DNA of 64,000 bases from the NCBI GenBank assembly GCA_029959195.1, contig CP114123.1, positions 1,054,001-1,118,000 on the forward strand, read 5' to 3'. Each line of letters opens with the position of its first letter. Position 1 is the stretch's first letter. Below the pieces are notes generated by a model. The model had not been told where the DNA came from, searched no databases, and saw only the letters and a list, made by a program, of their open reading frames with translations. The position numbers were made by a program, and so were the translations under genes. Positions 1 through 64,000 of the stretch are shown one piece after another. The stretch is from Dictyophora rubrovolvata (Eukaryota; Basidiomycota; Agaricomycetes; Phallales; Phallaceae).

Positions 1-3000
1 GCAAAAACTGTTCAACAACAGATTTCCCGCGACGAAGGTTTATTAATGAAATGCGTTCATTCGCGAGATGAGCTTGATCCTACAAAATACAATAAAAAAT
101 CCATCCATCCAACAAAAAAAGAAGGGGCAAACGCAAAACATCATCACTTACCGAACTCTGTCCCATAGGTAAATGCAACCCAGGACATCCAAATTCTTTC
201 TCCAAAAACGGCACAGAAGGGATAGACTAAACATACAACAACCTCAGTATACCAAACATAAAAAACAACAACAACGCATCTTACCCCTCCTTCTCTAATC
301 CACAAAGGCTTAACACCCCACTCTTCTTCCACCGCTCTCTCAAGAATCTTAAAATACCGACTTTCCCAAGTTACCCAACCACCAATCCGCCGTTCTATCA
401 ATACTAACCTACAAGAAAAAATTTAGATTTTAAACATCAAATTTATCGAGGCCGTACTTTGAGAGTATTACTAGACCGAAGCTTTCCAAAACTCTCCTTC
501 ATGTGCGTAACAAGCACACTCCCCACTGTCTCCAATTTTTGATCCGGTACAACTGGAACTGACACTTTTGCACGAACTCCAGCTGGTATAACAGTAGAAT
601 CTATAATATCAACGAACAAAAATATTAACGGGTCTTTCTCGCAGATTTGAAAATATTGGTGGTACACGCACTTCCGGGTCCAGATGTCTCAAGACTACGC
701 TCAAACTAAGCTCGCTCCATCGAGACGAAAGCAATTCAGCAGGTTTGTTTGTTGAATTGGATAAGAGAGCAAATAGTTCATTTTCAGCTTTTGTACGCTG
801 ACGAACATGGTCGTCTAGAAAAGAATAAAAAATCAGAAAGTACTGTGGAAGATGGGGACGGGGACGTACAAAATCCGGGGATAAGCACTTTTCTATCCCC
901 ATCAACAAGTCCAGCAAGAATTTTAACCCTAAAGAAAAACTAGATTAATAAACGCCCTATCTTACAAATATCAAAGAACATACACGTCGCACATCGGTTC
1001 ATCAACACTTCCACCTTCAACACCCGAATATAAATCAGGACCAGAATTGAACAAGTCAATCGTAGCATGAACAACGCCCCGCAATCCATACGTTATAAAG
1101 GGTGTATCTTCACCGATCCAATCCGAACTACTGCACTCCAATCAGATTCCAGTGCCTAACATGCAATTTGTCTTATCTAACCAACAACGCATCAATCTCT
1201 CCAATAGAATCCTACCTCAAGTCATCAACACCAACCCAATAATAATAAATTAAAAAACCTCCCACCTTATATTCTTTAACAACCTTCTCAAACCCCCCAC
1301 TCCCAGCCCTCCTTCTCCCCTTCAACTAAGGAAACAACATCACACCCTAACAAACGCGGCCTCAACAGCATATGCAACCGCCAAAATAGATCCTTTATTA
1401 TTGGACACACCACGTCCGTATAGATAGCCGTTTATCCCCGTTCATTCGAACGGGCACGTTTTCCATGATCTGCATGGACTTGATATTAACACCGTACTGC
1501 CTAATTTTAAATTTAGAAAAAAAAGGAAGATATGTTTTTTTTTTGGTTCGGTATGCACCCGTAAAAAAAAGTATATGCTGTTTTGGTTTATCGGATGCAG
1601 ATGTACCCAGTCCGAGTCCTTTAAACGTCGCTAAGACAAGCGGATTTGTCCCTTGTCCAGTCGCAATCTAAAAACGAAGTGAGTCACACTATTCCAATTT
1701 GAATATTTCTACCCCTTCCTACCATGTATCGGCGCCCAACTGAGTCAGCCTGCCTACAATCCTCCCGGTGTTGTTCACTGTTGCTTACCGAAGGAAGAGA
1801 GACAAACGACGAAAGCGATTTCACAAGTGGATCTAATAACGCAAGCATTTAATTAATTTTGCTTCGAGGTTTAGGTGAGGAAGTCGGTGTACCGTGCATA
1901 TATGTTCTGTCGGCATTAAGATATCCCGATGCGGTAAACACATTACTCATGGAATTATTAAATTTCCCAAATCTGTACCCAAGTCACTCGAATTTTACAC
2001 AAACTTTGGGAAAGGAGATCGCACATTGACATCGTTATCATTTCCGCCGGTAATAAGACACCATTCGTTTGTAGATTTGACTTCACCACAATCAACCTTC
2101 TTCTCCCCTTCCTGTTGAAACAGCGAAGGAGGTTGTATAGGACATAATAACCGCGTGACAATTGAGGATAGAATTCCATGACACCGCACATGCAAATTGG
2201 GCTAACCAGAGCTATTTTGCAAACGACTATAATAAAAAACGAGGCAGTCGTTAGTTTAGGCGGAATGTGTACAAAATACTTGAATACAGACCTGGATCCA
2301 ACCGTTGGCACAGCACGCGTACAAGTCTGTGTTAATCATAGACATAGCCAAAGCATCAGAATTCTAGAAAAAAAAACTCTATCAAAACCGAAAAACCCTC
2401 CAAAAAAAACAGAAGCACTATTACCTCTTAAGCCATAATAAGCCTGACAAGACTCTTAGTCTCAAAATCCCAAACCGCAACACAGCCGGCGTATATTGTC
2501 CCATGGCATGCGACGAGTGACAAAACGCCACCTTGATTGCATTCAAAGGTATCCAATAGAACAGGACCTTGCGATGTGCTGTTCTTCCATGTTCTAAAGG
2601 ATTCATCTCCGCTGCCACCAAGACCAGCATCAGCCTGTGTTTTCATTTCCTTTTTGTTGTTGCCGCTGTAGGTCGGTTGCGCCTTCAAGAGGACTAGGAA
2701 GCAAGGTCATACAATAAATATACCCGTAATGGGCTGAACGAAGGATATTTTGTGGGAGAACTTGTAGGACACGTGGGGAGTGTGAGTGGGTTGTTGGAGT
2801 AGAAAACCCTGATTGGGTTTGTGGAGTGATAGATTGAGCGGGTGAGAGGACGGGACGAGAGGTATTTATTATCGAAAAAGTGGTGCCATTTTTTACAGTC
2901 GAGGGCTAGACCGGTGTCCCAGGATTCGCCGTCTCTATCTCTGTTTATTTGGTCAAATGACGCCCAGCAATAGTCTAACGATAGTGGTGGCGTCGGTGGC

Positions 3001-3790
3001 GGTTGTGGTGCTTGGGTGCTTGGAGTCCAACGCTGGCCGCAACAACGGGGTAGCTTTGGGAGATCGTACCATCGGAGACTGGTGTTTTGACAGCCAAAGT
3101 AGAGCGTGTTGAGTGTGGGTGAATATGCGAGTGAGAATATGTCGCCAGCGGAGGTGTCGAGACGCGGAGTGAGGATGTAGTAGCAAGTCAGGTCCCGCGT
3201 GGACCGTATTCTGACTATGCTGCCGCCTGTTGAACGGGATAAGTACAAGTTGACAAGACCTTGTGCTGAAAACATACTAGACGAGCTGAAGAGCCATTCA
3301 CGCTCTCTGCCAATCTCCAAAGCGAGCACGCTGCCCGTGTGTCCGTCAAGCGGTGTTTTTATTTGTAACGCACAACGACCCCAGACCTAGAAACTAGCGT
3401 AAACAAGGGGAGTCATTGTCAGAGAACACGTACATTGATGTCACCAGTTTGACAGCCAGTAAATATATACTCCGCATCTGCTGCCGGGCCTAGGACTGAT
3501 GGTAGCGCAGAGTGTGGGTGAGACGAGGCGGGAGAGGGTCGAGTGGTGCGGTGATGTCGATGAGTACTGCGTGAGCTGTGGGTGTCAGAGAAGAGACAGG
3601 ACATGGAACAAGGCGTACGTACAATATCCGACATCTGAAGCACTCCCTAACACTCCTCATTATCCCAGTTTAAATGTCGCTTTAGGAGTCAGAGATACGC
3701 AAGACGGAACCAAAATGGCGAGTGTCGAGTGTTCGACGCTAGCTTAGTGAGTGCTTGCACACGTCAATGAATTAATGAAGGCTCAAATTG
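1..3790 (-). pseudogene. Decayed tandem copy of DUG2 (WD40-M20 peptidase), running off the left window edge
   Basis: The block aligns base by base with the intact DUG2 at 7787-11577; position 1 matches about 7825 and position 3790 matches about 11751. The first exon is visible near 3430-3640 (ending GCQTGDIN), the WD40 exon near 2700-3330, and the last peptidase exon at the window edge, so the 3' end lies outside. Damage is clear: WD40 residues are replaced (the motif VRIWSTRD of the good copy reads VRIRSTRD), a polyglutamine stretch and the codons after it are missing near 2640-2690 with a frame change, part of the GCQDGCVAVWD blade is lost near 2480, and most of the central M20 region (about 1200-1800) has no open frame. 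It is a host-gene duplicate, not a processed copy, because introns are retained. No product is expected. Confidence 0.88.
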
Positions 3791-3797
3791 CGAGCCA

Positions 3798-3990
3798 ACT
3801 ATCCGGGTATTTCGAAGTGGATAACGGAGTCCGCGCCCATTGCGAGAGCAGTGCGTAGTGTTTCTGAGGCTTTGGTTGGACCAATCAGTATAGCTGCGAT
3901 GTCGGTGATAACGTCTTTGTTTCGTTGTGGTACTCGGACGGCTTCTTCCACCGCTGCAAGAGTGTTTGTATCAATGAGAATGGTCTGGAT
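3798..3990 (-). pseudogene. Remnant of electron transfer flavoprotein beta subunit gene
   Basis: The minus strand reads, over about 60 codons, a segment with LAAVEEAVRVPQRNKDV followed by IGPTKASETLRTALAMGADS and VIHFEIPG. This is the pattern of ETF beta, whose AMP/FAD-binding region has EEAVRLKE, then GP-QETIRTALAMGADR-IHVE. In mitochondria the protein carries electrons from acyl-CoA dehydrogenases to ETF dehydrogenase. Here the frame closes with a stop straight after the last motif and I cannot find the N-terminal or FAD-loop exons on either side. The piece lies directly against the upstream end of the decayed DUG2 copy, which breaks at about 3791, so it looks like a scrap carried in by rearrangement. 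A hidden spliced gene is possible but unlikely in the available space. Confidence 0.6.
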
Positions 3991-4369
3991 TCAAGGTACG
4001 GAGAACGTGCCTAATTCGCTGAGTCGATTCTATAATTTTTTGAACGAAAGGGAAATGATCATTTTAAATCATTATTACAGCTTAAAATTAACTCACCATT
4101 TAGTATTTGACATTAGTGCCAATCCCAGCACCGTTAGTATTCACCCAGATCTTTGCTGCATAGTCCTAGTCAACACTCGCAATAGAACGTAAAGAAGACC
4201 AAACGCCTGTTACTACGTGATGTCACAGTTCTTGCGACCTGCTTGCAGCTATGGAGGACGAACGAAATTCCCTAAGTACTAAAGACTAGCTATATATCCG
4301 TCCACTTGTCACTTTTTAGTTAGAGGTTCTTATCGACACGACTTCTGTTGTGAAAGATGAAGAGTTCCC

Positions 4370-4960
4370 TCACACTAATATGCAGTATGCTCATAACAGT
4401 TTGGTCACAGCGCTTCAACTAGAAAAATCGACCTAGTAGAATTAAGCGAAATCAACAACGATTATGCACACCAGGAATTTGAGAGAAGTTTAGTTGGATT
4501 TTTTATGGAAAGACGTGGGTATCGAGTTGACGGTGATAGCCAGTGTAAGCTTGACCTTATATATGGTCGCCATTTTCTGAATTAACAAAAGCAATCAAAG
4601 TCTCATCGGCGGGTAAATGGCTTGAGCAATATGACGGATGCATTTTTGGAACTTCCAAACGGCTGTTCGAATTGTTGCTTAAAGGACACCGGAACTGCCG
4701 CTATCGAGAAATTAATGAGTTGGAAGAGCACTTCCGATCATATTTTGCCTGAAACTACCAGAGTCGCCAATCCCGGTAAATACCATCAATTTGAATTCGC
4801 ACAGGTTTAGAACTAGATATTGAAATTTGTTTAATTTTTAGGACCTATTGCTGCGATGTTTTTGAAGCACGAAGAATATACCATGAGATTTAACGTTAGA
4901 CAGATGAAGACGCATACGAGTCGTGTTTTGTTAGATATCTAGTCGAATCCAAATAAATAT
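4370..4960 (+). pseudogene. Unrecognised coding remnant next to the DUF6533 gene
   Basis: Several short plus-strand frames look protein-like but do not join simply. One from about 4446 contains AHQEFERSLVGFFMERRGYR and ends at a stop near 4583. A second, about 4587-4760, contains SSAGKWLEQYDGCIFGTSKR. A third near 4842-4940 contains GPIAAM and HEEYTMRF. The last two are recognisable in reverse orientation at about 35900-36230, beyond the other DUF6533 gene, where they are more broken. So the unit travelled with the DUF6533 block and was probably once a gene convergent with it. I do not recognise the family. Whether it is still spliced and expressed is unclear; frame breaks argue for decay. 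Confidence 0.35.
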
Positions 4961-5186
4961 GAAACAAAGCTATGATACGATCAAAAAAGAGTTACTAGGC
5001 CTGAGGCTCATTGGAAAAGATCGTCGATATCGATGCATGAGATAGATAAAGAAAACACTTATAAGAAAAGAACAAGAAAAATTCTGGGGTAAACAATAGC
5101 ATCTCGAAAATATCACAATGACAGGCTAAGATAAGTTGTCAACAGATTTGACCCAACATCAAATAAAAATCACATACGGAAATGTT

Positions 5187-6877
5187 CTAGACCTCAACAG
5201 CTTGAATGCCGCCTGTAGATCCAGGTAAATTATCATGATCATTGTCTCCAACTTCCTCCTCCATATTTCTTTCTTCAGGAGTGGTCATTTCTACAAGGAA
5301 GGATTGGTTCACGTGTTGAAGAACATTCGAAAATTGAAGTGGTGGTAAAGACATTTGACTAGCCTCAATTTTGGCCGAATTAAGGCAACGAAGATCCAGG
5401 GTAAAATCGACCACTAGAATTGATGACAGACTTGTGATAGGTCAGTGATAAGAGGATATGAATTGAAACATCAACCTCACGCATTTTGCATAATAACAAA
5501 ACTATCTGAGATAAAATCTGAAGATGGCTAAACAAATTTTAGCCAATGCGTATGATGTGTGAGGACAAAGTAATTACACCTATAAGCTAGAAAAAATCAG
5601 TTCAAATTTGTCTCCACTTTGTATGGCTAAAAGTGTACCCGTTGAATGAGTGCACCAGCGACAGTAATGGTGATAACAAAGCTTGTAAAGCCATGATAAA
5701 TTATAAGATGATTGGCATGCAAACTGAGTGCCTACCAACATCTTAATATACCTGCAAGTCACTTAATAACCTTCTTTCTAAAACCCATCCAAACTTACTC
5801 TGTGTAAGAAGCACTGAAATGAGGCTATTTCTGTCTTGAATTCCATTGTTGCATTTTAGTCTCCATATACCCCAGACCTTCCACATACAAATGCCAAATA
5901 TGAGTAAATCTGTGGAAATGACAAAGAGATCATTGATAAAGTTAACTAGGGCCAGTTTGGCTGACACATGCAAATTTAGAATGAACCAAACACTTAGAAA
6001 TGAGCATGAGCCGTACTGGGGAATGCATTGCTTCAAAGTTTGTTAATGCATAAGGAACCCGAGGATTCTGCATGAACTACAGACCTTGAAATACATCCAG
6101 GAAATGCTATTATGACTACCAATAAAGAGTAAGGTAATCAGCTTCATGATTATCACGGTCTTACTATACAAATTCAAACCAACACCAGCAAACAAACCAA
6201 AGGCCAAAGCTGAAACGAGGATCTTATTTCCTTGGCATATTGAATATGCTCGAATGATCAATAAGCCTAAGGTGATTATTATATAAATGTCTTCGAAACA
6301 ACTAAATGATGGAACACAGACCTTGAACACCAATATATGCTAAAAATGAAATAGTGCTTTGTAAATCAGCAAGTATATTACAAGATCTTCGGGTTTCTGT
6401 TATTTCAGTCAATCTCAGGTATGTATTAAGATACTTTACCTTCCTAGCTTCAAGAAAGTTGAATATAACAACAATGAGAGCTTGAAAGTGCTAAGGCTAT
6501 GCATATCCAACTCACTGAGGTGAAGTCCATTGAGATGTTAAGTCCCTGGTAAATCAAACTCCCATATCTTGCGAAAATGTACAATAGTGTAGGCAGACTG
6601 AATTGCCTGGACCATATATGCTCTTTTTCTTGTGAGAATGTTGTCAGAATAGCATAGATGAGAAGTGCTGGAGGTTTGTTGCCTTTGTAAGACTTTTTTT
6701 TGAGATATTGGATTGCTCACTTGTTGAACTGAAAATAACGAAGGCAAAAACATAACTAATCCCATAATTAGGTTAGATGGAATGACGGGGATAAAACAGA
6801 GTTGACACATACCTTTCATAGGTCTCTTGAATAATGTCCACAGTCATAGCGGCTACAGTATTATCTGTGCTGTTCAT
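5187..6877 (-). CDS. DUF6533-type seven-helix membrane protein (left copy)
   Basis: Multi-exon gene for a polytopic membrane protein of the DUF6533 group, common in Agaricomycetes and of unknown biochemical role; a receptor-like function is often supposed but not shown. The first exon starts at 6877 (MNSTDNTVAAMTVDIIQE). After a short exon comes the family signature, seen as LTTFSQEKEHIWSR followed by LLYIFARYGSLIYQG (about 6520-6680). Then follow a hydrophobic exon near 6170-6310 (IIITLGLLIIRAYSICQ), one near 5790-5990 (STDLLIFGICMWKVWGIWRL) and a C-terminal exon at 5187-5410 with VDFTLDLRCLNSAKIE and an acidic tail ending in a stop at 5187. Intron ends are GT-AG and match those of the right copy at 33916-35627. 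Internal exon edges are approximate. Both copies keep the domain order, so this one is probably functional. Confidence 0.72.
6721..6728 (-). other. Predicted 8-nt micro-exon of the DUF6533 gene
   Basis: Between the first exon (ending at 6813) and the DUF6533 signature exon (starting near 6682) the only in-frame join I find uses the octamer TTCAACAA, flanked by an upstream CAG acceptor and a downstream GTGAG donor. It turns the end of exon 1 (QETYE plus two bases) and the next exon into QETYESSTSNKPPALLIYA. The same octamer with the same flanks is present in the right copy and again restores frame there. The call rests on splice signals only. Confidence 0.5.
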
Positions 6878-7786
6878 GATATAGAGAAGATAAATGATAC
6901 CACGATTGGCCTTGGTGCTGTGGACGTGTGATCCTTACATGCAAAGAGCCCTTAAATACAGCTTGAGTCATGATAAAATTTTGTCAGTCGTCGTGCACTT
7001 GAAGTCACTTGAGATTGCATTGAGTAATTAAAAGTGAGGTCTTCAATGGAGCATGATGGTGACACCCAGATTGAAAGGAGCCCAAGACTTTAATGGTCGC
7101 AGCTCAATATGAATACTCGAGTTTTCTAATGAAAAGAATTTTGCCACCACCAGGTATGTGCATCGTATCGTCGTAGTCAATCTCATAAAATGATTTTGTG
7201 CCTCAGCTTCACGCGGGATCATGCCTCGTAGGTTCAACGAACGGTTGATATATATACTCGTTAACCTCGAGTCCCAATGGCAGTACACTAAAAAATCAGA
7301 GAGATGCTGATGGATACGGACTCTTAAAGAATTGAGGCAAGAACGACGAGGGAAATTGAAAAGATGCTGGCTTGTCAGGTGCAGTCAACTATGAAATTGG
7401 TCTTATCGATGATCCAACACAACTCATTATGATGGAACTTTCATCAAACGCAAATTAAATCATCCGATGTAAAATGAATATTGTTCGACCGCATGACTCG
7501 AAGATTATGTGAGAAGGAATACCCTGTTAACGAGAACGAAATGGTTTTCATTAATCCACACTTCTAAGCAACGTCAACCAGGGCCTTGGTCAATCTCAAT
7601 AAGCCCTTGACTCTTCATGTTCTGTTTTCGCAACTGAGATTTTTTTGAAGAAGTGTGTTTGCAAGGGTTTAATGAACCATTGTCAAGGAAATCCTTAACG
7701 AAAGTTCCGCATACATTAGAATAACTCTAACTTAACATATCGGGTATGACAAAAAGTATCAAAATTCAACAACGAACGCACTAGAC
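6878..7786. other. Spacer between DUF6533 gene and DUG2 3' end
   Basis: About 900 bases holding the promoter side of the DUF6533 gene and the DUG2 3' flank. No convincing coding frame is seen; the 81-codon minus frame at 7043-7288 lacks recognisable features. Bases at about 7680-7786 are conserved in the inverted copy (about 33130-33310); conservation then stops and reappears at about 6880-7010, so the middle part has diverged or been replaced in one of the copies. Confidence 0.6.
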
Positions 7787-10700
7787 CTAAAACTCCGACT
7801 CGCCAGACGACCCGGACACAGCAAGCAAAAACCGTTCAACAACAGATTTCCCGCGGCGAAGGTTTATTAATGAAATGCGTTCATTCGCGAGATGAGCTTG
7901 ATCCTACAAAATACAATCACAATCAAAAAATCATCCATCCAACAAAAAAAGAAGGGGCAAACGCAAAACATCATCACTTACCGAACTCTGTCCCATAGGT
8001 AAATGCAACCCAGGACATCCAAATTCTTTCTCCAAAAACGGGACAGAAGGGATGGACTACATACAACAACCTCAGTATACCAAACACAAAAAAAACAAGA
8101 ACGCATCTTACCCCTCCTTCTCTAATCCGCAAAGGCTTGACGCCCCACTCTTCTTCCACCGCTCTCTCAAGAATCTTAAAATACCGACTTTCCAAATTAC
8201 CCAACCACCAATCCGCCGTCCTATCAATACTAACCTGCCAAAAGAATATCAATGGTGATCGAAAGTAAAAGAGGGTTTTTTTCTTCGTACTTTGAGAGTA
8301 TTACTAGACCGAAGCTTTCCAAAACTCTCCTTAACATGTGTAACAAGCGCACTCCCCACTGTCTCCAATTTTTGATCCGGTACAACCCGAATCGATACTT
8401 TGGCGCGAACTCCAGCTGGTATAACAGTAGAATCTATAATATCAACCAACAAACATTAACCACTCTGAATTTTAGAAATATTGGTTGGTAGTGCACGCAC
8501 TTCCGGGACCAGACGTCTCAACACTGTGCACGCTCAAACTGGGCTCGCTCCATCGAGATGAAAGCGATTCGGCAGGTTTGTTTGTTAAATTGGATAAGAG
8601 AGCAAATAGTTCATTTTCAGCTTTTGTACGCTGACGAACGTGGTCGTCTAGAAAAGAATAAAAGATCAGAAAGTACTTTGGGGGGACGGGGACGTACAAA
8701 ATCCGGGAATGAGCACTTTTCTATCCCCATCAACAAGTCCAGCAAGAATTTTAACCCTAAAGAAAAACTCGATTAATAAACGCTTTATCTTACAAATATT
8801 GAAAAACATACACGTCGGACATCGGTTCGTCAACACTTCCGCCTTCAACACCCGAATGTAAATCAGGACCGGAATTGTACAAGTCAATCGTAGCATGAAC
8901 AACGCCTCGCAGTCCATACGTTATACAAGGCGTATCTTCACCGATCCAGGACGAATTACTACATGCCAATCAGATTCCAGTGTATGACCGATACAATTTC
9001 TTTTACCTAACCAACAACGCATCAATCTCGCCAATTGAATCCTACAACCCACATCAGCATCAAACATCGACGTGAGCATTAATCAAACCCACCTTATATT
9101 CTTTAACAACCTTCTCAAACCCACCACTCCCAGCCTCCTCCTCCCCCTCAACCAAGAAAACAACATCACACCCTAACAAACGCTGCCTCAACAAATCCGA
9201 AGCAGCATATGCAACGGCCAAAATAGGTCCTTTATTATCGGACACACCACGTCCATATAGATAGCCATTCGTTCCCGTTAATTCGAACGGGCACGTTTTC
9301 CACGATTTGCGTGGGGCTGATATAACATCGTAGTGCCTAATTTCAAATTCAAAAACAGGGGGAGAGAATAAATGAGGTTTTGGTGCGCACCCGTAAAAAA
9401 GTACACGCGGTTTGGGTTTATCGGATGTACTGAGTCCTTTAAATGTCGCTAAGACAAGCGGGTTTGTCCCTTGTCCAGTCGCAATCTAAACCGAGAAACT
9501 GAGTCACATTATTCCAATCGGATTTTTCTACCCCACCTACCATTTTAGCATCGGCGCCCAACTGATTTAAGCAACGCTTGAGCCATATTCCAGCCTGCCT
9601 ACAATCCTCCCGGTGTTGCTCGCTGTTGCTCACCGAAGGAATCGAAACAAACGACGAAAGCGATTTCACAAGTGGATCTAATACCACAAGCATTTAATTA
9701 ATTTTGCTTCGAGGTTTAGGTGAAGAAGCCGGTTTACCGTGCATATATGTTCCGTCGGCATTAAGATATCCCGATGCAGTCAACGCATTACTCGTGGTAT
9801 TATTATTGATCTCCCAAATCTATACACCGGGGTCCAATTTACATAAATCTGACTCGTGGCCAAAAAAAGGGAGAGGATAACACGCACCTTGACATCGTTA
9901 TCATTTCCGCCGGTAATAAGACACCATTCGTTTGTAGACTTGACTTCACCATGATCAGCCTTCTTCTCCCCGTCTTGTTGAAATAGCGAAGGTTGTTGTA
10001 AAGGACATAACCGTGTGACGATTGAGGATAGAATTATTCCGGAGTGGGCGTGCCACGACGCCGTACACGCAAATTGGGCTGACCAGCGCTATTTAACAAC
10101 GAGGCAGTTAGTTTTAGGCGGAAAATGTACAAAGTACTTGATGCAAACCTGAATCCAACCGTTGGCGCAACACGTGTACAAGTCAGTATTTATTATAGAC
10201 ATAGCCAAAACATCTGAATTCTAGAAAAAAAAAACTCCATCAAAACCGAAAAACTTTTCAAAAAAAAATAGCAGTTACCTCTTGAGCCATAATAAGCCTA
10301 ACAAGACTCTTCGTCTCAAAATCCCAAACCGCAACACAGCCGTCTTGGCAGCCGGCGTATATCGTTCCATCGCGTGCGACAAGCGACAAAACGCCACCTT
10401 GGTTGCATTCAAAGGTATCTAATAAAACAGGACCTTGCGGCGTGCTGCACTTCCATATTTTTATGGATTCATCTCCGCTGCCGGTTATGAGTAAAACAGC
10501 AGCGTCAGAGTCAGCCTGAGTGTTTTCATTTCCTTTTTGTTGTTGTTGTTGTTGTTGTTGCCGTTGTCGGTCGGATGCGCTCTCAAGAGGACTAGGAAGT
10601 AACGCCATGCAATAAATGTACCCATAATGGGCTGAATGTAGGATATTTTGGGGAAAAACTTGTAAGACGCGTGGAGAATGAGAGTGGGATTGGGAGTGGG

Positions 10701-11577
10701 TTGTTGGAGTGGAAAAACCTGATTGTGTTGGTGGAGTAACGGATTGAGATTGAGCGGGTGATAGGATGGGACGACCTAGACGAGGGGTGTTGTCGAAAAA
10801 GCGGTGCCATTTTTTGCGGTCAAGTGCTAGACCGGTGTCCCCGGTTTCGCCGTCGCCGTCTCCATCTCCGTCTATTTGGTCGAATGATGCACAATGCTTG
10901 TCTAGCGGTAGTGGTGGTGATGGTGGTGGCTGTGGTGGTTCGGTACTTGCAGTCCGACGCTGTCCGCGACGACGGGGTAGCCTTGACAGATCGTACCATT
11001 GGAGACTGGTGTTTTGACAGCCAAAGTAGAGTGTGTTGAGTGTGGGTGAATATGCGAGCGAGAATATGTCGCCAGCGGAGGTGTCGAGGTGTGGAGTGAG
11101 GATATAGTAGCAAGTCAGGTCTCGTGTAGACCATATTCTGACTGTACTGTCGCCTGTAGAACATTTAGTACAATTCGACAGGGCTCTGTTGAGAACATAC
11201 TGGACGAGCTGAAGAGCCATTCACGTTCTCTGTCAATCTCCAAAGCGAGCACGCTGCCCGTGTGGCCATGAAGCGTCGTTTTTATTTGGAACGCACAACG
11301 GCCCCAGACCTAAAAACTAGCTTTAGACCAGACCGGGGTGTCATCGTCGTTGAACACGTACATTGATGTCACCAGTTTGACAGCCAGCAAATATATGCTT
11401 CGCATCTGCTGCCAATCCTAGCACTGAGCTCGTCTGGTGGTGGTGAAGAGTATGACTGAGACGCGGCGGAGGAGGGTCGAGGGGTGCTGGAGACAGAGGC
11501 GGGGTGATGAGTGAATTGCGTGTGTCAGAGATGGGACAGGTCATGGGCGTACATACGATATCTGAAGCATTCCTCAT
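7787..11577 (-). CDS. DUG2: DUG2: WD40 plus M20 peptidase subunit of the glutathione-degrading GSH amidotransferase complex
   Basis: Dug2 with Dug3 forms the fungal cytosolic complex that removes the gamma-glutamyl group from glutathione. I can splice 17 exons into 958 codons with one frame: 11577-11362, 11309-11201, 11153-10279, 10220-10149, 10088-9888, 9819-9738, 9677-9541, 9485-9391, 9336-9093, 9041-9007, 8958-8812, 8756-8698, 8647-8501, 8433-8291, 8234-8112, 8056-7982, 7903-7787. The N-terminal half carries WD40 blades (GHTGSVLALE, DSTVRIWSTRD, DESIKIWK, GCQDGCVAVWD), with a polyglutamine run and a Ser/His-rich insert. The C-terminal half is an M20 peptidase: FYGHYDVISAP and GYLYGRGVSDNKGP (metal ligands), FLVEGEEEAGS (catalytic Glu pair), TYGLRGVV, GPDLHSGVEGG, and a last block with ADWWLGN, PLRIREGGSIPSVPF and MGQSSDQAHL. 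The start at 11577 follows a TATATATTAA stretch; an extra intron in the first exon is possible. All key residues are present, so this is the live copy. Confidence 0.93.
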
Positions 11578-11726
11578 TATCCCCGCTGTTTTTAAAGCCT
11601 TAATATATATAATATACGAGTCAGGAGCAACAATTACGATTACATACGCGAGACGGAAGCAAAATGGCGAGTGGCAAGTACCGAGTAGCGACCCCACCGA
11701 CTCAGCTCCGACAGTTGTGCCTGCAC
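11578..11726. promoter_or_regulatory. Divergent promoter between DUG2 and the RPAP3-like gene
   Basis: Only about 150 bases separate the two start codons. On the DUG2 side a TATATATTAA element lies roughly 25-35 bases before the ATG, so transcription may begin further away or overlap. The upstream breakpoints of both dead DUG2 copies fall in or next to this interval (equivalent to about 11690 and 11752). Confidence 0.55.
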
Positions 11727-13386
11727 ATGGCGTCAACCAAGGCTCAAATTGCAAAGGACAAAGTTAGCTTATTGGACTGTGATCTGTACTGAACTTGTAC
11801 TGATTTATTCCACAAGGGAAACAACGCATTCAAAACTGGAAATTGGGCAGAAGCGATTGGCCACTATTCTGAGGCTGTCACCGCAGACCGCACAAACCCA
11901 ACATTCCCACTAAACCGTGCTGCTGCATATCTAAAACTATCCAAGTATGTGTATTTTTTCAAAGGTCTGACTCTACGTCCGCATCTTACTCTAAACTAGA
12001 TTCCAGGATGCTGACCGTGATTGCACAACCGTCTTATCCCTCGACCCGAAGAATGTCAAGGCGTTTTTCCGAAGAGCTCAGGCCAGGTCAGCTCTAGGTC
12101 GTTATTCCGAAGCTGAAAAGGGTAACGTGTCAATCATCATCATCATCATCATTGCTGGCGGTCCTTTGACTTTGACTTTCACAAGATCTGTCGCACGCGT
12201 TAAAACTAGAACCTGCCAATGACTCCATAAAATCAGAGTTATCATCTGTCCGAAATCAAAGCGCCGCACAGTCGGAGAGAGACAAGAAATTGAAATCCAA
12301 GGCATGTCTCTACTCTCAAGTTCGGTTTGTTCTCCTTTAAAACTCAGTTTTCACCAGCAAGCGGCGAGTCTACCACCATCATCACCCGTACCATCACCGA
12401 TAAAGCGTCGAGTAGTACGAAACGTGCCCATAGAAATCGTTGAATCAGACCAAGAACCAACATCGACGAATGGCAAAACCGGTTCCAACATAACACAGCC
12501 GATTTCACTTTCGCCTTCGCCTTCGTCTCAGCGTACCCCGCCTGATCATTTAACAAAAGTGCAATCACGAACTCTCTCATCGTCTCAAGAGACACCAGCC
12601 AGATCACTTTCGACATCTGGCTCTACGTCTATGTCTACGTCTACGTCCGCATCTGCATTCGCATCACCTTCAGCCTTACCGTCGTCTTCTCAGACACCAT
12701 CACCACCACTACCACCACCAACAACAACATCCCCAAACCCAACACCAAAACCAAAACCATCCTCACGCGTCGGAGCGGGTTTATTCCGTGCAAATGGATC
12801 ATTCACAATTCTTCGTTCCCCAGACTCGCCCTCTCCCTCGCCTACACCTCCAACCTCAACCTCGGCTTCAACCCCAATTTCAACACCCATTATTTCCTCT
12901 CAGGACATACCACAAACCCATTTCGCATTCGCTCGAAGATGGAACAACTTGACAACGTCGCAAGAGCGTCTAAGTCTAATCCAAGTACGTACGCTACCCA
13001 ACAGGACACGGAACATTGTTCAGACTTAAAAAACCCGTCAAACTATTTTAGCTTATCCCACCCGAATCATTACCTACTCTCTTCAAAAATAATTTAGCAC
13101 CCGAGCTGCTCATCTCGATTTTACAAACATTCCTAGACACAAGTTCCGCTTCGCGTACGTACATACTTTGTTTCCCTACACGGCGTTAATTGACATGTAT
13201 ATAACAGCCGATCACAACGCGCTAATCTTATCATACATGTCAAATATCCCCAACATTCCACGATTCGACACTGTCGTTTTGTTTTTCAGCCCGAAAGAAC
13301 GGGAGATTATCACGTCGCTTTGGGATAATATCGACCCGTATAAGACGAGCGAATGTCGTGTGTTATGGGGTGCAGGCAGTGCATAA
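11727..13386 (+). CDS. RPAP3-like TPR co-chaperone (R2TP/Hsp90 partner)
   Basis: Exon 1 is 11727-11762 (MASTKAQIAKDK). Exon 2 from 11817 gives a TPR repeat, GNNAFKTGNWAEAIGHYSEA, then NRAAAYLKL; the next exon continues with QDADRDCTTVLSLDPKNVKA and RRAQARSALGRYSEAEK. A long Ser/Pro/Thr-rich linker with KRRVVRNVPIEIVE follows. The C-terminal block (FAFARRWNNLTTSQERL, LIPPESLPTLFKNNLAPELL, then IPRFDTVVLFFSPKEREII) matches the RPAP3 C-terminal domain. RPAP3 (Tah1-related) links Hsp90 to the R2TP complex that assembles RNA polymerases, snoRNPs and PIKK kinases. The TPR residues are consistent with a dicarboxylate-clamp domain. Runs of CAT and ACC trinucleotides occur in intron and linker. It shares a promoter with DUG2. 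Exon edges past exon 2 are approximate. Confidence 0.86.
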
Positions 13387-13641
13387 TAGGAATGAGGAAA
13401 CACTGACAAATAATGGATTAAAAAGAAGATAGTATGTGAATTACCGTGCCAGTCTTGTGACAGCCTTATCACTTATCGTCCTTATCGTCGATATCCCTTG
13501 GTCTTATCTCGCTCCAATGTTAGTTACCTAATCGGCGATAAACCAGACTACACACATGTACATACACCAAAATGGAATTTTTGATTCGCTCGCTCTTCTT
13601 GGAAGACAACACTTTCCACCACAACGCAAAACTTGAAATAA

Positions 13642-15351
13642 ATGTCATCCAAACCACTACCACCACCACCACCACCACCTGTCGTCAAATTTCAAAACCA
13701 ATTATCATCATCCTCTTTGACAGATAACACTTCTTACACCCACTCGCACGATAATTCGGGTCCTCATATACATTCGCATGATCATGATGGGTTGGGAGAG
13801 CACGGTCATACTCACGAGCATCTAGAGCATGCAGGTGTGTAAAATATTCCCATGTACATCGAATTTGAATCCGTCGCTGACTTTCTCTCGTCTTTCTTCA
13901 CTCTTATTATTGTATCACTCTCATTACCCAACCTTGACTTGACTTGAATATCATACCACTGCACTGTAGGCAAATACGCCGAACGCGACTTACCCGACTA
14001 CTCCTCCCGCAATTTCACCGAAAGAGGATTTACAATCGGCATCGGAGGGTGAAATTAACCGAATGAATTTCCCCCACATCCAAGTTTATACTCACTGTAT
14101 TCATTAATAATAGACCCGTCGGATCTGGGAAAACCGCACTTACACTAGCATTATGCAAACGACTAAGAGACGAATACAACATCGGTTCGTCCGAAAAAAC
14201 AAAATTCATCTCTTTTATTCACTCCTAACACAACTTTGAAAAAAAAAAAAACAGCCGTTACAACGAACGACATATTCACGTAACACTTTCCCTTTCCCTC
14301 TCCATCTAACCTCCCCCCTCTCACTCTCACACTCGCACAGAAAAGAAGACGCCGAATTCCTAATCCGCAATGAAGCCCTCCCCGCCGAACGCATAACAGC
14401 CATCGAAACAGGCGGATGCCCACACGCAGCCATCCGCGAAGACATCAGCGCCAACATGGGTGCTCTCGAGCTGCTTCAAGCTAAATTCGACTGCCAGCTT
14501 TTGTTCGTCGAAAGCGGCGGGGATAATCTCGCTGCTAATTATTCGAGGGAGTTGGCTGATTATATTATTTATGTTATCGATGTTTCGGTAAGGGTTTTTG
14601 AGGTCATTACAGTTCAATCCTTTTTTTTTATGAGTCGTTTTTTTTTGGTTCGTTTTAGGGTGGTGATAAAATTCCGAGAAAAGGAGGACCGGGGATTTCT
14701 CAGTCGGATTTATTAGTTATAAATAAGGTATGTACCTATGTTCTGAACACATTATCCATATTCCGCGCCACTTCTTTTTGGCTATCATGTTACGGTTGCG
14801 ATCTCGGAGGGAGAAAGATGAATTTCACCTTAGTTGCTGCATGCTATCAGTTGCGAGTTGCGAGTTGCAGGTTTCATCTCAGTGACGAAGCTCTGGGCTT
14901 GGAGCATCACCACAGCTACACTATCTATTTATCTTTCGTTTTATCCGTCCTGATTTGCGAGAATGCCGCCCTCGCAAATGTTAATATCCGAAAATTCTTC
15001 TGCGGTTGCTTTATTACCTCATCTCATCTCTCACCTCACTCACCTCCTCATCTCACCTCCACTCGTGACACTCCCCATATACTCTCAATCCCCACCCTTA
15101 TCTTCACATTAAACATTCCCTATCGAGCAAAAAAACCTAATCATTCTAATTAGATCGACCTAGCGCCCTACGTCGGAGCATCACTCGAAGTAATGAACCG
15201 CGACTCCAAAAAAATGCGAGGAGACGGCCCGACAATTTTCACCAGCGTTAAAGAAGGAAAAGGCGTTGAAGACGTCGTTGAGCTCATTTTGGGTGCTTGG
15301 AAGGCTGCTGGGTCGCCTGGAATTGCGAAAACTTTGCCGACGAGTAACTAA
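13642..15351 (+). CDS. ureG: Urease accessory GTPase UreG
   Basis: UreG is the SIMIBI GTPase that, with UreD/UreF, loads nickel into urease in the cytosol. The spliced product starts with a polyproline run and a His-rich tail ([26 protein letters not shown]), typical of eukaryotic UreG and suited to metal binding. Then come [12 protein letters not shown] joined to [17 protein letters not shown] (P-loop), [60 protein letters not shown], and VINK joined to [11 protein letters not shown] (NKxD guanine specificity motif). All hallmark residues are present. Introns are short except the last, about 14728-15152, which is over 400 nt. The gene ends at TAA 15349-15351. Urease itself is not in the window. 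Confidence 0.93.
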
Positions 15352-18270
15352 ATACATACATAAGAGTTTATTATTGTGGGGCCGCGGCCGGTGTGTCCAT
15401 TTGTAGATTCGTTCAAATGTGTATATTTTGAAATTCGAAAAGAAGATGTATAGCATGTCATTAGAGTCACATGGACATGGACATGGTACGCAAACCTGTG
15501 CCTGGCTGCATTGGTCACCTAGTGCGACTAGACTCACTTGAGGATCTTGATACTTCGAAGGCAAAAACCTCAAGCAATCACGTGCATACATAGATTCAAT
15601 ATCTATATCAGACATTTTCTTCAGAATGTATATATATTCCACACCATACCCACACGGAATAAAAGTTCTCGCAGGTCAACGTTTAACTCTTACGGCACAT
15701 GTTGATTCCATCATTCGAATCTGATCTTCAATCATCTTAAACTTCTTTCCACAAGTTTTCAACATTTTCCCATCTCACCACCCTGAACTTTTGAATTGTG
15801 AGCCCTTACGGTGGCGTATTCCCTGATTGCATGACTCGGGGTAGGGTACAGCAATTGAAAAAAAAATTAAGTTTGATTTGGACGCTCGTGGTCGAACGCT
15901 GAGTATTCAACTCAGCTCACGGGTGACTGAACTTCTTGATGGTCGGATATAGGAATTGCGATCATCCCTCTGAACAGACACAGATAAAGATAAACAAAAT
16001 GGCACGTTCCAGTCTTGATATACATACAGAAATAAACTTGGCCAAAGTACCGATATATCTTCGGGAGATTCTTTTTATCATACATATTACATATCAAGAT
16101 CACTCAAAGGCTGGCAGCAGCTGTGTCAATACCAATCACGATGTTGAATGCTTTTCTAAATGCGTGAGAGTACTGGTAGAAACTTGAAATTCCGTCAGCC
16201 AAATAAATTGAAGATTCAGGCGATCTCTCAAATTTAATTGTTGACAATTTATAAGTATCCTCATAGCATTACATCCTGGGCCACATTGACATCAATCATC
16301 CATCTAGCCATGGCTCAACACACTGGCAGTAGTTGAGCCATGACTTTCCCAAAAAATACCCAAAAATACTAGATGAAAAACCAACGCCGCCATTAAATTA
16401 TAATCAATGAGCTGGGCATAAACCTCACTTACCATTGTTTCCTCTCCAAAAAAAGGCCCTGGGTACGCCATCAATCGTATTTCAAGTTATGTAACGCGCA
16501 CTGCCTGCCACCAAAAAATGCCCTGAGTGGGTCTGGCCGACTCCACGTCAAACTTGAAGGCGGTGTTTTGTGGCGTTGGCGTGGAGTTGCAGTTATATTT
16601 ATAATAGACAGAGATGCTAGAGCGCGCGTGTATGTATGCGTGTGTGTGTTGTGTGTGAAAAAGGAAAAGGAAAAGGAAAAGGGAAATTCCCGTGATTTTT
16701 AATTGGGAATGGAAAAAAAAACAAAACAATGCTGGCTAAAAAACCACGGTAAGGCCTCTTCAATATCCGACGGAGTAGTAGATTGTGGAAGTCCCGACCT
16801 TTAGACCCTTGGACCCTTTTTTGGCATTGACACTGCATTGAGAGCGTTTATGAAAGTCGGATGTACCTAGGAGCTGAAATCCTGGCTGGTTGAAGATATC
16901 AGGCGATCGTCACGGGCTTATTATGGTAAACTGGTTTGAGCGTGATCAATATTGAATCGCAATAGCCTCCCAAAGTTGTCTGTATCATCATTGGGTTGTA
17001 AAACGTCGTACATCTGTCAGGTTTTTTTAATATCGATGCTGTAACTGATTAATCAAATAAAAAGGGAGCGATATCTGCGGGCTTTCTTCTAGAGTATACT
17101 ACTACTACTCATCTCCATCTGGCAGACAGAGGCGTTGAATAAAATGTATACATAGTAAAGTGGCTTAAGATCTCAGAATTGGGAACTGAGGAAAATCGAA
17201 CCAAGGCACGTTCTGACGTCAAACTCTGACTTGACTTGAGAATGGGTAAAGAATCGATGAGCGTTGATGGGTTAGGCTGTTGTATCATGCCAACCGACTT
17301 TCAGACTTGGCTCAGCTTGTTGATCTAGGGAAGTAGGATTATCATCTCAAGGAAGATGCAAAATCAAGGGTAAAACGCCAATTGTGAACGTGTTTCTCTC
17401 TCTCTCTCTTGGTTTGCTTGATAATGATGTTTCATTCTGTGATATATTATGATATCTGATATCGATACCGCTTTTGGCACGCTGATTTTTTCTGCCATGG
17501 CTAAAGATAATTTGAATGGAAAGAACTTTGTCTACCCAGAGAATTGACGCGGTAAAATGAAATGATCGACTCCCTCTCCTGTGCAACCGCCTTTCGACTG
17601 TTTTTTAAAATTGAGAAGTTTGTTCGGCTTTCTCAAGGGCGGGTGGTTTTATTTATTATCTTATGTGATTATGCTTCTTGATTTGATGTGGAAGAACTCC
17701 AGTCGAGCTCGTCCAATCGGAGACACTCACTTAAGCCGCAAAACCACACGCACATCTATCCAAGAAATCTTTCGGCTGATAAGAAAGCAGTGAAAATTCC
17801 GTACAAAGATGATCTTCTCGTGAGGCAAAAAAGGGCTATTTTGCCCTTTGGGAAGGCACTCTTTAGCCGACTCGAGAATTGGTCCAACCACAAGGATCCA
17901 TAGCTGACTAATCCGCACTGGTTCCATCAACTGTCCGTCACCGTTCCCCCGTCTCCCTGCGTCTGCGTCTACAGCTCATCAAATAAATCAATTTCAGAAA
18001 TTTCACAATGGCATATATAAATAAATAAGAAAACGGGATCTCATGGCCAAGGCAATCTTCTCAAATTCCCAAGTTTACGCCCCTTCCTCTCTTCTTCTTC
18101 CTCCGACGTATATTCTACCATACCATTTCTTAATTCTTTATATTACCACTTTCAACCTGTGAGAATTCTCATATCTTCTCCTGTTTATATCTTGCTGACC
18201 ATGATGCGATTCTAGCTTCTTCGTATTACTTTGAGAGAGAAACTGGGCGCGGACTAAACAACCGTTGACG
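15352..18270. other. Gene-poor interval downstream of ureG
   Basis: About 2.9 kb without a frame I can defend. It contains simple repeats: a GAAAAG run near 16660-16685, a TG-rich stretch near 16625-16660 and a CT run near 17395-17410. Open frames up to about 150 codons (for example 15181-15642 minus) are antisense or random in composition. The last few hundred bases before 18271 are pyrimidine-rich (CTTCCTCTCTTCTTCTTCC type) and are probably the promoter of the next gene. Confidence 0.6.
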
Positions 18271-19701
18271 ATGAACCCATCTTTCAAATCCGTTTTGTCC
18301 GCTATCACAAGTTTGACACCACCGCCTTCCTCAGACTCGCCTTACTCTCGTGAGTAGACTCCCTTTCGTATTCGTATGGAGGAAAGGCCATTTCTAAATA
18401 TATCTTATCTATCAGTGTCAGCTCTGGTCGACTCTCCCCGCTCAGGAGAAAAGCACACCAATTTTTACCCGGCAGACTCATGCGAATACGATACCGACTC
18501 TCCAAGCTGTTATGACAGCGACAGTCTCCTCGATTTCACCACTTCAAGCTACTTAGAATCAATTGACACTCTCGATACGTCGGTTAGCTGGTATTGTCGG
18601 GGTGACGAGGACGAGGGCGACGTCGTGTACAGCAGGCACGGGGACGGAGACGAAGACAATGAGATTCATTTTGCACTGAGATCGGGGGAACGAACTCCGT
18701 TGAGCCCTAATGCCCTTGACTCTCCTGCTCCGTTGCTGGACTCCAAGGTGTTCATTCTCCGTCCCGTGAGGTTGCTCAATGACGATTTCGATTTTACGTG
18801 CGCTGGGTCTGAAGAAGCTTCGTCTCTCGGCGTTCGCGTTCGATATCAGCTTCATCATCCTCATCATCATCACCACCACCACCACCATCATATTCATCAC
18901 CCTCGCCGACATAACAATAAGAATAATTCTAATACTAATCATGCTCTTCGACCGCACCCACGCAAACCCGAGCATCAACAACCACAACATCCCACTATCC
19001 TCCCATCGGATTCGGATTCAAATTCAAATGTCATCTCACCACAGTCTAACCTTTCCAAACTCCAATCATCCATTATCGATTATTCGAAACGCCGGTGGAG
19101 TGCGCCCAGCGCTTCTAGTCCACATTCGAGCATGCTAACTCGAGCCACGACTATGACGGGCACCCTTCTTGACACGCCTTTATCTCTGTCCTACCCCGAA
19201 TCGAGTAGCATTTCCCAGGATCAGGACCAGGATCTCAGCATCACTGACAGCAACAACAGCAGTGATTCCCCAAATGTTAATAGCTCTCAACCACCACGTG
19301 AGAAGAATCGGCCATGCAGCAGCAAGTCAGGAGGAGGATTACAAATGTACACTATCACTGACGCCCAAAATCAAATTCTAACGTCGAAATTAAAGGCCCT
19401 TCAGATTTCATCTTTTATTGACCAACCAATGCAGAGGAAGACATCATCGTCGTCAATAAACGGCATGGACACCCCAACGCCGAGAACGTGGCCGAACCAC
19501 CGCCGCCGAAAGTCAGAGGCTTTTTATCGTCTGAGATCTGAATTACTAGGCGTTTCCAATATTGGTTTTGAAGATACCGATACAGTATCTAACTACCGCC
19601 AGGAGAACGTCGATGTTCCAACCAAGAAAAGGAGCCAAACTATGCAGTTGTTTTGTGCTTCCAATAAGTGGGGAAACCAGCCGCCGAACGGGTACATATA
19701 G
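18271..19701 (+). CDS. Uncharacterised Ser/Asp/His-rich protein
   Basis: Two exons, 18271-18349 and 18416-19701, give 454 residues in one frame with GT-AG ends. I do not recognise a domain. The N-terminus (MNPSFKSVLSAITSLTPPPS) leads into an acidic, Ser-rich region, then a run of about ten histidines within a longer His/Asn tract near residues 190-220, then low-complexity Ser/Gln/Asn sequence. A more ordered C-terminal part contains ITDAQNQILTSKLKALQIS and RTWPNHRRRKSEAFYRLRSE; the latter has a basic stretch that could be a nuclear signal. No signal peptide or membrane helix is seen. It is probably an intrinsically disordered regulatory protein, but that is inference. It stands alone, with long noncoding flanks on both sides and a pyrimidine-rich leader. 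Confidence 0.75.
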
Positions 19702-22700
19702 TCCCCGATCGCTCAGGACGTGTTTTTTTTGAACGCCTTTTCAAGACAAGAAGAAGTCTTGAAATTCGCTACGCCCTAATCTATTAACTATCGTTATTTA
19801 AAGTGCTGGGTATATTATAACGCCTTTTAAAATGCTTCGTTTTTTTTTTTCTATCCGCGTCCTCCCAATCTATATTTACACTCATGTTCCCAAAAAGCCG
19901 GGTATAGTTTGTACTAACTCGACGCGGCACTTGGTTTCTTTCTTCATTTATTTTAATCTTCATCATCTATCTCTTTATGCACACCTTTGTTTTCATCATC
20001 TCTATTTGTTTTGTTGTGTTTTATCATCCGTTTTCCCACATTCTCTCTCATCAATCACATTCCATTTTTCTCTGTCGCGACGTCTTAGATATCATCTCTT
20101 TCCCTCCTTCATATGCTAAAACCGTAAATAACTAACCCGCTTCCGATGAGATGGCCCTGTTTCCTTGTTCTTCTTGCAAGGAGGATGCCATCTGCGCTAT
20201 TGCTATATGTAGCTATGTATGGGGGTACATGTTGATCTTTTACCTTTGTTGTTGATGTACTTGTGTGTATATTTGTGTTTGAAATATAGTAGGCTGTATA
20301 TGGTGATAGTACATACATACGTAATTGAGATGATATGGGGATCTATTGACTGTGAGTAAGGCTGCATGAACGTCGGATCACGTAACAAAGCGTGAGATCG
20401 ACATACATAGGAGGGGCAGAATAATAATATACATATGTTGAACTTGGTAGATAGGATATTTTTGGTAATAACAATGAGCGTGTGCTATAAAGGAAGCACA
20501 ACAGAACTTAAACGTGACTGAGTTGCTACCAAGGTATAGAGGTCTGCACACGACGGCCGCGGCGTCGCGGCGATCTGAACGGTTCAAAATTCAACCAGAC
20601 CATCAAGGGTGCGTGCCTGTGTTCCTGGGCTTTGTTTTAGGGTATACGACTATGAAGTTCTGAGTCATGCGGAGTGTCGGGAGTACGCAGTCACAGTCGC
20701 AGAAAACGCAGTAGTACATACGAAAAGAAAGCTAGAACCGCATATAGCCTTCAAGTGGATTTAACTGCACAAGACATGTAGATATATTATGATGGACGGG
20801 CGCGCCTATCACCCCTCTATAGTTGAAATATATTTTCCCCAAAATTCTATCCACAGTCATAGAACCAAAAATGATAAAAGGGATAAGAGCACCGCAATTC
20901 AATCATGTTTAGCTTCGTTAATGATCGTCTCGAGATCAGAAACAAAAGCCGACAGAGTTATATGGATGCCGGTGCGGGCTGAGAAGTGGGAACTCTGGGG
21001 TGGCGGCCTTGACAGATTCAAACTCCGCTCTTGCTGCCGACTTGAACTCTAACTCCCTTTGACTTGAGTAAAGCACTGATCAATCACTCACAAGGTTTCG
21101 AATCGCTGTACAACTGTCTCCTATTACTCTGCTTCAGAGAGTTCGTTTCTTACTATCACCATACATCCGACCACGTCGATGTGGCAACATATGCCTCTAT
21201 TATTTTGTTTTTTTATGTTATCCCTTTACTTTTTCTGATAAAATGAATAAAATACGGCAGGATTCGAGAGCGTATTTTCCGCAAGGCAGTTTACCTACGC
21301 CGACAGGATGCCCTCTCAGGCAGTCTATATTGAGATGGGTTTCAATTTGGGAACGGATTAGCTTTACGAGATCCGACGTTCAGAAGAGCACCGGAGACGT
21401 AGTCGGGATGTGCCTTGCACTATATCCAGAGGTACACAGAGTCCTACAATTTCTGTCAAGGAATTGCAGCCTACTGAATGAGTGTTGCAATCTGGACGAA
21501 GTTCTCAGCCATATCTCTATCTCCAACGTCCCGTTCGATTGTTGTCCCTTGGATTCTCTTACCCCGGCCCCGGTCCCGGTGCAACCCAATTAAACTTTTG
21601 AATGCCCTAAGAAATACTCAGTACGTATTCATGCTGTGTGAACGCTCTGGTTTTTCATGTCCCTGCGTGCGATGCAGGTGTATAAGTCTATCATCATCCT
21701 TCTTTAATCTCAATTGTTCTGGTCTTTGAGTTCGTTGTCTTATTTTCTCATAATATCATCCCGCATAACTCGGTGTTCAATAATGCTGATTGAAAATGAG
21801 CATATATAGAGCTTCTTGTCAGGCAGCCGCACATCTCAATGACTTCACAGTCACTAACCATTATGCCCCCGGGCCTCCAATATCTGTCCGTATAAAATAT
21901 CTGCGCCATGACGGGATACTCCATCTCCTCTGCAGGTACTTTTTCCATGTTCAGAACCAAAAAAAAATGACATTTACGGTATCAGAGTGGGTCATGCTGC
22001 GTGCATTTAAATTCATTAGACAGTCGGGATCACTGTCAAGAGTCAAACCAGATTAACCGCTTCTAATATTCTAGATACCACCCAACCAAAGCGTCGTTTG
22101 ACATGATCACGATGCTTGAAAGGGAAATTTTCTCAAACAATTTCGTGTAGTACAATCTGGACAGTGAGTGCCACTGTGCCAGAAGTTACTAGTGACGTAA
22201 GGGAAATTGCACTTCAAAATGGAACATGCTAATCAAAATTGAAAAGACCACTAACTATTACTGTGAATAATCTGAAGTCTCGCCGCAAAAGTTTCTGACG
22301 AAGTGGTGTCTGATTTCCCCCATCCAAGATCTTTAAATTCTTCGCTAAGCCCCCCAAGCTGCTTGAAGTTTCCATTAATCTGTAAAGCATTTCTTCCCAT
22401 ACGACCCATATCTTTAAACCATTGTCTCTTCCTTCCAGCTCACCATTCTTTCGATGCATATTATGCCCCTTTCCTTGAGCCGTTGACACTTCCATTCCCA
22501 AGACAATGCAGCTTCTTTCCCCAAAACCGACCTCATTTGCAATGCCGGTGGGAGAGTTAGAAGTCTCCTTTTTGGACTCCTGGTGGCAACGAGGATGGAT
22601 TGGTCTCATAGGAATCCAGTGGTGATCCCATTGCGCCGCCTCGACCGTCAGGCACGACTCGGATTATGCTAAAAAGATGAAGAAGTAATATCAGACTAAT

Positions 22701-25689
22701 ACCCCGTGCGGAACGTCGCGTTTTGTTGGTACGTACATACATACATACCATTGACCAATGCTATTTCACTCTCTCTTGCTGAGTGCTTTGTAAGATATAA
22801 TAACTGCGCTTTTTGGTTCGAAATAAGCTGTCGTTAGAGGAAAATGTTGCTTTCCGTACATCACCTCAGCACGACCTTGGATGAACTGGTGGCCCAATGC
22901 TCCCTTAGCAACTTGCAATTAAAGGTTTCTGATGCCATATATTGAGAGGGCTAGAACTTCCAATAAGCATATACATCATTGCAAGGGGAACTCCGAGTCC
23001 TTCGGGTATAGGTCGGTCATAAAGACCAAAACATAGCAATATATTAATGGAGAAAAACAATGATCTGAATCGCGAGGGGCCTGTCATGCCTGGGGTATAG
23101 AACCTGGCCGAAAATCAAATCGCGCAACATCTCATACAAGTTGAAGACGTTCCGCTGTGCTTAACCGCGTTTTTTGAAGTAGTAGATTGTTTAGTTGACC
23201 TCACACGAGGTTTGTCCCTTGACTCCATCATGTCAACTAATTCCCGACGCCGATGGCTGACGTTTCTTAAGTCACGCGCATACTAAGTGCCAACTGAATG
23301 TGTAATGGGTGTAGATGTCTTGGATTAATTCATGTGAAGTGTCTAGTGGCAGCAGTCACCTTTGGAGTTATCATGAGTTACCAGCGTTCAGCGTTCAATA
23401 CTTGAACATTTGCTCCACGTAACAATCTTGGGATACACGAGTTGTTGACCCAGGGTATCTTGCATAAGAAGCTGATAACCCTACCGATAAAGAGGATATC
23501 CTAAATTCTTAGGTTTAACTGCCAAGCCAAAGACCTCGGAAACTGATCCCTGCCAGATCTCCATAATTTATGTAGGATAGTCGAGGATACTCTGGAGTAT
23601 CGAGTTTCTTAAAATCGCTAATAACAATTGAGAGCACTCCTGACAAATAAGAACAAGAACCTAACTTTATGCACTTCCGACATATTATATGTAATTATAT
23701 GTAAGGTCAGGGTTCTGTTGTAGGGTATGTATTACATAAAATAAACTTTACCTAGTTTTATTTTTAAAGCGGAGGTTTCGATTTCCCTGAACACTTCTAT
23801 TAGGCTAATGCACATTCAATTGGCTGTCAATAGTGATTAAATTTACCTTTCACGTGAAGGCAATTTCAGGTTTTCACTCAGTGTTTCTCATCATCATCGT
23901 ATGTATCTGAGCTCTCTTCTTTGATTCACGTTACAAACGAATAGGCTACCGTTTATATTTTCATGCACTATGCGACGCAGCGTTCTTGTCATTAGTTGGT
24001 ACTAAACCCTTGGTTACAAGGCTTCTGGGTAAATATTTGTCCTCAGCCTTTCCTAAAAAAAATTCGTTCTACTCACTGACAGCACTGACAAGTGATTTAG
24101 ACTATTCTGAGCCAAGCAAGAGCATAAGCCCGGCCTTTTGACAAACACGGATGTAGACGTAACAGTCAGCTCACAGGACTGATCTACATTCAACGACAGT
24201 GACACTTGACCAACCTTGGTTAAATTAAACATAATGAGCCAGAGCCCGATGAACGGGCCCAAGTTACCTTAGTATGTAGACATATCCAACGTCTCGACCT
24301 GACGTTCATGTCCGATTTTTTCCGGGGAAGCTATGTAATAATTTAGGCTGCAATAATTGAAGAAATCGCGATTTCAAAACACATGACCTTCCATTGATTC
24401 GGGTGGTCTAGGCTAAGCTTTTAGTATACACGTACAAATGTACATTTTAACAGGTGACTGACACTCTTGTGATTAGCCCCGATCAATGTGCTCCCGCGTA
24501 AGCGAGATACTTGATCTAGACTCTAGAGTTGCCTTCAGTGGACAAACCAACGGTCATTAAACTTTACTTGTAAGAAAGTGCGGAAAACCTTTCTTTTTCA
24601 AAAATTCCTAAGCCTTAAAGCGGGTTAAAGTGTTTCAAAATCGGGATACTTTTTGTTAATAGACTTAGCTAGATATTCCTATCAACGGGTACTCGTAACG
24701 TATCATGAATCAATCGTTATCTTCCTGTGAAGATTTTTGCCGTTCCGGAGTTATTTTTCTTGCTTCTTCAGGACGTAACAACTTCCTAGTTTCCAGGGAC
24801 TTGTGAAAAATTACGCCCGGGGAGAGTGGGATAACTACTACTTCGCACGTACACACACACTCTTAGAAGCACTGGAGTCCTGGAAAAGGGGAGATAAGGA
24901 GTATTGGAACTCGACCACAGAGATTTCGACTATCACATTGAATGAGCCTAAGATAAAAACAGGTCGTTGAGAATAATGATATAAGATCTAGACCCACCCG
25001 GCTTAGCTTCTTTCATATATATATATATATATAACGAAAGATCTGAGCAAGTAGTTAACAGGCGCTGCACTGCGCATTCCAAGCCGTAAACCTAGTTTTG
25101 GCTTGCACTCCGAGAAAAATAATTTGCAATCTTGATGGTCATGAAACAGGCCAGGATGATTGTTTATTTCCATCATTTTCGAGTGATTCGCAAACCATTT
25201 CGATTGTGTGTGATGGCCCACTGGCAGGGGACCGCCGAAGGACGAAGGCGTAGTGGGTTGGACTTGTTTCCATGCTAGTCTGGCACGCGTCAAACACGTT
25301 TCTGATATCGTACCATAGTAAAAATGAAATCAAAAATCGTTGATCACCTTGCCAGCAAGTAAACCCACAAGACCACCATAGGAGACGGGTCTAAAATAAT
25401 ATCAAAAGCACCCTGCTCCTAATGGACAAGGGTGTTGGAGTATGGTGAAAAAAAATCAGAATTTATGTGTTTAGCGTAATAGCCGGGACTCGAAAACGGG
25501 ACTAAGAAAGTGATTTATCAGCTGGGGCCCGATCTGGCGGCAATGAAACGTACCGCATTCAGTTGCGGATCGTGTGCCATCTCTATAGGCAAGCAACCGG
25601 CAGATCGGTTCAGTTAGTCTCCGAAAAAAAATCTCTTGAGATTCTAGGCGAGAAGTCCCCCGCACCTGCAACCGACGTGTTTACATAAA
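19702..25689. other. Six-kilobase interval without recognisable genes
   Basis: Nothing here can be assigned to a known family. The first about 600 bases are T-rich and probably hold the 3' UTR of the preceding gene. Open frames of 60-126 codons occur (21243-21593 plus; 22229-22609 minus, containing GRDNGLKIWVVWEEMLYRLM) but have no supporting splice structure or motif. Between about 23100 and 25000 the sequence is AT-rich with very short frames only. Short tandem repeats are present: CATA units near 22733-22748, ACAC near 24852 and an AT run near 25015-25032. No LTR pair or terminal inverted repeat was found by eye. Confidence 0.55.
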
Positions 25690-26848
25690 ATGGCGGTTGC
25701 AAAGGACACTTTCTTGTCACTTTCCCCCCAGCAGCAAATTATGTCGAATAAAGCACCGAAATATAAAGCTCCATTTGATACCCAGCTTTATTCCATTCAC
25801 CCGGACATGATCCAGATGTTCAAAATAAATACAGGAATCGTAGATGATGAGGTATTGAAGAAGCACTTGATTGAGGTGTCCAGAGACGCATTTAGTGTAC
25901 GTGTATTCTCCGCCCAGAAGATTGCCTACGGTGGTGTTGATGGTTAATGCTTCTTCATTCAGCGTTTTCCATACCCCTGCATTTCCATGTTTACCCATCT
26001 GAAGCAAGTATTGAGGGACACTACGTGGTTAACTTAATAACCGACCTATGTATACAGGTTTCCGCCGACAGACTTGCCATTATACGAGCAGATCAAGAGC
26101 CTTGGTAGACATCGGAAGAGACACGTTCTGTTGGAAGTTGGGGCAGGCTGTCAGTCGCACGGGTCTCTAACTTTCTAATCGCGCATGCTCTGACTTCCTC
26201 TTCAGTTGGAACGGAGATTCGTCGATTCGTTCACGACGGTTACCCAGCGGAAGACATCGTCGCAACCGACATCCTCAGCGGTAAGCAAAGGATTGACAGA
26301 CAGTCTAAATGAGATCCTAAAGAACGTGCATAGGTTTGTGGGAGGCAGGACATGCACTGTTTCGCTCAGATGCATTCAGATTTCCAGCGAAATTCATAGA
26401 AGGCGATATCTTCAGCAACGATGTCCTGTCGTTGGACACCACTTTGGATGCTTCCAAGGAGATACCGGACTTGGAGATGCTCCAAACCCTCCAGCCACTA
26501 AGAGGACAAGTATCCGTTATCTTCATTCAACAAGTCTTCCACCTCTTCTCCTTAGAACGCCAAATCGAGCTTGTGAAGCGCCTTCTGAAACTGATCAAAC
26601 TAGAACCGGGAAGCATCATCTGCGGTAGGCAAGGTGGTTCAATTCCAGAACGGAACTGTCATACACAGAATGTGGACCATTATCTCCATTCGCCTGAAAG
26701 CTGGGAGAGAATGTGGGAGGAGCTTTTACCGAGATCCGCAGCAAGGTATTATACCGAGTTTAGACCTTTGCCAGCCGATATTGAAAAAGCATATTATGCG
26801 CTGTCGAAGACGACAGGATACTTGACATGGAGCATATGTATAATGTAG
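25690..26848 (+). CDS. Fungal SAM-dependent methyltransferase (class I, small-molecule type)
   Basis: Five exons, 25690-25896, 25963-26003, 26058-26149, 26206-26280 and 26334-26848, give 309 residues in a single frame. The fold signals are HVLLEVGAG joined to FGTEIRRFVHDGYP (SAM-binding glycine loop), DIVATDILS (acidic residue after strand 2), LWEAGHALF, FIEGDIFSND, and VIFIQQVFHLFSLERQ with IICGRQGG. This pattern is common in basidiomycete proteins annotated as methyltransferases of secondary metabolism; the substrate cannot be read from sequence. The join between exons 2 and 3 needs a GC donor at 26004, and all other introns are GT-AG. A second ATG at 25741 (MSNKAPKYKAP) may be the true start, since family members often begin there. 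No other biosynthetic gene is adjacent, so this is not an obvious cluster. Confidence 0.85.
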
Positions 26849-27427
26849 ATATATAATTGAGATAATAGTACTGTCTAAATCTAGATTCTGTGTGATCAAA
26901 ATGGAGAGAACGATGAGGGCTACGAGGGGACCCAGACTTACATCCGCATATTATACGCCAGTCTCTCAGGCAGGCCCAGTATATCTGACCACGTCAGGCT
27001 AAAAAAATGAGGGCGCCTTTTATTGATGTTGAATTATTGTGCAAGCAAAACACATAGATTGCAAAGTAAGGAAAGAACAATGTTCGTCCAATGTTCGTCG
27101 GTCTCCAAAGGCAAGAACTTGGCGCCCAGTAGCCATCGTGCTTACCTATTACAGGCGCCTATTCCAGGAAAAAGCGTATCTTCAAGCCGTCTCTCAGCAA
27201 AACTCGACGTTGAGCACGTCCCTCAAAGTAAGAATTGTTCATTTATCCTTTTGAAAGAGTCCAAAGTGTTATGGACAATGACTCCGGCTAAATTTTGTTG
27301 GCGGGAGCCAACTTCAATGATGGATGCCTTGCTGGACCTCTGGATGACAATATCTGGGAATGACGTTATAGAAAAGGATAGCTGACTTGTTGTTTCTTTT
27401 TTTTTTCATCTCAGATCATATTATATT
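26849..27427. other. Spacer before the uL23 gene
   Basis: Contains the 3' flank of the methyltransferase and the uL23 promoter. Open frames at 27023-27385 and 27039-27254 overlap; the latter includes AIVLTYYRRLFQEKAYLQAV, which looks protein-like but has no partner exon and no match I recognise. The last about 30 bases before the uL23 start contain a long T run, a common feature of ribosomal protein gene leaders in fungi. Confidence 0.45.
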
Positions 27428-28189
27428 ATGTCGACACCAAAAGCAACAGGAAAGGGTGGCAAGAAGCGTATGTTCTTATAGAAATATTCTTTCACCACAC
27501 AGCTCTCAATAAGAATGGTCCACAGCTGCTACCAAACCAAACCCCTCCTCAGCTGCTGCTAAGGCCAAGAACGCTAAGAAAGCCGCTCTCCAGGGTACCC
27601 ATTCGCATGCTTCCCGCAAAGTCCGCACTTCCGTCACTTTCCACCGTCCCAAGGTAAGAGATTGTCAATTTGGAGGAATACTGCGATTATACAACATATG
27701 TAGACCTTACGCCTCCCCCGTAACCCTCGTTATCCTCGAAAATCGATTCCTCATGCGCCAAGAATGGACCAATACCGGACCATTATCAGGTTTGAAAATA
27801 TGCTCTGCGACTTTTAACTATTGACCGACCTATTTTGTGTTTAGTCCATTAAACACTGAAAGCTCGATGAAGAAAATTGAGGAGCACAATACACTCGTTT
27901 TCATTGTCGACATTAAGGCTAACAAGCGTCAAATTAAAGATGCTGTTAAGAAGTTGTACGATGTACAGGCGGCAAAAGTTAACACCTTAATCCGGTAAGG
28001 CAACATCTGTCTTCACTTGAATTCGTGTTTGATATAGAATAAAATAGTCCTGATGGCAAGAAAAAGGCATATGTGCGGTTAACTACTGACCATGAAGCAC
28101 TGGACGTCGCAAACAAGGTACTGGCTCAATCTGTTTCTTTTTCAAGGGTTCACATGCTTATGCGTGTTATTTAGATTGGCTTCATTTAG
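27428..28189 (+). CDS. 60S ribosomal protein uL23 (L23a/L25)
   Basis: Six short exons encode a protein that binds 25S rRNA near the polypeptide exit tunnel and offers the docking site for SRP. The order is a Lys/Ala-rich N-terminus ([13 protein letters not shown], then [17 protein letters not shown]), [28 protein letters not shown], then the conserved core [20 protein letters not shown] followed by [36 protein letters not shown] and the family's closing IGFI before TAG at 28187-28189. The last exon is only 15 bases (28175-28189), but its acceptor and the canonical ending make it secure. Introns are GT-AG and about 50 nt. Codon use is biased as expected for a highly expressed gene. Confidence 0.95.
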
Positions 28190-29985
28190 GCTTCGTTCAT
28201 AGTCGTCTGTATGTCGTACATTATGAGTATAAAACTCCATGATTATGCCAGCCTTCTAATTTCATCATGATGTCTATCTTCCAATTACTTGTAAGCAGGC
28301 TTGATCAAATAAAACTATTTCAAGCAAGTGTTTTCATCTGGCTACTCGTGGCAGTCAAGTGCGGTTCTAGCTGTCTTGCCCTAAGCTTAAGCCACTCACA
28401 AAATGCAGGACTCTCAGGCCATGCAGTCCCGATGCGTATTGACCATGTTCAATACTTGGTTCGATGACAATGGCATATTGACAAAATGCGATATTATTTC
28501 AAAAATGCCCAAGTGCATAATATAGTGGTACCTGCTGCACCCAAAAAACCGCGAGGGGAACACTTTTTTTTGAGTTTTTATCTTCGCAGCAGAATTTGTT
28601 TCAATGAGAGCACTTGTAATGCAGGGAATCAGTAGACGGAAACATAGCTAGTGTTTACTTGCGGAATTTCGCCCTTGTCCTCCACCTGCAAGCAATCACA
28701 AGAACTGTGACGTCGCATATGGGGGGTCTAGCCAAGGCAAGGTCACAAGGGGCCAGTCTGAAGCCCGCACAACCAGCTTGGTGTAAACGATCGATATATG
28801 ACTACACACGCCCTTTGAGCCTTTGTGTTTTTTTTTATATAAGGCGAGCTTATTATTGCAAAAAGCTCAAACCTGAGCGTTTCTCTATTGTTATTTCTAT
28901 CCGGCTAGCGATGATCGAATACAATGATGAGGATGGGAATGCGTGGTATGTCGTTGGTACAGGACGGTATGCTAACGATGAAAATGAAAATGAAAATATA
29001 TGGTGGTATGTGTTCGTACATGATTGCTGATATTATTCTACTATACATTGACAGTAAATCAAAAGGGGGGAAAAACTAATGAATATAGATGAATCTGGCG
29101 AAGACGCCCTTGACATCGACCCAAAGCAAAGGCACGGGGATCAAACCTCCTTCTTCCACTTCTTCCGTGGACGGGACTGTTACTGATCAGGATCGTGGTT
29201 TGAGTCCTTGTGCTTCAGCCACAGGTTATCCTCCCGCTCCATCGTCATCACGACCCATCGACGACCATGTTCACGATAAAATGCACACTTATGCAATTCG
29301 GCACGGGGGAGTTTACATTCCGCTCTCACCCTCAGCAACTTCTCAGGCAAGCCATTGTATCCCACCCTTTCATTCGGTGACGAGATCCCACATGCCTGCC
29401 TCGCTTTTAGCATGCGTGCGCATGCGGCGACCTAAATTTCGTGCTGTACTCAACTCTTGTAACTTGTTTGCAACCCTATGGACAATGCGGTCCCTTGTAA
29501 CGGCAAATAAGTTTTTTACCTTCGCGGAAGCATAGCTTTTCGTCTGGATAAAGCGTGGGTTCACGTTTTTTTTGGGACATTTAACGCTTGGGAAGAAGGC
29601 GGGGTGGGTTCGATAATCCCATATGTGATCGTAAGAGGGTCAATACTTGGTGCCTCCGATGTCGAAGGCACCTAAGCGTTGGGCATAGTCGCATTTGCGA
29701 CACGCTCTGTCGTCGATATCTTGTGGGTGGCGTTCGAGCGTCGACGACACTCGAGTGGGTTGCGTCTTATATAACCTTGTCATTCTGACTGTTCACATTT
29801 AAAATAAAGTTGATACTTACTGTTCGCAACCGCGTTCGTGTGATATTGTTGTTCTATAAACGGTGGAACAACAACCAACGATGATGCAACCGAAGCAACG
29901 GCTGTACAAAATAACTCGTCAATTCGACGGATCACTAATGAAATAAAAAAACGCTTACAAGTGGTGTTATAAAGGTGTTCTGGAC
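28190..29985. other. Interval with weak open frames only
   Basis: The first part is the uL23 3' flank. Plus frames at 28659-29030 and 29089-29535 (148 codons, Ser/Pro-rich) have no motif, no splice partners and an equally open antisense frame, so I do not call genes. A short hairpin is seen at about 29650-29673 (GGTGCCT pairing with AGGCACC). A GA-rich repeat (GAAAATGAAAATGAAAAT) lies near 28979-28996. Confidence 0.45.
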
Positions 29986-29989
29986 CTAG

Positions 29990-30488
29990 CAGACCCGTGG
30001 TCCAATCAAGAGGTCCATTTTCCGCATCGGGGAGTGTGAAATAGACTTGAGCAGTTGTCCTCCACCATCATGTGCCCCCCATAAGTGTCTGTGCCTGTGT
30101 CTGCGTCTATGCCAAATCCATGCTATATTTCCCTTATCATACACTACATCTTCCATATATTCCAACAGATGCGCGTTTTGTGAAGAGGTGTTTGGCACGT
30201 AATAGAGACCCAAAGGTGACACGTCTGATGTTTGTGAACTTGAAGAAAACCAATAATTTCCTGAGATGGGGCGGGAGTTCGAAGACGACGGCGCGTCTGA
30301 GTGCCATGAATCAGAGGCTGGTAGGATAGATAGAAATTGCTGAGGACGTTTAGAGCCTGGGGGAAAGATGGGCCAGTTGTTCGAGAGAGTTGAGCTTCGA
30401 AGTAACTTTGGAAGTCCTCACAAGGAAGGGCTTCCAAAGGTACTTCGAAACAGTCAGACCGCTCGTTGTATTTGAAAGGGTATGACAT
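29990..30488 (-). CDS. Uncharacterised short protein, possibly frame-disrupted
   Basis: From 30488 the minus strand reads MSYPFKYNERSDCFEVPLEA, continues through PCEDFQSYFEAQLSRT and LSNFYLSYQPLIHGTQTRRR, and reaches EIIGFLQVHKHQ near 30230. A second minus frame then takes over with SPLGLYYVPNTSSQNAHLLE and MEDVVYDKGNIAWIWHRRR, ending at 29986-29990. The composition of both pieces is protein-like, and they abut, but no GT-AG intron joins them cleanly. That suggests a frameshift, a sequence error or an unusual small intron. The family is not recognised; no signal peptide or membrane helix is evident. The N-terminal phrase resembles a small globular protein and the C-terminal part is His/Arg-rich. 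Confidence 0.35.
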
Positions 30489-30554
30489 CGCAGAGGTTAG
30501 AGAGGGGGGAGGGAAGGGGAATAATTGTTGGTGGTAAAGAAGAAATTCTTGTTG

Positions 30555-30899
30555 TCAACCGGACATGGATAGTGTCCTTTTATCTGAGACACAACGGCGA
30601 TGCATGAACTCAGATAAAGGACCGCGTAATGCTGTCGTCGTTGCGCGAAGGCCATGACATTGGGAACAGCATGCAAACCACCCTAAAGATTCAACATTGA
30701 CCACAAATGAGAGATCGCTCAAAGGGAGGATCTCTGTGACGTCGACGTGTCGAAGGCCCATCATGCCTCGATCAACAAGGACTCGCTCATGGTTGCAAGG
30801 TAAGGATCTAAGCTCATACCTAATATAGTCAGAAACAAGAGTCGCGATACTCTGAAGAAAAATAAAAGAAAAGACACATGTTAGTCCTTGTTTGTCCAT
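30555..30899 (-). CDS. Possible exon(s) of an uncharacterised minus-strand gene
   Basis: A 114-codon frame includes SIATLVSDYIRYELRSLPCN, HVDVTEILPLSDLSFVVNVE and FACCSQCHGLRATTTALRG. The piece before SIATL ends in a pyrimidine-rich TTTTATTTTTCTTCAG, a good intron acceptor, so the exon may begin near 30852 with the true start upstream. A possible earlier exon with a clean GTAAGT donor sits near 31250-31330 (SNIIWSNSSAALNAVCPPKC). No family is recognised. It may belong with the frame at 29990-30488, 65 bases downstream on the same strand, but this is not shown. Confidence 0.3.
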   Translation of the reverse strand: MDKQGLTCVFSFIFLQSIATLVSDYIRYELRSLPCNHERVLVDRGMMGLRHVDVTEILPLSDLSFVVNVESLGWFACCSQCHGLRATTTALRGPLSEFMHRRCVSDKRTLSMSG

Positions 30900-32250
30900 A
30901 TTTCCCCTTCATGACCAAAGTTCTGTTCCTGTTCCTTTTCATATTGAATTTATGCGGTCCTTATCGACATCGAACGCATGTGAAACTAAATCTGCTGTCA
31001 ATAACAATAAGCAGCCTTTATATTGTTTCTTCGACCAAAGGTATGTTCTGACTGATTGGGGAATGAACGGCTTACAAGAAGAGTGGCCAGTTTACGTACG
31101 ATCAAAAAATTCAATGTATACCCCTGTCTTTACGACCCGGGTGTGATTAATAAACTGTTTATATTAGTCCGCCACCTTGCTATTTACACGCCACAGTAAG
31201 TTAGTTCTATAATCTACAACATGAGTATACAGTCTAGAAGTATCATAAAACTTACATTATCCGATCCGCATTTTGGAGGACACACTGCATTCAATGCAGC
31301 TGAGGAATTGCTCCAAATGATGTTGGACCGCTAGCGGAGAAGAGAGGAATGATGAAAAACTAAGCTGTCCGAACACCTTCGATTCCACTGGATTTTATAT
31401 GCGTTTCTGCTACTTTTGATTGTGAAGTTAATAAAGCAATTAGTTTACACTTCAGGAATAGATTATTGTTCACTTGAAGTGGGATGGCCTCGCGACACTC
31501 TCAAACAATAGGATGCGTCTTTAATAGATGCAATCCTTTTTTATTTTATACCTATGTTCAACAATGAATATTTTTGTGTTTTTTTCTTCTTCATTTCCCT
31601 GTGCTCTGGGACGAGAATTCAGTACTCGAATAATTTGGGGCAGAGATGATTTAGGACAATTAAATCACAATTGAGGAGTGTGTTTTTTTAGAGAAACAGT
31701 TATTCAATTGAAGCTACAGAAATAAAGGCAATAACGTACTTACGCTAATTTGAGCCTCGAACACTGCAGTTGTGCATTATGGCAGTGTTTTTTGTTGGAT
31801 TCGGTGAGCCGCCGCGAAGTCCCGGTTCTGATTCCTAGTCGCTGGCGAGAACTAGCAAAATTCTTGTTGAATACCTTGCGATGCGATAGTAATGGGGAAA
31901 AAGGCTGGTTGATTATACGGACAGGTCAATAAAAATCTGTCCCACGACGTATTGCTGGCGCGACATCGGAAAACATCTTCAGATAGTCGTCGACGCCACT
32001 CTCATCCCAAACTTATCTCTTAAGCTGGAAATATGTCTCAAGCCACTTCTTCCGTGTTGGGCCATGCCGTTTGTAAAACATGAAGCGCTTAGGTCCGAGG
32101 TAAAATGTTTAGGGTTTAGGACTAAAAGACTCGACGAGAGTTAAACTAACACAGACCTTAGATAAAGAAAGCATAGCCAATTCCTGCTCAATTTGAAAGA
32201 AAATATCCACCAAAATGAAATGTAGGTAACCACGTTTTGTTCGCGCGTGC
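30900..32250. other. Interval without assigned genes, left of the inverted block
   Basis: Small frames (30892-31146 plus, 31750-31932 plus) are unsupported. One segment near 31250-31330 on the minus strand may be an exon. Two TTTAGGG-like units occur near 32105-32118, too few to suggest a telomeric tract. Homology to the DUG2/DUF6533 block starts at about 32250-32280. Confidence 0.4.
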
Positions 32251-32269
32251 TGTAAACGCACTGGCGGAG

Positions 32270-33130
32270 CTTGTCACATTTTGGTTCCGACTCACGTACT
32301 CTAACTCTTGAAGCAGCGCTTCAACGGGAATAACGAGGAGTGCTTTAGATATCGTATGACCGCCTCAATTTCATGTCCGTCTCATCTCTGACACACGCAA
32401 CTCACTCATCACCCCGCCCGTTTCCTTAGCATCACGTTGTGCGCTTTTAGTACGTCCCGTCGTCCCCAGTGCTTCTTCTTATTTCCTATTTTTAGACGAC
32501 CATATTCGTCAGCCCACTATTCACTTTAACAAACAAATCTGCCAAATCGCTTTCGTCTCGATGGAGCGAACCTAGTCTGAGTGTGCTGAGTATTGAGATC
32601 TTGAGACGTCTGGTCCCGGAAGTGCGTATATCTAAATTTGTGCAAAAAAAACAATGGTTAATTTCTGATCTTTGTTCGTTGATTTTACAGTTTCTACTGT
32701 TATACTAGCTGGAGTTCGTGCAAAATGTCAATTCGGGGTTGTACCAGATCAAAAATTGGAGACAATGATTGTTTGCATGTCAAATTTCAAGATTCTTGAG
32801 AGAGCTGTGGAAGAAGAGTGGGGTGTTAAGCCTTTGCGCGCCAGAGTAGGGGTTGGTCGCTTTTAATTGGAATTTTTAGTCTATCCCTTTTGTGCCGTTC
32901 TCGGAGAATGAATTTAGATGTCCTGGGTTGGGTTTACCTATAGGACAGAGTTCGGTAAGTGATGATGTTTGCGCTTGCTGCTTCTTTTTTTGGATGGATG
33001 AATTTTTGATTGTAATTGTATTTTGTAGGATCAAACTCATCTTGCTAATGAACGCGTTTCGTTGATAAACCTTCGTCGCGGGAAATCTGTTGTTGGACGG
33101 TTTTTGCTTGCTGTGTCAGAGTCTTAGGTC
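32270..33130 (+). pseudogene. Internally deleted, inverted DUG2 copy
   Basis: The start (about 32270-32420) matches the DUG2 5' region reversed, equivalent to about 11690-11510. The sequence then jumps to the equivalent of about 8690 and continues to about 7740, so the WD40 half and the catalytic M20 centre are gone. Recognisable pieces are FVDFTVSTVILAGVRAKCQF (about 32672-32733) and FKILERAVEEEWGVKPL (about 32787-32838). Further losses lie within the retained exons: the segment between LETVGS and the RYFKILE exon is collapsed into one frame. The last exon, near 33030-33120, still reads close to ERVSLINLRRGKSVV. No product of use is expected. This is a duplicate of a host gene with introns, not a processed copy. 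Confidence 0.85.
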
Positions 33131-33403
33131 GTTGTTGAATTCTTATATTCTTGTCATACCCGGAATGTTAGATTAGGTTAGCGTTATTCTATAATTTTAG
33201 AATATTTCAATGTATGCAGAACTTTCGCTGAAAATGTTTTTGACGATGATTTATTAGTACCCTGTATACACCGCATTTTGTTTAAAAAGATTTCAGTTTC
33301 GTCAACAGGTATCGAGAGGCACAGTCAAGTTGCGCGCACGGAACGAAAGTGCCTGTCGAGGCTGAGGCTGAGCGTTGACGGATTACATACCAATCGCTAG
33401 AGA

Positions 33404-33423
33404 AATATCACTCGAGTGATATT
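33404..33423. repeat. Perfect 20-bp palindrome
   Basis: The two 10-base halves AATATCACTC and GAGTGATATT are exact reverse complements, centred on a CTCGAG site. It sits in a part of the inverted block (about 33310-33780) that has no counterpart beside the left DUF6533 gene. It could be a dimeric transcription-factor site or chance. Confidence 0.7.
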
Positions 33424-33915
33424 GTTTCGTACTAAAAGAAACAGAATCAGGTACATGCTGAGACAAGAGTCTAAAATGAAGGACGGTGCCTCAGTTCCGC
33501 GGAGTAATAAAGGCTCGAGTGAGGAGTAGACGGTGACACTAAAACTATCTATATACTCTTACAGGTAGTCATTGTGTGAGTGTATATCTCAACAATCGTT
33601 TATTGATCCTGTAGATCATGATGTTGGTCCTTTTTCACCGGAAGGTTTTTATCCTCATCATGGTGCGACCTCAACTCGTTATTCAAGTGAGCCTTGCAAC
33701 CTGCATCACGCTCCACTGAAAACCTCGCTATTTTAAGCAAAACCAGAGCTCTATGGCACGATACATGATATGATGATTGATGCGGTTTGACCATGGCTCA
33801 AGTTGTATTTAAGGGCTGTTTGCATCATGTAAGGATTAAATACAAGCTCACGGCGCCGGTACCGAGGCGAATTACTCCAACTCATAATTGTTATACCATT
33901 TATCCTCTCTGTATC

Positions 33916-35627
33916 ATGAACAGCACAAATAATACCATAGCTGCAATGGCTGCAGACATTATCCAAGAGGCCTATGATAGGTATATGTCAATTCTGTTTT
34001 ACGCCCATCATTACATCTAATCTAATTATGGGATTAGTTATGTTCATATTTTGGCTATTTTCAGTTCAACAAGTGAGCAATCCGACATCTTGAAAGGAGG
34101 GTTTAACCAAGATAGCAAACCTACAGCACTCAGTTTCTATGCTACTCCGATAACATTCTCCCAAGAATTAGAGCATATATGGTGCAGGCCATTCAGTCCG
34201 CCTTCACTATTGTACATTTTCACAAGATATGGGACTTTGATTTACCAGGGACTTATCATCTCAATAGAATTCGTCCCAGTGAGTTTATTATGTGTAGTCT
34301 TAGTGCTTGCAGGCTCTCATCCAACTTTCTTGAAGCCGGGAAGGTAAAATATCCTAATACATGCCTGAGATTGACTGAAAAATACAGAAATTCGAAGATC
34401 TTGTAATATACTTGCTGTTGTACAAAACGCCACTTTCATTTTGCCATATATTGGTGTTCAAGGTCTGTGTTCCATTATTTAGTCGTTTCAAAGGCATTTA
34501 TCTAATGATTACCTTAGGTTTATTGGCCATTAGAGCATATTCAATATGCGAAGGAAATAAAATTGTCATTTCACCTTTGGCCTTTGGTTTTTTCTCTTAC
34601 TTTTGTATAGTTGTGTATGGTAAGAACCTCATACTCATGAAGCTCATTTGCCTTACTCTTTATTGGTAGGGATAATAGCATTTCCTGGATGTGAAATTCC
34701 AAGGTCTGTACTTCATGCAGAATCTTCAAGTTTCTTATGCATTAACAAACTTTGAAAAAAATGCAATCACCAGCACCAGTATGTCTCGTGCTCATTTCTG
34801 AGTGTTTGATTCATTCTAAATTTGCATGTGTCAGGCAAACTGGCCCTGTTTGACTTTATCGGTGACATCATCGCCGTTTCCACAGATTTACTTATATTTG
34901 GCATTTTCATGTGGAATATCTGGGCTATATGGAGACTAAAACACAACAGTGGAATTCAAAGTAGCAATAGTGTCATTTCCGTGCTTCTTACACAAAGTAA
35001 GTTTGGATGGGTTTTAAAACAAGGGTTATTGAGCGACTTGCCAGGTATATTAAGATGTTGGTAAGCACTCAATCTCTGTGTCGATCATCTCATAAGTTAT
35101 GATGACTTTCTTTGAAAGTTTCGTGGTCACCATTGCTGTTGCTAATGTACCCATTACATGGGTAAGTGTTTGCTGGTGTCATGATATATTTCAATCCAAG
35201 GTCAATTTAAACTGTTGGTTTTTTTTTAGCTTGAAAGTGTATTTGTTTTTCACCCGTCATGTTCATTATCCAAATCTGATTAGTCCTCCTAATAGCCCCT
35301 TGTGTCACAGAGCTATACTCTTATGCAAGATGCGTGAGGTTGATGTTTTAATTTATATCCTCTTATCATTGACCTATCACAAGTCTGTCAGGAATTCTAG
35401 TGGCCGATTTCACTCTCGATCTTCGTCACCTTAATTCGGCCAAAATTGAAACTAGCCAAATATCATTACCACCACTTCAATTTTCAAACATTCTTCAACA
35501 TGTGCACCAATCCTTCCTTGTGGAAATGGCCACTCCTGAAGAGAGAAATATTGAGGAGGAAGCTGGAGACAATGATCATGATAATTTACCCGGGCTTACG
35601 GGCGACATTCAAGCTGCTGAGGTCTAG
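33916..35627 (+). CDS. DUF6533-type seven-helix membrane protein (right, inverted copy)
   Basis: Paralogue of the gene at 5187-6877, in the opposite orientation. The start MNSTNNTIAAMAADIIQEAY is at 33916; an ATG in the same frame at 33787-33793 would give a longer N-terminus, but the left copy does not keep that frame. The family signature is at about 34130-34260 (ITFSQELEHIWCRPFS, LLYIFTRYGTLIYQG). Later segments are MITLGLLAIRAYSICEGNK (about 34505), KLALFDFIGDIIAVSTDLLI with WNIWAIWRLKHNSGIQ (about 34840-34960), SFVVTIAVANVPITW (about 35110-35160) and the C-terminal VADFTLDLRHLNSAKIE to the TAG at 35625. Exon borders follow those of the left copy. The proteins are roughly 75-80 % similar in the aligned exons by eye, with mostly conservative differences, suggesting that both were kept by selection. 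Confidence 0.7.
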
Positions 35628-36824
35628 AATATTTTTCTATGCGATTTTTATTTGATAAGCCAAATTGGGTTGACATTCAATTTATCTTAATCCGTCATTG
35701 CAATTTGTCGAGATGCTATTGTTTGCCCCAGAATTTTTCTTGTTCTTTCCTTATATGTATTTTCTTTATCTATCTCATGCGTCGACATCGACAATCTTTT
35801 CCGATGAGCCTCAGACCTAGGCATTCTTATTATAACTTTGTTTAATATTTATTTGGAGACTAGATATTCAACAAAATATGACTCGGATGTCTACTTTATG
35901 TCTTCTTGATCTGCCGGAAGTTTGATCCCATGGCATATTCTTCGTTTGTCCACACCGCGGCAATAGGTCCTAAATGCAGGTTTCAATATCTAATTCTAAA
36001 ACAGTGCAAATTGGAATCGATGGTATTTACCAGGATTGGCGAGTCCGATAATTTCAAGCAAAAATATGATCAACATCAAAACCGCCCTTCTCATTAGTTT
36101 CTCGATAGCAGCAATTTCGCTGTCCTCTACACTACAACCGTTCGGAGGTTCTAAAAATTGCTCAAATCATCGGCCGGTTTATCAGCTGACGAGACTCTGA
36201 TTGCTTTGAATGTTAGTTTGGCTCCTTACTTAATTGTCTAACTTTCGTGGAGTTTTCAATATGGCTCTTACATTCTATGTACATAAATACAATATGTTAC
36301 TTTGTTCAATATTTATCTTGCGGGTTAAATAAGTCTCTCACTTGGAATATTACTTATCTTCCGAATTGACCGAAAAATTTACTACACATCATTTGCAGGG
36401 ACGTCGTGAACTACGCGTGCCTGTGAAATTTTGGAGAGCAACTCGAAATTATTTGCTCCTCCAACCCAAAGCCGCAAAACGAAATAATGACGAATGATAG
36501 AATGAATGAGTATGCGATTGATGATATGCAGTAGTATATATTCGGTATAGTGCTAGACGCTTCTAATTTCGTGAGATGATGATTCTGAAACGTGCGGCCA
36601 GCGTTGGCCTTTTCCGGGTCGGAGTACCAATTTTTTGATAGTCTAAACTGTTTGCTCTCTTCATCGTGTACAACGTCCTCCCCGTGTCCTTTCGTACTCT
36701 GTCTGCTGCTTTTTCAACTGCAGGCCCGACGGTCGCAAAGAAAGCACCTTCCGACATTCACTCCAAACCACACTCCTTTCATAAATATCCTTTTCTAAAC
36801 TAAAAAATACCAAACGTTCTCACA
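35628..36824. other. Right end of the inverted block and promoter of the mucin gene
   Basis: Up to about 36230 this matches 4570-5180 in reverse, including decayed pieces of the unknown remnant (near 36100-36220 and 35900-36000). Homology fades at about 36230-36260. The rest is unique spacer; about 36720-36824 is pyrimidine-rich and likely the leader of the mucin gene. No further gene is seen. Confidence 0.55.
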
Positions 36825-39800
36825 ATGTTCTTCAGCACTTTTCTTCCCCTCCTCCTCCTCTTCGTTCCTGCAGCTACAAGTCACCAGCTTTATCCAAGGC
36901 ATTATAATCACAAACGTCTAGTGTCCATTCGTTCCAAGCATGCTCCTAGGGATAATATTTTTGGAGGCCTTGGAGGTAATGTGCCCTTTAGTTTAAGCAG
37001 GTCTATTTGCTTAACTTGGTCTTTGTTCTTTATCTATATTAGACGGAGCAGGTAGTGCTGTTGACGGACTTGGTAGCGGCTTAGGCGGCATTGTTTCTTC
37101 TGGCGGTGCTGGTCTGGGTAGCGTCCTTGGTGGTCCACTCGGCGGTTCTGTTAGCGGTATCGCTGGTGGGTTGGGTGGTGGTGTCAGTGCCGCAGGAAAT
37201 GGTCTTGGTGGTGGCGTCAGCGCTGCTGGAAATGGTCTTGGTAGTGGCGTAAACAGCATTGTAGGCGGAGGTGATAGTAAGTTGATTGTTAATGTTTTTA
37301 TCCTTCTTTTCTGATATCGTAGGCTCGACGCCTGTTGCTACTCCCGCTCCTACGCCCAATCCGACACCAGTTCCCGCATCAAGTTCTCCTTCCGACTCAG
37401 TTGCCTCACCCTCACCCCCACAACGTAAGTATTTTAAGCAGTCTTCAAATGGAACATCAATCTAAGTTGATTTTGCCAGCTTCTGGTTCCGTCGATCCCG
37501 TTGCTAGTCCCTCTGGTCCAGGACTTGCTCCACCCGCATCTTCCTTCAGTTCCATATCCGTCGCAGACCCTACAGGCTCTGACAATGGTCCCTCTTCTCC
37601 ATCTGCTGCTCCATCTTCACCTGCTCCATCTTCACCTGCTCCATCTTCACCAGCCCCATCGTCCTCCGACGACGGTGGAGGTTTGCTTGGTGGTGTGGGT
37701 GGTGGTGTAGGTACCATCCTTGGAGGGCTAGGGAATGGCGCAAGCACTATCTTAGGTGGCCTTGGTAACGGCGCATCAACCATCGTAGGAGGTATCACTG
37801 GAAGTAGTCCATCTGCTACCCCGTCTTCAAATCCCTCCTCTGTCCAAACTCCAACCTCTGGTCTCAGTTCCAGTCCTAGTACTAGTTCCGACTCTGGTAG
37901 TTCGAGCGGTAATGGCAGCCCCACAACTGACACAGGTGTCCAGTCGTCATCTTCTGATGGGTCCCCTTCATCTAGTTCTTCATCGGATGACGGTGGTCTT
38001 CTCGGTGGTGTCGGCGGTGTCGTGACTTCTCTTCTTGGCGGGCCAAGTCCAACGCCAACTCCTTCCCCGAGCCCGACACCTACACCTAATCCCAGTCCCA
38101 TCCCTTCCAACTCAAACGGCGATGGTACCCCCTCAAGTGACTCGAGCGTCGTGCCGTCCTCTCCTTCCCCCAGTTCTTCGACAGATGGTGGCCTCCTTGG
38201 TGGTGTCGGTGGTGTCGTCACTTCTCTCTTGGGCGACCCAAGCTCAACCCCACCAGCATCTCCTTCCCCCAGTCCAACCCCGGCACCTTCAAGCGCTTCA
38301 GGTTCTGCAAGTGGTTCTGCATCGTCATCAAGTAACGGTGGTCTTGGCGTAGGCAGTGTGCTCACAAGTATTCTGGGCCCTGCTTCTCCCACTCAAGCAC
38401 CGTCTAGCGCAAGTGGATCATCTGTTGCTACTTCACCAGCTTCGCCTTCCACAGGTCCCGCCGCACCCTCCGGCTCCTCCGTCGCACCTTCTGGCTCATC
38501 CATTGCGCCTTCTGGCTCATCCGTAGCATCTTCTGGTTCCTCCACTGCACCTTCTGGCACTGTTACTCCCTCTGGACCATTATCTTCAGGGTCCAGTCCC
38601 ACCCCAACAGGATCTCCAGATGGAGGAAACAACTCCACTAGCGCGTCGCAGTCGTCCAACTCTTCTTCGATAGGTATCTCGCCAACCGGCGGAAATAATG
38701 ATAATAGCACTACGTCATCGGCCACTGCTGCGAATCCGGCTACATCGTCTATGACTGTGATTCCCGTGTCAATTCCCGGTAACACAGAATTTTCGTTCCT
38801 TCCAACTAATTCACTGGTTTTGAATACTCCAATGGCATCGTCGACGACAAGTGTACTTCTCAATAACAACAACCCTGATGCAGCTACCACTTCTATAACG
38901 ACCATTCAACCAACTACTGCTAAAGGTGGTCAGCAGGCTCCTCCGTCTGTTCCCACTCTACCTTCGAACTTGCCGGAGAGAATCTTCCCTCCAGGGGGTC
39001 CCCCTATCGCTCCCTCCGGGGCAGTATTGATTAGTCTTACAATGGATTCACAGTTAAATTGGAATTTCGTCGCAAACCAAGTCGCTGCTCAAGGAGAGCT
39101 GTTCCTCGATGTTGTTGAACTTATCGTGACCGCTTTCAGTTTAGATCGTGAGCATTAACATTTCCTCTTTCTCTTCTTTCGAAGTTCTCATATACTTCTT
39201 TTCCCCAGCTTCATCCGTTGTTATGTATGCCCTTCAAGTCGCCATCCCGGCAAATTGGGATAGCAACGTCGATGAACTGGCAACTCAATGTCTCATCTAT
39301 CTACCCCAGGACGCCGTCTCTCAATTATCTGATGCGTTGCGTAACCCGCATAGCCAACTTTATTCTGTCGCTGGTACGCCAGGACAAATTGCACCTCATA
39401 TCTTGCCTTCATCCTTCATCGTTGTCACGAACCCCGAAAATTCTACCCCGAGCAATCCGAGCGGTGGCGCAGTAGCTTCTTCTACTATGAAATCTAGCAC
39501 AAAACGGACAGACGCCATTATCGGTGTTTGTTCAGCTGTAGCGGGTATAGCGGCTCTACTTGGAATCTGGTGGGGCTTGCGTACCTGGCAGAAGAAGCAG
39601 CTTGTTGCCCATCGCCGACTGAGCAATTTAAGTGATCCTAACATAAGTAATGGGATTTATGGAACACAGCATGACGACAGACGAACTAGTTTCTTCTATG
39701 CCGAGGACGAGCTTAGAGGTGGTTACGAAGCCCCTGCTGTTATGACCGGTGAGAGTATCATGACCCAACGTGTCCGGACCGATCAACACACTCCCATATC

Positions 39801-39837
39801 TCCACCCGTATTGCAAGGGAGTAGTATGAATTGGTAA
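36825..39837 (+). CDS. Msb2-like signalling mucin (surface sensor)
   Basis: Five exons, 36825-36975, 37043-37276, 37323-37424, 37480-39147 and 39209-39837, give 927 residues in one frame. A signal peptide (MFFSTFLPLLLLFVPAATS) is followed by a Gly-rich segment with repeated GLGGG/GNGLGGG units, then about 500 residues of Ser/Thr/Pro-rich repeats. These include three near-copies of DDGGLLGGVGGVVTSLLG and a row of APSGSSVAPSGSS units. A globular domain before the membrane reads LISLTMDSQLNWNFVANQ, then VVMYALQVAIP and CLIYLPQDAVSQLSDALRNP, which matches the membrane-proximal homology region of fungal Msb2. One transmembrane helix follows (AIIGVCSAVAGIAALLGIWW) with a cytoplasmic tail of about 90 residues. 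Msb2 proteins sense surface or osmotic cues upstream of Cdc42 and MAPK cascades; the assignment to this subfamily is by domain pattern. Confidence 0.85.
37600..38580 (+). repeat. Coding repeats in the mucin gene
   Basis: Tandem and dispersed repeats encode the Ser/Pro-rich ectodomain. SSPAPSSPAPSSPAPS lies near 37617-37660. The GGLLGGVGG unit recurs at about 37680, 38000 and 38190, each followed by a variant of a helix-like VVTSLLG or VGTILGG. SGSSVAPSGSSIAPSGSSVA lies near 38470-38560. Such tracts are prone to length change between strains. Confidence 0.8.
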
Positions 39838-41174
39838 AAAAAGTAGTAGAATCTACTACCTTTTTGAAAAAGTCACGTCGTCATGATCACGTCTCTCCAG
39901 GTTTTTTTTTTACAATACGTACGGCTTCCTAGTTCTTTCCCTGTTCTGATTCGGCTGCTTGTTACATACGCCTGATCGTTTGGACATAGAAATAATTCCG
40001 GCTCATTTTCTCGTCTTTGGCCCTTTTGTCCTTTTTTTTTTGTTTCCTTATTGCTTTGAAGCCTCATTTCGTACTCTTTTCTGTTTTGTTTTTTTTTCAA
40101 AATTGGTTCTTTGGCTCGGTTTATCCCCTCTGTCAAATCTCTCATTCCTTTTACTGATGTGTATCCAGCGGAAACGCATATCCGTACTTTATCTATTTGA
40201 GGACTAAATCAGGTCTTACCTGCATCGCCCATTTTTTTTCCTTCTGAAGGTGTCGTTTTATTTTTTTCTTTTTGTTATCTCTGTCCTGGATGTTTCTCCC
40301 GATAATATACCACGTACGTATAAGTAGATCACCCGGCTGAGCGAATAGTCCGTTTTAGAATGTACTTTGAACGAATTAAGTCTGAAAATTCTTGGAATTA
40401 CGTGGATCTGATGCTGTTATATTATGTTTGAAATTACAGGCACAAACAGATACAACCTAGGGAATACATATACACTTCTAAATATTGAACGAGGACGCAG
40501 TTGACGTCCCAACAGTTCGAATTGTATATCAGTAATTTATGCAAACCACTATACATCTTGGAGACGTATTAAGCATTCATTGTAAACTAATGAACTCTTG
40601 ATGCATCAGATTCGCAGTGAATGAACTACCTGCACACGCAGGTTTTAAGTTGTCAATATTCCGGAAGCTACTTCCGATAATTTCGGTCACCGTGTTTTAT
40701 ATTGAGCCTTTCAGTAATTCCAATAATGCGGCACCAACGACAGCTGCTGCGTTTCAGTGCTTAGGGTGTGCGAATCGACTTTTGGAAGAAAGTCGACGTT
40801 CAACAGTTCAGTAGAGCTTTTTAGGAACATACTAGTTATCGGGTGTTTGATCATATAAGCTTAACGACAGTAGCAGTAGTAGCATAGGTTGGATGAATAA
40901 ACGCTGTGTTATATGGGAAGGAAAAAGGCCAGTGCTAGGAGGAAGGAGAAATGAAAAAATGAAAAACGGAACGGTCCAGCCTAACAGATCTGGATGATTT
41001 TGCCAGCGACGGGTGATAATGATAGATGCTTCTTCAATAACCCAGACAACGACAGCTCAATATATTCCCCCAGTTGTAGAGCGAAAGGGTTCCGGTCTCT
41101 ATTTCTCGGGGTTGGGGTTCCTATGATAAGTAGGTTTAGTTCATGCAAACGGTACCAGAGTACATAATGTGGCC
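39838..41174. other. Spacer between mucin and eS30 genes
   Basis: Two converging 3' flanks. T-rich stretches lie at about 39900-40280, probably UTR of the mucin gene. A 65-codon plus frame at 40617-40814 is not supported. I see no gene. Confidence 0.55.
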
Positions 41175-41597
41175 CTACATTCTTCGCTTGCCTCCAGGTT
41201 GCAGAGTGACGTTGACGAATCTGTAAAAAGGAAAAGGACATGGTAAGGCAAAACAAATACATTGCAATGGTTGCTCATGGGCCGTTCGTCATACCTGCGG
41301 TTATAGATGAGCCGCTTCTTCGCACGTCCCTTGGGAGTCTTTTTTTTCTCCTGTTTCTCAACTTTGGGAGTTTGTGACTTGACTTTTCCCGCACGTGCGA
41401 GAGATCCGTGGACTAATTATTCATGTGCAAAAAATTTGAGTAGAGTGTTGAAGTAAAGGAAGATTATGATGAGTTTTGAGATTGAGTGCATAAACCGCAT
41501 AAAGAACGAACCTAATCACAACAAGAAAAAAACATTCATGAGTCTCGTTGTCCGCATCCACAAAAAAAATGAAGAAAAACTAATTACCTTTTCCCAT
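41175..41597 (-). CDS. 40S ribosomal protein eS30
   Basis: Three exons: 41597-41588 (start codon plus MGK), 41412-41295 and 41220-41175. The product is about 57 residues: [57 protein letters not shown]. The sequence is diagnostic of eS30, a small-subunit protein near the decoding centre. As in other fungi it is not fused to the ubiquitin-like FUBI domain of animals. It ends right after KRRM, a few residues shorter than yeast (which continues NPGPS), because TAG follows the ATG codon; the ending could differ if a further intron were used. The first exon carries only ten coding bases. It is divergent from SDHB with about 310 bases between start codons. Confidence 0.92.
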
Positions 41598-41905
41598 ATT
41601 TACTTACTAACTAAAATCGAAAGCTTTTGCGAACTTGTCGCTAGAGTGATGCTCTTTTTTGTTTGAGGGGAGGACGTGGATATCGAGGACGATGACAGGA
41701 CAGCGGAGTTTGAAAAGGATTACACAGTTTCTGGTGAATAAAGTTTGATGAGAGCGGAGTTTCGGGGTTTCGGGGTTTATAATTTACACACTCGATTTGA
41801 CATTGAGCGCCTAATGCGAAGTTCGGCGGCGCCCGGAAAGTAGACAGACGCCTTACCGGGTCGTTTCATCGCTATCCCTGGAACAACAACCACAACTGTT
41901 TAACA
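41598..41905. promoter_or_regulatory. Divergent promoter, eS30 / SDHB
   Basis: A 308-base interval between two opposite start codons of highly expressed genes. It contains a GC-rich core near 41820-41870 (GTTCGGCGGCGCCCGG) that could hold binding sites; no known element is identified with confidence. Confidence 0.5.
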
Positions 41906-43072
41906 ATGTCTATTATTGCACGAGCTTCACTGTTCAATTCTCCAAGAACTAGACTACCACTCGTTCGATCTTTTGTTACATCATCTTCCCATTTACAGGC
42001 TGTTCCCACCGAGAAACCCGTTCTAAACAAAGAATTCAAAATCTACAGATGGGTACGCGCGATTATGTATTCTAATTTGGCTCTTATACTTATTACTTGA
42101 CCTCATTTCGCAGAATCCGGACGAACCTAGCAAACAGCCTACTCTTCAATCTTATACCGTCGACTTAAACCAATGCGGGCCTATGATTCTGGACGCCTTA
42201 ATTAAGATCAAGAACGAAGTCGACCCAACGCTGACTTTCAGACGTTCGTGTCGAGAGGGCATTTGCGGTTCATGTGCGATGAATATCAATGGTCAAAATA
42301 CTCTGGCCTGCCTGTGCCGCATTGAAAGGGACACTACCAAAGACAGCAAAATCTATCCTTTACCCCACAGTATGTTTCTCTTTTCTCCCTGTCATATCTC
42401 GAGTTAAACGACACACACTCATGTTACAGTGTATATTGTAAAGGATCTTGTTCGTAAGTATGGTCGCTTCGCCTTCATGGTTCAGCTTTGACCTTCATTT
42501 CGTAGCTGATTTGACTCTCTTCTATCAACAATACAAGGCGATTGAACCATACTTGAGGAATGATAGTCCACCCGCTTCAGGTACTGCGTGCTTATATCAA
42601 TATATCCACACCGTAACAATTTTTTGTAGGCGAATATCTGCAGTCTCCCGAGCAACGCAAGAAGTTGGACGGCTTGTATGAGTGTATCTTGTGCGCGTGC
42701 TGTTCAACTTCATGTCCCTCCTACTGGTGGAATCAAGACACATATCTTGGTCCCGCCGCTCTAATGCAAGCATACCGATGGATTGCTGATTCCAGGGTAG
42801 GTTATTCTTCGCAGCTCGAACTAGGAACTTGATACTCATCCTCTCTTTTTTTAAGGATGCTCACGGTGCGGAACGGAAAGAAAAGCTACAAAACTCATTC
42901 AGTTTGTACCGTTGCCACACAATCTTCAACTGTACGTTCGTGATATGCGATATTTTTTTTTGAACCGAACGCAACGACACTAAATTTAATTTCAGGTGCA
43001 CGAACGTGCCCTAAAGGACTTAATCCCGCCGAAGCTATAGCCAAGATCAAGTTGGAGATGGCCACGGCGTAA
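41906..43072 (+). CDS. SDHB: Succinate dehydrogenase iron-sulfur subunit (complex II)
   Basis: Seven exons, 41906-42052, 42114-42369, 42430-42453, 42506-42580, 42630-42796, 42856-42931 and 42996-43072, give 273 residues in one frame. SDHB passes electrons from FAD in SDHA to ubiquinone at the inner mitochondrial membrane. The N-terminus is a basic targeting peptide ([20 protein letters not shown]). The 2Fe-2S ligands are in [21 protein letters not shown], and the 4Fe-4S and 3Fe-4S ligands in [17 protein letters not shown] and [17 protein letters not shown]. All cysteines are present. The WWNQ phrase matches the quinone-site region; the following conserved His of carboxin-sensitive enzymes (CHTI) is present. 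The third exon is just 24 bases. The length is close to that of other fungal SDHB proteins. Its 3' end faces the CWF19-like gene. Confidence 0.96.
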
Positions 43073-43292
43073 ATTTACTTTTAACCAAGTACCATTACAT
43101 AGGCATTCTATCAGAAATATATTACCGACGTTGTACCAATGAAATCTATTGTTCGCTCAATTTCCTTAATTACGGCTTTACAGGTGCTCTACAAAGAAAT
43201 ACGTAAATATTACCAAAGTACACGAAACACGAACTGCTGCCCGCTGTATTTAAACGGAATACTTGTATAAAATACAGTCTGAAGATTATCCT

Positions 43293-46103
43293 TTATCCCA
43301 GGGATATCATGCCAGTCCAGTCGAACTTGGCATATTTGGCATTGAAAGCTTTAACCCGCGTTTTGTTTGCACTGAAATCAACCCTGCGAGGCCGCCGCCA
43401 CCGACGAGGTTCGACATCCAGCTGGTTTCCAACTATCTCAGCTGCGAAATAACTAGAAAAAAATCATCATCGCATCTGTGCTTAAAACAAACGAAAAAAA
43501 GAAGAAGAAAAAAACGAACCGCGGGAATTCACCTCCGCCTTTTGCCCCTTCGTCAGTAATACCTTCAGGATCCCCACCAGCCTCGTCAGTGCCTTCTATG
43601 ACGTGCCCATATCCCTTTTCACCTTTATGATCCCATTGAACCATGAAATAGGGTAAATTAGGGACCATAGCTCGACGGAAACCACCAGGACGAGCCGAAA
43701 AGTCGATCAGTTTTTTATGCTGAGACCATTCGGCTTCGGACTGTAGAATCGATTCCTGTACTTCTTACTTAGCAAAAAAAACTATACAGATTTTGATGAA
43801 AACTTGAGAACAGCAAACCTTAAAATAAGCTGGCAGAAGCTCATAGATCTCCCAGGGTACCGGGACGCACTCAATGTACGTGTGTTTTTGCCATTTGAGG
43901 TTCAGAACAGTTTCGTAGAATATAACACCCTTGTCCCCTTCAGCGAACATCCTCATCAGACATTTCATGAAGTTCTGAAAAAACAAGGACGATAATAAAT
44001 GACTATCACCAGTCAATCTTCAAGACTCAATCTTACCCGAACTTCATCCCATAAGTCGTCGTCACCTTCCAGCATAGACAAATGGTGCTGTATGGGCACA
44101 ATGTGGCAATGCCCTTCAACAAGTTCCTCGTGTGTAGTGGCTGCGAGATAACATCTAGTTGCCATAGCAATAACACCGACTTTGGGAGGTGAATCATCTT
44201 CGCCATAACAATGCGGACATGTGTCGAGGATCCGTTTCGTTCGAGCGTAATCTACGCGCAAAAACGTTAACGCATGAAATAAACCTGAAACTAGAGAATA
44301 CTTACCATGAATAGCGAATTGCCTCTTCATAGCATCGGACCGCATTTTCTTACGACCTAACTTTTCTGCATTGTCATCCATGTACTCTAGATCGGTCTGC
44401 ATAACGTAATGTGTCATAAATATTTTACGAAACGGATTGACTTGAGATCCCTCATACCTCGAACTTGGAATCGCCCATGATAGCTCTCGCAAGTTGAGCA
44501 TCCATATCCTTCTGGTCTGATATACCAGCACCAAACTTTTCTTGTCGTAGCATGTCGCCAAGAGTGGTACTATCATCATCGGCATTATAGCGCACGATTT
44601 CACCTGTTTTAGGGTCCCTCGTTTCTACCTTAAAACAATAACAAAATAAATACCGCTAAAGACATAACAAACCATAAATCACGATACCTTTTCCTCTTTC
44701 TTCCTATTGCCAGGAAGGATAGGTTGCTCATTCTTGCCTTGTCCGACATCGTACAGCCTTCCCCTTGCATCCAATGTTGGCAAGACCTCTACCTTAATCT
44801 TATGGCCTTCTTCATCTTCCGTTACACCGCCATTACGAGTTCTTGTCAGTTCGACCTCATATTCCTTCTCCAGCCGAGCTGCATCAGGATTTCCCATCAG
44901 CTTTGCCTTAAGAACTTTCGCCTGAAGTTTGTTCAACTCCGACGTGGATAACACAGACGTTTTAGAAGGCCCCGCAACAGGCGGCGTCATGACTGTTGGA
45001 ATAGGCGTCAAGGTGGCATGAGATGTTGCAGGAGATGCAGCCTCCGACGGTAATCTCAATGAATCAACACGTTTGTTTGTGGGTGGAAGACTTCCTCGGC
45101 CAACGGGAGTGGATGGTCCACTCAGGCTGTGGTCACGAGTTCCAGGGCGTTTAAAGGAGGCACTGCGACCAGCAAGAGCGGCAGTTCCAACATCTGAAAA
45201 CATGTACGACTCTTCAGTCCGAGATTTATTTCGCATAACATCATGTCTTGATCCTCGAGACGATCTCCGACCTTCTCGCTCATCCAATATCCTGCGCTCC
45301 TCTCTAGCTTCTTCAAATGCTTCTAAGGAGTCAAATCGCTCTAAAGCAACTTCTTCGACGGGTCGCTTTTCTTCGGCTGATGTTTCATACACTTTTCGGA
45401 GTTTCATCATTCGCCATTGAGAGCCTGGACCTCCCGGAGTGGACGGACGAGATTTAGGTGGTATTTTTTCCTCCACTTTTTCCGAGGATTTGTTAGGATC
45501 CCACAGGCCAATGTGCCTAACGGGCTTTGTTTTCAAAAAGCTTTAGTTTTAGACTCAGTTAGTTGAAAGCTTGTAAAGAACATACAGCGTCGGGATCAGG
45601 ACGTTTTGGTGTTTCTTTTGGCCTGTGTTCGGTGCCCAAAGAAGAAAAAAAGTCACCTCCAAGAGGTTTCTCATCATTAGGGACAGTAGGTTTAGACGTG
45701 GGGTCCAGCATCCAATCGTCCCTCTTCGCCTGAGATTCAGTTACACTGCTTGGTGGAAGCGGCGGATCTGTCTCGACTTCATATGCACGAGAAGTTAACT
45801 TTAAACTTTCAGCAGTTGGGATATCTTGTGCCAGCGGCTAAAGAAACACCTTGAACAAAATTTCGAAACAAAAACAACGTTCTCTTTTTATGTGCTTACG
45901 GTCTCACCATCAATATTCTTTTCAATCCAAACTTCATCGTCATCCTCGTCAATTACTTTAACATGTTCCTTCTTGTCATGTTTTCGCTTGTGCTTCTTAT
46001 GTGTATGGTCATTGTGATCATCTTTGTAGCGAATCTTTTTCGATTTATGCTCTTCAGTCCTGACGCGTTTCCGCGAGTGCTTGTCAGAGTCGGGGTCAGG
46101 CAT
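43293..46103 (-). CDS. CWF19-like spliceosome-associated protein (Drn1 family)
   Basis: CWF19 proteins associate with late spliceosomes and lariat debranching. The start MPDPDSDKHSRKRVRTEE is at 46103; another in-frame ATG at 46139 is possible. The N-terminal half is charged and disordered (HKKHKRKHDKKEHVKV, then HIGLWDPNKSSEK and GGPGSQWRMMKLRKVYETS). In the middle, LNKLQAKVLKAKLMGNPDA and LDARGRLYDVGQGKNEQP are typical of the family, followed by DDDSTTLGDMLRQEKFGAG. The two C-terminal CwfJ domains are clear: RILDTCPHCYGEDDSPPKV, VEGHCHIVPIQHHLSMLEGD (HIT-like histidines), KGVIFYETVLNLKWQKHTYI and ECVPVPWEIYELLPAYFKE, ending in VKAFNAKYAKFDWTGMISLG with the stop at 43293. Many small introns; borders between 43500 and 44700 are approximate. 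Confidence 0.9.
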
Positions 46104-46190
46104 ATGCCTCGAAAGTGACGTCACAACATGAATTGTCACACAATGACCCGTATATAACTCGTATATCCAAAAATTGAATGCGAGTATATA

Positions 46191-47421
46191 TTATGATCTA
46201 AAATATGCGAAAATAGTTGTCAAAGCTGCTCCGCTTGCTGCCCCGAGTAGACCAATTGACCATCTTTCCTGACGGTTCGAGTCTACTTTGGCTAATACCT
46301 CTGATTCAATGGGTTGCGACTGCTTTGGGACATCGTCTTTTGTTTCTTGGGAGCCGGAGGCTGACAATGTCAATTTCTCTAGGATATGCTCCAGTTTCTC
46401 GAACAGAGTCTCTTGCTTTTCATGATGCGCAGTGACGTCAAGTAATCCTTGTCTAATCAACTCCCGGTTTTCTATCGACAGTTGCTCTATTCGTTGTTCG
46501 AAAGTCTGAGCCAGTCGTTTCCGCTTCCATGGTTCGACAACAATGATCGCTACGAAAAAAAGGAAAATATTTGCTCCTAACGCAAGCAATGATCCATACG
46601 TCGAGGCGCTCCTGATTTTATCGCTCCATACTTGTTCCTCGTGATATCTATTTAGAATTGTTCGCATGAGCTCGTTGAACTGATGCTCGACGTCGGCTTC
46701 TGAGGTTTCCACGTGTAATTTGGCTCGAGCTTCTTCTTGTTCGTACAGATGATCTTGTCGCACTAGCGCGGTAAATCGACCAACATCGCTTTCTGTCCAA
46801 AACGACTTCCTTTGTAAAAGATCATTGACCTCCTTTTGTGAATTGGACCGACGTGCCACAGCTTCATCATATGCTATTTTTGCGTCACGAGCCGCTTGTC
46901 GTTTCGTAAGGATAGCGGCCTCTAAAAACATCATTAGCAGATGAGAGTAATCTCTCAAAGGCTGAAAACTATCCACCGTTCTGAACAACCTGAGCCTTCA
47001 ATGATTCAATATGTTCATATCCTGATATCTGGTTTAACTTTCCTCCCAGCTGCGCAAACTGTACGGATGCTGCTGAAGAGAGCGATTTTGCCCGTTCACG
47101 CAAGAGAGTCCAAAGGTTTTCTAATCTTGCTGACGTTTCTTTTGCTAAAACGGCGGTAGTAGTATGCGGATTGGATTCATTCCGCGAAACATTCCGAGCT
47201 TCCGAGTTGGGACTTGGTGGGGAGGTATTGTGTGTATGACGGATTAAGAGTGTGTGAGATGAGGTACAGTTGTGAATACAAACATGTTTCGGTCTGTAAT
47301 ACGAAACAATGCCAATGCGAGTAGAGGAACTGAGCATAAAACGGGCAATCGCCGGGAAGGCGTCTATTTCAGTCGACGTTCCGCTGGTTGACATCAAAGA
47401 GCCCAATGACGCATAATGCAC
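46191..47421 (-). CDS. SHE9/MDM33 mitochondrial inner-membrane protein
   Basis: She9/Mdm33 is an inner mitochondrial membrane protein that shapes the membrane and interacts with fission. The first exon (47421 to about 46976) carries a weak targeting region and the segment LENLWTLLRERAKSLSSAAS. The second exon (to the stop at 46191) has a long coiled coil: AAILTKRQAARDAKIAYDEA, RRSNSQKEVNDLLQRKSFW, DVGRFTALVRQDHLYEQEEA and LNRYHEEQVWSDKIRSASTY. Then come a membrane helix (LALGANIFLFFVAIIVVEPW), another coiled coil and a C-terminal hydrophobic stretch (IGLLGAASGAALTTIFAYF). These blocks are strongly conserved in fungal SHE9. The start is uncertain: ATGs at 47421, about 47393 and about 47336 are all in frame, and the last would give a more typical presequence. 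It lies 88 bases upstream of the CWF19-like start on the same strand. Confidence 0.9.
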
Positions 47422-48857
47422 AATCTAAGGCATACTTAGGCTGCCGTGGTAACCACAATGATCAACTGTACGTGCTACTACTGCGAAAAGGACAGGAAAC
47501 TGATAAAACATGACAGTTCTTCAACTAATCGCATTTATGAAGGATGGTCAGGCTTTACTATTTACTTCTAGCAATAAAGGCTTTCGTGTTCAACAGCTGT
47601 GCGATGCACCCAATGCTACAAAGTGATGTAGAGAAACCCAAGTTACGTTAAATCCCCGTATACAAGTTTTCCTTCAGTAAGGTTATAACAGCTCCTAGAC
47701 GAGAGGACAAGACAATTATGGGATCATGAGCTATTGGCTGCTCCTGATCATAATTATCTTGTACTCTCGTCTGAGAACTGTAATAATTTTGCTGAGAAGA
47801 ATTCGTGTAAGGGGCTTAGACGTAACCTCGGGGTTCTCTAGATCACCGTGTGATGTTGGATGAATCGCGCGGCTGTTGGGGACGAGGGCCTTTAGCTTTA
47901 TTGCTTACGGAGCCCCATTATTAAAGATCTTCGCTACGGTCAGAGATTATCCTACCCACTCATGATATTTCATCCTCAGTACTCGAAGAATGGTCACTAT
48001 TTAGCAGGTTATATATAAAAACGCCGTAATACCCTTCCACGCCGGAGCTGTACTCGCCAGTCTATGAAGTTGTTGCTCAGGCTGATTCCGACACTAAATT
48101 GCTTGTTCGCAACGTACGCGACGCGTGTTTCGAGAAGTTTCTATAGAACTAGTGAATTCGCTTGCTTCATCATATGAAGGTAGAGAGCTTCTCTTAAAAG
48201 TTTTCACTTTTTGAAGCTTGATGCGTGATGAATATAATGGCTTCCACAATACACTAACGAGCTCGTGACCACCATCTGAATTGAATACCATGCTGTGGCA
48301 GTGCTACCTTTGGAGAAGCTTGATTATTGATTAGTGACTGCGAAGTTCAAAAGATCATCATTTTCCGAAAACGAGCATCTAATTCTATTAATCTCAGAGC
48401 AAAAAAACAAAACGCGTGCCTTTGACTTCTGGCGATAACTTTTTGGGGTCGTCGCTTACATAATAGGGACACGTATCAGAAATAGAAAATGAATGCATGT
48501 ACACATTTCCGAAAAAAACTAGCAGGCGTAATTTACAACCCAGAATGAATATGGGCTTGAGTGTGGAATAATCAATGCTAAACTGTCTAAAACAAAACGC
48601 AATAACGGGATGGGAGACCGACACGGGGACTTAGGGTGTGTGTGGCTCGGCGGGACATCATGCATGATGAAGTCATGATGAGCAAGAGATCGCCGATACC
48701 ATCGAAACCGAGATGAGCAGTGATATACGAATACCTTTCATATGGCTATCTTCGAGAAATGGATGAATGATGGCTGGAATCGATACGAATACAGTTGGCG
48801 AGAACTTGGAGACGAAGTGGTAGTGATATAAAACAAGGCATGAGATGTCGATTAATT
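47422..48857. other. Spacer between SHE9 and endosulfine genes
   Basis: About 1.4 kb with no frame I can defend. Minus frames at 48094-48291 and 48394-48624 have no features. Near 48700-49000 the frame continuing the endosulfine gene in another phase looks open but is a shadow. The interval holds the SHE9 promoter and the endosulfine 3' UTR. Confidence 0.5.
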
Positions 48858-49393
48858 TCATTCTCTGGCCGAAATGGCAATTGCCGAACTTTCTCTGACG
48901 GTAGGCATCGAAGAACTTGGCGACACCGATAGACTTAGCTCCCTGGAAGGCGGTGAAGATGCATGCGGAATGCTGAGAGCGTGGAGTCAGACCCTCCAAC
49001 AAATTTGTAATGGAAAAAAAAATTGAATTGGCTTACTTTTCGGGCTGTGGTATGGCGGTTCCAACACTTTCCTGGGGTTCTTTGCCCGCTTTAGACAAGG
49101 CGTAGTCGCCTGAGTCAAAGTATTTACGTTCCTGAAGGAATGCTGTACGTTAGCAACGTGGCAACTGACGCGAGATGACAACAGCGAAAAGACCGGACCT
49201 TCTGCATTTTGGCCAGGGCGTTCTTGTGGGTAGGAAGCTTGCCATAAAGACGAAACAACTTTTGTTCTTCCTCGGTCAATTTCTTGATTAAAGAAGTTTG
49301 TTTAAGAAAAAATGATGATGAGTTACGACAGCGAGCCAAATGACGTACAGTGATATCAACTTTCCTCGCTCGTGCAGGCAGCATCGCAGACAT
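48858..49393 (-). CDS. Endosulfine family protein (Igo1/ENSA), PP2A-B55 inhibitor
   Basis: Endosulfines, once phosphorylated by Greatwall/Rim15, block PP2A-B55 and drive mitotic or quiescence entry. Four exons join as MSAMLPARARKVDIT, then KLTEEEQKLFRLYGKLPTHK with NALAKMQK, then ERKYFDSGDYALSKAGKEP with VGTAIPQPE, then a last exon reading IPHASSPPSRELSLSVSPS and ending in ISARE before TGA at 48858-48860. The phosphorylation and inhibitory motif FDSGDY is intact, with the serine in its usual place. The length (about 110 residues) fits the family. The stretch IPHASSPPS after the core is often seen in basidiomycete members. Introns are GT-AG. Confidence 0.92.
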
Positions 49394-49483
49394 AATTCAA
49401 GGGCGTTGGATTGATTTAGTTGGTCTCGAGATTGAAATTGAGACAAGAATTGACAGTGATTGAGAAGAGTACGAGAGAGAGAG

Positions 49484-51960
49484 TTAATTCTGCGGGTTGA
49501 ATGTTTTGAAGGTACAGGAAGAGACGCGGCAAAGAAAATCTGCGGAGCTTGAAACTAAGAGCCACTCTTCAGTATTTGAACCCGCGTAAGCGCCCACCCA
49601 CTCGTCAGTAAACACAGCGCACTTCTCAATCATGCGGCTGCGCTCTAGGCTCCAGCTGCGCGCACAGGCCATTAACACAATAGCATATTGATTCACTGCG
49701 AAGAAGAGCTATGATATTGAGAAATAGAAAAGGCAACTATTGATACCACCACCAGTCTCAGGACTGCGAAATAGGGCACACACGTCCGTAATGGAGCATG
49801 ATGTGACTGTGTGAGACAAATCTCGAATCTTCCACTCAGGCTGTTTAACATCGGGGTCCTAGTCCATTTCCGAACCAGACTCACATTCAAACAGGTCATT
49901 CACGTGAACAGGCCATTCCTGGACAGGTGGCTCAATACGCTATTTTGCGGCAAAAAGAGCTCCGAAGAACATGAACTCACCTGACCATTTATTCCACCGC
50001 TGAGTAAGGGACCGTGCACATTGCAAGAAGGGTCCAAGCTGTCAGAAATTCCATCGGAGTCATACTCTATGTGCATTTCGGACCAATTTGGCTCTTCATT
50101 GGCCACATCGCTCATAGTCACTGCAGAACACAATAAATATTTGATTTACACGCCCTTGGAGCTTGGTCTTGGGTGGGTAATGTATCGACTTATATCGACT
50201 TACCCCTGTTTAAAAATAGCTTCCGAAGAGGGCTTGGTGTTTTAGCTCCACCAGTCATTGGGTCCGCATCGAAAGAACACTGAGGCAGAATCTTAATCCC
50301 TGCCGTACTCTCAAGACACTCGTGGTCTTCGCTAGCTGTATTCCCAGCAGAACTGGCTTCAAAGGAGACCCTGTCAGAACTCATCCCCAATTCAAAGTCT
50401 CCGTCGTGAGTATCACTGAAAGCAAATTCGCTATTATTAATTAAGTGTCAATCAGTTTTTTTGCTCGCCACTTTTTGGGTATGCCGTTAGCTTACGGGAA
50501 ATCAACTAAGAAATCATCGTCTTCATCGTATACGTCGTTATCTTGTATAAGCTCAAAATCATCTTGAATACTGTCGGATTCCGACGATGACCAATCTAAT
50601 TCAGGGGTTTCATCTTGGTAACACATATTCTCCGAAATGAGATCAATGTCAGATATATGCGAGTCGTCGCCTTCACTGCTACCAGAATACCCGTGCAAGC
50701 CCTAAGATAAGGATTAATGTGAGCATACAATTTACCTTATATACTCGCATGCGGCTAATTACAAACCTTAATCCATGGTTTCACACCTTTGGCGAACATA
50801 TTTGTCAGAAATTGCTCAAGGACAAGCGAGGATGATGCGATTTCTTCCACGAATTCAAGGTCATTGGTATTTATATCAGCACCTTCGGCGGGGAAACCTT
50901 TCTGTTTCTGAACAGCCTGATGTATGGACTGATAGGCAAGGTGAGCGTGTAGAGTATTTTTACGTCGTATTTCCTATAAACAGCGAAGCAACAACTACGG
51001 ATAAAGCGAGGGTCCTGAAAATGATTCCCTACCTTTATCTCCGCCAAGAATTTACTCCTTAGCAATTGATCTTCAGATCTTCCGAATACCGAACAAAGGG
51101 ACTTGGCGATGATTGGGAAAAATGCTTGTTCCCTACGAACCGCTATGGAATAAGGTCCAAATATCCAAGGATACCGTCTGTTGACGAATTTCAAAAAACA
51201 AAAGAGTAAGCAGATAGGAGTGCCATGTAAGGACTAATTAAAGAAACAAGTTCATACCGTATAATGTGATGACAAAATAAACGGCGGCCGAATTTGTCAA
51301 GAAGCTCTACAAATGGGGATACCCGGTTGAACATTATAGGGTTAAACGGAACACTGCAGCCAAGACTGGTTTCCCAAATCAGTCCTTCTTTCTCGGTCAA
51401 ACCCGATCTCCATGTGTAAACCAGTTTGAATGACAACAATGTGAGATGTGGTGAGTTAAATCCGTCTAAACGAGAATGGGAGGATGAAAAGGATACTGGC
51501 GCGCCTGTCAACAGAGTCATGGATATAAATAGAGAAACATCGATCCGTACTAGTGGCTTTGCCGTTTTCAATAGCGATGTCAGAGATATCATGTATGCGT
51601 AGTGCATCAGAATTCTAGAGCATGTATGCTTTGAGCTAAGACGCTTTGAGAATAAAAGGTGCACAGAGATGGAGACGTGCCTTTCGCAAACTTTCCAGGA
51701 GATGTTTTCCAACGGCAGAATTACATATTCGTTCCACGGACACAACTGAACCATCGACTATTCCCTCAATGACGATAGCCAATCGAGAGTTTGGTGGAAG
51801 CACTCGAACTTGTTTCAAGTCACATGCTTTGATCATCTTTATTGAGTCCTTCGCTTCGATTACTTGCCGTTCGTCGGGATGGCTTGTAAGGAAGTGTAAA
51901 ATTTTAAGAGATAATCGACCGGCTTTGATAGAAGAAGCAACACATAACATGGTCATCGTG
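49484..51960 (-). CDS. Uncharacterised multi-exon protein with acidic C-terminal region
   Basis: Several minus-strand exons with consistent splice signals appear to belong together, but I could not assemble a full frame. Near the 5' end a 106-codon frame from 51956 has CVASSIKAGRLSLKILHFLT and VLPPNSRLAIVIEGIVDGS. Near 51050-51190 there is YPWIFGPYSIAVRREQAFF and IIAKSLCSVFGRSEDQLLRS. Near 50790-50940 an exon reads HLAYQSIHQAVQKQKGFPAE then LEFVEEIASSSLVLEQFLTN and MFAKGVKPWIK, ending at a GT donor. The following exon (50492-50698) is very acidic and Ser-rich (DETPELDWSSSESDSIQDD). Two further Ser-rich pieces lie at 50190-50390 and 49900-50133. No family is recognised. It could be one gene or two, and parts could be decayed. 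Confidence 0.4.
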
Positions 51961-52314
51961 TGGTTCTTGAGGCTGCTCTTTGGTATTGGACGTCACGAAT
52001 AAACACAGGCACCTGCTCGGTCCAGCCAGAGGGTGGTTATGTAAAGCTTGTAGTGTCACTTGTTACGCCAACAAGTCCAATACTTACAATAACGCATACA
52101 ACATAAAACCATCATAGATTGAGCTATAGTTGTCTCTCAAGTTTAGGTTGATGGTATGCACAACGTCGCTTGATCGTGTTATGAGTGAAAATGTGGTATT
52201 ACAGTTCAAATGTCATTCTAGGCTTTCTAACTCTCAAACAGAGAAAACATAAGCTTTGGTTCAATGATTATAAAGACGCCTTACTGGATAGACATGCAGC
52301 ACAAGTATCATATT

Positions 52315-52653
52315 TCATTCTGATATCTTCTCCGCTACAACATGACCGCCTGTTCCGGGGATGCCGTCGGTTCCGAACTCAACGTCAGGTTGTTGCTCTT
52401 TCATCAATTCATAAAAGCTTTCCCATAAGTTGGTGATAGGTTCCAGCTCTTTTCGCATTCCAAGAGCATCTTCCAACTTCCGAGACAGCATGTTTGTTGA
52501 GGATAGTAATTCTTCGAAATCCTTCGCTCAAACCATGAGAAAAAGTCTTCGAGAAATGTATAACCAGCTTACTCGACTTATTTCGTTACATAGTCTGTTC
52601 CTTTCGCGTTCAAAGAACGATGGTTCGTCTTCGACGTATTTGGACGCGTTCAT
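52315..52653 (-). CDS. DAD1: DASH kinetochore complex subunit DAD1
   Basis: Two exons, 52653-52573 and 52521-52315, give 95 residues in frame. The sequence MNASKYVEDEPSFFERERNR, LCNEISR joined to DFEELLSSTNMLSRKLEDAL, KELEPITNLWESFYELMK and FGTDGIPGTGGHVV has the layout of Dad1: an N-terminal helix with FFERER, a central coiled coil, the NLWxSF motif and a C-terminal PGTGGH. The DASH/Dam1 complex is fungus-specific and rings microtubules to hold kinetochores. The gene is small and easily missed, since its main exon has no conspicuous start. Identification is by motif pattern and size. Confidence 0.85.
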
Positions 52654-54100
52654 TACAGCACAAAGGGACTAAAACGAAGATTATGGCGTGACTGCGCGCT
52701 TGTCACATGTCGCGCGCGAGTAAATAATGCCGGATCTGAGTCTCACGGATTTCAATTCAAAATTGAGGTTCAACAATGACCTCCTGCTTATCATTCAAGG
52801 TCTATTTATCCATTTATACAACGTGAACACACTTAAACGTCTACTCTTTCAAGATTAGTTTGCCACTAGTAGTCGGTGACTCAGTGTCTTCCGAGTCCTT
52901 TGGTGCTTTCGCAATCGTTGAACAAGGCGAGTCGTGAAATATTTCTCAACTGTATCGACAGCCGCCGTGGAAACCAATGGGATCACAATTGGAGTCAGGA
53001 TCGCTATTTTTCAGAATCAGCACCGTTAGAAGACTATCCATTATTGGCAAGATTCAACTGCGAGATCCGAAGGTAAGAAGTGGCTTGGTATCAGTAATCA
53101 ATAATCAGTGATCAAAAGCGGCAAAAACTGCATACACAGCTACGCCTACGAAGTTTACATTCCAATATGTGCGGAAACTTGAAATACCGGATCTCTTCCC
53201 GAGTACGTGCAATCGCAACCATAGGGATATTTGCGGCTAAAATGGAAGAGCGAACCCCAATGAAATCGTGCCTCTGGCTGAGCGTGTTTGGGGATTGGGA
53301 GAGGTGGAAGGATAAGGGCTTGACCAAATGCTGTACATGATCTTTGATTGCTGATCTTTACGCCGGGTCTCTAGCTTCGGGTGGCCGACGGAAAAGTTTC
53401 TGTGCTCCTATGTAACGTTCCTCGTATATAGATGATAATATTTGGGATTGACGAGACACAACTCAGAAGTTTGTGTACTGTGGGCACGAATTGCGGCAAA
53501 GTAGCATGCCTAATACTGGTTCGGCACTGGCTTTGTGCGCAAAGTAACCGCATGAGTAAGAGTCCCCGTTGGGGGAACCGGACAAAGGATGAATTAGAAG
53601 AGTCGGATAGATAATCCGACTTCTCTTGAGCTTGTTTATCAGTAATCTGCTATACACGTATGTTGTTTCTAAGACGTTCTATTTCCTTCCTGCGCCGTTG
53701 ATTGGTCTGGTCACTCCCCAACCGGGGTTCAAACTCCTGATTTATTCTGCATAAAAGAATTCAATCTCAGCCTGATCCGTGCCGGTTCGCTCGAAACCTC
53801 ACAGCCTTTAAATCGTATGCAGATTCAAAGTCCGACCAAACGTACCATTTTCTTCTGCCGAGATTCCCCTGCTTTCGCTGAGTGACAGGAGGGAGAGGTA
53901 TTTCATTTCTTTTCGTTTCTGTAAGTGTTTCGTCTTGTACTTCCGTGTATCAATAAAATGCAGGATTTTATGTGTCAAGACTTCCTTTATTCTTATCACA
54001 CTCTTATATTGTCAGGACGCTTATCATATCTTTCACAGTGGACCCTTCTTTTTTTAGTTTCTTTTATATTGCTCAACTGCGCACATACGCCCAGTTGATT
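52654..54100. other. Interval with unassigned short frames
   Basis: Possible short plus-strand gene pieces lie at 52876-53080 (MTQCLPSPLVLSQSLNKASR, ending at a GTAAG donor) and about 53130-53340 (RISSRVRAIATIGIFAAKME), which might be spliced together; support is thin. The rest is spacer and the leader of the reductase gene, T-rich near 54030-54060. Near 53720-53740 a GGGGTTCAAACTCC sequence resembles a tRNA B box, but no matching acceptor stem or A box was found. Confidence 0.4.
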
Positions 54101-56460
54101 ATGGGTTCACCTTCTTCAGACGTGATCGTCTTGGCCATAGGCATTGTGGTTGCTGCAGTTTACCTCTTTCGTGGCAGTCTTTTCTCTAGTTCCGAGCCCA
54201 AAAAAGCGCCTACTGTCATTGGAAAAGTCGCCCAAAATGGGACAGGCGATCCAAGGGACTTTGTGGCAAAGATGAAAGCAGCTGTGCGTTTAAAGCCAAT
54301 TCTGGTCTTTATCACTATCTCATTTGTCCTTCACTTTTATAGAAAAAACGGCTCGTCATCTTTTATGGTTCTCAGACTGGTACTGCTGAGGAATACGCTA
54401 TTCGGTTGGCTAAAGAGGCAAAGTCGCGGTACGGTTTGGCCTCTTTAGTATGTGATCCTGAAGAATACGACTTCGAGAATTTGGATCAAGTTCCAGAAGA
54501 TTGTGCTGTTGTATTCGTTATGGCAACTTACGGCGAGGGAGAACCCACCGACAATGCGGTCCAACTAATGCAAAACATTACCGAACCCGATTTCAACTTC
54601 TCCAAAGGAGAGCACAGACTTGATGGCCTTCGTTATGTCGTTTTCGGTTTAGGAAACAGAACTTATGAGCACTATAATGAGATTGCACGGAAACTAGACA
54701 AAGCTCTTGAAGACGCCGGTGCTAGACGTATCGGCGAACGTGGCGAGGGTGATGACGATAAGAGTATGGAAGAAGACTATTTGGAATGGAAAGAACCTAT
54801 GTGGGCTGCTTTTACTGCCGAGATGGGTGTCGAAGAAGGTGGCGGTGGCGACACTCCCGATTTCGCGGTAACTGAATTAGACTCTCATCCTGCGGAGAAA
54901 GTATATCTGGGTATGTTGTTGCCATTTTTAAAACATGACCCAATATTTATCTTTCCAGGTGAACTTTCTGCTCGTGCACTCACACGTACCCGCGGTATTC
55001 ACGACGCCAAAAACCCATACCCAGCACCAATCACTGTCTGCAAAGAATTGTTCACTATCGATGCCGACAGGAATTGTATACATATGGAACTTAATATCGA
55101 AGGGTCAGGCATTAACTATCAGCATGGGGACCATGTCGGTGTTTGGCCCTCTAATGCGGAGGTCGAAGTTGATCGGTTCCTTTGCACCCTTGGCTTGAGC
55201 TCTCCCGAGCGTCGAGACGCTGTTATCGGAATTGAATCCCTAGACCCTGCATTGGCCAAAGTTCCCTTTCCCGTGCCAACAACCTACGCCACAGTCCTTC
55301 GTCACTATATTGATATTAGCGCTGTCGCAGGTCGTCAAACCCTCGGTCACCTCGCCAAATACGCTCCAAACCCCGAAGCCGAGCAATTCCTTAGAAATGT
55401 CAGCACTGACAAGGAATTATATGCCAGCATTATCGGGAACGGATGCTTGAAACTTGCTGAGATATTACAACTGGCTGCGGGTAATGACATCACTGCGCGA
55501 CCAACGGCCGAGAATACCACTGTCTGGAAGATTCCTTTCGATATGATTGTTTCTAATATTCCTCGTCTCCAGCCGCGGTACTACTCTATATCTTCATCGC
55601 CCAAGCTATATCCCACTTCCATTCACATCACTGCTGTTGTCTTGAAATATCAGACGATTGATAATGCAAAGGTTAAGCCAAGATGGATTTATGGCGTTGG
55701 AACGAACTTCCTTTTGAATTTAAAACATGCCGCCAGTGGTGAAGAATTGCCACTTATTTCGGAATCTGGGAACCTTGCCTTGGCAAATACACCTCTCTAT
55801 GCAATTGCGGGCCCTCGAGGAGCTTACAGGGAAGATGTTGTTTACAAAGTTCCCGTCCATGTTCGTCGATCTACGTTCCGTTTGCCTACTAACCCGAGGA
55901 GCCCGATTATCATGGTCGGACCCGGTACTGTAAGTCTTCTACTATAAACCGTTTTGGTAACACCTCAACGTGTTCTTTTTTAGGGTGTCGCACCGTTTAG
56001 AGGATTCGTACAAGAACGTGTAGCTTTGGCTCGTCGCACAATCGAAAAGGCTGGCAAAGAGAGTCTCGCGGATTGGGGACGGATGTCATTGTTCTACGGC
56101 TGCCGTAAATCGACCGAAGACTTCATCTACAAAGACGAATGGCAACAATACAGTGATGAATTAGGTGACAAGTTCGCTTTCAACGTTGCACTGTCCCGTG
56201 AAAAGTTCAACCCCGATGGTAGCAAAATCTACGTTCAGGATCTAATGTGGAATGACCGTGAGGCTCTTGCTGACGAAATTTTGAATAAGAAGGCCTATGT
56301 GTATATATGTGGGGACGCTAAAGGCATGGCTCATTCGGTAGAAGAGAAACTTGCCCAGATACTAGGAGACGCGAAAGGAGGAACAGCGGACAAAGAGGGT
56401 GCCGAAGCTGTGAAGCTGTTGAAGGAACGTTCGCGGTTAATGCTGGATGTTTGGAGTTGA
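54101..56460 (+). CDS. NADPH-cytochrome P450 reductase
   Basis: Four exons, 54101-54283, 54343-54910, 54959-55929 and 55984-56460, give 732 residues in frame. The enzyme, anchored in the ER, passes electrons from NADPH through FAD and FMN to P450s, squalene epoxidase and others. The N-terminus has a single membrane anchor (VIVLAIGIVVAAVYLFRG). The FMN domain shows FYGSQTGTAEEYA, FVMATYGEGEPTDNA and VVFGLGNRTYEHYN. The connecting and FAD domain shows YQHGDHVGVWPSN and RYYSISSSPKLYP. The NADPH domain shows MVGPGTGVAPFRGFVQE, LFYGCRKSTEDFIYKDE, YVYICGDAKGMAHSVE and the closing LMLDVWS with the terminal Trp-Ser. Length is normal. The second intron is 48 nt, a multiple of three with no in-frame stop, so its retention would add 16 residues before the FAD domain. 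Confidence 0.96.
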
Positions 56461-56726
56461 ATATACATATTGTTGCGCCTTATCTGGCCTCGCCAATAGC
56501 CAGCGGATTCTTTTGCCATAGATTCTTTATATTCCCCCCTTTATTTATGGTTTTTTTTTACGATTTAGGTCTAATATACTTATCCTACACTATGGATCGC
56601 ATTGTCCGTGTCCGTGTCACCATTGGGAAAGTGTCCCATAAGACACGAGCGTCAATTTCAAAGGTTTACGTAAACGATGAATCGCGTCCACAGTCGTCAA
56701 TAGACTTGTCATTCAACTCCCCAACC

Positions 56727-58925
56727 ATGAACACCAGTCAATTACGCGACTCTTTGGCAGCAGCGTTCGAGATTTCTATTACTTCAGAAACCTCAGACAC
56801 TGTTTCAGAGTGTTAGTACAAGTTTATCCCTTGTTTGCTTCCTAACAGGATTCTTCGCAGGCTGCAAGATTTGCGTAGACTACAATTTCAAACCCGACGA
56901 CCTTCTTTTCGAATGGCAAGCCTTAAATTTCAACGCTAATCAAGGTGTTAAAGGTCTAGAGCGAGTTATTACTCCCATTACACTTGACGGTGCCAAAGAG
57001 CTGCGAAACCACGTCGCAAGATTGATAGCTCAAAAGAATGAGCAGCGAAAGGCTACGCGAGGCAGAGGTCGAGGAAGGGTTTTAAATTTCAACACAGCAA
57101 CTCGCGTGAACAGTAGTGGTAGTGGTCATGTTACCACAATCGCACAACCCGCGGTGACAATCGCGCCTTTACGAAAAGATCGTCTCCAGACAGCTCCCAG
57201 CGTACAATTCGTGGGTCCGGATGAGAAGGAGCGAAATAAGCGAGCTTGTGAGCTTTTTTTTTTAACTTTGTAGCAAGTCACTTTATTAGGATTTAAAGAT
57301 CGCTATATGTTTGAAAAAATCTCTGTGCGGAGTGAAGGTGAAATGATTACGGCGCGAAGATTTCTCTGTATACTGATCTTGTTCAAGTATTGGATGATCG
57401 AATAGATGAGTTTGCCCAACTGATACGGGAGACATACAGTATTGAAGAATTTGAAGATCCATCGTTGATAACGGATGTGAGTACTTCACAGTTTGAACAC
57501 TGTCATTATTCAATATCGTGACAATAGGACCCAATAACTGTTGTTGGTCGTATTTGCACGGACTCAGAGGTTGATCCATCATCATCCAAATTATCAGCTA
57601 ATACGCTTATGTTGGAGACATCGAGGATGACTGGCTCTGGAAGACGTACACCATTGAGATTTACACAGGACTTTCAGATTAGAGGGACACCAAGTGGCAC
57701 TTTGAAAAGTCTCTTTCCTGGGGAGATTGTAGCTTTTAGAGGTAAAAACGGCGGGGGTGGGATATTTTTGATTGAGGAAGTCTTACCGGTGCGCATTTGC
57801 CAGCGATGGCAATTACTATGTTGTTGTTGATGATGGTGATGATGGTGTCTCGAAGGTTCCTATTCTTAGTTCTCGGAAGAAAGAAATTTCGCGTCCCCTC
57901 ACAGTTTACGTTACTAGTGGGCCATACACCTCTGATCAGTCTTTGGATTTCACACTCTTCACTTCGATAATTAATGAAGCTAAAGCTTCTCACCCGTCAA
58001 CACTGATATTAGTAGGCATTACATATTTAAAATTCTTATCGTCAATGTTTGACGTACATTCTAGCTTGGACCCTTCATAGATTCCGCTCATCCATGTGTG
58101 AAATCAGGAAAATTGCATGCATCACCTTCACAGTTGTTTCAGGAGCAATTTATGGAGCCAATCAAATTACTTTTGACACAGCATTCAGACATCTTGGTTG
58201 TGCTCATGCCTCATGTTCGGGATATATTGTGTGGCCACGCAGTCTATCCCCAAAATGCCACGGAAACGGATTTCGGACCTCTACCTTCTGTGTGTAGAAA
58301 GAAATTCAGGAATTCTAATATTAGCTGAGTTTTTTTTATAGCCGTCCATTCAAATTCTTCCCAATCCCTGTATATTTTCGTTAAATGGGGTCGTCTTCGG
58401 AACGTCTGGCGCTGACATTCTGTACCATCTAAAGAACCAGCAGTATATCCAGCGCTCACATCAATCAACTTCTAACACCATGCCTTCCCCGCCGGATGCA
58501 ATGTCCATTTTATGTAGTCACGTTTTGGAGCAACGCAGGTGGGCATCTTAACATATGTCCGTGTATCGGATCTGAAGGGTCGCCAGTTTTTACCCGGTGT
58601 TTCCAGTACCATTGGAGCTTTGCTCCGATATTAATTTAGATACATCCCATTTAGAGTTTTTAAACTTGGCAGAACCAGGGCCTGATATTCTCATATTACC
58701 GAGCATACTTCGACAATTTTCGAAGGTGAGTGAGAAAATCAATTTCCACCTGCTTATCCATCCGAATCCTTTTTTCTTTCTTTCCAGACCGTTGGAAGTA
58801 CCACTGTCATCAATCCTTCTATGTTTGGAAAATCGCACATCATGGCACAGATACAAATTCCTGCGCTAACAGATGACACATTCCTCAAGGACGCTATTCA
58901 TGTAGAGCTTAAACGATTATCCTAA
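56727..58925 (+). CDS. DNA polymerase alpha subunit B (Pol12/POLA2)
   Basis: The non-catalytic B subunit of the polymerase alpha-primase complex tethers the complex for replication initiation. The start MNTSQLRDSLAAAFEISITS at 56727 leads into CKICVDYNFKPDDLLFEWQA after a short intron. Conserved blocks follow: APSVQFVGPDEKERNKRA, RYMFEKISVRSE, ALDDRIDEFAQLI-type sequence, DPITVVGRICTDSEVD, LFPGEIVAFRGKNGGGGIFL (OB fold) and a phosphoesterase-like domain with SRPLTVYVTSGPYTSDQSLD, LILLGPFIDSAHPCVKSG, DILVVLMPHVRDILCGHAVY and SLNGVVFGTSGADILYHL. The C-terminus is GPDILILPSILRQFSK, FGKSHIMAQIQI and DAIHVELKRLS, with the stop at 58923-58925. The metal ligands of true phosphoesterases are replaced, as in the family. 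Introns are numerous; internal borders are approximate. Confidence 0.9.
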
Positions 58926-59011
58926 CTTAATATTACACAAGAAAAATTCCGTGGTTAATTACATACGGGAAGGCCATGAAGTAAATAAATGTGGATAGAC
59001 GCTAATAAATA

Positions 59012-61239
59012 TCATATCTTGGCCTTGGGATCGTAAAATTGACTGGGAATATCAACAACACGCGCGCGCAGGTACTCGGCTACGTTCTGAATCAGATCTT
59101 TTGGTCAGCCACGATAACTAGCACTGGTGGACAATAGAAAAAAAATTGTGTTATCTTACCTTTCCAAGGGAATCAAGTACTGAAGTGGATCCGACCCCTG
59201 TTCCCAAGATGCCATGCAAAACAAAGTGCACTGCCCTAATGTTTGGGAATTCGCAACGCTCGATTTTCTGGACTCGAGCAGCGTCGCGTCCTAGGAGATG
59301 GCGCAACGTCGCAGTTGAGAGAAAAGATCTAAGCCAATCCCATTTGGCAATAGACTCTGGTTCACTCCGTGCGGAGCAAAACATACTAATATTCACGTTT
59401 GGCCCTTTATCTCCGGACCTCGCATATACGACGTGACCCAATGGCGCACGCACAGTGGGTCCGAACTCCGGAAGAGCTATTGGCGAAGTTGATTCATATG
59501 ACGGTTGTTGCGGGAGACCAGAAAAGGGCGTAGTCGATGTCAACTCTTCGATTACTATTACCTTGCCACCTATATGAACGGCTTGCGAGACTAAAGAGCG
59601 CGGCATGATGCCAGGCCATAATTCGAGGAAAAGCCTAGGTTGCGCCAACCGGGTATCTAAGTTTGGCATGATTCCAGGATATCCTTGAATATAATTCGAC
59701 AAGGCGAGAACTCCTGCTCTTTGAACGACTGCTTCGGTCTTCCCCTGAAAGAATATCCTTGAATCGGAAAGTGTTGTTAGATTACCGGACAATTTTGTAT
59801 ATGTTTACTAAAACAGACCTGATGTACGCGGTGGCTTCCTGTTGTGAGCTAGGATTGATGACTTCGATTCCGTAAAGTTGGCATTCTAAAAGCGTCAGGT
59901 CACCCTTTTCGAGGTCCCCCTTTAGAATTCTTTCCGTCATGACTTTGAGACTCTGGAACTTTTCTTGAATGTCCAGTCCGACGGGATGAAACGCCAGTTC
60001 GCCTTGGTATCCTCCGCGCCCTTGAATGACAACCTTCATAGTCTCTGGAGCTGACAAGCCTTTGACACCATGGATGCGAATTCTATCTGGACCATCCTCA
60101 GTAAAACGTATGTTGGTAAAATCCGCGACGACGTCGGGGTTAAAATAGAATGGGCCCTGAACCTCATATCTAATGTATTTATCGATATGAAAAAAGGCAG
60201 GAAAAAAGATCAACTTAAATATAAGAACAGACGTTGCAAGGTGACGTACAAAATTTGACAGATCATGGTTTCAACTGTGATAAATCCATTGTCGCATGGC
60301 TGTTTGGTTATAATAGTTGTGCCGTCTTCGGAAATCTCAGCGATGGGATGTCCCAAATCATACATATTCGGGAGCGATGGCTTGAATCCTGAGAAATTTC
60401 CTCCAGTCTGAGCTCAAAATCAGTATTTTAAAGCGAAGAAGATTTAATTTTCAAAAATGCTCACAACATAAGTGCCACATTCAAGTATATGTCCTGCAGC
60501 CAGCGCCTGGGCTAATTTATCTAACTCGTGCTGTTGCCAGTTATGCCACCAAGCGGCGATTCCCATAACAGGACTAGCATCAGTGACACGACCTGCAATA
60601 ACAATATCAGCTCCTTCCTGGAGAGCTCGTGTAATTCCCCAAGCTCCGAGATACACGTTAGAAGTTATTGCTTTCAATTTCCACTCTTTCAGACTCGTTC
60701 CGTCATGCAAATGGCGGACCTTGTCGGGATGATTTTGACATTGAATTTCAACGTTGTCACCCTCGATCCAAGCCACGACTTTGCCTTTGCCTTTGTCACC
60801 ATAATTAGCTAGTACGCGTTCGATTTGACTGGCTAGTCCTTTAGGGTTAAACGCGCCAGCATTTGTGATGAGCTTGACATTCCCCGAAACAAATGCCCCG
60901 GCAGCGAGTTTGAAGCATTCTAAGAAATGTTCATCGTAACCCTTGTGAGGGTCTCGCATGTAGTCAATTGCTCTCCAAGGCAAATTCATCTGTACAATAC
61001 TGTTGAGTGATGCATCTAAAAGTAAAGCAGGAAACGTTGCCAAAAAAAACTTGCTTCGGATAGCCAATCGCCGACCAAAGCGTCGACTTTGTACGTGCCA
61101 GCGAGCATCCTCGACATGGCATCATGTCCTATAGAAAGAGAATATGAATGCGGATGGCAATTGCAAAGTGAGCGCGGAAGGAAAGCATACGGTCTCCAGT
61201 GGCAGCAGAAACATTGCCAATCAGCACAGGACGAGTCAT
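59012..61239 (-). CDS. AtuA-like (DUF1446) acyclic terpene utilisation family protein
   Basis: The product begins MTRPVLIGNVSAATGDR at 61239, a typical start for this family. It continues LASQIERVLANYGDKGKGK, KAITSNVYLGAWGITRALQE, GADIVIAGRVTDASPVMGIA, HILECGTYV joined to TGGNFSGFKP, EISEDGTTIITKQPCDNGFI, YEVQGPFYFNPDVVADFTN, IRIHGVKGLSAPETMKVVI and GGYQGELAF. The C-terminal domain has GHVVYARSGDKGPNVNISMF and ends VDIPSQFYDPKAKI at 59012. In Pseudomonas, AtuA belongs to citronellol/geraniol catabolism; in fungi the role is unproven. The two-domain form (AtuA plus a C-terminal GDKG domain) is common in fungi. Introns are short. A possible extra ATG upstream was not supported. Confidence 0.88.
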
Positions 61240-62850
61240 GTCAAAAACGAATTTCCTTTGGTCTGTTGTAGAAACATGGAGGGAAGGACTTTATAAAAGC
61301 ACAGGTATGCCAGTGACGCCATGCTTTGATCCTTCAAAGGACCGTAAGCCGAGCCGGCATATCTTCTGAAAAAAAAAAGAGAATAGATTAAAGATTTGTT
61401 GCGTCACGCTAAAAAGGAAAGAAAAAATACGGGAAGCTCCTGTGCATGTAATTTTCCGACTAATGGCGAAAGATTTAAATAGACAACGGTAGGGGATCTG
61501 CCTCGGACAAGGATTCCCGTTAGTTGAGTATGGAGAAGCTGGCGTTTAATTTCCAAAGGAACTCGTGAGGCGATGGAGAATCGCAAGATAATCTGACTTG
61601 AAGTTATCCAGCATTGATGAACAATCTAAAAGATCAAGAAGCATTAGTACGAGCATTCAATCATAACGGGCCCTCGTATGCTTCATGATTCGGTAGATAA
61701 ATAATAATCAGAGTAAAGGAAATTCGGCAAGAGAGACCGGAGGGCGTAAAAACCAATTCCGATAAGCAAAAGCCGACTCTCGCTGAATTTTTCTCGTGGA
61801 TTGGTGTTTCTTTTTTTTTCTCCTTTCGGGAAGGTAAATAAGCTTCTCACAATATGGTAAGACCGTCTACATCGGGTAAAGGCTGAGGGCAAGCCGCAAA
61901 AGGGTCCGTGGGTCGTAATACGTACACACATTAGTGAGAGCACAAGCGAGCGGACATTATTGTGGAATGTTTATGTCATGCTTCGAATTATTAGTTCACG
62001 TTTACAGGTAGTTTGGCCATGGGTCGCATGACGGTGGCATAAATTTATCTTATCAGTATTGACATGAGCCCATCAGTGGACCAGAGGGTGGTGTCAAAGG
62101 CTTACGTATGCAAAAATCAATTGGACCTGACGACAGTACAGCGATACTTAGAAAGATGAAATGCATGTAGCTGCGAGTATAGCCTGAGGAAGCACAACCG
62201 TTTGTGGGAACACCGTGGCTGCAATGTCTGGCTATAAAAAATGATGAGATTTCTGGTCTCGTTTTATGGTCAACTTGATACAATACTTACTACCGATACT
62301 AATAACCGTTAGCTCAAAAAACTGAATTTCAAAACATGCCATGCACCCCACAGCATGCATTCCATGTTCATGGATTTCAACGACATTCACGTGGAGGAGC
62401 CTGTAGTAATTATCACGCGGTTGCTGTGCATGTGTCGTTTAGTCATCCGGATATTAAAAATAGAGATATAGGGACTCAACCAGCGTAGAAATCGGACGTT
62501 TTTTGGAGGGAAATATTCAATGCACAACACTGCTGCGCAGTCGAGAATCAATTTTTTTTCGAGCAGGTCAGACATGATATTGTCATACTAATCGATGGAA
62601 CACTATGGGCGCCAGACAGCGGGGTGCTGTGCGGATTGCACCGCCCAGCCGCCCAGTCACTGGCTCGTCACCAAGTCACTGTTTCAGTCTCCCCGTGAAA
62701 AGGGCAGAGTGAATCACCTTCTTTGTCTTGCGACAGCTTGCGACCTAGAAAAGTCTCTCGTGCCGCCCGAAGAGAGGCAGCTGTCATATCTGCAACCACA
62801 CAAGGTCTCAGTTGCTTGAGAACGACAAGCTCGTTTTTCTAAATACCCAA
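61240..62850. other. Interval with unresolved minus-strand frames, upstream of PKC1
   Basis: Some minus frames look partly protein-like: RRYAGSAYGPLKDQSMASLA near 61300-61370, FSIASRVPLEIKRQLLHTQL near 61500-61585, and a frame from 62575 starting MSDLLEKKLILDCAAVLCIE. They may be exons of one gene running toward the AtuA-like start, or 5' sequence of it, but I find no consistent splicing or family. The interval from about 62600 to 62850 is the PKC1 leader. Confidence 0.35.
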
Positions 62851-64000
62851 ATGGTAAGCATTTTTCTCTCAACCCCATCCCGATTTTGACAATCTTAAAT
62901 GTTAAACGATCTCTTCTAGTCTCAAGAGCTCGACGAAAAAATTCAGGATGTCTACAAACGTATCCAGACGGAGCGGAAGGTCATCGAGGCTTCCGAGATG
63001 ATGCGTTTGGCCACCAATAACCAAGATGTCATTCGTCGAGCTAATGCTCAGATCCATACTGCTCAACGCTCTTTGTCTTACTTTGAAGAGACTCTCCGTC
63101 AGCTTATGGCACGCAAGCAGCAGACCGCAGATTCATCTGCCAGCTCTCAACTCAGTTTAGGTTCTTCATTATTCCCTGAACAACCCTTTAACTTTAGACT
63201 AAGCAATCGCGTGCCAGATGATCGTGCCAGATCCACCCAGATACCACCAAATGCTGAATGGGATGGTACAAATAACCAATATATCAATCCTCCGAAGGAC
63301 GATATGCCTAAAGCAAAGACTTATAGTGCATTAGGTTCGTTGCTCCACGCTCTTCGCTGCCCTATCCCAGCGTTCCCGAATAACGCTTTCATCTTCGTAC
63401 AGATTTGGTCAAAGCTGATACCCCTCTCACGACCGCCAAGATATCTCGGATGCTTCATCAGCTCGAGTTCAAACTCCAAGTAGAGAAACAGTACAAAAGT
63501 GGAATAGACAAGATGTCGAAGCTCTACCAGGCAGACCTGGACAGAAAGAGTCGAGATGTAGAATCGAAAAAAATGGAAAGTAAGAGAGTTGAAAGTGATG
63601 CCAAGATTCAGTTGCTTCAGACGGCTTTGAAGCAATACAAGAACCTCCATATCATCGATGATCCCGATGAAGATGGTATATGATTCTTCCTTCGATCCTT
63701 ACACAAGATCCTCATACTAATTGTTTCCAACAGAAACTCCTGAAGGAGAAGATCGCAAAAATAACTTGAGAAAGCCCCAGTCCGGAAAATTGCAGATATC
63801 CATTCGTTACGCACGCGATCTAGAACATGCTCCCTTCCTCAAGACCGGCCGATCATATAAACCTATAAACGATACTACAGTGGCCATCAAAGTTGAAGGC
63901 ACCCAGCGAGCCAAGACACATTTCTCTCGGACCGACAAATGGATGGAAGATTTCGAAATCGCCGTGGATAAAGCCAACGAAGTTGAAATAACGATTTACG
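62851..64000 (+). CDS. PKC1: Protein kinase C (Pkc1), N-terminal part, cut by window end
   Basis: Fungal Pkc1 acts downstream of Rho1 in the cell-wall integrity pathway. The visible part starts with an ATG at 62851 that is followed at once by a GT intron; the next exon reads SQELDEKIQDVYKRIQTERK and IEASEMMRLATNNQDVIRRA, then AQRSLSYFEETLRQLMARKQ, the first HR1 repeat. A second HR1 coiled coil is seen near 63410-63670 (TTAKISRMLHQLEFKLQVEK, LLQTALKQYKNLHIIDDPD). The last exon in the window enters the C2-like domain (LQISIRYARDLEHAPFLK and VAIKVEGTQRAKTHFSRTDK). The C1 and kinase domains lie beyond the window. The order HR1-HR1-C2 is that of fungal Pkc1. Confidence 0.92.

Follow-up and report, generated by a model that had tools for sequence, protein, structure and literature searches.

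Birth-and-death evolution with gene conversion is the general model for tandem multigene families. The locus analysed here, on contig 7 (C7) of a genome of 28.2 Mb in 11 contigs, shares with such families its tandem units, the mixture of open and broken genes, the exchange of sequence between neighbours and the dispersed relics; tandem units, pseudogenes and inter-unit exchange, the marks of the model, were all found in the array. It differs from them in that each unit carries two unrelated genes with opposite fates, one of which is intact once only. One of these genes combines WD40 repeats and a following M20 peptidase domain in one chain, which we take to be the layout of DUG2. By homology, it would encode the WD40-M20 subunit of DUG, which has been described as a fungal glutathione-degradation pathway (PMC9012958). 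While this domain order is the same here, the locus differs in having at least nine degenerate copies of its putative DUG2. The other gene can be compared with SNB1 (snowball), a DUF6533 protein with seven predicted transmembrane helices, whose domain is called basidiomycete-specific (PMC10949477). Here, too, DUF6533 occurs in a predicted multi-pass membrane protein, but the group is weakly constrained and heavily duplicated. According to the literature searched, little has been published on the function of the DUF6533 family, and the search returned nothing joining DUG2, pseudogene and Basidiomycota.

As an example of how duplicated genes decay, the locus is instructive but ordinary; the process is of a known kind, and its general interest is modest. 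It is a clear natural case of adjacent genes that were duplicated jointly and met opposite fates. Its copies of varied age allow measurement of the decay of a passenger gene and of the way in which duplication dates become blurred when units exchange sequence, and it directs attention to a large group of DUF6533 genes concentrated on a single contig. An earlier note on this DNA had described a repeated DUG2-DUF6533 block; this main interpretation was partly supported, being sound but incomplete.

Array layout and genome context

The window, a stretch of 64,000 nucleotides (C7:1054001-1118000), was compared with itself by BLASTN, and the array was read out from 32 kb of contig 7 to its left. 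Positions 1-3631 match 7825-11565 in direct orientation (81.5% over 3833 columns, E=0), and 4588-6978 match 36207-33786 in inverted orientation (77.6% over 2483 columns, E=0). Three inverted pieces of DUG2 were also found (7622-8182 vs 33308-32784, 8357-8596 vs 32767-32518 and 11498-11588 vs 32418-32322). Chance is excluded as their source, since both long matches have an E-value of zero and the three pieces one of at most 1e-19. At an E-value of 1e-5, the window matches itself only in unit pieces and in a short repeat near 38 kb. Pfam assigns Peptidase_M20, M20_dimer and WD40 to DUG2, and DUF6533 to the adjoining gene, which, with the BLASTN result, agrees with the previous view that the window contains one live DUG2 copy and two dead ones, in tandem and inverted arrangement. 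Both genes are on the minus strand in the left part of the window and on the plus strand farther right.

The comparison of window and flanks, proposed in the earlier note, confirmed the block repeats and revealed that the array extends to the left of the window, which shows its right edge only. The array consists of five same-orientation units, A to E, spanning 35 kb (C7:1030116-1065588), with unit E as the final one. The unit has the order spacer, DUF6533, DUG2 and measures 6-10 kb in the four units with both genes; identity among the five is about 75-84%. Unit B is made up of spacer and a DUG2 5' fragment, with a DUF6533 match absent, and unit A has additional sequence from the DUF6533 3' flank. 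Neither unit A nor unit E has a match in the 8 kb of contig left of C7:1030001. At the other end, unit E adjoins a TPR frame that begins at 11793. Scans of the window for tRNA genes and Rfam families gave no matches. The five tandem units and several dispersed ones bear out the claim of at least two duplication events; three DUG2 copies, taken as the whole picture, are too few, the genome holding one intact and at least nine degenerate loci. The features of the window are listed in Table 1.

Table 1. Features of the locus, in window positions unless a contig is given.
Feature	Position	Strand	Remarks
Degenerate DUG2, unit D	1..3631	-	extends 182 bp past the left edge of the window, as far as C7:1053818
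Spacer, unit D DUG2 to unit E DUF6533	3792..4537 (C7:1057792-1058537)		related spacers in other units
Stretch of unusual E-D likeness (DUF6533, intergenic, DUG2 3' end)	5187..8130		limits approximate (150-column windows)
DUF6533 gene, unit E, open	5187..6877	-	13 exons, 332 aa; Pfam PF20151
DUG2-like gene, unit E, intact	7787..11577	-	17 exons, 958 aa + stop; WD40 repeats then M20 peptidase domain
Inverted array-spacer fragment, 140 bp	28575..28714		C7:1082575-1082714 vs 1049706-1049841, 74%, E=5e-14
Copy of unrelated dispersed repeat, about 3.4 kb	28783..32191		between spacer fragment and unit F DUG2 remnant
DUG2 remnant, inverted unit F	32277..33308	+	5' and 3' ends only, middle deleted
DUF6533 gene, inverted unit F, nearly open	33916-35627	+	projected from unit E model; homology span 33786-36207

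DUG2 and its degenerate copies

The DUG2 model of unit E, predicted from sequence, joins its exons into one open frame with GT-AG introns and runs exactly from 11577 to 7787, as the earlier note had it. Its Pfam scores are 59.7 bits for WD40 (cut-off 27), 83.1 for Peptidase_M20 (cut-off 24.6) and 26.5 for M20_dimer (cut-off 21). The protein contains HYD, SDNKG, EGEEE and a C-terminal H, which are candidate M20 metal-ligand motifs. After the serine of the VSxxxW motif, where an aspartate would be expected, units E and C have N and units D and A have S. A protein search with the M20 part returned one weak match, on contig 6, besides the DUG2 loci listed here. DUG2 works with a partner, DUG3, which is a class II glutamine amidotransferase. 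For this partner, the genome gave one GATase_4 match, also on contig 6, at 22.0 bits and thus slightly below the cut-off of 23, in a search that splits genes at introns.

Unit E holds the sole intact DUG2 among the genome search matches. The degenerate loci number at least nine (units D, C, A, B and F, C7:685k, C7:929k and one each on contigs 9 and 3), or ten if the C7:934k fragment is counted separately; only the best candidates were scored, so that this count is a lower bound. The dispersed pieces lie at C7:685-687k, C7:929-934k, C9:361k and C3:2679k, with DUF6533 matches nearby. Frames were inspected in four of the nine (D, C, A and F), and the other five were called degenerate from large missing parts. 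The tandem copy previously placed at 1-3790 is indeed decayed; homology stops at 3631, and the copy begins outside the window. It has 15 frame-breaking indels and 2 stops relative to unit E. The inverted copy, previously placed at 32270-33130, is inverted and lacks its middle as claimed, but its span was redrawn (Table 1); 10 of its 17 exons are absent.

DUF6533 and its copies

The DUF6533 model of unit E was built by hand from the alignment of the copies, as automatic splice models were poor; its less secure parts are the point where exon 7 ends and the small exons 9-12. With the exons joined, PF20151 scores 45 bits (cut-off 24.1) over profile positions 2-46 of 46, where the match in a single exon covered only 8-46, which speaks for a correct start of the model. 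A crude hydropathy profile gave five separate hydrophobic stretches, two of them each long enough for two helices. The genome contains at least 144 PF20151 matches, and the DUF6533 copies at C7:861k, 1180k and 1203k are without a nearby DUG2 match.

The exons of unit E were projected on ten other DUF6533 copies. The start codon is kept in all ten, while only the copy in unit D fits the unit E model without a flaw: six copies have frame-breaking indels, one or two each, two have stops (one in unit A, two in the copy on contig 9) and eight have a changed splice site. Many of these defects sit at exon ends whose positions were fitted to unit E (those of exons 7 and 10-12). In inverted unit F, DUF6533 occupies the same relative position, as noted earlier, and shows no frame-breaking indel and no stop, with the splice donor of exon 11 missing. 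Some of the copies may be dead. As Ka/Ks relative to unit E lies between 0.37 and 0.72, constraint on DUF6533 is weak.

Opposite fates of the two genes

Frame-breaking indels set the two genes apart: the aligned codons of DUF6533 (about 9.9 kb) carry 7 of them (~0.7 per kb), and those of DUG2 from the four inspected copies (about 7.5 kb) carry 53 (~7.1 per kb). Stops were compared with a neutral simulation run at half the pairwise Ks. Each DUF6533 copy was expected to have 2.0 to 6.9 stops, and summed over the ten copies, 3 were seen vs about 46 expected, a sum whose terms are not independent, since the copies share history. The four DUG2 copies had 10 stops (D 2, C 4, A 2, F 2) vs about 36 expected; for unit D alone, about 12 were expected. 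The contrast specific to DUG2 lies in its many indels and lost exons, the deficit of stops being partly common to both genes. DUG2 Ka/Ks is 0.24 in unit D and 0.23 in unit A, and together with the shortage of stops, these low values indicate that, for some of their history, the copies either were functional or had their sequence replaced from a copy that was. The degenerate DUG2 copies were therefore not simply dead from birth.

Sequence exchange between units

In a three-way alignment of units E, D and A, E agrees with D at 437 of 632 variable sites between 5187 and 8130 (E-A: 89) and at 243 of 640 between 8131 and 11577 (E-A: 220). By part, E-D agreement is 216/337 in DUF6533, 172/235 in the intergenic stretch and 49/60 in the DUG2 3' end up to 8130, vs 114/276 and 129/364 in the two remaining parts of DUG2, where E-A agreement is 87 and 133, respectively. 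The longest E-D run was reached in none of 2000 shuffles. A sliding comparison of 150 columns gave E-D values of 0.81-0.99 from 5189 to 8130 (at least 0.89 in 16 of 20 windows), 0.59-0.86 to the left of this tract and 0.71-0.96 from 8134 to the end of the gene, with a sharp change in likeness near 8130. The distances agree with this picture: E-D intron distance is 0.087 in DUF6533 vs 0.290 in DUG2, and Ks is 0.116 vs 0.295. Gene conversion or unequal crossover between neighbouring units would account for the tract, and either fits. The longest E-A run, at 11491-11519, was likewise reached in none of 2000 shuffles, and E and A may have had a second, small exchange there, at the DUG2 5' end. The longest D-A run was unremarkable (P 0.19).

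Because of the exchange tract, units E and D yield different ages for DUF6533 and DUG2, and dating of the duplications by synonymous distance alone was rejected. The distances suggested for ordering the events could be computed, but cannot simply order them, since parts of one unit differ in age. The suggestion that the inverted pair promotes recombination is weak at 77.6% identity, and exchange is visible between direct units instead. The longest exact match is 31 bp between E and F and 139 bp between D and E, which makes exchange within the array likelier than an inversion between E and F.

Inverted unit F and dispersed copies

Unit F lies at C7:1086277-1090278. In a bootstrapped tree of 11 DUF6533 copies, it is sister to C7:1203472 with 100% support, a copy about 113 kb to the right of unit F and beyond the window; F thus does not derive directly from a block of the window that was copied in inverted form. 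The other supported pairs are E with D (100%) and 861k with 931k (97%), and the remaining inner branches have 27-77%. On the DUG2 side of F, we read the short spacer fragment (Table 1) as a unit border that was carried along, as would be expected if F came from a tandem array. A unit border is present in three copies (C7:929-934k, C3:2678-2683k and unit F), from which it follows that their source was already a tandem array. The repeat beside the F remnant has two related copies on contigs 6 and 3, with 3.9 kb in common at 85.5%; read by eye from the translation, frames in these copies look zinc-finger-like.

Origin of the array

The explanation that we favour, with a probability of about 0.8, is that a DUF6533 membrane-protein gene expanded by birth and death and took DUG2 along as its passenger. 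The array would have grown through repeated local duplication, of which the five same-orientation units are the visible result. Pieces of such an array, three with a unit border, are present in other places and orientations on contigs 7, 9 and 3, where they were presumably copied. DUF6533, a predicted multi-pass membrane protein of a large genome family, stayed largely readable in the copies examined, whereas DUG2, the passenger in this explanation, is intact only at the right end of the array, its other copies having decayed through small indels and larger deletions. Units also swapped sequence, leaving the last two alike in DUF6533 and the DUG2 3' end and far less so in the other parts of DUG2. 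Against this explanation stand the defects in most of the DUF6533 copies, the weak constraint on them and the shortage of stops in DUG2 as well. Tandem duplication likely came first and dispersal and inversion later, with the D-E exchange presumably last in view of the low divergence of its tract. We further infer that the DUF6533 copies may be selected for and act as receptors.

The roles of the two genes could be reversed, DUG2 having been amplified for dosage with DUF6533 as the passenger, and the DUG2 copies having become useless later. The apparently functional past of DUG2 in unit D (2 stops vs about 12 expected, Ka/Ks 0.24) would suit this course of events, but we regard it as improbable: the degenerate DUG2 loci adjoin DUF6533 matches, only unit B being without a DUF6533 of its own, while DUF6533 also occurs with no DUG2 match nearby (C7:861k, 1180k, 1203k), belongs to a large family (at least 144 PF20151 matches) and is the better preserved gene. 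A transposable element that captured both genes and moved their copies, which we hold to be equally improbable, would explain why copies are dispersed on three contigs, some of them inverted, and a different dispersed repeat does sit inside the border of unit F. The three copies that cross unit borders have no common fixed ends, however, and a Pfam scan of 29 window frames, which amounts to less than full transposon annotation, turned up no transposase domain. The spacer itself was rejected as a transposon, being low-copy, with only 10 match pieces in the genome, all within or beside units.

Basidiomycetes are often dikaryotic with divergent haplotypes, and haplotypes mis-joined side by side in the assembly could mimic tandem copies. 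Such an artefact is very unlikely to be the source of the copies seen here, given that the five units share about 75-84% identity, that three contigs carry inverted and dispersed copies and that DUG2 is degenerate in the copies examined; joined haplotypes would moreover have doubled the flanks as well, but the other genes of the window are not duplicated. Linkage to mating type was also considered as a cause of the expansion and rejected: in a search for STE3, all 17 pheromone-receptor matches lay on contig 11 and none on contig 7.

Beyond the passenger interpretation, we tentatively raise a broader one, which we consider rather doubtful: a fast-changing family of membrane proteins, possibly receptors, might expand and reshuffle in place and thereby drag the housekeeping gene DUG2 through repeated duplication and loss. 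Because the exchange tract extends into DUG2, its sole live copy would keep sharing its 3' end with dead neighbours. If this is true, events in the adjoining receptor gene leave their mark on the sequence of a metabolic gene.

Concentration of DUF6533 sequences on contig 7

The stretch of unit E that holds its DUF6533 gene (window 4588-6978) has 59 DNA match pieces in the genome, of which 52 lie on contig 7, a contig that accounts for 8.6% of the genome; all but one of these 52 (51) fall within C7 ~373-1205 kb. At the domain level, PF20151 (DUF6533) has at least 144 matches genome-wide.

Similarity and difference among the DUG2-DUF6533 units

The highest-similarity segment pair observed within the tandem array belongs to units A and B, which have ~1.1 kb in common; the pair aligns in two parts with 93% and 86% identity and includes an exact match of 218 bp. 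At the border of exons 10 and 11 (window ~8930-9041), the live DUG2 of unit E reads VSNSSW, and copies D and A read VSSSDW, in the motif that bears a metal-binding aspartate in M20 enzymes.

Other features of the window

A Pfam scan of the Ser/Pro/Gly-rich frame gave no match. The window copy of the dispersed repeat beside the inverted unit F is without ~1 kb of its middle, and the gap is occupied by a short repeat of ~125 bp, copies of which are found at 90-91% on contigs 11 and 6.

Locations of the array segment and of other features
Feature	Location	Related copies
Segment common to units A and B, ~1.1 kb	C7:1032072-1033216 and C7:1040582-1041700	
Dispersed repeat	window 28783-32191	contigs 6, 3 and 2
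Ser/Pro/Gly-rich long open frame with short tandem repeats	window 37323-39158	
Ordinary-gene frames: CwfJ-like, She9/Mdm33, flavodoxin-FAD-NAD reductase, AtuA-like, HR1	window 44016-63480
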